Below, piece by piece: positions 1-33,916 of a stretch of 33,916 bases of DNA. Both the position numbers and the translations under genes were made by a program. The first letter of the stretch is position 1. The number at the start of each line of letters is the position of its first letter. The notes beneath the pieces are model-generated. The model searched no databases, was not told the DNA's origin, and was given only the letters and a program-made list of their open reading frames with translations. The DNA is from an uncultured Roseobacter sp. (GTDB lineage Bacteria > Pseudomonadota > Alphaproteobacteria > Rhodobacterales > Rhodobacteraceae), in contig NZ_CANLYL010000022.1 in assembly GCF_947495275.1 (NCBI RefSeq), forward strand, positions 1-33,916, written 5' to 3'.

Positions 1-73
1 CCTGGATGAGATCAACCACGGGTTCGACCTCATGCACCAAGGCAAATCCATCAGAGCCGTCGTCGAGTTCTAG
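1..73 (+). CDS. S-(hydroxymethyl)glutathione dehydrogenase / class III alcohol dehydrogenase, C-terminal end only
   Basis: The first 73 bases read as the last 23 codons of a gene that begins outside the window and stops at TAG (71-73). The encoded tail, LDEINHGFDLMHQGKSIRAV and three more residues, has the form typical of the C-terminus of zinc-dependent class III alcohol dehydrogenases (INxxFDLMHxGKSIR followed by a short hydrophobic end). These cytosolic enzymes oxidise S-hydroxymethylglutathione with NAD as part of formaldehyde detoxification. The usual partner, S-formylglutathione hydrolase, does not follow directly. Only the tail can be judged, so the family is likely but the exact enzyme is inferred. 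Confidence 0.75.
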   Translation, partial: LDEINHGFDLMHQGKSIRAVVEF

Positions 74-320
74 GGGGGTGACCAAATTCAGGGCCTGTCA
101 TCCGGCGCGTTTTCCAAGACTGTGGCCACGATGAGATGGGGCAAACCATCCTCAGCGCGTCTTGATCTGGCGATCAGGCCACGCCACTTGGGGATTTGTC
201 AAACTGTCGCGGGGAGTCTTCTCGCATGCGGGTGATTTCAACAGGTTCGTGACGTCACGGTCGCATTGTGGCGCGGGCGCTGGGCCGATAGAATTGTGTC
301 ATTGGCAGAAGGTTGACGTG
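74..320. other. Intergenic region upstream of the 2Fe-2S subunit gene
   Basis: There are 247 bases between the alcohol dehydrogenase stop and the next start. The frame of the next gene stays open back to 162, but that stretch encodes no recognisable domain and lacks a good ribosome site, so I treat it as non-coding. It contains a perfect 12-bp palindrome (listed separately) and no convincing terminator or promoter. Confidence 0.5.
248..259. promoter_or_regulatory. 12-bp perfect palindrome, possible operator
   Basis: The sequence CGTGACGTCACG is its own reverse complement and lies 61 bases before the start of the 2Fe-2S subunit gene. A perfect palindrome in an upstream region is compatible with binding of a dimeric regulator. 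A 12-mer palindrome can also occur by chance in 34 kb, and no regulator gene is nearby, so this is only a candidate. Confidence 0.25.
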
Positions 321-779
321 ATGAAGCTCACCGTTGATGGCAATTCGTATGATGTTGATGTGGCTGACGACATGCCGCTTTTGTGGGTATTGCGCGATAC
401 CCTGGGCCTGACATCCGTAAAATACGGTTGTGGCGTTGCCCAGTGCGGCGCCTGCACCGTGCATCTGAATGATCGCGCGATCCGCTCTTGCCAGACCGCG
501 ATATCTGACGTGGACGGCCCGATTACCACCATCGAAGGATTGGGAACGCCGGACAATCTACATATCGTGCAGCAGGCCTGGATAAAGCATCAGGTCGCGC
601 AATGTGGCTACTGCCAATCGGGGCAGATCATGCAGGCCGCCGATCTTCTGTCGAACACGCCCAACCCCACAGACGAAGAGATTGATGAAGCGATGCGTGG
701 CAATCTCTGTCGTTGTGGAACCTATCTACGGATTCGGGCCGCGATCAAGGCGGCCGCTGTCGCGCTGAACACGCGATAG
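321..779 (+). CDS. (2Fe-2S)-binding small subunit of a molybdenum hydroxylase, isoquinoline 1-oxidoreductase alpha-like
   Basis: This 152-residue protein has the full two-domain plan of the small iron-sulfur subunit of xanthine-oxidase-family enzymes. The N-terminal plant-type ferredoxin domain carries CGVAQCGAC and a following RSC cysteine. The C-terminal four-helix domain binds the second cluster through [11 protein letters not shown] and NLCRCGTY. Such subunits pass electrons from the molybdopterin site of a large subunit to an acceptor in hydroxylation or aldehyde oxidation. Length matches the IorA/CoxS-like family. ATG at 321 is chosen because AGAAGG lies just upstream and the ferredoxin fold begins at once; an open extension to 162 has no homology-like features. 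Oddly, no large molybdenum subunit or FAD subunit follows; the next gene is on the other strand. Confidence 0.9.
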
Positions 780-817
780 GCGAATGAGAGCAGCCGTTTT
801 GCCCAGCAGATTGCTGA

Positions 818-1216
818 TCAATCTGTCATAAACTCTGGATCGGTCGGAACCTGCATCGATGTCACAAGGCCATTGGTTTGCATGGCCATCCCAATCACGC
901 TCATAAGTTCGCCATGCTGCTGGGGTGTCATGCCTTTCGCCCTTGCCGCGGCTGTGTGCGAATGTACGCAATAGCTACATCCATTCGCTGTGGACACAGC
1001 GATATAGAGCATTTCCTTGACCAGCGGATCCAATGTCCCTGGGCCCATAACGGTTTTGAGACCTTCCCAGGTCGCAGCCAACAATTCGGGGTCGTTGGCC
1101 AGAGCCCGCCAGAAGTTATTGATGAAATCGGTGCCACGGGTGGTACGGATGTCGTTGAAAACGGCCAGCACTTCTGCGCTGGCCGCCTCATCTGAGATCA
1201 AGGGAACGGTCGCCAT
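818..1216 (-). CDS. Carboxymuconolactone decarboxylase family protein (AhpD-like)
   Basis: A 132-residue cytosolic protein of the AhpD/CMD fold. Residues 80-87 (CSYCVHSH) give the CxxC...H signature of the AhpD-like peroxidase subgroup, where the two cysteines and histidine form the redox centre. True gamma-carboxymuconolactone decarboxylases lack this cysteine pair, so a peroxidase or disulfide-reductase role is more likely than decarboxylation. The ATG (1216-1214) overlaps the stop of the upstream cyclase-family gene by one base (TGATG), pointing to translational coupling and a shared operon. The frame is open further upstream, inside the cyclase gene, but only this start gives a normal family length. 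The physiological substrate is unknown. Confidence 0.85.
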   Translation of the reverse strand: MATVPLISDEAASAEVLAVFNDIRTTRGTDFINNFWRALANDPELLAATWEGLKTVMGPGTLDPLVKEMLYIAVSTANGCSYCVHSHTAAARAKGMTPQQHGELMSVIGMAMQTNGLVTSMQVPTDPEFMTD

Positions 1217-2037
1217 CAGACCATTGCGAAGATGCGGGCCGGTCCGCCAGAGCCGCCGACGTGGTTTGGCGCGCCGACCACAAGCGTGGCACCCGCCGCG
1301 GGCACCTGGTCGAGGCCTGCAAGGTTTTCGATGCCGTAGCGCCCAGCGGGCAACCACGCATAGTGGGTCGCAAAATCCGGAGAGGGGCCGTGATCCAGCG
1401 ACAAAGTATCGACAGCCATGGCTGCAGCAGTTGTCGTTTCCAGTAACATCTGCGTGGCCTCGATGTGGAATCCGGGAAAGTGTTTTACGCCATCTGCGTC
1501 ATTGCCTACGTAATCCGGGCTGGCGGTCTTGCCGGCCCAGCCTGAATGCATCGCGATGCAGGCCTTGTCGGGAATGTCGCCGTGGGCGGCAATCCAGGCA
1601 TTCAGATCATCCGGTGTGACCTGTGCATCAGCGTTTCCAGCCGCCTTTGCCGCAATGTCGATAACGCAAAGCGGCACGACCAGATCGCTTACCGGTATTT
1701 CGTCAACCGAGCTACCGTCGGCAGAGAAGTGTAACGGTGCATCCACATGGGTTGCGGTGTGTTCATTGATGCTGAGATTGAACAGATTGAATCCGTTTTC
1801 GGCAAAGTTGAACTGTTGCTCCATGGAGATACCCGGCACGCCAAAGAAGGTCGGAAACTCCGGGCTGAGCTTGTGTGTCATGTCAAAGATGCCGGAATGC
1901 CCATCAGCCATTGCCGCAGGCGCGCTGGCCATCGCTCCAAGGCCCGCAGCGGCGCCAGCCGCCGCACTGGTTTTGAAAAAATCCCGCCGCGACAGCATAC
2001 GTTCCTTGACTGAATTTATGACGCAAATATCACACAT
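1216..2037 (-). CDS. Tat-exported cyclase family protein (kynurenine-formamidase-like fold)
   Basis: The 273-residue product has the metal-binding signature of the cyclase/kynurenine formamidase family: H93-TATH97-V-D99-APLH103 matches HxGTHxDxPxH with Ala in place of Gly. These metal-dependent enzymes hydrolyse amides, lactones or esters. The N-terminus carries a twin-arginine motif, SRRDFFK (16-22), then an Ala/Gly-rich hydrophobic stretch ending at APAAMA (39-44), so periplasmic export by the Tat route is likely. The start at 2037 is supported by AGAAGGA just upstream (reading on the minus strand). The short cysteine-containing leader before the RR motif also resembles other members of this group. 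It is the first gene of a two-gene operon with the AhpD-like protein. The substrate cannot be told from sequence. Confidence 0.85.
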   Translation of the reverse strand: MCDICVINSVKERMLSRRDFFKTSAAAGAAAGLGAMASAPAAMADGHSGIFDMTHKLSPEFPTFFGVPGISMEQQFNFAENGFNLFNLSINEHTATHVDAPLHFSADGSSVDEIPVSDLVVPLCVIDIAAKAAGNADAQVTPDDLNAWIAAHGDIPDKACIAMHSGWAGKTASPDYVGNDADGVKHFPGFHIEATQMLLETTTAAAMAVDTLSLDHGPSPDFATHYAWLPAGRYGIENLAGLDQVPAAGATLVVGAPNHVGGSGGPARIFAMV

Positions 2038-2331
2038 GGTAGTTCCTTCTCCAAATTTCGGGTGACGCGAGGCCGCCTCTGTTTTTCACCAGGCCACTGA
2101 GTTGATCGCCAGAACAAGGCGCGTAACTGCCCGCCAACTTCTGTGTCGCAATGCGCAGTTGCATTTGCCTTCAATCTCAAACCTTCCCGTCGGCAATGGT
2201 ACACCGGATATTTTGTTTGACCATAGGAGAGTGCGATCTGCCGCATCACTCTGGCGTCAGCGTTTGTGGTCGGGCGCAGAAAGTTCGACGCTAGCTTGCA
2301 GTGCGTCACAATTCCGTGCCACCTTCACGGG
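2038..2331. other. Divergent intergenic region between cyclase-family gene and MFS gene
   Basis: These 294 bases separate two divergently read genes and must hold promoters for both. A good Shine-Dalgarno sequence for the leftward cyclase gene lies at its right border near 2042-2052. The rightward MFS gene has no strong ribosome site. I see no palindrome or terminator that I would defend. Confidence 0.45.
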
Positions 2332-3609
2332 ATGCTACGCAATCTGCTCCCGCTCAGCGCCTTGTTGCTCAGCTCCGCGCTCTTGCTTTTCGCCGGTGGA
2401 ACCAACAGCCTCATCCTTCCGGTTCGCGGCACGGCTGAGGGCTTTGATGCCCTGTCCCTCGGGCTTCTGGGCACCGGCTGGGCGTTGGGATATGTCGCGG
2501 GCTGCGTGGTGATGCCGATGCTGGTCAGCAGGGTCGGCCATATTCGTTCCTTTACAGTAATGGCCGCGCTAGCTGCGGTCGCCATTCTTGCGTCGTTGAT
2601 CTTCTTGAAGCCTGTTGCGTGGATTCCGCTTAGGGCGCTTTCGGGTTTGTGCTTTGCTGGTGCCGCGATGATCGTTGAAAGCTGGCTCAGTGAGCGTTCG
2701 GACGCAAAAAACCGCGGGCGCATCTTCGGGACCTATACAATGGTCAATCTGGTCGCCTCGACCGCCGGGCAGATGTCTTTGACCCTTGCCTCAACCGATG
2801 GCTATTTCTTCTTTGTTCTGGGGGCGATCTTTTACGCTCTGGCACTGGTTCCGGTGGCGATCACTTCCAGTGCCAGTCCAAAACCACTCGTGAAGGTGCG
2901 TCTCGACCTGAAGGCCCTGTGGCGGAATTCGCCCGTTGCTGTTTTTGCCATTTTTCTGGTCGGCGTTTCCAACAGCGCGTTCGGAACATTAGCGGCTGTT
3001 TATGCCGGCCGGATCGGTTTGACGCTGAATTCCATCGCGCTTTTCGCAAGTATTCCGATTTTGGCAGGTGCAATAGCGCAGGTGCCGGTGGGTTTTTTGT
3101 CAGACCGAATAGATCGCCGCAAAGTCCTCGTCGGTACCGCGGTGCTGGCACTCACTGCTGACCTGGCGTTTATCTTCGTGGCACCCGAGAGCACTTTGAT
3201 AAATCTTGTTCTCGTCTCACTTTTTGGGGCGTCGATTTTTTCGATGTATCCGGTCATTCTGGCGCATGCGAATGATCATGCCGAAGAAGGCAACTTCATC
3301 CAGACCAGCGGTGGCTTGCTCCTTGTTTTCGGTCTGGGTTCGATCATTGGGCCGCTTGTTGCCGGTTGGGGCATGTCGTCCATCGGCGTGTCAGGCTTGT
3401 TTCTGACAACCGTGGGGGCGCATATCCTGATGATCGCCTATGCGCTGCTGCGCATTATGACGCGCGCGCCGGTGTCCGCCGAAGAAAAAGCCGCTTTTGT
3501 CGCGGCACCGCCGGGGCGTTCCATCACGCCGGAAACGGCAGCTTTCGCCTCCGGGGAGGAGCAAGCGGAGGGAACGAAGCCCAACGATGTAGTAGACAAC
3601 AGCGCCTAA
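2332..3609 (+). CDS. MFS transporter, YcaD-like
   Basis: A 425-residue inner-membrane carrier of the major facilitator superfamily with about twelve hydrophobic segments and a central loop after about residue 200. The segment SGLCFAGAAMIVESWLSERS followed by KNRGRIFGTYTM resembles the fourth and fifth helices of the YcaD-like group, where ESWL and NRGR(I/L) are characteristic. The second half contains GFLSDRIDRR, the usual cytoplasmic loop motif between helices. The start at 2332 places the first membrane helix directly at the N-terminus; a GTG at 2266 would add 22 non-membrane residues. No substrate can be assigned. It ends in a 4-bp overlap with the convergent hydrolase gene. The C-terminal 40 residues are hydrophilic and probably disordered. 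Confidence 0.85.
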   Translation: MLRNLLPLSALLLSSALLLFAGGTNSLILPVRGTAEGFDALSLGLLGTGWALGYVAGCVVMPMLVSRVGHIRSFTVMAALAAVAILASLIFLKPVAWIPLRALSGLCFAGAAMIVESWLSERSDAKNRGRIFGTYTMVNLVASTAGQMSLTLASTDGYFFFVLGAIFYALALVPVAITSSASPKPLVKVRLDLKALWRNSPVAVFAIFLVGVSNSAFGTLAAVYAGRIGLTLNSIALFASIPILAGAIAQVPVGFLSDRIDRRKVLVGTAVLALTADLAFIFVAPESTLINLVLVSLFGASIFSMYPVILAHANDHAEEGNFIQTSGGLLLVFGLGSIIGPLVAGWGMSSIGVSGLFLTTVGAHILMIAYALLRIMTRAPVSAEEKAAFVAAPPGRSITPETAAFASGEEQAEGTKPNDVVDNSA

Positions 3610-4412
3610 CCACCGCCCAGGAAATCCAGGTGGTCAGGCCCCTGATCCAACCGCCAGATGTGATCGGCCATTGCCTGCGGGAAAGATGACGCCACAAGAG
3701 GGTCATGTCCGGGCACGATCAGCTTTGGCTCGCTGGCCAGACGTTCCAATGTTTCAAAGCCGTCAAGCATGTTCTGCAGGTCAACCACGATCGGGAATGG
3801 TTTTCTTTCGAAGACATTTTCGTAATAGTGCGCGGCATCTGACGCCAGCACCATCCAGCCCGATTTGGTCCGCACGCGCACGCATTGAAGGCCGCGGCTA
3901 TGTCCACCGATACAATGTACGGTCACACCGTCGTCGATTTCTGCGTCGCCGTCATGAAAGATGACCTGCCCGGAATAAAGCCGCTTGATCGCCTCGCAGA
4001 TATGACCGGCGGTAAACGGCATGCGGAGGGTGTCGTGACACATGCAGGGACCGGTGGCATAGGCCATCTCGGCAGCTTGCAAATGCAGTTTCGCATTTGG
4101 AAAGAGATGCAAACCGCCAGCGTGGTCGTAATGCAGATGTGTGACAATCACGTCCCTGATGTCCGCGGGCTGCAACCCCAATGGTGCGAGTGAGATTGCC
4201 GGGTCCTGTCGGATCGGACGATCTCTTGTTTCGGCCTCGCTGGCATCATAGCCGGTGTCGACGAGGATGACTTTCTGCCCCTGCCGCAGAACCCACATGA
4301 AATAGTCCATCGGGTGCGGCGCATCGTGGTTGTCATCAAAGATAAAACTGTCACGCCGGGTCCGGCTGTTTCGATCTGCGTATTTTACTGCGTAAATTTC
4401 CCAATCGCTCAC
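3606..4412 (-). CDS. Metallo-beta-lactamase-fold hydrolase, N-acyl homoserine lactonase-like
   Basis: This 268-residue protein has all the zinc ligands of the metallo-beta-lactamase superfamily: H92xH94xD96H97 (HLHYDH), H171 (GGHSRG), D192 (SDAAHYY) and H236 (PGHDP). The arrangement, with VDTGYD (51-56) and a tyrosine pair after the bridging Asp, resembles the lactonase branch (AttM/AiiA-like), which opens lactone rings. Other small ester or lactone substrates are equally possible. No signal peptide is seen. The start codon is GTG at 4412-4410, overlapping the stop of the upstream gene by four bases (GTGA), so the two are translationally coupled. Context with a quinol-monooxygenase-like protein and two dehydrogenases suggests catabolism rather than quorum quenching. 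Confidence 0.85.
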   Translation of the reverse strand: MSDWEIYAVKYADRNSRTRRDSFIFDDNHDAPHPMDYFMWVLRQGQKVILVDTGYDASEAETRDRPIRQDPAISLAPLGLQPADIRDVIVTHLHYDHAGGLHLFPNAKLHLQAAEMAYATGPCMCHDTLRMPFTAGHICEAIKRLYSGQVIFHDGDAEIDDGVTVHCIGGHSRGLQCVRVRTKSGWMVLASDAAHYYENVFERKPFPIVVDLQNMLDGFETLERLASEPKLIVPGHDPLVASSFPQAMADHIWRLDQGPDHLDFLGGG

Positions 4413-4699
4413 TGGATCACCGTTGCGTAGGTTCTGATGGATTTGTCTTTGATCATGTCTGCTGCTGCGGCGTCAAATTCCTTGAAGTGCTGTGTCTTCA
4501 GATGCTGTCGAAAAGCCGTCTCATCTTCATAAAGCTCGTACAAAAAAACTTCGGTGAGCCGCGCGGGATCGGTTGCGATATCAAATTGATGGCACCCAGG
4601 TTCATTTGCAAGCGATGCCCTGGCGTTGTGCTCCATCAATGGCAGAAATTCAGCCAGACGGTTGGATTTGATCGTGAAGGTGACAACAACAGCGTACAT
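4409..4699 (-). CDS. Putative quinol monooxygenase, antibiotic biosynthesis monooxygenase (ABM) domain
   Basis: A 96-residue single-domain protein with the ABM ferredoxin-like fold: an opening beta strand (MYAVVVTFTIK), a helix with LPLMEHNARASLANEPGC, then FDIATDP and VFLYELYEDETAFRQHLKT. Such YgiN-like proteins act as small dimeric cytosolic oxygenases on quinols or as accessory proteins in catabolic operons. ATG at 4699 is preferred to the one at 4729 because AAGGACA lies directly upstream and family members begin with this first strand. It heads a two-gene operon with the metallo-hydrolase. Its promoter region is shared with the divergent dehydrogenase gene and contains an 18-bp palindrome. 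Confidence 0.85.
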   Translation of the reverse strand: MYAVVVTFTIKSNRLAEFLPLMEHNARASLANEPGCHQFDIATDPARLTEVFLYELYEDETAFRQHLKTQHFKEFDAAAADMIKDKSIRTYATVIQ

Positions 4700-4733
4700 T
4701 TGTGTCCTTGCGTTTAGCGGGATGCTCATTTAC

Positions 4734-4751
4734 GTATGCATTAATGCATAC
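4734..4751. promoter_or_regulatory. 18-bp perfect palindrome in divergent promoter, probable operator
   Basis: GTATGCATTAATGCATAC reads the same on both strands over 18 bases, in an AT-rich stretch between two divergent start codons (4699 leftward, 4831 rightward). Its position, 35 bp from one start and 79 bp from the other, suits a site from which one dimeric regulator controls both operons. Short GTAT...ATAC type palindromes are common for GntR/FadR-type regulators of catabolic genes, but the regulator family is an inference and no regulator gene is in the window. Confidence 0.6.
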
Positions 4752-4830
4752 ATTAAAGTTAGACTATTTGCTACCACTGAATCATATGTGGTCGAAAAAG
4801 TCTCAATCACGCTAGGGGACATAGCAACAA

Positions 4831-5919
4831 ATGAAAGATGTTTACCGGATCGCGGTTTTTCAGGGAGATGGCATTGGGCCAGAAATAATGCAGCCTACTG
4901 TTGAAATTCTCGGCCAGCTTGCCACTCAAAGTGGCTACAACCTCAGCGTTGTTGATTACCCGGCGGGGGCCGCTCATTTTGCGAATACCGGAGAGGCGCT
5001 GCCCGCGACTTCGCTGCAAGGCGCAAAAGACAGTGACGCGATATTGCTGTCCGCGATGGGGCTGCCGTCGGTCAGATACGATGATGGTACCGAGATTTCT
5101 CCGCAAATTGATCTGCGCAAGGCTTTGAATCTTTTTGCTGGTGTGCGCCCGGTTCGCATCTTCCCCGGCCAGAAAACGCCATTGTCGCTGCCCGGCGGGC
5201 GGGAAGTTGATTTCGTTCTCATCCGGGAAAGCACCGAAGGGTTGTTTCACACACAAGGCTGCGGGGAAGTCACCGAAGAAGAGGCGCGCGAAACGCTGTT
5301 GATCACCCGTAAGACATCCGAACTTCTGTTCGATTTCGCTTTTAATTTGGCACGGGATCGTAAAGAGGCCGGGCGAGGTCCGGGGCGGGTCACCTGCGTC
5401 GACAAAGCCAATGTATTCCGCGCTTTCGCGTTTTTCCGCGAGATTTTTGACGAAACGGCCCGGCAATTTCCTGACTTGGCGCGTGATCATGCCTATGTTG
5501 ATGCTATGGCGTTGTGGTTTGTTCAGAAACCATGGGATTTCGATGTATTGGTCACTGAGAACATGTTTGGCGATATTCTGTCTGATCTGGGCGCAGGTTT
5601 GATGGGCGGGTTGGGCGTGGCACCGTCGGCTGATATCGGACTGCACCATGCTGTCTTTCAACCTTGTCATGGGTCGGCGCCGGATATTGCCGGGCAGGGG
5701 ATTGCCAACCCGCTGGCCATGATCCTTTCTGCCGCGATGATGCTGGAATGGCTGGGTAGGCGCCATGACCATGCGTCCCTCACAACAGATGGCGTGCGGC
5801 TTCGAGAGGCCGCCGAGAAAGTCATCGCGGAGGGCGAGGATTTGACTGGCGATCTGGGCGGAACCGCCACGACAACTCAGGCAGCCGCCGCCGTCACAGC
5901 TGCACTCGTCGCGACATGA
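4831..5919 (+). CDS. NAD-dependent isocitrate/isopropylmalate dehydrogenase family protein (beta-decarboxylating)
   Basis: The 362-residue product belongs to the beta-decarboxylating dehydrogenases, which oxidise a 2-hydroxyacid and release CO2 using a divalent metal. Visible landmarks are GDGIGPE (12-18), substrate-binding arginines in LRKALNLFAGVRP (95-107) and RESTEG (132-137), lysine K192 in DKANVFR, and metal-binding aspartates around D224, D248 and D252 (ENMFGDILSDLGAG). The HGSAPDIAGQGIANP loop (280-294) is typical of NAD-using members. RESTEGLFH differs from the classic leucine and Krebs-cycle enzymes, so a tartrate/malate-like or other 2-hydroxyacid substrate is possible. The leucine pathway is not indicated, as leuCD are absent. 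The gene overlaps the following oxidoreductase by four bases (ATGA). Confidence 0.85.
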   Translation: MKDVYRIAVFQGDGIGPEIMQPTVEILGQLATQSGYNLSVVDYPAGAAHFANTGEALPATSLQGAKDSDAILLSAMGLPSVRYDDGTEISPQIDLRKALNLFAGVRPVRIFPGQKTPLSLPGGREVDFVLIRESTEGLFHTQGCGEVTEEEARETLLITRKTSELLFDFAFNLARDRKEAGRGPGRVTCVDKANVFRAFAFFREIFDETARQFPDLARDHAYVDAMALWFVQKPWDFDVLVTENMFGDILSDLGAGLMGGLGVAPSADIGLHHAVFQPCHGSAPDIAGQGIANPLAMILSAAMMLEWLGRRHDHASLTTDGVRLREAAEKVIAEGEDLTGDLGGTATTTQAAAAVTAALVAT

Positions 5920-6947
5920 ACAGACGGTCCCAATACCGCGTGGCCTGTTTGGGTGCGGGCTACTTCAGCCAGTTTCACTACGATGCGTGGAAGCGTATGC
6001 CCTATGTCACGCTGGTCGGATCAGCGGACCATAACCTTGATGCGGCGCGGGCAACGGGCCTGCCAGCTTATGCGGAGCTGCATGAGATGTTGGTTGAGAC
6101 CAAGCCTGACATTCTGGACATCATTTTGCCGCCTGGGGCTCATAAGGAAGCGATTGACACCGCGCTAGAGATCGGTGTCAAAACGATCATTTGCCAAAAA
6201 CTGTTTTGCATTGATCTGGCCGAAGCAACAGGTGTGACTGAACGCGCCGAAGCCGCCGGGGCCAACCTGATCGTGCATGAGAATATTCGTTTCATGCCGT
6301 GGTATCGAACTATCCGCTCCGCCATTGATGCCGGGCAAATTGGCGCACCGTTGCAGGCTAGTTTCCGCCTGCGTCCCGGAGATGGGCAGGGCCCTCGCGC
6401 CTATTTGGATCGCCAGCCCTATTTCCAGCAGATGCCCCGGTTCCTGATTCATGAAACGGGTGTGCACTGGATTGACACCTTCCGCTTTCTTTTTGGCGAT
6501 CCCACAGCGGTTTATGCTGATTTGCGTCAGATCAACCCGGTCATCAGCGGCGAGGACGCAGGGTTTTTTCTGCTCGATCATCCGGCTGGGGTCCGGACGC
6601 TCTTTGATGGCAACCGGCACTGTGATCACGTCTCAGACAACCATCGCAGGACGATGGGCGACGCAGAGTTTGAAGGCACGGACGGTACCCTGACCCTTTC
6701 CGGGGATGGCAGCGTCCGTTTTCGAGCCAAGGGGGATGTGACGGCAGAAATTCTGCTGGCGCCCGATACTGCTGGCGGATTCGGCGGCGATTGTGTGCAC
6801 CATTTGCAAAACCATGTGATCAACGCTTTGCGGACGGATAGCGGCTTTGAGAATACCGCACGGAGTTATCTTGACGTGCTTCGGATCAAAGATGCAATCT
6901 ATCTGTCTGCGGAAACGGGTCGGAAGATCTTTTTGGTAGAGAGTTGA
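5916..6947 (+). CDS. Gfo/Idh/MocA family NAD(P)-dependent oxidoreductase
   Basis: A 343-residue cytosolic oxidoreductase with an N-terminal Rossmann fold (VACLGAGYFSQFH, glycines at 13 and 15) and the C-terminal alpha/beta domain of the Gfo/Idh/MocA family. These enzymes usually oxidise or reduce sugars, inositols or related polyols. The family's EKP cofactor/catalytic motif is replaced by QKL at 94-96 (IICQKLF), keeping the lysine only. The conserved second-domain histidine motif appears as HETGVHWIDTFR (179-190). The start overlaps the stop of the preceding dehydrogenase (ATGA), so both are translated from one message and probably act in the same route. Substrate is unknown. Confidence 0.85.
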   Translation: MNRRSQYRVACLGAGYFSQFHYDAWKRMPYVTLVGSADHNLDAARATGLPAYAELHEMLVETKPDILDIILPPGAHKEAIDTALEIGVKTIICQKLFCIDLAEATGVTERAEAAGANLIVHENIRFMPWYRTIRSAIDAGQIGAPLQASFRLRPGDGQGPRAYLDRQPYFQQMPRFLIHETGVHWIDTFRFLFGDPTAVYADLRQINPVISGEDAGFFLLDHPAGVRTLFDGNRHCDHVSDNHRRTMGDAEFEGTDGTLTLSGDGSVRFRAKGDVTAEILLAPDTAGGFGGDCVHHLQNHVINALRTDSGFENTARSYLDVLRIKDAIYLSAETGRKIFLVES

Positions 6948-7594
6948 TCAGCAAGGGCTTTTCCGCGCAGACCTGACATGCTGATGATCCCGTGCTTGAG
7001 TCGACACACAGGTGGAATGGTCGCCTTCGAACGGCGCTGCCACATTGGAAAATGCGTATGAGGGTCGGTGCCGAGTGCCGGGCTTCTGGCATTCCCCAGG
7101 CTGACAGAATCACACCACGGCTCTCCTCGATCTCGGCGCCTCAAGGCTTCTATCGAGATCGCCCCTATCTGAGATGCGATGGCGTTGGGCAAAAATCGGC
7201 TTGTGCTGCGCGAGCTGTCGATTGGTTTGAATTTTGCCTTTGCTCAGTCGATGGAGTCCTGTTTCTGTGTGGCAAGGAAAGAATTCCTCCGTTAGCAAGC
7301 GGCAGCAAATCTTGCTCGACAGATAGGGCGCAAGCATTTGAGTTATAACCTAAAAAATTGGATACGTAACCTTGACCGCAACGAAGGCCAGCCACAATTT
7401 TGAGCGGCGCTTGGCCTTTTGGACACCTCAGCGCGGTATCAGGAAATGCCTGACACATGCGGTTCGGGGTATCGCTTGGTATCCTCGAAATCAGGCATAA
7501 ATGCTAAAACTATCACTTGACTGAATTGGATAACGCTAGGTTAACTCAGGGTTGAAACCTTTTGTTCTGTTCATTTCTCTGGGGCCATTATCTC
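6948..7594. other. Gene-poor gap of about 650 bp upstream of the large operon
   Basis: Several short open frames exist on both strands (for example 6992-7348 plus and 7165-7458 minus), but none has a plausible ribosome site plus domain-like sequence, and they overlap each other. I recognise no transposase fragment, RNA gene or complete gene. The right part (about 7320-7590) is more AT-rich than its surroundings, as expected for promoter DNA of the rightward genes. A possible hairpin at 7384-7420 is listed separately. The region could hold decayed genes or a small RNA, but nothing in it can be named. Confidence 0.4.
7384..7420 (+). terminator. Weak candidate intrinsic terminator hairpin
   Basis: AAGGCCA at 7384-7390 pairs with TGGCCTT at 7412-7418, and the stem can extend through GC with one bulge. 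The loop is about 17-21 bases, long for an intrinsic terminator, and the run after the stem is only four T residues. It lies more than 430 bases after the last recognised gene on this strand, so its role is uncertain. Confidence 0.25.
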
Positions 7595-7789
7595 GTGTAC
7601 TCACTCCTGAAGACTTTTGCCCTCAAAGACATCCTCGAACGCGAATTTCTCCCTTTTGTCATCGCTCTGATTGTCGCGCAGCTTTATTTCAAATGGGGCA
7701 GTTTTGCGCTTGAGCTGGTGGGGTTCATTTTCACTTGGTTGGTACTTGGATTTGTCGCGCAGCTGGTTTTGCGCGCCTTTCGAAAATAG
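7595..7789 (+). CDS. Small hydrophobic membrane protein, unknown function
   Basis: A 64-residue protein (GTG start at 7595) with a polar start containing KDILEREF and two hydrophobic segments, roughly LPFVIALIVAQLYF and LELVGFIFTWLVLGFVAQLVL, then a basic end (RAFRK). That is the layout of a small two-helix inner-membrane protein with positively charged cytoplasmic tail. The GTG is preferred to a TTG at 7562 because GGGGCC lies about ten bases ahead of it and the N-terminus then looks like a normal cytoplasmic segment. It sits 102 bp upstream of the large operon on the same strand and might be co-transcribed with it. I do not recognise the family. Confidence 0.65.
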   Translation: MYSLLKTFALKDILEREFLPFVIALIVAQLYFKWGSFALELVGFIFTWLVLGFVAQLVLRAFRK

Positions 7790-7891
7790 CAGGTACCGCT
7801 TTAACAATTGCGGGTAGCCGCGATGTGATCATGCTCTGACGATGGGCTGATCGCGTGTGGGTCCGCGCCTCAATTCTTGAGGGAGAGAGCA

Positions 7892-8770
7892 ATGGTGCGA
7901 CGTCCGACACGGCGATCCGGTTTAGGATTGGGGTCAGCCAGCAGCGGCACCCGGCTTCTCGATATTGGCAACATGGTTGGACTGTCGCGGACGGACAAGA
8001 AACGACTTGAACGCATTCTGCGCGAGGCAGAACGGTTGCGGGGACTGCGCCCCGAAGACCTCATCATCGTACGAGACCCTGAACCTGCGCCTGATATTCT
8101 TGGGGATTTTGTCGGCAAGCTCGTCAAACCAAAAGATATGTCAGAAATTCTGGGATCGGTCATCCAGTCCCCGAACCTGCCGAAAGCCAACCAGTTGGAT
8201 TTTGTCACGTCATCCATGATGGATATCTTGCGCAAGAAGGTCCCGCAATCGCTCCCCAAAACGCCGGTGCCCATTGGGAAGAAAGGGGCCGACCTTCCCG
8301 TGACGTCAAAAGGGCTGACACAATTGTTGCAACTGGCGGCAGTGCGTCTTTCCGAAGAGCAAGAAAGCGTGGTGTGGGATGACGGCATCAATCAACTCTT
8401 GGTGCACGCGTCGCGGATGAGGGCGACGCTCACCGACGGAATGGTCCGGGTCGACATCCCTGTCGAAGCGGATGGGTTGCGCGCGACAATGCAAATTCCC
8501 TTTGCGGTTGGAGGTGAGGAACGCCTGACGGGTCTGGTCATGGCGACCACGGACCGGCCGGCAGGGAATGCTTTGGTTGCGCAGGTTTGGGGCTCTTCGC
8601 TGATTGCCCTTGCCCATGGTGCCCTGATCTCCGCCAGTGAAAGCCTCGCCGGAGCTTCCGGGCGTGATCCGCAAAATCGCCGTCTGATCCCACGGGCACT
8701 GGTGGCGCGCCGCGGCATGCTTGTGGTCGAAAGCCAGGCCCGCTTCAACTTCAAGGAGGCTCGTCCATGA
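7892..8770 (+). CDS. Protein of unknown function, first gene of the DUF6603-type operon
   Basis: The product is 292 residues long and matches no family I can name. It has a short basic N-terminus (VRRPTRRSG), then a charged helical segment (SRTDKKRLERILREAERLRG, about 32-51), a linker with several prolines, and a mixed alpha/beta second half of 150 residues. The second half contains a central strand-rich part (VRVDIPVEADGLRATMQIPF). No signal peptide or membrane helix is seen. ATG at 7892 is preceded by GAGGGAGAG; a TTG at 7877 would overlap that site and is rejected. The stop overlaps the start of the giant gene (ATGA), so the two are translated together. A role as scaffold, adaptor or assembly factor for the giant protein would fit, but that is inference from position alone. 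Confidence 0.8.
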   Translation: MVRRPTRRSGLGLGSASSGTRLLDIGNMVGLSRTDKKRLERILREAERLRGLRPEDLIIVRDPEPAPDILGDFVGKLVKPKDMSEILGSVIQSPNLPKANQLDFVTSSMMDILRKKVPQSLPKTPVPIGKKGADLPVTSKGLTQLLQLAAVRLSEEQESVVWDDGINQLLVHASRMRATLTDGMVRVDIPVEADGLRATMQIPFAVGGEERLTGLVMATTDRPAGNALVAQVWGSSLIALAHGALISASESLAGASGRDPQNRRLIPRALVARRGMLVVESQARFNFKEARP

Positions 8771-11700
8771 ACGCGTTTTCGCCGGATGAATTTGGCGATA
8801 CCGCAGATCTGCTGCGCGCCTTGGGGCTGGTCAAGCCGGACGGTACTTTCAACAGCGACTGGTTGGGTGATCCGCAAAGATATCTCAAAACGATGCTGGC
8901 CGATGATTTGCAGCGTCAGGCGCTGTTTGATTTCGTCGCCACTCTGCGCGGCGGTGAAACCGAACGCGACGCTGAGAACCGGTTGTGGATAGAGCTGTTC
9001 GCCGAGGATCTGGGCGGCGGCGCGAAAATCACCTTTTTCGTTGTTGCCGATGATACGCCCACGAGCGAGGTTCATCTCTTTCTGGGCGCGCGGTTCACCA
9101 CCAGCGCGCCGCTGGCGGCAAGCCAGTCGTCTTTGATGTTCCCTCTTTTTCGGGCAGGAAAAGGCACCAGCTCTCCTTCATCGCCCGAGTTGATTGCCCA
9201 GCCGGGCGGTTTTATCGCTGTCACGAGTGAAGTGACGATTGCCGATACGCCAGCCCCCCCCGGTGATGCGGGGCTACAGGCTGTTGGTCTGCGCCTGCTC
9301 GTGCCAACACATGACGCTGATGGTGACCCACAAGTCGGTCTGACATTACGCGGATTGCAATTGCCGGGCCAATCCACGGGCCGTGATCTGGTACTCTCGC
9401 TAACCGATCCAGACGGGCTGCGTGACGCAGGCATCGAACTTATCATCGGGTTGATACAAGCACAGGTGGGCGGTACGGCGGGCGCGCAAATCCTGGCTTT
9501 TGCCAAGTTGATTGGCCTTGCTGACGATCCCACCATACCGGCGCTGCCGATCGAGGATATCTTCAACCGTGGTATTGATGCCCTGGGCGACTGGCTTGCG
9601 CAGGTTCTGGGCGATGTACCGCGTCGCACAGCCTGGTTGCAAGCACTCGCCGATCTATTGGCCAATGGCGCGACAGTGCAGAACAACGATGTGGTGTTAC
9701 CCATCGGAACAGCGGCCATACGCCTGGGCCTGCTGGCAGAGGCGGGGGCATCGGGAAAGCCCGTTATCACTGTCTCAGCGGCCTTCGGATTGCAGGACGG
9801 TATCGCCGAAGTTGGCCTGCGCGCGGATTTGGTCAAACTCGATCTGGGGTCGGGGACAGCCACAGCTGTTCCGAAGCTACGGGCCGAAGCGCGTTTTGAT
9901 TTATCATCTCTCGTCATGCCGAATGTGTCTGTGGACACGTTTGTTGTCGGATTTGGGCTCAACGAGGCGCGCCGTCCCGTTTTGGTCATCGAACTGCTGA
10001 ACGCCGTGTTGTTCAATACCGCGCACCCGCGGCTCGATCTGACAAACCCGGACGCGCTTGCGGCCACCGCAGCGCAGGCCATTACCGACGCTTTGGCAGA
10101 GGTTCTGGGCAATCTGGGGCCAGCGGGCGATCTGATCGCCGTAGCCCTCGGCTGGCAGGCTCCGCCCGGGGCCAGCGCAGGGTATCCGCAGATTGATTTG
10201 CTGGAATTCCTGGGCGATCCGCTTGGATTGCTGCAATCTCATTGGAATACCGTTTTTACGGCTCACGCGGCAGATGTTCCGGCGGTTTTGACCAGCCTGC
10301 GCCATCTTTTGACCGGCGACGCAACGCCCGGTGCCGTCACGGGGGAGGGGACAGATGCCAGCCCTTGGGTTTTGCCACTTGAGGCCGGGTTGCATGTCGC
10401 CCTTTGGCGTGATGCCTCCGCGCGGCTGGTCATTGGTCTGGTGTTTTTGCGGCAAGTGGATACGCTGGGAGAACGCTGCACCGTCATTGAAACCCGAATA
10501 CGGGTCGGCATCGTAGCGCTCGACCTTGGTACCGGTGCCGCAGGTTTTCTGCCCGAAATTCTGTTGCGCGGTCTTGCGCGCGCGCGCGGCGGCGGGCGGC
10601 TTAGCACCGATCAGGGAGCTTTGCGCCTTGAAGTTGATCACCTTGCCCTGCGTGCCCGCTGGATCCCCGAGACCGGTTTGAAATTTGGTTATGAGGCTCC
10701 CAATCCGGGTGTTTCAATCGATGGATTGCAAATCCCCATTGATGTCCCCGATCTCTCGGGTGGGATTGACACGGCCATTGCGTCTATCACGGCCGCGCAA
10801 TGGGAAGCCCTCGAAAGGCTGGCGGCGCTTCTGGCCGAGCAACTCAATCAGGCTTGGTTGAACGATCTGATCGAGGCGCTGGGCTGGCGTCGTCAAGCCC
10901 CTGTTCTGGGCAGCCCGCCCAAGCATCGTCTGGCATTGGCTGATCTGGTTGCGGACGCCCAATCTGCGCTGCGGCAGTGGTTTGCGCGGTTGTTGTCAGA
11001 CGCTGAAAGCCAATTGCAGGATCAGTTGCAACCGCTGGCGCGGTTTCTGTCGCATTTGCCCGGGACCGGTCTGCATGTCACAGGGCGTGGAACGATAGCC
11101 GACCCTTGGCGGATTGCTCTTTTTGCCAGCGTCGATGCACCAGCCCTCGCGGTCTGGCGACAACCGGACGCGCCACTTCCTGTCCCCAGCGCGCTGCAGT
11201 CACTGCCGTTGCGACGTTGGAGACCGGGGGCCGATGGCCTGGAGCCCGGGCAACTGGCACAGGCCATTCTGAGCGAGTTTCCCGAGGTTGTCGGCCCGAA
11301 TGGTGCCGGTCTCGCACAGAATGCTATCAGTGCGGGACTGCTGGGGCTTTCGCGCCTGTGGCAAGGCAGCGATGGGCAAGTGCGCCCGCCCAGGATTGCC
11401 CTGCCAGGCTCCACCGTTCATGTGATCCAGAACCAGACCGCTGAAGCGCTGTTTGAGAGTATCGACCTTACGCCCATCATCGGTTCCACACCGCCGACGG
11501 AAATTCATGTACGTGTCCTGCGGTCCGGTGCCACGATTGACCCGGCATTGGACATGGCCCGCGTTCTCGACATGCGTGAGGCGGGACGTGATCCGCTCGC
11601 CTTTACGCCGCTGCCATCGGAATCGGGTATCTGGCACATCCTTCTGGCCCCGCGCGCAGACGCCGGATTGCCTATCGGCGATCCCGATGGCGTGGCCGGC

Positions 11701-14700
11701 CAGGTTGCGCGTTTGCGCCACGGCTTGTCGCTCATCGCAAGCCAGGCGGATGCGACCGTCGTTGCGGATCGCGCGGCCGGTCATGCGTGCTGGATGGCCT
11801 TGAACGAAATGGGCAGTGGACTTGACCGCCTGGTGACAATCGGCCTGCCGGTTGTCGCAGATCAGGTGCCGTCGCCCCTGCCAGCTGCCGAAGCCGAGAT
11901 GCTGCGTCGCTTGTCCGAATTCATGCCCGATCCGGACGTGGCGGTGCCGGATGACGATGATCTGGCCCGCGCCCGAAATCTGCTGGAAATCTATCTGGGT
12001 GCCCGCGCCGCCCCTTTGGCGGAGATGGCTTTGCCATCGGGTTGGACCGGCACGAAGCGCGCCGATCTTTCGCTTTATCTGGTCTATGGGGTTCTGGACA
12101 GCGCCACGATCAGACGCGCATTGAGCGCGACGGCCGCTGCGGGCCTGAGCCTCAATGCGCAAGCAAGAGATACGCGCCGGGCCCTGCAGAAAATCACCTC
12201 TGCTTCGATGGGGGCCTGGGTGCCGTTGTCCAGTGCGCCCGGAGCGTCCGGCCTGATCATCGAGGGTCATGCGCTCGCGGAAATCGTCGGTGTGAACCTC
12301 GATTTCAGCTCCGGTATTCCATCCGCCCAACCGCGTCAGGCCCATGCCATCTGCGTCGCGATGGAATTGCGCCATTCCAATGGCTGGCTGATTGGCGGGC
12401 CACAAGCTGCACCCCTGCCACTGGATCTCGAGCTGAGGTCCGTAGAAATCGACCTGAGTGTCACACTTGGCGGGGGCGATGCTGACCTCAACCGGGCACA
12501 GATTGTTTTGCACGGCGTCCGGATTCACGACAGAAGTTTCCCGCGCCTGGTACTCTCGCCCGATCTGGCACCTGGTGATCTGGGGATGGACGGGCTGGCC
12601 GCACCAACCACACCCGAAATTCAGGATTTGCTTTCGCAGGTCTTCGGTCAATTGTCGGGCAGCGCTGACACGGCCTTGGCCAAAGTTGCCGACGCTCTCC
12701 GGGCACTTGGCATTCTCGGGCCGGGGGATGGTTTTGATCCATTATCCTTGTCCAACTGGCTTGATGACCCCGCCGCGCGCCTGCGTGATGTCCTCGCAAA
12801 TCCCGCGATGCGCAACCAGCTGATGACCCTTATCGGCGATGCGACGTCATCTGTCAGCGGGGTCAATTTCGACCCGGTTGCACGTCAGGTCTCACTGAGC
12901 CTCTCAGGGGCGACAGGAATGCCCGTCTTTACGGAATGGGCTGTTTCAGGATCGGTCGGAGCAACAGGTGTTACCGGGGCAACCTTGCGGCTTGGTGCTG
13001 AAACGGACACGCATCTCAACGTGCCGCTGACACCGTTTTCGGCGTCCCTGAACCTTGGGACGACCCATGCGGAGGCATTGGGCGGCATTCCACCCAGCGT
13101 ACCGCTCTGGCCCACGCCGGATTTGATACGCATCGGAAAAACCGCACTTCCGGCGCTTGCCGCAACGGGTCTGGCGCGCCTGCTCGACGAACTCAGGCAT
13201 GCGGATCTCGGTGCGCGCGGGGTTGTGGATGCGGCGTTGACCGGGCTTGGCTTGCTTGATCTGTCTGATCCTGAGGGTCGCGTCGTCATACCGCCGCTGA
13301 TGTTCATTGATCCCGGAACCTGGTTGCGGCAAGGCACCGTTCTTGGGGCGGTAGGCGGCAAAACTGTCCGTGCCGACCGCGTGATTGCCCTTATGGACGC
13401 GTTCAAACCGCTGGTTGGTTTGGCCGGAACCTCCGGTGTCTGGGAAATTGCTCCCGGATTGTCGCTGCGTGCCCGCGATGTCGGGGGCCTGGTGTTGGAT
13501 TTCGGCTTTGATCCGGCGCTCTTCATGCCCGGGGCGGATGTGGATTTTGGCGGCGCAGTGGGACTGAAAATTGATGCCAACGGGCGGGTCCTGCCCCATA
13601 TCGCGGTATCCGTTGGCCTGAGTGGGGGGCCGGTCGGCACACGGGCGGTACATCTCGCCGTTGATAGCGGGGCCGTGCGCCTTTTCCTGCGCGACAGCGC
13701 GGCGTCTGATCTGGAAATCTACCCCAATCCAGCAGGCATCGCGCAGCTTGCCACGGCGGGGATCACGGCGGCGTTGCCCGCAGCCCTTGACGCCATCGTC
13801 GCGACCAGCACGCCTGCCGGTGATCTGTTGGCAGATGTCGGCGATGCGCTCTTGCTGCGACAGGCGGGAAGCTTTGATGTCCCGGCGCTGAGTGCCTGGG
13901 TGAGCGATCCGGCAGGGACCCTCGAAGCCCGATGGCCTGCGCTGTTGACCTCGGGACTGGTACGTTTGGGGGCAGTCTTGCCGCCTGGTGTGGCTGTCTC
14001 CGCCACTGCCGGTGGCTTGCAGGTCGAGGTCGCCAACGCGGGCACCCCCGGCTCGACCGTTTCGGTGATCTTCAACACCAGCCCGGTTTGGGTCGAACTC
14101 GGCGCAAACATTGTCGGGGTGCCCTTTGCCAATGGCACCTCCGCAAGCCTGCGGTTTGACGCAACCGGGCTTGCCCGGATGCAAATGGGTATAGGCCCTG
14201 CCGACATTCCCTTGAGTGATGGGATCAGTCTGCGCCCTGTATTCGCATTGGATGTTGGTAGCGCTGTTGCCGCTCCCTTTGTGTCCACGGGTTTGGCCGT
14301 AGATGCGGCTAATACCCATGCGCTGGTCATGCGATATGATTTCAACAGCGAAACGTTTGATTTGGGGTTCGGATCGAACACGCCCGCGGAAATTGCCAGC
14401 GGGATCATGCATTTCGCGATCGATCTGCTGGGAACCTTCCTGCTGCAATTGGACGAGCTGCAAAGCGTTCTGGACGAGACCATCGGTGGCAGCGACATTC
14501 GCGGCGTTCTGACCGGCGTGTTGCTGAAACCCGGCGGGTCGTTGGACCCGGAGCTTTTCCGGGTTATCCGGAACCCTGGCGAGACATCGACACAACTGCT
14601 GGAAAGTAAGCGAGACCGCATCCTCACGCTGATCAATAACATTGCCGTGGCAGGTCCTTCCGTCAGCATCGGTGGTGAGCTCAACATCCGTTTTGAGTCT

Positions 14701-17700
14701 CTGGACGGGGTTCTGGGGCTCAAGCTTGAACTGCCCGGAAGACTGCCCATCGTCGAAGGCGACATCGCGCTATGGATCGAGAACGACAGCCGCTGGATCA
14801 TCGGCGGTCCTGCCGCTGGAATGTTCATCGGGATCATGAAGGAAACTGCCGGATCGTTCGATTTCAAACCGGTGCTTTCCGTGGACGGGGTTGGTTTGCG
14901 CGTGGGACGCACCAATGCGCCGCTTCTGGACAGCCCGATTGCCATCGGATCGGTCGCTTTGCATGTCTTTGCGCGCATTACCGAAGACGAATTGCTGGGC
15001 GGGGCTCAGGTGCAATTGTCCGAGCTTGCCGTTGCCGTGGGCGATGCCGGTGGGTCTGAGACGGGCGAGGAGGCCAATGAAGATGCCAACCCGGTTGCCG
15101 AAGGGATGCTGGCCGAAACCAATGATGGTGACGCCCCGCTTGCACCTTCTTTCAGCCCGGCCCTGTCGATCCAGACCCGCCCGTCGGCTGATGGCGGCGG
15201 GGTTGCCTTCAGATTTGTCGCAGGCGACGGCGAAGGACCCTGGTGGCTGCCCGTCCGTAGCCAGTTTGGTCCCATCTACATCGACCAGATCGGGCTGGGT
15301 ACGCAGGTTTCCGCAGATACGTTGCAATCCATCTCTCTGTTGTTTGACGGCAATGTTTCGATCGCCGGTTTGCAGGCGGCGGTGGACGATCTGGAGTTGC
15401 GTTACCGGTTGGATCGAGGCGGCATATTCGATCCCAAATCCTGGGCGGTCGATCTGGCCGGGCTAGCCATTTCGGCCGACATGTCGGGCGTGGCTCTGGC
15501 GGGCGGGCTGCGCAAGTTCGGGGATGGCGCAAATGTAGAGTACATTGGCATGCTCACCGCGCGTTTTGCGACCTATGGCTTGTCCATTTATGGCGGTTAT
15601 GCCTCCATTGTTAACCCCGAGCGTTATGCGGCGTTCTTTGCATTTGGTGCCGTTCTTGGGCCCTTTGGCGGCCCGCCGGCCTTTTTCCTGACGGGCATCG
15701 GCGGCGGTTTTGGTATCAACAGGGGGATCAATCCTCCCGAAAGCCCCGGGGATTTCGACGACTTCGTCATGATCAACGCGCTTGATCCGGCCTTCGGGAC
15801 GCCGGACAACCTGATGGAATATATGGGGCAAGTGCGCGGGGCCTTCCCACCGACGCGCGGCAAATTCTGGTTCGCAGCGGGGATCAGTTTCACCTCATTT
15901 GCCCTGGTCGATGGCGTGGCCGTTATCGCGGTGGAATTTGGCCAAGGGTTCGAATTGTCCATTTTCGGGCTCGCGCGCATGGCATTGCCGCGTCCCGAGG
16001 CGGCCCTTGTGTCCATCGAACTTGGTCTGATTGCGCGTTTTTCCACCGAAGAAGGCGTGATCTGGATACAGGCGCAACTGACCGACAACTCCTGGCTTTT
16101 GCATGAAAGCGCGCGCCTGACCGGTGGTTTTGCCTATGTCAGCTGGTTCAAGGGCGACAAGGCCGGGCAGTTCGTTCTGACCCTCGGCGGCTATCACCCC
16201 AATTTCCACCGCGATGGTTACCCCGTCGTGCCGCGACTGGGTTTCAACTGGTCGGTCAGCAGCAATATTGTGATCAAGGCCGAAACCTATTTCGCGCTCA
16301 CGTCAGAAGCGATCATGGCAGGGGGGCTCTTTGAGGCCAGCGCCAAGTTCGGACCGGCTTTCGCCCATGTAAGTTTTGGCGGTAACGCCATCGTCTATTT
16401 CGATCCTTTCAACTACGAGGCCGACGCCCATGCGCGTGTCTCCGCCGGTATCCGCATCAAGACATGGTTCGGCACGATCAAGCTGTCGTTCTCCCTTGGC
16501 GCCTATATCGAAGTCCGCGGTCCGAGGTTCCATGGCACTGCGCGGATCGAAGTTGGCCCGATCGACATTCGTGTCCGGTTTGGCAACAGCTCGAAGATTC
16601 CCGGTCAACTGATCGCCTGGTCTGCCTTTGCTGAAAAGTATCTGGAACTGGCATCAAACGAACGCGCCCGCGCACTCAGCGGTATTTCCGGCCGGGGGGC
16701 CATTCCACCTGCCGGCAGCGATGGCGATGAACCCGGTACCGCGGATGGCACCGCGGCGCATCCGTTTGACGTCATGAGTGAGTTTGAGTTGTCATTTACC
16801 AGCACGATTCCTCTGACACGGATCGACTGCGACGGCTTCCTGCCAGCCATGGGGACAGCGCCCAATCTTGGCATCGCACCATCAGGTAAAACCGTTACGT
16901 CCTCGACGTTGAACATGCGGCTGACGCGGGATTTTGGCGGCCCCGCTTCGCTGAATCATCCTGCACAGATCAAAGCGACGGCCCGGCGTACTGGGAAATT
17001 CCCGATTGGTGTCTGGGGGCGGCCTGCCGAGACCAAGAAACTCCCCAAGGGCGATGTTATTTCGGCGGCCGAGGGCATTGATTTCAAATTCGTCGCTGCC
17101 ATGGTTGGTCGTATTCCCGAAGCCTCAACGGGCGGGGTCGCCTTCGATCAGGTCGAGCATGATGTGCGCAAACCACTGCCCCTGCGTGCGGCGGGTACGA
17201 TCCGGGCCAGTCTTGTCCGCGAGGCACAAAAGCAGCGCGCGCTGCTGAGCACGATGGACGCGCGGGATATGCCCGCGATTGCAACCGACTGGCATGGCGA
17301 AGATCGTGCGCCCACGGCGCGTCGTTCCTGGGCGCGGGAGCGGGCCGTTCCGATGCGGGTTGGTCTTTTGTCCGAACGTATCATCGGCACCGCCGCACCG
17401 GGGCGAAAGCGCCCTATGCCGAGACCCGGTCAGACAACCGTTACGGTAGGATTTGGCAAGGCAAAACTGCGCGGCTTGATGGCGCAGCCCACACGCGCGG
17501 GGCGCAAAGCATGGCTTTCAGCACAAACGAAAGTTACCGCAGCGACGCAGGCCGCGAGCCAGCTCAAACGGATTGCCCCACCCCAACTGGCGGCCAATGC
17601 AACGCTTGGGCGGGCAGCACCGGTCCTGCTCAGGGCCCAAATCGGAGTTCCCAAGGCCGCCAAGACACTTGTCGCGCCGGCCGCCGTTCCGGAAACCTTG

Positions 17701-18606
17701 TCGCCGATGTCCCCGGCCTCGGCTGGACGTGCCCGGGCGTCTGCGCCAGATCGCAAATCTCTGGCAGCTGTTGAAGCCATGGTGACAGAGCGTTCCGCTG
17801 CGCGCCGCAGGCAAGGGCGCGGTCTGAGCGCGGGCGAAATTGCGGTATTTGATTTGCCGGGATCATCCGGCACGGTGAAATTCCCGACCGCAGGGACGCT
17901 GCGCGTTGCCGGAAACGCGCGTGTGGTTGTGATCGGATCCGGCGGCGAGATCATCCAAAGCGAACGCAACCAGAACCGTGTCGCTTTACCCTCCGAGAGC
18001 ATGTCTTTCGCGGTGCTGGCAGGCGAAGAGGACGCTGCAAGTGATCTGGCCGGATGGCTGGAAACGACGGAAGTTGCCTACCTCGGGCACGGGCTTGCGC
18101 GCTGTTCCGGAGGGTTCGTGCGTGCGGAAGGTGCCAGCAGAGCGCGCGCAGGCAAGCGGTCTGGCTCCGGTTGGATGGTTGCGCGCAATCTCACCGATCA
18201 ATCCGCGCTGGTGGAGACTCGGTTTGACCGACCCGCCCAGAGCCTCGCAATTCTGATTGAGGGCACGGTTTCGACGGAAGAGCTCGCGGCTTTGGCCGTT
18301 CGCTTCGAGGGGATCGATACCACAGAAACGACCCCTCAACTGGTGCCCTTCGACGGCAAAACGCTGATCGTCTACAGCCTCGATCAAGATGGTAAACCCC
18401 AACCCTTCTCTATTGGTATTGGCGGGCGCACGGATGACCGTCTTGACGGCGTTGTTGCGGCCCGGACCACAGCGGATCAACTGATTTCGCGCCTTCTGAA
18501 CAATGCCGTGCGGCTCGATCTCGAAACCCTGTCGGGCGGCAACAGCAAACCCGTGACCGCTCAATGGACAGCGCCCGCCAACCTGCGCGTAACGCAGTCG
18601 GAATAG
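8767..18606 (+). CDS. Giant 3279-residue repeat-rich protein with DUF6603-like region, unknown function
   Basis: This unbroken 9.8-kb gene encodes by far the largest protein here. AAGGAGG (8753-8759) precedes its ATG, an ideal ribosome site. From the N-terminus there are modules of an amphipathic helix (pattern FDxxxLxxWLxDPxxxLxxxL) followed by many short alternating beta strands, seen near residues 15-48, 473-545, 722-795, 1319-1350 and 1699-1735. An acidic linker lies around 2100-2140. Residues about 2160-2620 are rich in glycine and aromatic strands (GPFGGPPAFFLTGIGGGFG, LGGYHPNFHRDGYPVVPRLG) and resemble the DUF6603 family as I remember it. The rest is a Lys/Arg/Ala/Pro-rich, probably disordered stretch to about 3000 and a compact final domain of about 260 residues. 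No signal peptide, transmembrane helix or enzyme motif is visible. It may be a filament, shell or hydrophobic-groove protein; function is unknown. Confidence 0.85.
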   Translation: MNAFSPDEFGDTADLLRALGLVKPDGTFNSDWLGDPQRYLKTMLADDLQRQALFDFVATLRGGETERDAENRLWIELFAEDLGGGAKITFFVVADDTPTSEVHLFLGARFTTSAPLAASQSSLMFPLFRAGKGTSSPSSPELIAQPGGFIAVTSEVTIADTPAPPGDAGLQAVGLRLLVPTHDADGDPQVGLTLRGLQLPGQSTGRDLVLSLTDPDGLRDAGIELIIGLIQAQVGGTAGAQILAFAKLIGLADDPTIPALPIEDIFNRGIDALGDWLAQVLGDVPRRTAWLQALADLLANGATVQNNDVVLPIGTAAIRLGLLAEAGASGKPVITVSAAFGLQDGIAEVGLRADLVKLDLGSGTATAVPKLRAEARFDLSSLVMPNVSVDTFVVGFGLNEARRPVLVIELLNAVLFNTAHPRLDLTNPDALAATAAQAITDALAEVLGNLGPAGDLIAVALGWQAPPGASAGYPQIDLLEFLGDPLGLLQSHWNTVFTAHAADVPAVLTSLRHLLTGDATPGAVTGEGTDASPWVLPLEAGLHVALWRDASARLVIGLVFLRQVDTLGERCTVIETRIRVGIVALDLGTGAAGFLPEILLRGLARARGGGRLSTDQGALRLEVDHLALRARWIPETGLKFGYEAPNPGVSIDGLQIPIDVPDLSGGIDTAIASITAAQWEALERLAALLAEQLNQAWLNDLIEALGWRRQAPVLGSPPKHRLALADLVADAQSALRQWFARLLSDAESQLQDQLQPLARFLSHLPGTGLHVTGRGTIADPWRIALFASVDAPALAVWRQPDAPLPVPSALQSLPLRRWRPGADGLEPGQLAQAILSEFPEVVGPNGAGLAQNAISAGLLGLSRLWQGSDGQVRPPRIALPGSTVHVIQNQTAEALFESIDLTPIIGSTPPTEIHVRVLRSGATIDPALDMARVLDMREAGRDPLAFTPLPSESGIWHILLAPRADAGLPIGDPDGVAGQVARLRHGLSLIASQADATVVADRAAGHACWMALNEMGSGLDRLVTIGLPVVADQVPSPLPAAEAEMLRRLSEFMPDPDVAVPDDDDLARARNLLEIYLGARAAPLAEMALPSGWTGTKRADLSLYLVYGVLDSATIRRALSATAAAGLSLNAQARDTRRALQKITSASMGAWVPLSSAPGASGLIIEGHALAEIVGVNLDFSSGIPSAQPRQAHAICVAMELRHSNGWLIGGPQAAPLPLDLELRSVEIDLSVTLGGGDADLNRAQIVLHGVRIHDRSFPRLVLSPDLAPGDLGMDGLAAPTTPEIQDLLSQVFGQLSGSADTALAKVADALRALGILGPGDGFDPLSLSNWLDDPAARLRDVLANPAMRNQLMTLIGDATSSVSGVNFDPVARQVSLSLSGATGMPVFTEWAVSGSVGATGVTGATLRLGAETDTHLNVPLTPFSASLNLGTTHAEALGGIPPSVPLWPTPDLIRIGKTALPALAATGLARLLDELRHADLGARGVVDAALTGLGLLDLSDPEGRVVIPPLMFIDPGTWLRQGTVLGAVGGKTVRADRVIALMDAFKPLVGLAGTSGVWEIAPGLSLRARDVGGLVLDFGFDPALFMPGADVDFGGAVGLKIDANGRVLPHIAVSVGLSGGPVGTRAVHLAVDSGAVRLFLRDSAASDLEIYPNPAGIAQLATAGITAALPAALDAIVATSTPAGDLLADVGDALLLRQAGSFDVPALSAWVSDPAGTLEARWPALLTSGLVRLGAVLPPGVAVSATAGGLQVEVANAGTPGSTVSVIFNTSPVWVELGANIVGVPFANGTSASLRFDATGLARMQMGIGPADIPLSDGISLRPVFALDVGSAVAAPFVSTGLAVDAANTHALVMRYDFNSETFDLGFGSNTPAEIASGIMHFAIDLLGTFLLQLDELQSVLDETIGGSDIRGVLTGVLLKPGGSLDPELFRVIRNPGETSTQLLESKRDRILTLINNIAVAGPSVSIGGELNIRFESLDGVLGLKLELPGRLPIVEGDIALWIENDSRWIIGGPAAGMFIGIMKETAGSFDFKPVLSVDGVGLRVGRTNAPLLDSPIAIGSVALHVFARITEDELLGGAQVQLSELAVAVGDAGGSETGEEANEDANPVAEGMLAETNDGDAPLAPSFSPALSIQTRPSADGGGVAFRFVAGDGEGPWWLPVRSQFGPIYIDQIGLGTQVSADTLQSISLLFDGNVSIAGLQAAVDDLELRYRLDRGGIFDPKSWAVDLAGLAISADMSGVALAGGLRKFGDGANVEYIGMLTARFATYGLSIYGGYASIVNPERYAAFFAFGAVLGPFGGPPAFFLTGIGGGFGINRGINPPESPGDFDDFVMINALDPAFGTPDNLMEYMGQVRGAFPPTRGKFWFAAGISFTSFALVDGVAVIAVEFGQGFELSIFGLARMALPRPEAALVSIELGLIARFSTEEGVIWIQAQLTDNSWLLHESARLTGGFAYVSWFKGDKAGQFVLTLGGYHPNFHRDGYPVVPRLGFNWSVSSNIVIKAETYFALTSEAIMAGGLFEASAKFGPAFAHVSFGGNAIVYFDPFNYEADAHARVSAGIRIKTWFGTIKLSFSLGAYIEVRGPRFHGTARIEVGPIDIRVRFGNSSKIPGQLIAWSAFAEKYLELASNERARALSGISGRGAIPPAGSDGDEPGTADGTAAHPFDVMSEFELSFTSTIPLTRIDCDGFLPAMGTAPNLGIAPSGKTVTSSTLNMRLTRDFGGPASLNHPAQIKATARRTGKFPIGVWGRPAETKKLPKGDVISAAEGIDFKFVAAMVGRIPEASTGGVAFDQVEHDVRKPLPLRAAGTIRASLVREAQKQRALLSTMDARDMPAIATDWHGEDRAPTARRSWARERAVPMRVGLLSERIIGTAAPGRKRPMPRPGQTTVTVGFGKAKLRGLMAQPTRAGRKAWLSAQTKVTAATQAASQLKRIAPPQLAANATLGRAAPVLLRAQIGVPKAAKTLVAPAAVPETLSPMSPASAGRARASAPDRKSLAAVEAMVTERSAARRRQGRGLSAGEIAVFDLPGSSGTVKFPTAGTLRVAGNARVVVIGSGGEIIQSERNQNRVALPSESMSFAVLAGEEDAASDLAGWLETTEVAYLGHGLARCSGGFVRAEGASRARAGKRSGSGWMVARNLTDQSALVETRFDRPAQSLAILIEGTVSTEELAALAVRFEGIDTTETTPQLVPFDGKTLIVYSLDQDGKPQPFSIGIGGRTDDRLDGVVAARTTADQLISRLLNNAVRLDLETLSGGNSKPVTAQWTAPANLRVTQSE

Positions 18607-18615
18607 GATAGGATT

Positions 18616-20733
18616 ATGGTCGCCCGAGGAAAATTCTTCTTATACGACAGCATCACACCGGCGCTGACAGCGGGCAGCTATACGCTCAGCTCAGACCTTG
18701 ATGTGCAGGCCAGCGACGGCACACCCCTGCCGGTTGCACCGCTGAATACACATTTCAATGTCACGGCGCCCCGTCTGAAACTGCCACCCGATCAGGCGCT
18801 GATGACATTCCCGCCTGCCAATTCCGAAGGCGCATATGAATCGCGCCTGCCACAGATTGTTCTGAAAAAGCGCACCCTGCCCTGGGACCGAAGTGCAGCG
18901 AACCCCGGTGCAGTCTTTCATGGCCAGACGGTTCAGACCACGACGCCTTGGTTGGCGCTGGTTATCATTGCCGAAGGCGAGGGGCAGATTGTTCACGACC
19001 AGCCCTGGCAGGAATGCGTCACCCCGGGCAAGACGCTGGACGGCAACAAGGATGTGCCGCGTGCAAGCTACCTGTCGGTGCCGCAGTCGACGGTCACGGC
19101 GGTTTTCCCGACCGTGGATGATCTGACGTTGCTGACCCATGTGCGTGAGGTCAATCCCGATGATACCGAAAACGCGATGGGGGATGATGACGGCTTTCTG
19201 GCCGTGGTGATCGGCAACAGGATGCCGCAATACGATACGCAGAATTGCAGACCGAAGGCCTACACGGCTTGTCTGATCAATCTCGAAGGGCAGTTGGACG
19301 CTTTGCCACCCCCGGCACCTCCCCGGAATTTCTTTGAGATGTCGGATCTCTTTTTGAATGAGGAACTGGCCGGCTACGCGGCATCGGTCTCTTCCGGTAC
19401 GGCAGTGCCGCAAAAGGTCAGTACGGATGCGCGCCTGCTGGATCTTGGCGATAGCGATGCCATGGCCGACGCCGTGCGACGCGGCGAGGTTGTCTTTCAC
19501 AATGGCAACCTTGTGGATCGGGCCGGTGCCACCCCTGACGGGTTGAACGTGCTTGGCCGGATGGATTCGATCTCTTTTCTCGAAAGTGATTTTTCCGCGG
19601 TAAGGGCAACCACAAGCGCGGCAACCCATGATGAGGTGCGCCGGGTCGAGGGAAGCTTCTCCGCCTTCAACTTCCCGCTCGAAATTCTGTTCCCGGAGAA
19701 GTTCTTCCGCTTCCCGGTGCTCACCTCCTGGCGTTTCACCTGTTCGGGCGCGGGGAGCTTCCGGCAACTGATGACCTCGCTTGATGTCGGGCTGCTGGGA
19801 ACCGTCTCGGAAGGGGGATACGCGCGCGCCTTGCCCAAGTGTGCGCCCGACGTGCAGGGCGATGATCCGGGCAGCGATCCGGTCACGCAGTTGCCCCTTG
19901 AAACGGCTGAAACCGGTCACGTTGGACTGCCGCACCTGACCCGTACGGGCGAGAACGCCAATGCGTGGTATCGCGGCCCGTTTTCGCCGCATCAGCTGTT
20001 ACGCAACCCCTTGGCGCAGGAAGCGCAATTCCCGGTGCTGGCACATGTCAGTGATCATTTGCGGATGATGACACCCGATGGGCGCGAGGATGTCTCTCTG
20101 GCCGTGGCTTTCGAGACCGGGCGCTTACTGGCAATGTCGCAACCGTCCTTCGTGGCGGCGATGCAGCGCTGGCGCGCGGAGCAATTCGGCGCAAGCCGGG
20201 CACGGTTGGTCCAACAGACTGTGTTCCTGGAAAGCCGTGATATCCTCGGTCGCCTGCTGGATGATTTCGATGAAGACAGGATTCTCGACGCGATCAACAA
20301 AGGCCTCGTCTCTGAGCTCATGGAGGGCGGGATCATCCGCGCCATGGAACTGCGGCGTGAAAGGGTTATTTCCACGCCCGTCGAATTGGTCAATCCCGGG
20401 ACCCAAGCGGTGGGACTGGCCGGGGACTTCAATGCTTTTCTGGCGGATGGGCTCGGGATGGACCGCGCGCTTGTCAATCAGATCGCAGCACAACCTGACA
20501 ACCTTGATACGTTTGCCGCTTTGCAGGCTTCTGAACCGGGCCGTGTGAGCAGCGCGGAGATTGACCTCAACGGCCAGGTCGAAGGCCAATTGGGAGACGT
20601 TCTGACGACGGGTGTTTTCGATCTCGCGAAAACGGCGATCGGAACCGACCGGATCAGGGAAGATACCATACGGGACCTGGATGAATTCTCGTCGTTCGAC
20701 AGCTTCGTCAAAGACCGTTTTGAGAGGAACTGA
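18616..20733 (+). CDS. 705-residue protein of unknown function, third gene of the DUF6603-type operon
   Basis: The start at 18616 follows the giant gene by nine bases, with AGGATAGGA as ribosome site. The protein opens with strands (GKFFLYDSITPALTAGSYTL) that look like an immunoglobulin- or jelly-roll-like domain. It then has a striking run, VTAPRLKLPPD, MTFPPANSEGAY, LPQIVLKKRTLPWDR and TTPWLALVIIAEGEG (49-123). I remember similar strings in unannotated proteins from other bacteria that sit beside DUF6603 proteins. A later helical part (about 493-530) reads VSLAVAFETGRLLAMSQPSF then MQRWRAEQFGASRARLV. No catalytic motif, signal peptide or membrane segment is seen. It is probably a structural or adaptor component of the same assembly as its neighbours; that is inferred only from operon structure. 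Confidence 0.8.
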   Translation: MVARGKFFLYDSITPALTAGSYTLSSDLDVQASDGTPLPVAPLNTHFNVTAPRLKLPPDQALMTFPPANSEGAYESRLPQIVLKKRTLPWDRSAANPGAVFHGQTVQTTTPWLALVIIAEGEGQIVHDQPWQECVTPGKTLDGNKDVPRASYLSVPQSTVTAVFPTVDDLTLLTHVREVNPDDTENAMGDDDGFLAVVIGNRMPQYDTQNCRPKAYTACLINLEGQLDALPPPAPPRNFFEMSDLFLNEELAGYAASVSSGTAVPQKVSTDARLLDLGDSDAMADAVRRGEVVFHNGNLVDRAGATPDGLNVLGRMDSISFLESDFSAVRATTSAATHDEVRRVEGSFSAFNFPLEILFPEKFFRFPVLTSWRFTCSGAGSFRQLMTSLDVGLLGTVSEGGYARALPKCAPDVQGDDPGSDPVTQLPLETAETGHVGLPHLTRTGENANAWYRGPFSPHQLLRNPLAQEAQFPVLAHVSDHLRMMTPDGREDVSLAVAFETGRLLAMSQPSFVAAMQRWRAEQFGASRARLVQQTVFLESRDILGRLLDDFDEDRILDAINKGLVSELMEGGIIRAMELRRERVISTPVELVNPGTQAVGLAGDFNAFLADGLGMDRALVNQIAAQPDNLDTFAALQASEPGRVSSAEIDLNGQVEGQLGDVLTTGVFDLAKTAIGTDRIREDTIRDLDEFSSFDSFVKDRFERN

Positions 20734-20735
20734 CC

Positions 20736-21740
20736 ATGGCTTTGTCTCATAATATGACATTGCAGTTGATTGCCGACGCCGTGACAGAAGGTGCCGAAGC
20801 GACGGTTGCGCCTCCTGAAATCCTGTCTTTTCTGGCCAAGCTGAGGATGCTTGACGGGGTCCCTTTCAACAATTTGGTTCCAGACACTGAGCTGTTGCCA
20901 AACGAATCCATCCGATTCTTTTACCTCGACCGCGCCTGGACAGATGCGTTGGTTCAGGGTGCGTTAAGTGTTGCCACGACCAACACCATTGAACGCGGCC
21001 AGCTGGAACGATTTTACCCGCAGATCGAGGGTGAAGTGGATGATGCGGAGCGCCGTTACCGCGCACCGGGTGGCGAGCCGCTGCTGCGCGGGACCGCGGG
21101 CGTCGTAACCGGTTTTTTGCTGCGCTCCGCTGCTGTGGCGGGGTGGCCGGGGTTGCACGTGCGCGCCTACAAGGATGAGCCGGGACCGAATGATACCGAT
21201 ATCCACCCGGAATCTCACCCCAGCCGGATCAAGCTCTTGCGTCTTGAAAGGCTTTCCCCGGCTGTTCTGCTGGCCATGTTCGATGGCATTCCCAAAGTGC
21301 TGCACATTGAAGAGCCGCGTCAGGGCATTCAGTTTGGGGTCAACCTCAAAACCTCGGCACGCGGGCGCACCACTGCGACGGTTCCAGCCCGTAACGTCCG
21401 AAACGGTAACTATGTTGACAAGAATGGCGCCGAACCAAAGGACCCGACGCAAGCGCAGCAAATCCCTGTACGTTTCCGACTGGGCGCGGCGGGTGTTCTT
21501 GATCTGAGCAACACCGCGCGTGCATTTGCCTCTGCAAACACGACAAACATGAGCGCCGGTCCGGGTGATCCTGTTGACGGGGCCGAGTTCGCATTGCAGA
21601 TGATCCGGTTTCCGTTTCGACAGGTGTTTGCGCAGGATGCGGGAACAACCGCCACTCAGAACGACGCCTTCAAGCCAACGGTTGCGAAGGTTGCCGAGCG
21701 CTACACCCAGGTTCTCAAACAGAAACTCGGGGAGATCTGA
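20736..21740 (+). CDS. 334-residue protein of unknown function, fourth gene of the DUF6603-type operon
   Basis: ATG at 20736 lies two bases after the previous stop, with GAGAGGA as ribosome site inside that gene's end. Notable segments are LDGVPFNNLVPDTELLPNES (39-58) leading into IRFFYLDRAWTDALVQGALS (59-78), VVTGFLLRSAAVAGWPGLHV (123-142), and RLERLSPAVLLAMFDGIPKV (169-188) followed by LHIEEPRQGIQFGV (189-202). These look like conserved family motifs: a hydrophobic core with short strands and exposed Trp-Pro-Gly turns. I recognise the pattern as occurring next to similar large proteins elsewhere but know no function. There is no signal peptide, membrane helix or nucleotide-binding motif. 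The C-terminal residues 205-250 are polar and likely flexible. Confidence 0.8.
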   Translation: MALSHNMTLQLIADAVTEGAEATVAPPEILSFLAKLRMLDGVPFNNLVPDTELLPNESIRFFYLDRAWTDALVQGALSVATTNTIERGQLERFYPQIEGEVDDAERRYRAPGGEPLLRGTAGVVTGFLLRSAAVAGWPGLHVRAYKDEPGPNDTDIHPESHPSRIKLLRLERLSPAVLLAMFDGIPKVLHIEEPRQGIQFGVNLKTSARGRTTATVPARNVRNGNYVDKNGAEPKDPTQAQQIPVRFRLGAAGVLDLSNTARAFASANTTNMSAGPGDPVDGAEFALQMIRFPFRQVFAQDAGTTATQNDAFKPTVAKVAERYTQVLKQKLGEI

Positions 21741-21742
21741 AC

Positions 21743-24700
21743 ATGGCGGATGCGATCAAACCGGAACTGATGAATGCGCTGCTGGGCAGCGGCAACTGGT
21801 CACTGGCCACAAATGTCGGCGACCGCGTCGTGGATCAGCGGTTCCGGTTTCCAGAGCCTGCCCAGGCACCAAACCCTGCCTTGCTGGTGCCCGTCGATGT
21901 GCAGGCGCTATATGTTCCGGCCTCCCACAGTGAACGATACGTGCGCCTGCCGCTTGAGCTGGGCGATGGCGCAGATGCCGACAAGACAACGGCACCCTTT
22001 TCGACGCCCCGGGCACGGGCAAAAGGGGTACATCTTCATTGGGCGATGCCCGACGGTTTGCTGCGCGGCGAGATGGTTGATGACGATGATGAACCGGTGC
22101 AGATGCCGGTTCTGCCCAACCGCTGGCTGGTCGTGCGAATGTCAGGGCGGCGCAACCGCGCCCGTGTGGATCTGAGATCCTGGCTTATTGAGGCGGATAC
22201 GGGACGCGTCTTTGATCTGCCTAAATACCCCAATGCGCCCACGGCATCTCTTGCACAGCAAATGACACCGGAAACACTGACCGGGATCATTGGCGGTTCG
22301 CCAAACTGGACCGCATCTTATGACGCAACGCTCAATCGGTTTGCTTTCCACGATCAGCTGGATGGGGTGCAGCCGACACAGGTCCTGACACGACAGGCAA
22401 GTTATGTCGTGATCGGCTGGTGGTCGGACCGGGCACATGATCCACTGGGCGGGGTTTTCTCGCCTTATTCAGTCGCGCGCAAAATCGACCGGTTGGACTG
22501 GACCGCGTCATCAGCCCCTTTCATAGGGGAATGGAAATCACCAAAGCGCCCCTTAAGCTCAGAGTCGGATGACAAAGGTACCGACCTGAGGACCGCTCTG
22601 AAACTCAGTACCTCCCAGATGGGACTGCTTTCGGGTTTTAAAGAGTATAGCTTCGACGAGGTGACATTGGCGCGTCAGCGCTTGCGTTACGAAACCGTAC
22701 TGCATGGCGCTGTCTATGGTGTCCCGATCACCGGTGGTGTTGGCAAAGACGCGGCCCCCCGGGCGTCACAGATTGAACTGTCGATGGCGCCAACATTAGA
22801 GCGACTGATCGCGGCACAAGCCGCCAGCGGGCTGGGCGTGCGTTCGGGCCCCAGAAAGGAATATTTTGAGAGCTTGCTGACGGGCGTTGCGAACATGTCC
22901 CTGATGAATATCGCAAGCCGCGATGGCATTGTTCAGCTGGATGAGGCGGAACATGCGGACGGGTTTGAGGCGTTCCAGGGCCCCGAGACCTATGAAGATG
23001 TCATCATCTCGCGTCAGCAGTCCGCATTCAAAGCCGGGCGACCGCTGCGAACCAAGGCTGCGAAGCAGAAAACCAAGGCCGCTCCATTGGCAGATGTCAT
23101 CTGGAATGGTCGCAAACGCGGAAAACACAAATCCGACAAGGACAGCCTGCGCCGCCGGGCCGAAGATATCAAATACGGGCGCAAAGGGTCGCGGATTGAT
23201 GACGCCCCCAAAACCCGGCGACTCAAACGACCGGGACCGCGCTATCACCGGGCAACGTCGCCCGTTGTCGGGTTGCGCAACTACGGTCGTTCGCAACGGT
23301 TTCTGGCAGATGGCCGGTTTCACGATGAAGGCAAGCTGATCTGTCGATGGTCAGATGAAATGGCCACGAAGTATGGTGAGGGATATCAGGCGAGTACCTA
23401 CGTGCCCCTTCTGGTTAATCGGTTTGTGCCCGCCATAACCAATCGCATCCTCCAGAATTCGTTCATGGGGGATCTGTACATGATGCCTTGGATTTTTGAG
23501 GCGATCCGCGCGGTTGTGCGCGGCGATCAGGTGGGACCAACCCAAAACCGTCTGCGCGGAGAGATGGCGCTGCGGTATTCGCAAGATGGTGTCTACGATG
23601 GCATCGTGCCGATTGCGCGCGGCGATGAGACTACCCCCTACAGCGCGAAGGTTGCCGTCAGTGACGCCGTGCGCCGCTTTTCACTGGCAGAGGGACGTGA
23701 CCCAAGCCCGGTTGCCGTCACGAGTTGGGTTCAGCCCTGGTCACCGGTCTGGCTGGAATGGGAAGTGGAGCTTGTGCCGGGGCAGGGGTTTGCCGGCTGG
23801 GATCTGGGCAGGATCGATTTCGAAGGCGCCCCGGTGCCGCAAGGGAAAAAAGTCAAACTACAGGGCCGCTCAGCGATCACCTCGGGACTGGCGCGGACCT
23901 ATCAGGCGGTGATCGACACTTATCTGATCGCTGAAAATCAGCGCGATACAGACGACCAGGGGGAAATCAACGAAGGACATGAAGGGACATTGGCGGACCT
24001 CTCGGCATTCCTGAAGAATGCGGATCTTGGATCTGTCACGCTGGACCGGATCAATGATTTGTGGCTGGCGGTTGATGCTGGCCCCGATGGTCAGGTCAAG
24101 GCGGCGCCCGATGGTGTGGCAGATGCTCTTGCAGCCGCAGGTCTGCCCAACCTGATTGCGGAGGGTGCGCTTCGGCTAACCCGGGCCCGCATCGTTGACA
24201 GCTTTGGCCGCTTCCGCGATCTGCCCACCAGCAAGATCATCATGCCAACGGCCCTGGCGCTAAAGGATGAGAACGGCGCTCCAACACTGGCCATGCCACC
24301 GCGGCTCTCGCTCCCGGCGCGGTTGATGTGGCGGTTCGTTGATCCTGCCGATACCTCGCCCTCTCCGGTTGAGGGGCGTCTGGATCAGGCCAACCCCGGC
24401 AATATGGTGAACCCGATCTCGGGATATATATTGCCCGATTTCATCGACGAATCCGTCGAGTTTTTTGATCAGGATGGTCAGCCTCTCGGCGAGGTGCTGC
24501 ATGATCCCGTCACAGGCGGCCTGATCTGGGAAAGCGGGGTAGGTCGGGATGGCCCCGCCTCCGGATCGCCGATGACTGGCCTGCCCGAGACTGCGCGTTT
24601 GTGCGGGCAGATTGCGCAGGGGATGATCGAGACCGACATTCGGCAACGTAATTCGGAACAGACCGCCGATAAGGAAAGCCCGCTGAGTGCATTCCTGCGT

Positions 24701-25537
24701 GCAGTCGATACCACTAGCTGGAGTGTGGACAGTTCGCTGGCCTCTGCGAGTGCGACGATTGCAGGGCTCGTCGGGCGCCCGATTGCCGTGGTGACGACGC
24801 AACTCTGGCTGGATATCCCGCAGGATCTCGCCAAAACCGGTGCCTTTGGCGAAACCGCCGATGATATACGCGATCACCTTATCCGCGAGGCTGTGTTTGA
24901 TGTTGTGAAATCACAGGAATTCACAGTGCGGCTGGGCGAACTGGCCAAGGGGCACGACGGGCTTTATGGATTTTTCATTGGCGATGATTACGCGCTTTTC
25001 CATCTGATCGAAAAAGAGGTCACACAGGCCGCGCGGGTCAGCCGTCAGGGCGGCGGTTTCCGCGCGGCCCTTGGCGGTGTTTCTGCACAGGTTGGCGGAA
25101 ACTTCCTGCCGGAGCCCAGCCCATTGGATGCCCCTTACATCGGAGCGGGCGAGCCGCTGGGCGTTCACGTGGGTCAAAAGCTGCGTCTGACATTGCTGAT
25201 GCACCCTTCGGCCCGGGTCCATGCCACAACAGGTTTCCTGCCGCGTAAGTCCCTGGAGTTGCTGAACGATTGGGTTTCACCGGGACTGGGGCATGTGGCA
25301 CCTTCGGCCCGTATTGGTCCGGTGCTGATCGATCCTGACAAGGTGAGACTACCGAAGATCGCCGCATTCGGGGCCAATCAGACATGGACCAGACGGAACA
25401 CACCGATAACATGGCGCGATGACCCGATCCTGGGCGCAACCCAGGCTGCCGTTCTGCCGTCGGGCCGGGTGACCGTTGAAGAAGGATACATCCGTATCAC
25501 GCCCGAGGGCGATCCGACGATCGGGGAGGACGACTGA
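21743..25537 (+). CDS. 1264-residue protein of unknown function, fifth gene of the DUF6603-type operon
   Basis: ATG at 21743 follows the previous stop by two bases, with GGGGAGA upstream. The N-terminal third is strand-rich, with FRFPEPAQAPNPALLVPVDV (about 35-54), GVHLHWAMPDGLLRGE (95-110), LPNRWLVVRMSGRRNRARVD and YVVIGWWSDRAHDPLGG. A very basic segment at about 431-500 (KQKTKAAPL, GRKRGKHKSDKDSLRRRAED, KTRRLKRPGPRYHR) interrupts it and is probably exposed. The second half is again strand-rich with several Trp-containing motifs (TSWVQPWSPVWLEWEVELVP). No enzyme motif, signal peptide or membrane helix is visible. It overlaps the next start by one base (TGATG). A structural or ligand-binding role in the same complex is inferred from context only. 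Confidence 0.8.
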   Translation: MADAIKPELMNALLGSGNWSLATNVGDRVVDQRFRFPEPAQAPNPALLVPVDVQALYVPASHSERYVRLPLELGDGADADKTTAPFSTPRARAKGVHLHWAMPDGLLRGEMVDDDDEPVQMPVLPNRWLVVRMSGRRNRARVDLRSWLIEADTGRVFDLPKYPNAPTASLAQQMTPETLTGIIGGSPNWTASYDATLNRFAFHDQLDGVQPTQVLTRQASYVVIGWWSDRAHDPLGGVFSPYSVARKIDRLDWTASSAPFIGEWKSPKRPLSSESDDKGTDLRTALKLSTSQMGLLSGFKEYSFDEVTLARQRLRYETVLHGAVYGVPITGGVGKDAAPRASQIELSMAPTLERLIAAQAASGLGVRSGPRKEYFESLLTGVANMSLMNIASRDGIVQLDEAEHADGFEAFQGPETYEDVIISRQQSAFKAGRPLRTKAAKQKTKAAPLADVIWNGRKRGKHKSDKDSLRRRAEDIKYGRKGSRIDDAPKTRRLKRPGPRYHRATSPVVGLRNYGRSQRFLADGRFHDEGKLICRWSDEMATKYGEGYQASTYVPLLVNRFVPAITNRILQNSFMGDLYMMPWIFEAIRAVVRGDQVGPTQNRLRGEMALRYSQDGVYDGIVPIARGDETTPYSAKVAVSDAVRRFSLAEGRDPSPVAVTSWVQPWSPVWLEWEVELVPGQGFAGWDLGRIDFEGAPVPQGKKVKLQGRSAITSGLARTYQAVIDTYLIAENQRDTDDQGEINEGHEGTLADLSAFLKNADLGSVTLDRINDLWLAVDAGPDGQVKAAPDGVADALAAAGLPNLIAEGALRLTRARIVDSFGRFRDLPTSKIIMPTALALKDENGAPTLAMPPRLSLPARLMWRFVDPADTSPSPVEGRLDQANPGNMVNPISGYILPDFIDESVEFFDQDGQPLGEVLHDPVTGGLIWESGVGRDGPASGSPMTGLPETARLCGQIAQGMIETDIRQRNSEQTADKESPLSAFLRAVDTTSWSVDSSLASASATIAGLVGRPIAVVTTQLWLDIPQDLAKTGAFGETADDIRDHLIREAVFDVVKSQEFTVRLGELAKGHDGLYGFFIGDDYALFHLIEKEVTQAARVSRQGGGFRAALGGVSAQVGGNFLPEPSPLDAPYIGAGEPLGVHVGQKLRLTLLMHPSARVHATTGFLPRKSLELLNDWVSPGLGHVAPSARIGPVLIDPDKVRLPKIAAFGANQTWTRRNTPITWRDDPILGATQAAVLPSGRVTVEEGYIRITPEGDPTIGEDD

Positions 25538-28500
25538 TGTCCCGCTACGACTGGCCACGTGAGTTCACCAAATCGGCTGACCGACTGGCGCAACGCATGG
25601 AACGCGCTCTGCGGGACCGGAACATCGGCGTGCCACCGGGCGCTATGGGCGATCTGGACCTGTTGGACGATGTGATCCAGACCAATTTCGACGAAGACCG
25701 CATGTGGATGCCCCTGGGCCCGTCGATTATGACAAACGGGCAGGCAACCGGTGATCCGCAAGTCGCCGGTCGGGTGCGGGCGATCGCCGTCAGCCCCAAT
25801 GGTCAGCGTATCTACGTCGGCAGTGCTAACGGTGGCGTCTGGTACTCGTCGGACAGCGGTGCGTCGTGGACGCCACTGGGCAGTGCCAGCCTTGCCGCTT
25901 CGGCCAATCGCTCCGATCTGTCGCTGACGATCGGAGCGATTTGGGTGGAGTTTGGCAGCACCGGGGCGGTTGATGATCCGGCAAAAGACGTGGTCTACGT
26001 GGGGACCGGTGAAGGCCTTCCGCAATTTTCGGATACACCGGGTAGCAATATGGGCGGTATCGGCGTGCTGCGGCTGAATGGCACGTTGCCTGATGCGCTG
26101 GCGGCCCCGCTGCAAAACCCCTGGAAGCGTGAAGCCCGGAACCTGACGGGAGAGGGTATCTTTCGCATGGCGCGCGACCCTGCTGCTGCCGCAGCGCTCG
26201 ATGGCACGGCGACGCTTGTTGCGGCAACCTCGACCGGTCTGTGGTCCCGCAGCGGTGCTTTTTCCGAAGATGCGAATTGGCAGCGCGTTGAATTCACCAG
26301 CACCGCTTTTGCCAATCTGTCCGGCCAGCCACATTGCACGGATGTCATCTGGAATGACAAAGGCCTGTGGGTCACCTTGGTGGGGACGGGGGCCACGGAT
26401 GGGCTTTACCGGTCGCCCACCGGCCTGGCGGGATCATTTGCGCGCATCACGCTCACCAATCTGGAAACCGGGACGCGGCTGAGCCTTGGGCAAGCCGCGC
26501 ACGACACTGACCGGATGTATGTGCTGGGTAAGGTGCCTGATCCCATTAATCCTGGTACCAACTCGGGGCATGCCGCAGTGTGGCGGGTTGATCTGGCCAA
26601 CAGCGTGACGGTTGCGCCTCCCGTCCAGAATGTGCCCATGGGCTTGTTCGTGTCATCGGTCGCACCCGATAACGCAGGCAACCTTATCAACAACACTGAC
26701 GATCAATCCGCCTACGATCAGGCCATCTGCGTGCGTCAGGTTGGCACAAACGATGTGGTGACCGTTGGTGGATCGCTGGAGGACAATGGTGAATGGGACG
26801 CGGCGATATTCGATCTCACTATCACCGGCGGAGCAGCTGCCCCAACCACTGATTTTGACCCCACCCGCCATACAACTGCCGTGACCGACCCGACCTTTAT
26901 CGGGGCTGGTATTCATCCGGATGTTCATGTCCTCATGCAGGCGGGTGCAAATCTTTGGGTAGGCTGCGATGGCGGCGTTTTTAGACGATCCGGCGGCACC
27001 GTCCGGGCGATGAATGCCGGGCTGAGCGTGGCTGAGCCGGGATATCTGGTCTCGCACCCCACGATAGATGGTCCGGTTCTGGCGGGCACACAGGACAACG
27101 GCGCGATCCAGCGTATTGGTGACACGGTCTGGAGCCTGCAGCGCAAAGGCGACGGTGGTGGATGCCTGTTCCATCCGACCAAACCCCACCAGAGGGTGAT
27201 GCAATTCATCAATGCGACATGGCAATTCGAACCCGCCAGCTTTTCACCCTGGGGCCCTGTGTTGCGATCCAATCCCGCACTGCCCACAGAGACGGCAGAA
27301 AACGGACGGTCCACATTTTATTCTCAAGGGGCCGCGGCACCGGCGACCAATGCGGGTGATGCCCGGATTTTCCTTGGTACCGACCGGATATGGTACTGCG
27401 CCAATTGGAACGACCCTTCGATCAACATGGCTTGGGTCACCATTCCAAGCATGACCGATGCGCATGCGGGAGGGGCACCTCTTCAGGACCAACTCACCGA
27501 GAACGGCAATTCCGATGCTGTCCTTGTCATCGAGGTGCTGCGCGAAGGCGATGCCGCTGATGGCTATGAGGGAATGGCGATCTTGGTCCTGTGCCAACGC
27601 ACGGTCCGGATTTTCCGTTTTGCGCGTCCGGCACCCGCGGCAGCGCAGGCCTGGACTGCCATTGCCCAATCCGTGGTCAGTGATCCCTCGACGGCGACAC
27701 GCCCGCGCAGTCACAAGCTGGGGGATGACATTCCCAATCCCTTTCTCACCTATCTGCCCGACCCCTGGCTCAGTGCCTGGACCGACGTGGCCGTTCACAA
27801 AAACGATGTTGCCGGGCAAGAAAGTTTTTATGTCGCGACCACGGGTCAACGGGGTGTTGGTGCAAGTGGAGAGGCCACCAGTGACCCTGTCCATGATACC
27901 TTGTGGTGGTACGATGGTCAGGGACGCTGGTACCCGACCGGATTGCGCAACACGCCGCTGGATGCAGCGGCGGGTACCGGTGGCTCGCCTGCGGCCGCGC
28001 ATTGTGTGATCGTCGATCGGGAAGCGCCCGACAATGTCTATGTGGGTAACCGCATCGGCGTCTGGCACGGGGTGATTGACCAGAGCGGCACGCATCCCAC
28101 CTGGACGTGGCGGCCGGCGATGGAAGGGCTGCCGCACACGATGGTTCAGGACCTGTCGATCTCCAGCACGGAGGCGGGTACCTTTCTGCGCGCGGCTCTT
28201 GTGTCACGCGGGGTCTGGGAGCGTGATATTTCACTCTTGCCTGTGTCGGTGGGGCGGACGTTTATTCGGGCAGTGCCTCACGATACCGGGCGCTCGATAC
28301 TGCCCGCCACACCGAAAAACCCCTTGGACGACAGCAACCTGGAACTGCATGAAAGCCCCGATCTGGTCATTCTGCCCACAGGGTCACACACCTGGGATCC
28401 GCTGTTGCCGAACGAGGCGGATCTGCTGGCGGCCCCGAAACAAAGGCGCTACGGAAAGAGGGTGCATGATGTCTTTGTCATGTTGCATCATCGGCACACG

Positions 28501-28884
28501 ACGTCTTTGGCCGGGGCGGATGCCAACATTGACGTCTTTTTCCAGAAAGACGCCCCGGCGGGGGATTTGCAGGGATTTGCGATTACGCCGGAGTGGCGCA
28601 CCTTTGTTCATGAAACGGTGCGGGGTAACGCGCCTCCCGCGGTGGCCGGTCTGTCGCATCTGGGGCGGTTTAATCCGGCCTTGCCGGTTGATGCCCGCAC
28701 GCCCCGCGCGGTAAAACTCTCTGTCAATCTCAACTACGCGGGTAGACGTGATCACGCGATGCTGATTGCAGTTGTGACCTCGCCCGGCAATGCGTTCTTG
28801 CTGGCGGGTCTGGCGCCGGGCAACCTCAAATCCGTGGTGCGGCGGTCACATCAGATCGCTGTGCGAAAATTTGCACGGGTCTAG
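25537..28884 (+). CDS. Beta-propeller (BNR/sialidase-like repeat) protein, last gene of the DUF6603-type operon
   Basis: The 1115-residue product carries repeats of the propeller type found in sialidase-like, sortilin-like and photosystem-assembly proteins. Residues about 79-115 read GRVRAIAVSPNGQRIYVGSA then NGGVWYSSDSGASWTPLG, the classic Asp-box layout SxDxGxxW. Further blades are visible near 471-560 (NLWVGCDGGVFRRSGG, GPVLAGTQDNGAIQRIGDTV) and 834-898 (VYVGNRIGVWHGV, SRGVWERD). Such propellers bind partners or glycans; catalytic residues of true sialidases (arginine triad) are not evident. A C-terminal domain of about 215 residues (HDVFVMLHHRHTTSLAG, FVHETVRGNAPPAV) follows. No signal peptide is present. 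It is translationally coupled to the previous gene (TGATG). Its tag overlaps the convergent channel gene by four bases. Confidence 0.8.
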   Translation: MSRYDWPREFTKSADRLAQRMERALRDRNIGVPPGAMGDLDLLDDVIQTNFDEDRMWMPLGPSIMTNGQATGDPQVAGRVRAIAVSPNGQRIYVGSANGGVWYSSDSGASWTPLGSASLAASANRSDLSLTIGAIWVEFGSTGAVDDPAKDVVYVGTGEGLPQFSDTPGSNMGGIGVLRLNGTLPDALAAPLQNPWKREARNLTGEGIFRMARDPAAAAALDGTATLVAATSTGLWSRSGAFSEDANWQRVEFTSTAFANLSGQPHCTDVIWNDKGLWVTLVGTGATDGLYRSPTGLAGSFARITLTNLETGTRLSLGQAAHDTDRMYVLGKVPDPINPGTNSGHAAVWRVDLANSVTVAPPVQNVPMGLFVSSVAPDNAGNLINNTDDQSAYDQAICVRQVGTNDVVTVGGSLEDNGEWDAAIFDLTITGGAAAPTTDFDPTRHTTAVTDPTFIGAGIHPDVHVLMQAGANLWVGCDGGVFRRSGGTVRAMNAGLSVAEPGYLVSHPTIDGPVLAGTQDNGAIQRIGDTVWSLQRKGDGGGCLFHPTKPHQRVMQFINATWQFEPASFSPWGPVLRSNPALPTETAENGRSTFYSQGAAAPATNAGDARIFLGTDRIWYCANWNDPSINMAWVTIPSMTDAHAGGAPLQDQLTENGNSDAVLVIEVLREGDAADGYEGMAILVLCQRTVRIFRFARPAPAAAQAWTAIAQSVVSDPSTATRPRSHKLGDDIPNPFLTYLPDPWLSAWTDVAVHKNDVAGQESFYVATTGQRGVGASGEATSDPVHDTLWWYDGQGRWYPTGLRNTPLDAAAGTGGSPAAAHCVIVDREAPDNVYVGNRIGVWHGVIDQSGTHPTWTWRPAMEGLPHTMVQDLSISSTEAGTFLRAALVSRGVWERDISLLPVSVGRTFIRAVPHDTGRSILPATPKNPLDDSNLELHESPDLVILPTGSHTWDPLLPNEADLLAAPKQRRYGKRVHDVFVMLHHRHTTSLAGADANIDVFFQKDAPAGDLQGFAITPEWRTFVHETVRGNAPPAVAGLSHLGRFNPALPVDARTPRAVKLSVNLNYAGRRDHAMLIAVVTSPGNAFLLAGLAPGNLKSVVRRSHQIAVRKFARV

Positions 28885-31142
28885 GGTTCGTCCGGTATCA
28901 CACCGGGTTGAACTGGCTGCGTGACAGCCTCCTGAGCGGCGGCCGTCACGGCTTTGCGTTCGCTTTCCGTAAGATGCTCATCGCCGGATAGTTCAACCTT
29001 GACGTTGCGCTCGGCCATGCGAATACCGTTGGCGTCAAATGCATCACGCACTTTCTGGTAGGCATCGCGCCGCACCAGCCATTGCTCGCCCGGGCGGGTC
29101 ATGAATTTGACGCCCACCACCATGTTGAACTCTTCCATGCGGCGCACGCCTTGTGATTTCAAAGTATCGAGAATGGCGTCCCCGTAGTGCTCATTAGCTT
29201 TGAGTTCAGCGCCCACTTTCTTGACGATCTTTTTGACCAGTTGCAGATCGGTGTCGAAGGGCACGCGGAATTCCAGCTTCATGATGACCCAATCGCGGGA
29301 ATAATTGGTCATGGATTTCAACTCGCCGAAGGGCAGGGTGTGCACGGCACCGCGATGGTGCCTGATCTGCAGGGACCGGATCGAAATCTTTTCAACCGTG
29401 CCGCGCAATTGATCAATCTCGACGTATTCGCCGACGCGGAAGGCGTCATCGACAAGGAAGAAAATTCCGGAAACAACATCTTTGACCAGCGATTGCGCCC
29501 CAAATCCAATGGCGATGCCGAGAACACTGGCACCGGCCAGAATCGGAGCGATATTCACGCCCATTGACGACAGAACCGACATCATGACCATGCTCAACAA
29601 GGTCACCATCAGAACAACTCGCAGCAATGGCAGCAAGGTTGCCATCCGGGCTTCGGGGCCGGGGGCCTGACCATCTTCGGGGGGCTTGTAGGCGGCCAGC
29701 CGTCGGTCGATCGATGTCTTGCCCCATGTCCAGACCAGATCGGCGATCAGTACTGCAGCCGCGCTGTCGATCAGGATGGAAAACAGTCTTTGACCCATAG
29801 TGGGATTGTCGGAATTCTCGAAGATGCCTGCGTTCCAGATCATTGCCAGCGTTAACCCCAGGATGACAAAAACGCCGAAGCGGATGAGCCGTTGTGCGAT
29901 AGGGCGGTAGGTCTCATATGGGTCCGCAATGAGAGCCGGTTCGGGCGCGCTTTCGATCTCATCCATACCCTCCATGGGCTCCGGCGCGGGCAATTGGGCG
30001 GCGGCTCTTTCCGCCTTTGATCGATAATCCGTTATCGCATTGTCAAAGCTGGTGTCGGTCCATCCCCGCAGTAGTTTCAGCGCCGGTATGGCCAGCCCGA
30101 TCACCATGACCGACCACATCAGTGGGTACATGCCAAAGAGCCATGTGACAAAAACCATTGTGCTGAGCAGGCAAAGATAGGCACGCCAGCGGGAGAGAGA
30201 CCGGCGCGTCAGACTGCTGGTGTGCTGTTGAGCCTTGATGAAACAAAAGAAAATGCAAATCAGGCTGACAATCAGCAGGATCCCGGCAAAGAGAACCGAT
30301 ACCGCCAGCGTTTCCGGAGCCGTATCGCCGGATGCGCGCGCGGATGTGAGTTGATCAAACACGTCAATTAGCGAGATCGCAAACACAAGGATCGCAAGGA
30401 AAAACGTGAGCGTCAGTCCTAGTGCCCGGGCCATTGGTGTCGTGATCGGGATGAGCCGCAATTGCGGCACACGCGGTGCCAGAAACAGCCTGACCAGGGT
30501 GTTTATGGCGCGCACAGAAACGATGGCCAGAAGGGTGGAGAGGATCAGTGTATAGAGCAGCGGTGGCCAGCCAACAGCAGAAAATGCGCCGATGGACCCA
30601 GCGGCGAAGGCCACCAGGCCGATGAATGCCAGAGCGGTGCGCGTCAGGGCTGCGACGGCGCGTTCTTTGGGGCTGGTGAACTTTTGCACTTCGATCCGGC
30701 GCAACACAGGGTTGGTATATTGCCGCGTCAACCATTCCAGCCCCGCGCCGAAGAACAGGAAAATCAGCGCAAATGTCAGACTGCGCACCTGTCTGTCGGG
30801 CGTCATCTGGTCACGCCAGCGCTCCAGGATGACCGTGGGCGCGGTCTCAAAACTAGCCCAGGCAGCGCCGAGATCGCTAACGCGCTTCCCAACACGTTCC
30901 ACGGCTTTCTGAAACTGCTCGCGGACTGACGGGATATCCGTGGGGCTGGCTGCGTCTTCGCTGTCGGCCTGTTCCTGTATCCAGTTCTGAATACGCTCAT
31001 CAGCAAGAAGACGGGTGAATTCATGCAAATCATTTGTGGATGGCGCTGCAATCGCGGGGGTGTCCTGGGCGGAGACTTGCAGGGGCGAAATCAGCAACGC
31101 AAGTGCCAAAAACCCGCATCCAACCCGCGATAACCACTTCAT
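28881..31142 (-). CDS. MscS-family mechanosensitive ion channel, large YbiO-like type
   Basis: A 753-residue inner-membrane protein. Residues 1-25 form a signal peptide (hydrophobic core and VSAQ end), followed by a periplasmic helical region of about 100 residues and several membrane helices. The C-terminal third carries the MscS core: the pore-lining helix with IGFGAQSLVKDVVSGIFFLV near residues 540-560, then VGEYVEIDQLRGTVEKISIR of the beta domain. Such channels open under membrane tension to release solutes during hypo-osmotic shock. Length and layout match the YbiO/MscM-like large members. It starts within the stop of the upstream ferredoxin gene (4-bp ATGA overlap), so both are translated from one message. 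Confidence 0.9.
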   Translation of the reverse strand: MKWLSRVGCGFLALALLISPLQVSAQDTPAIAAPSTNDLHEFTRLLADERIQNWIQEQADSEDAASPTDIPSVREQFQKAVERVGKRVSDLGAAWASFETAPTVILERWRDQMTPDRQVRSLTFALIFLFFGAGLEWLTRQYTNPVLRRIEVQKFTSPKERAVAALTRTALAFIGLVAFAAGSIGAFSAVGWPPLLYTLILSTLLAIVSVRAINTLVRLFLAPRVPQLRLIPITTPMARALGLTLTFFLAILVFAISLIDVFDQLTSARASGDTAPETLAVSVLFAGILLIVSLICIFFCFIKAQQHTSSLTRRSLSRWRAYLCLLSTMVFVTWLFGMYPLMWSVMVIGLAIPALKLLRGWTDTSFDNAITDYRSKAERAAAQLPAPEPMEGMDEIESAPEPALIADPYETYRPIAQRLIRFGVFVILGLTLAMIWNAGIFENSDNPTMGQRLFSILIDSAAAVLIADLVWTWGKTSIDRRLAAYKPPEDGQAPGPEARMATLLPLLRVVLMVTLLSMVMMSVLSSMGVNIAPILAGASVLGIAIGFGAQSLVKDVVSGIFFLVDDAFRVGEYVEIDQLRGTVEKISIRSLQIRHHRGAVHTLPFGELKSMTNYSRDWVIMKLEFRVPFDTDLQLVKKIVKKVGAELKANEHYGDAILDTLKSQGVRRMEEFNMVVGVKFMTRPGEQWLVRRDAYQKVRDAFDANGIRMAERNVKVELSGDEHLTESERKAVTAAAQEAVTQPVQPGVIPDEP

Positions 31143-32287
31143 GTCTGGGCCTCAAGCAAGTCGTTTGCGCGCTGATCTTCCTCATGATCATTATCTTTGA
31201 AGGTATAATCCGCAGGATACAGAGGTTCGACGTCCACCCGACCACCACTGGGTGTCAATTGACAGGCCAAACGCACATTTTCATCCGGGCCAATGCGCAT
31301 CAGCGTTTTTGCTTCCAGCGGCGTTGGCTCTGGCAAGGGAAACTCGGAGGACAGGATGCGCACGGCACAGGTGCCGCATCGCCCGCGCCCTTCGCAAAGA
31401 CTTGCGTGGGGTTGATCATGCATCCGGAAACTATCCAAGAGGCTCAGCTTGCTTGTGGTGTTTATCGCGGGGCCCGTGCCGCGCGTCAGAACCACCCGCT
31501 CGGACGATTGAAGGGCCAGTCGTACCCCCCGTGCCGCTAAGGTCAGAGCCGCAAGGGCGAGTGACCACCAGATGACCTGATTGGTAACTTTTTTGACCGT
31601 CTTGTACGGGATGCGTTCTTTCTTGGGTGTCGCGGGGGTTTCAGAAGGCGCTTGGGTTGCATAGCGCGATGTCTCTGCCTGTTGTGTTTGTTGCTCTGCC
31701 TTGATCAGGGCACCGCGTCCCGCTTCGCCATATCCCATGAGCGCAATGACCGGAACAGCAACGGCGACGGGGTACATCCAACCCAGCGCGTTGCGCATGT
31801 TTTCTTTGGCGCGCAGCCAGGTAAAGAGCCCCGCGCACCCATGTATCCAGACAACCGACAATAAGATCACCTGCAACAATCCAATTTGCGGTGCCCCCAG
31901 CCAGAAGAGCTTGATCGCTTGCGCATAGCCAAATTCGATGCCGTCAATCTTTAGCGACGCGATCCCGACTGCGTGCACCGCAAGCAGGGGAATGACGATA
32001 ACGCCCGAAAGCAACTGAACGATATCCTGCGTGTTCGTGCGCAGCGTCGGGCGCTTGTAAACTGCCCATAGGCCCAGCAGGAAATGGATGACCAGCGCCA
32101 GAAACAAAAGCGGCCCCAGCGGCGGTTTGGACCATATCTCAGACAGAAAGGGACGCGCGGCATCCATGGCCTCGATTGAGATCAGCCCAAGACTGAGATT
32201 AAGGAGATGGCTGGTGACGAAGATCAGCAAAAACAAGCCCGTAACAATTCGCGCCGTTCGTAGCCCCAGCCCAGAGAGTCTGCCCAT
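31139..32287 (-). CDS. Membrane-bound plant-type [2Fe-2S] ferredoxin with putative haem-binding four-helix domain
   Basis: Read from ATG 32287, the protein has 382 residues. The first 190 form four or five membrane helices with one histidine each at about 27, 68, 105 and 149, a layout like the cytochrome b anchor of succinate/fumarate dehydrogenases, so haem b binding is plausible. A Gln/Thr/Pro-rich linker and one more membrane helix (about 236-258) lead to a plant-type ferredoxin domain with C298-x5-C304-x2-C307 and C342. The same anchor-plus-ferredoxin design occurs at the N-terminus of some class III adenylate cyclases, but no cyclase domain follows here. The start could also be GTG 32299; the frame is open to 32566, but that extension is polar and lacks a ribosome site. 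An electron-transfer or redox-sensing role is likely; the partner is unknown. Confidence 0.75.
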   Translation of the reverse strand: MGRLSGLGLRTARIVTGLFLLIFVTSHLLNLSLGLISIEAMDAARPFLSEIWSKPPLGPLLFLALVIHFLLGLWAVYKRPTLRTNTQDIVQLLSGVIVIPLLAVHAVGIASLKIDGIEFGYAQAIKLFWLGAPQIGLLQVILLSVVWIHGCAGLFTWLRAKENMRNALGWMYPVAVAVPVIALMGYGEAGRGALIKAEQQTQQAETSRYATQAPSETPATPKKERIPYKTVKKVTNQVIWWSLALAALTLAARGVRLALQSSERVVLTRGTGPAINTTSKLSLLDSFRMHDQPHASLCEGRGRCGTCAVRILSSEFPLPEPTPLEAKTLMRIGPDENVRLACQLTPSGGRVDVEPLYPADYTFKDNDHEEDQRANDLLEAQT

Positions 32288-32659
32288 GGTTCGATTCACC
32301 GTGCCCCATTTCACACATGGCTCCACCCGCAGGCATTTTTGCCGTTTTGGTGACCATTCCTCATAAACTGTCCATTTTCTTGAACTCATTTGCAACCCGG
32401 CAGAGAAAGCCGCCTGTTTGTGTGGCGTGCTATGACAAGGCGAACCCCTGTGCGTGACGTTCAAAGACCTCCAAGAACCGAGCCGCCTCGGGCGCGGTTT
32501 CCGGTGAGTAATGGAGGCGACAAACCAAATTTTCCACCTGAGCCTATCAGGCAGAACTTCGGCCATTCCCTTCGCTCGTTATCGCGTTGATAAATCCTCT
32601 CTATATTGGTCAGCACGTGATACGCATCAATTACCGCCGCTGGGCCGAAGGGAAAAGAC
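32288..32659. other. Divergent intergenic region between ferredoxin and VOC dioxygenase genes
   Basis: This 372-base stretch lies between two divergent start codons and must hold both promoters. A TATATT hexamer at 32602-32607, about 53 bases before the dioxygenase start, could be a -10 element, but no good -35 lies at the right distance. The leftward part is covered by an open extension of the ferredoxin frame that does not look like protein. No palindrome or terminator stands out. Confidence 0.4.
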
Positions 32660-33592
32660 ATGCTTGATCAGATCAAGGGATTGCACCACGTTACATCGCT
32701 CGCGGTTGATGCGGTCGAAAACAACCGGTTTTTCACGCAGGTTCTGGGGCTTCGGCGCGTCAAAAAAACCGTCAATTTCGATGCGCCGGATGTCTACCAC
32801 CTTTACTACGGGGATGAGATTGGCTCACCCGGCTCGGTGATGACATATTTCCCGTTTCCGAACATGGCCCGAGGTCGCAAGGGAACAGGTGAGGTCGGTG
32901 AAACCGTGTTTTCAGTGCCGCAAGGGGCTTTGGACTTCTGGCAAAAACGCCTTGGTGAATACGGGGTCAATGGACTGGCACTACACGAGCACTTCGGCGA
33001 AAGACGGCTCTCATTTCGTACCGCCGACGGTGAGGGGTTCGCGCTATCTGAGATCAGGGATGACCCCCGCGCCGCCTGGATCGGCAATGGTATCGGGGCA
33101 GATCACGCGATCCGTGGGTTCCAATCGGCGCGCGTGCGGTTAATGGACGATGGTGCTATGGCGGAACTGCTCCAATTCATGGGCTATGAAAAAGTTGACA
33201 TAAGTGGCGACGTCACCCGTTTTGCGATTCCAGGTGGCGCAGGTGCCAGCATCATCGATTTGGAAACCATCCCGAATGGCGCGCCCTCTCAACAAGGTGC
33301 TGGTTCCGTGCATCATGTCGCTTTCGCAGTGGAGGACCGGGCCGCTCAACGTGATGTCCGCAAAGCGCTTTTGGACACGGGATATGCAGTGACGCCAGTC
33401 ATTGATCGCGATTATTTCTGGGCGATCTACTTTCGCACGCCCGGCGGCGTTCTTTTTGAAATTGCGACCAACGAACCGGGATTTGATCGTGACGAAGACA
33501 CCGCCCACTTGGGCGAGGCGCTGAAGCTTCCCACACAACATGAACATTTGCGCGCAGCCCTGGAAACATCGTTGCAACCGATCCCGGGGTGA
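32660..33592 (+). CDS. VOC family ring-cleaving dioxygenase, MhqO-like
   Basis: The 310-residue protein is built of two vicinal-oxygen-chelate (glyoxalase-fold) halves. The expected metal ligands are present: H10 in GLHHVTS, H219 in SVHHVAF, and E267 in GVLFEIAT. This two-half layout and length are typical of MhqO/MhqE-type proteins, non-haem iron dioxygenases thought to open hydroquinone rings and often induced by quinone stress. A glyoxalase-like function cannot be excluded. GAAGGGA a few bases upstream supports ATG at 32660. It is the first gene after a divergent region and is read alone; the next gene follows 248 bases later. Location is cytosolic, as no signal peptide is seen. Confidence 0.9.
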   Translation: MLDQIKGLHHVTSLAVDAVENNRFFTQVLGLRRVKKTVNFDAPDVYHLYYGDEIGSPGSVMTYFPFPNMARGRKGTGEVGETVFSVPQGALDFWQKRLGEYGVNGLALHEHFGERRLSFRTADGEGFALSEIRDDPRAAWIGNGIGADHAIRGFQSARVRLMDDGAMAELLQFMGYEKVDISGDVTRFAIPGGAGASIIDLETIPNGAPSQQGAGSVHHVAFAVEDRAAQRDVRKALLDTGYAVTPVIDRDYFWAIYFRTPGGVLFEIATNEPGFDRDEDTAHLGEALKLPTQHEHLRAALETSLQPIPG

Positions 33593-33840
33593 GGGCGGTG
33601 AGTATTTCAGTGCCCCTGTTGTGCTTGAAAAGCCATCGATCCGTTAGTCTTCACGCAATGCCCTTCCATTGGGAAAGTCGCGCAAGGCGGGTTTTTGCAG
33701 CAAACCTGTTGCATGACTGACGGCTAAATAGGAAAGGTAACGCCAAGGAATCGTCCGGTGTGTCATCGGTTGCGAATGCGAGAGGGCGGCAGCGGATCGA
33801 TACACTGGCATCTCAGGGAATTCGGATCAAAGGACATGTT
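33593..33840. other. Intergenic region before CoA-transferase gene
   Basis: These 248 bases between the dioxygenase stop and the final gene show no open frame that looks like protein. There is a good Shine-Dalgarno sequence (AAAGGA, about 33828-33833) before the last start codon. No clear terminator hairpin with a T-run was found after the dioxygenase. Confidence 0.4.
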
Positions 33841-33916
33841 ATGAAAAAGATATACGGCTCGGCGTCTGAGGCGCTGGAGGACGTGTTGCGCGACGGGATG
33901 TTGATCGCGGCCGGGG
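33841..33916 (+). CDS. 3-oxoacid CoA-transferase subunit A, N-terminal fragment
   Basis: The last 76 bases encode 25 full codons of a gene that runs out of the window. The N-terminus, MKKIYGSASEALEDVLRDGM followed by LIAAG, matches the usual opening of the alpha subunit of succinyl-CoA:3-ketoacid (or acetate/acetoacetate) CoA-transferases, where KIYxSAxEAL and DGMxIAxGGFG are standard. These cytosolic heterodimers move CoA to acetoacetate or related acids in ketone-body and aromatic-acid breakdown. The B subunit is expected just beyond the edge. Substrate specificity cannot be judged from the fragment. Confidence 0.8.
   Translation, partial: MKKIYGSASEALEDVLRDGMLIAAG

Follow-up and report, generated by a model that had tools for sequence, protein, structure and literature searches.

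What does a bacterium gain from a 21-kb operon none of whose components has a known function? The window, that is the whole 33,916-nt stretch of DNA analysed here, comprises positions 1–33,916 of contig NZ_CANLYL010000022.1 from an uncultured Roseobacter sp. (GCF_947495275.1). Between positions 7892 and 28884, six open frames of the + strand encode proteins of 292, 3279, 705, 334, 1264 and 1115 residues. A preliminary description had presented them as six co-directional, tightly joined genes; the sizes and junctions are as it gave them, but its gene list was incomplete, a small frame at the head of the run (g0) having been missed. The run is laid out as follows:

7595–7789, + strand: g0, 64 aa, GTG start, two predicted transmembrane helices, first gene of the run
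7892–8770, + strand: g1, 292 aa, without known domain; in other type I loci its relatives immediately precede g2
8767–18606, + strand: g2, a giant of 3279 aa with a repeat part, the DUF6603 core and a C-terminal tail
15256–16653, + strand: DUF6603 core (PF20248) within g2, aa 2164–2628, Pfam match
18616–20733, + strand: g3, core protein of 705 aa
20736–21740, + strand: g4, core protein of 334 aa
21743–25537, + strand: g5, core protein of 1264 aa
25537–28884, + strand: g6, 1115 aa, predicted beta-propeller (BNR/Asp-box-like), dispensable end component

The frames g1 and g2 overlap by 4 bp (ATGA) and g5 and g6 by 1 bp (TGATG); 9 bp separate g2 from g3, and 2 bp each g3 from g4 and g4 from g5. 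Each gene had been credited with its own ribosome site: a purine-rich stretch does precede every start (gggagagag for g1, aaggagg for g2, ggggagg for g6), its g3 version being weak. The flanking genes are all ordinary. MFS, metallo-beta-lactamase, ABM, isopropylmalate-dehydrogenase-like and GFO/IDH genes lie to the left; to the right are an MscS channel gene converging on g6, a Fer2/Sdh_cyt protein and a glyoxalase. The genome is a very close relative of Roseobacter sp. EG26, a strain described as an octocoral isolate (PMC12352049): the top match of g2 (1191 residues searched) is a 99% identical protein bearing that name.

Among the six genes, g2 is the sole one to exceed a Pfam family cut-off: its residues 2164–2628 match DUF6603 with 399.9 bits against a cut-off of 27 (2e-119), which bears out the DUF6603-type giant of the preliminary description. 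Even at E-values up to 1, Pfam gave nothing else for g2. In PHROGs, NCBIfam and PADLOC nothing came near the cut-off, with weak rows on g5 and g6 alone (E 0.0014 to 0.1), and PDB sequence searches returned noise besides one 37-residue BNR match for g6. None of the six proteins has a known function. DUF6603 occurs in fungi too. Pfam records it as a family of unknown function only, and a literature search found no paper in which the name DUF6603 or PF20248 appears. The present analysis adds g0 and the constant gene partners of this family.

Plain phmmer searches with the six window proteins found their neighbours in the same order in loci of Proteobacteria and Actinomycetota, the proteobacterial hosts being Alpha- and Betaproteobacteria. 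Fourteen loci came from scanning genome contigs with an alignment of g3; for two of them, L010 and L011, it took profiles to detect the end of g2 that lies upstream. DUF6603 is present in 9 of 398 sampled Pseudomonadota genomes, window included, and in 12 of 396 sampled Actinomycetota genomes, centre G455 included. With four more reached through g3 loci, they make up a survey of 25 genomes. In all 25, the DUF6603 gene is followed on its own strand by a g3-type gene as immediate downstream neighbour. For two of them (G458, G459) the adjacency is read from a contig that carries g3 and the C-terminal end of g2 but is not the one with the DUF6603 hit. Six survey genomes (the window and G455–G459) were picked through the window or g3; the neighbour is equally present in the 19 of 19 picked independently of both. 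The neighbourhood check proposed in the preliminary description came out in favour of a system, not of homologues scattered singly.

In 17 of the 25 genomes, those of types I and II, the g3 is window-like and is succeeded by g4 and then g5; un-iterated searches had already picked up at least one of g3–g5 there; type II proteins are linked to g3, g4 and g5 at 100% (hhalign). Type III comprises eight genomes, all Actinomycetota, with a weaker g3 link (83–91% probability; G821 matches the type III profile alone), and the third protein of these loci showed no relation to g5. The survey profiles were iterated on the surveyed loci themselves, so that their E-values are not independent, and it took iterated or type III profiles to detect the type III genomes. 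Searching with g3 among the 396 Actinomycetota, which missed the type III genomes, gave four matches, and all four genomes carry DUF6603. One exception is a Paenibacillus sonchi plasmid (L022:19335-24686), with a fused g3–g4, an interrupted g5 and no DUF6603 gene within 20 kb; preceded by an IS630 transposase gene, this locus has the look of a copy that is partial or in decay.

The same genes in the same order in other phyla rule out chance as the explanation of the operon, which is, on comparative grounds, a genuine conserved system. The genes travel together in fixed order without resembling anything of known function, and so give the impression of a real undescribed cellular machine. Keeping a seven-gene, 21-kb locus in order in different phyla is expensive, so it must do something selectable. 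The conserved multi-protein system supposed in the preliminary description is strongly supported by the order kept across phyla, by g3–g4 fusions and by the lack of a match to any phage or known system in the libraries searched.

The fusions concern the core partners. For g3, of which we found 1800 relatives, the model predicts a beta-rich first part and a helical last part. It forms a single protein with g4 in seven loci (L020–L023, L050, L058 and L068), and six fused proteins align with g4 at 100% probability (hhalign). Database protein P0047 likewise joins the two, with a possible frameshift. Among 27 g5 relatives scanned, one has an F5/8 type C domain. In the Embleya g5 relative (L020:22222-26223) an F5/8 type C-like stretch, a binding module, is inserted. 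Separately, P0082, a g3 protein named Gelidibacter (Bacteroidota), looks very similar to P0085 of Aliiroseovarius, through contamination or recent transfer.

At the head of the run, KD hydropathy of g0 over 19 residues peaks at 1.67 and 2.35. Relatives of g0 lie upstream of g1 in 8 of the 13 type I loci examined, window included (phmmer, E 4.2e-8 or better). Of these eight, six belong to the family of the window itself and two to other proteobacteria, one being Schlegelella. None was found in the remaining loci of the 13 (Kribbella, Rhizobacter, G088, G127 and G720); the Rhizobacter locus has a different small one-helix frame at this position. Against two relatives, nucleotide differences fall on codon positions 1/2/3 as 6/1/24 and 18/3/37, a bias that points to selection on the g0 protein. 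We count g0 as the seventh gene of the operon.

The core is constant and the ends are variable. The g6 propeller is dispensable: of the nine type I survey loci whose DNA reaches far enough, eight have it after g5, G088 being the exception, and none of the five type II survey loci has a g6 match. Its profile matches 37 residues of a BNR-repeat glycosyl hydrolase (PDB 3b7f, 6.6e-6), and it has one clear Asp box. At the other end, an enzyme-like gene was recognised directly or nearly 5' of DUF6603, among the upstream genes scanned, in five of eight type II loci (L048, L049, L058, L020, L021) and three of eight type III loci (L061, L062, L063). Those of L062 and L061 are M64 peptidases (77 and 48.9 bits, cut-off 26) with HELGH and HEIGH present; L048/L049, L058, L021 and L020 have metallo-beta-lactamase-like proteins with an HxxxDH motif, whose Pfam scores miss the cut-off narrowly or widely or which are linked by phmmer relation only; L063 has a PhoD-like protein (23.6 bits, below the cut-off of 27). 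In the other type II loci (L023, L050, L068), no enzyme was recognised among the upstream genes scanned. In the window, no enzyme is recognisable 5' of DUF6603; the position belongs to g1, for which Pfam gives no known domain. A further M64-peptidase-domain protein, without HExxH and with a propeller-repeat-like C-terminal part by eye, is encoded upstream of the type II operon at L049:2-1606, with a beta-ketoacyl synthase gene in between.

No signal peptide was recognised, by hydropathy and eye, on g2, g3 and g5 proteins with their start present, on the aligned g4 and g6 proteins or, by eye, on the 5' enzyme-like proteins. This would speak against a porin and against Sec export and, together with g0, suggests an assembly that is cytoplasmic and membrane-linked, or released by an unlinked route. 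A protein encoded downstream of g5 in G148 (L050:17178-19820) appears by eye, unlike the core proteins, to begin with a Sec signal peptide.

Degenerate internal repeats extend over the first ~1800 residues of g2 (hhalign self-comparison). An AlphaFold2 model of aa 1500–2690, of moderate confidence (pTM 0.39), builds it from units of helix pairs and about 8–10 strands, and the DUF6603 region as a long meander of two-faced beta-strands. The same two faces are seen in the sequence: hydrophobicity alternates over aa 2151–2628 with z=5.4 against shuffles, and the score is only −0.4 to 0.9 in g1 and g3–g6. This periodicity is weak in the repeat half of g2. As modelled, the meander loosely resembles apolipoprotein B and large beta-barrels. 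With apolipoprotein B100, g2 shares giant size and, in the model, the long meander of two-faced strands; that protein accounts for four of the six Foldseek matches below 1e-3, loose fold matches with a TM-score of 0.11 or less, and VIA-align gives similarity to apolipoprotein B with low TM-scores too. Unlike it, g2 has operon partners, no recognised signal peptide and no sequence relation that we found. An N-terminal vitellogenin-type lipid-transfer domain defines the large lipid transfer protein family. In g2 this domain did not turn up (Pfam up to E 1), which speaks against membership in that family.

Our best explanation, to which we give a probability of about 0.3, is a conserved, membrane-linked and probably cytoplasmic complex that binds lipid or membrane and is built on the giant amphipathic beta-sheet protein. 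With its long predicted hydrophobic face, the DUF6603 part of g2 would bind lipid or membrane as a belt or groove. Next to it in constant order, g3, g4 and g5 would be obligate partners in physical contact with g2, capping or organising it; the g3–g4 fusions help us to suppose such contact among the core proteins. The small g0, given its predicted helices, may tie the complex to the membrane, and g1 and the g6 propeller, given what replaces them in other versions, may be exchangeable end modules for substrates or partners. Just as tentatively, the whole would be an undescribed machine: a lipid-wrapping or membrane-inserting giant sheet to which three constant partners, an anchor in the membrane and exchangeable modules for enzyme activity and recognition are added, transferred between phyla. 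If true, bacteria would here assemble, in the cytoplasm, their own equivalent of apolipoprotein-like or bridge-like lipid carriers. If confirmed, the design of constant core and variable ends on an amphipathic giant sheet would make a new kind of large lipid- or membrane-handling assembly in bacteria. A Pfam domain of unknown function also becomes a defined system, with partners amenable to deletion, purification and imaging.

The main rival, doubtful in our view, takes the complex for a membrane-inserting pore or translocation device for an enzyme or other payload. In it, the DUF6603 meander would form a large beta-barrel in the target membrane, the variable 5' gene would be the payload, and the propeller or F5/8C domain would recognise the target. 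The enzyme-like 5' genes of type II and III loci suit it, as does their lack of a signal peptide by eye. A constant core with variable enzyme-like and binding modules is a trait shared with enzyme-carrying toxin complexes and contractile injection systems. Over about 370 residues, the g2 model shares the up-and-down meander of the OprD family, SlpA and the PapC usher, the barrels it resembles having 16 to 30 strands. However, the rmsd to most large barrels is about 10 Å (PapC 4.9 Å, 243 aligned), and the DUF6603 system, without recognised signal peptide, occurs in Actinomycetota as well. Moreover, the window's version has no recognisable enzyme, none was recognised among the upstream genes scanned in 8 of the 16 type II and III loci, and a non-systematic look beside the operon recognised no lysis, immunity or secretion gene. 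A closed hollow shell, enclosing a cargo enzyme until delivery or activation, would also account for a constant giant beta core with a swappable 5' enzyme-like gene; we hold it to be very improbable, as no row among the fold matches listed suggests it and no cargo is recognised in the window.

The preliminary description had itself favoured a structural particle, filament or binding complex, built on the giant as its backbone and with the propeller as an end component. In the form weighed here, the filament or particle would lie outside the cell or on its surface, carry the propeller at its tip and leave the cell without a classical signal. Size, internal repeats and the propeller fit this idea, and so do the F5/8 type C domain of one g5 and the signal peptide seen by eye on the L050 downstream protein; yet we consider it unlikely, with a dispensable g6, no signal peptide recognised on the core proteins and no fibre among the 50 fold matches listed. 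Quite unlikely, too, is a bridge-like lipid conduit of the repeating-beta-groove type, in which helix-pair and meander units would be the repeats and g0 the anchor. Like VPS13, ATG2 and, as their bacterial parallel, AsmA-like proteins, g2 is giant and repetitive, with helix-plus-meander units in the model and possibly a hydrophobic groove; its strands are two-faced, and a small membrane protein is at hand in g0. But the RBG unit, as given in PMC7613979, is a five-stranded meander with a helix or loop crossing back, unlike the 8–10 strands per unit of the g2 model. The two-face periodicity is weak in the repeat half. There is no sequence match and, among the fold matches listed, no VPS13, ATG2 or AsmA-type row, an absence that proves nothing.

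Described systems gave no match in the libraries searched. Neither Pfam nor PHROGs links any of the six genes to a tail, sheath, baseplate or Rhs-type family (none better than E 0.0076 in PHROGs), neither g3 nor DUF6603 was found in phage records, and g3 was not found in IMG/VR. We set aside a contractile injection system or phage tail, sheath, tube and baseplate homologues being absent in sequence tests, and a known anti-phage defence system, the six genes having no PADLOC match up to E 1.

The operon is patchily distributed among close relatives: g3 is present in 3 of 19 genomes of the window's genus, window included, and in 4 of 59 over all sampled relatives. In all three carriers of the genus the operon sits at the same site, with GFO/IDH on one side and MscS on the other; the two other than the window have some further genes on the left side. 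In G005 and G016 these flanks enclose other genes, and in G015, G002 and G007 the MscS gene is present without the operon. In a g3 tree with 7 of 20 inner branches unresolved and long type II rows, proteobacterial G127 groups (99/100) with an Acidimicrobiia row, which is a metagenome bin, and Aliiroseovarius splits into two separate clades. These placements suggest that the operon spread by horizontal transfer. Relatives of the core are located on plasmids of Streptomyces clavuligerus and Embleya.
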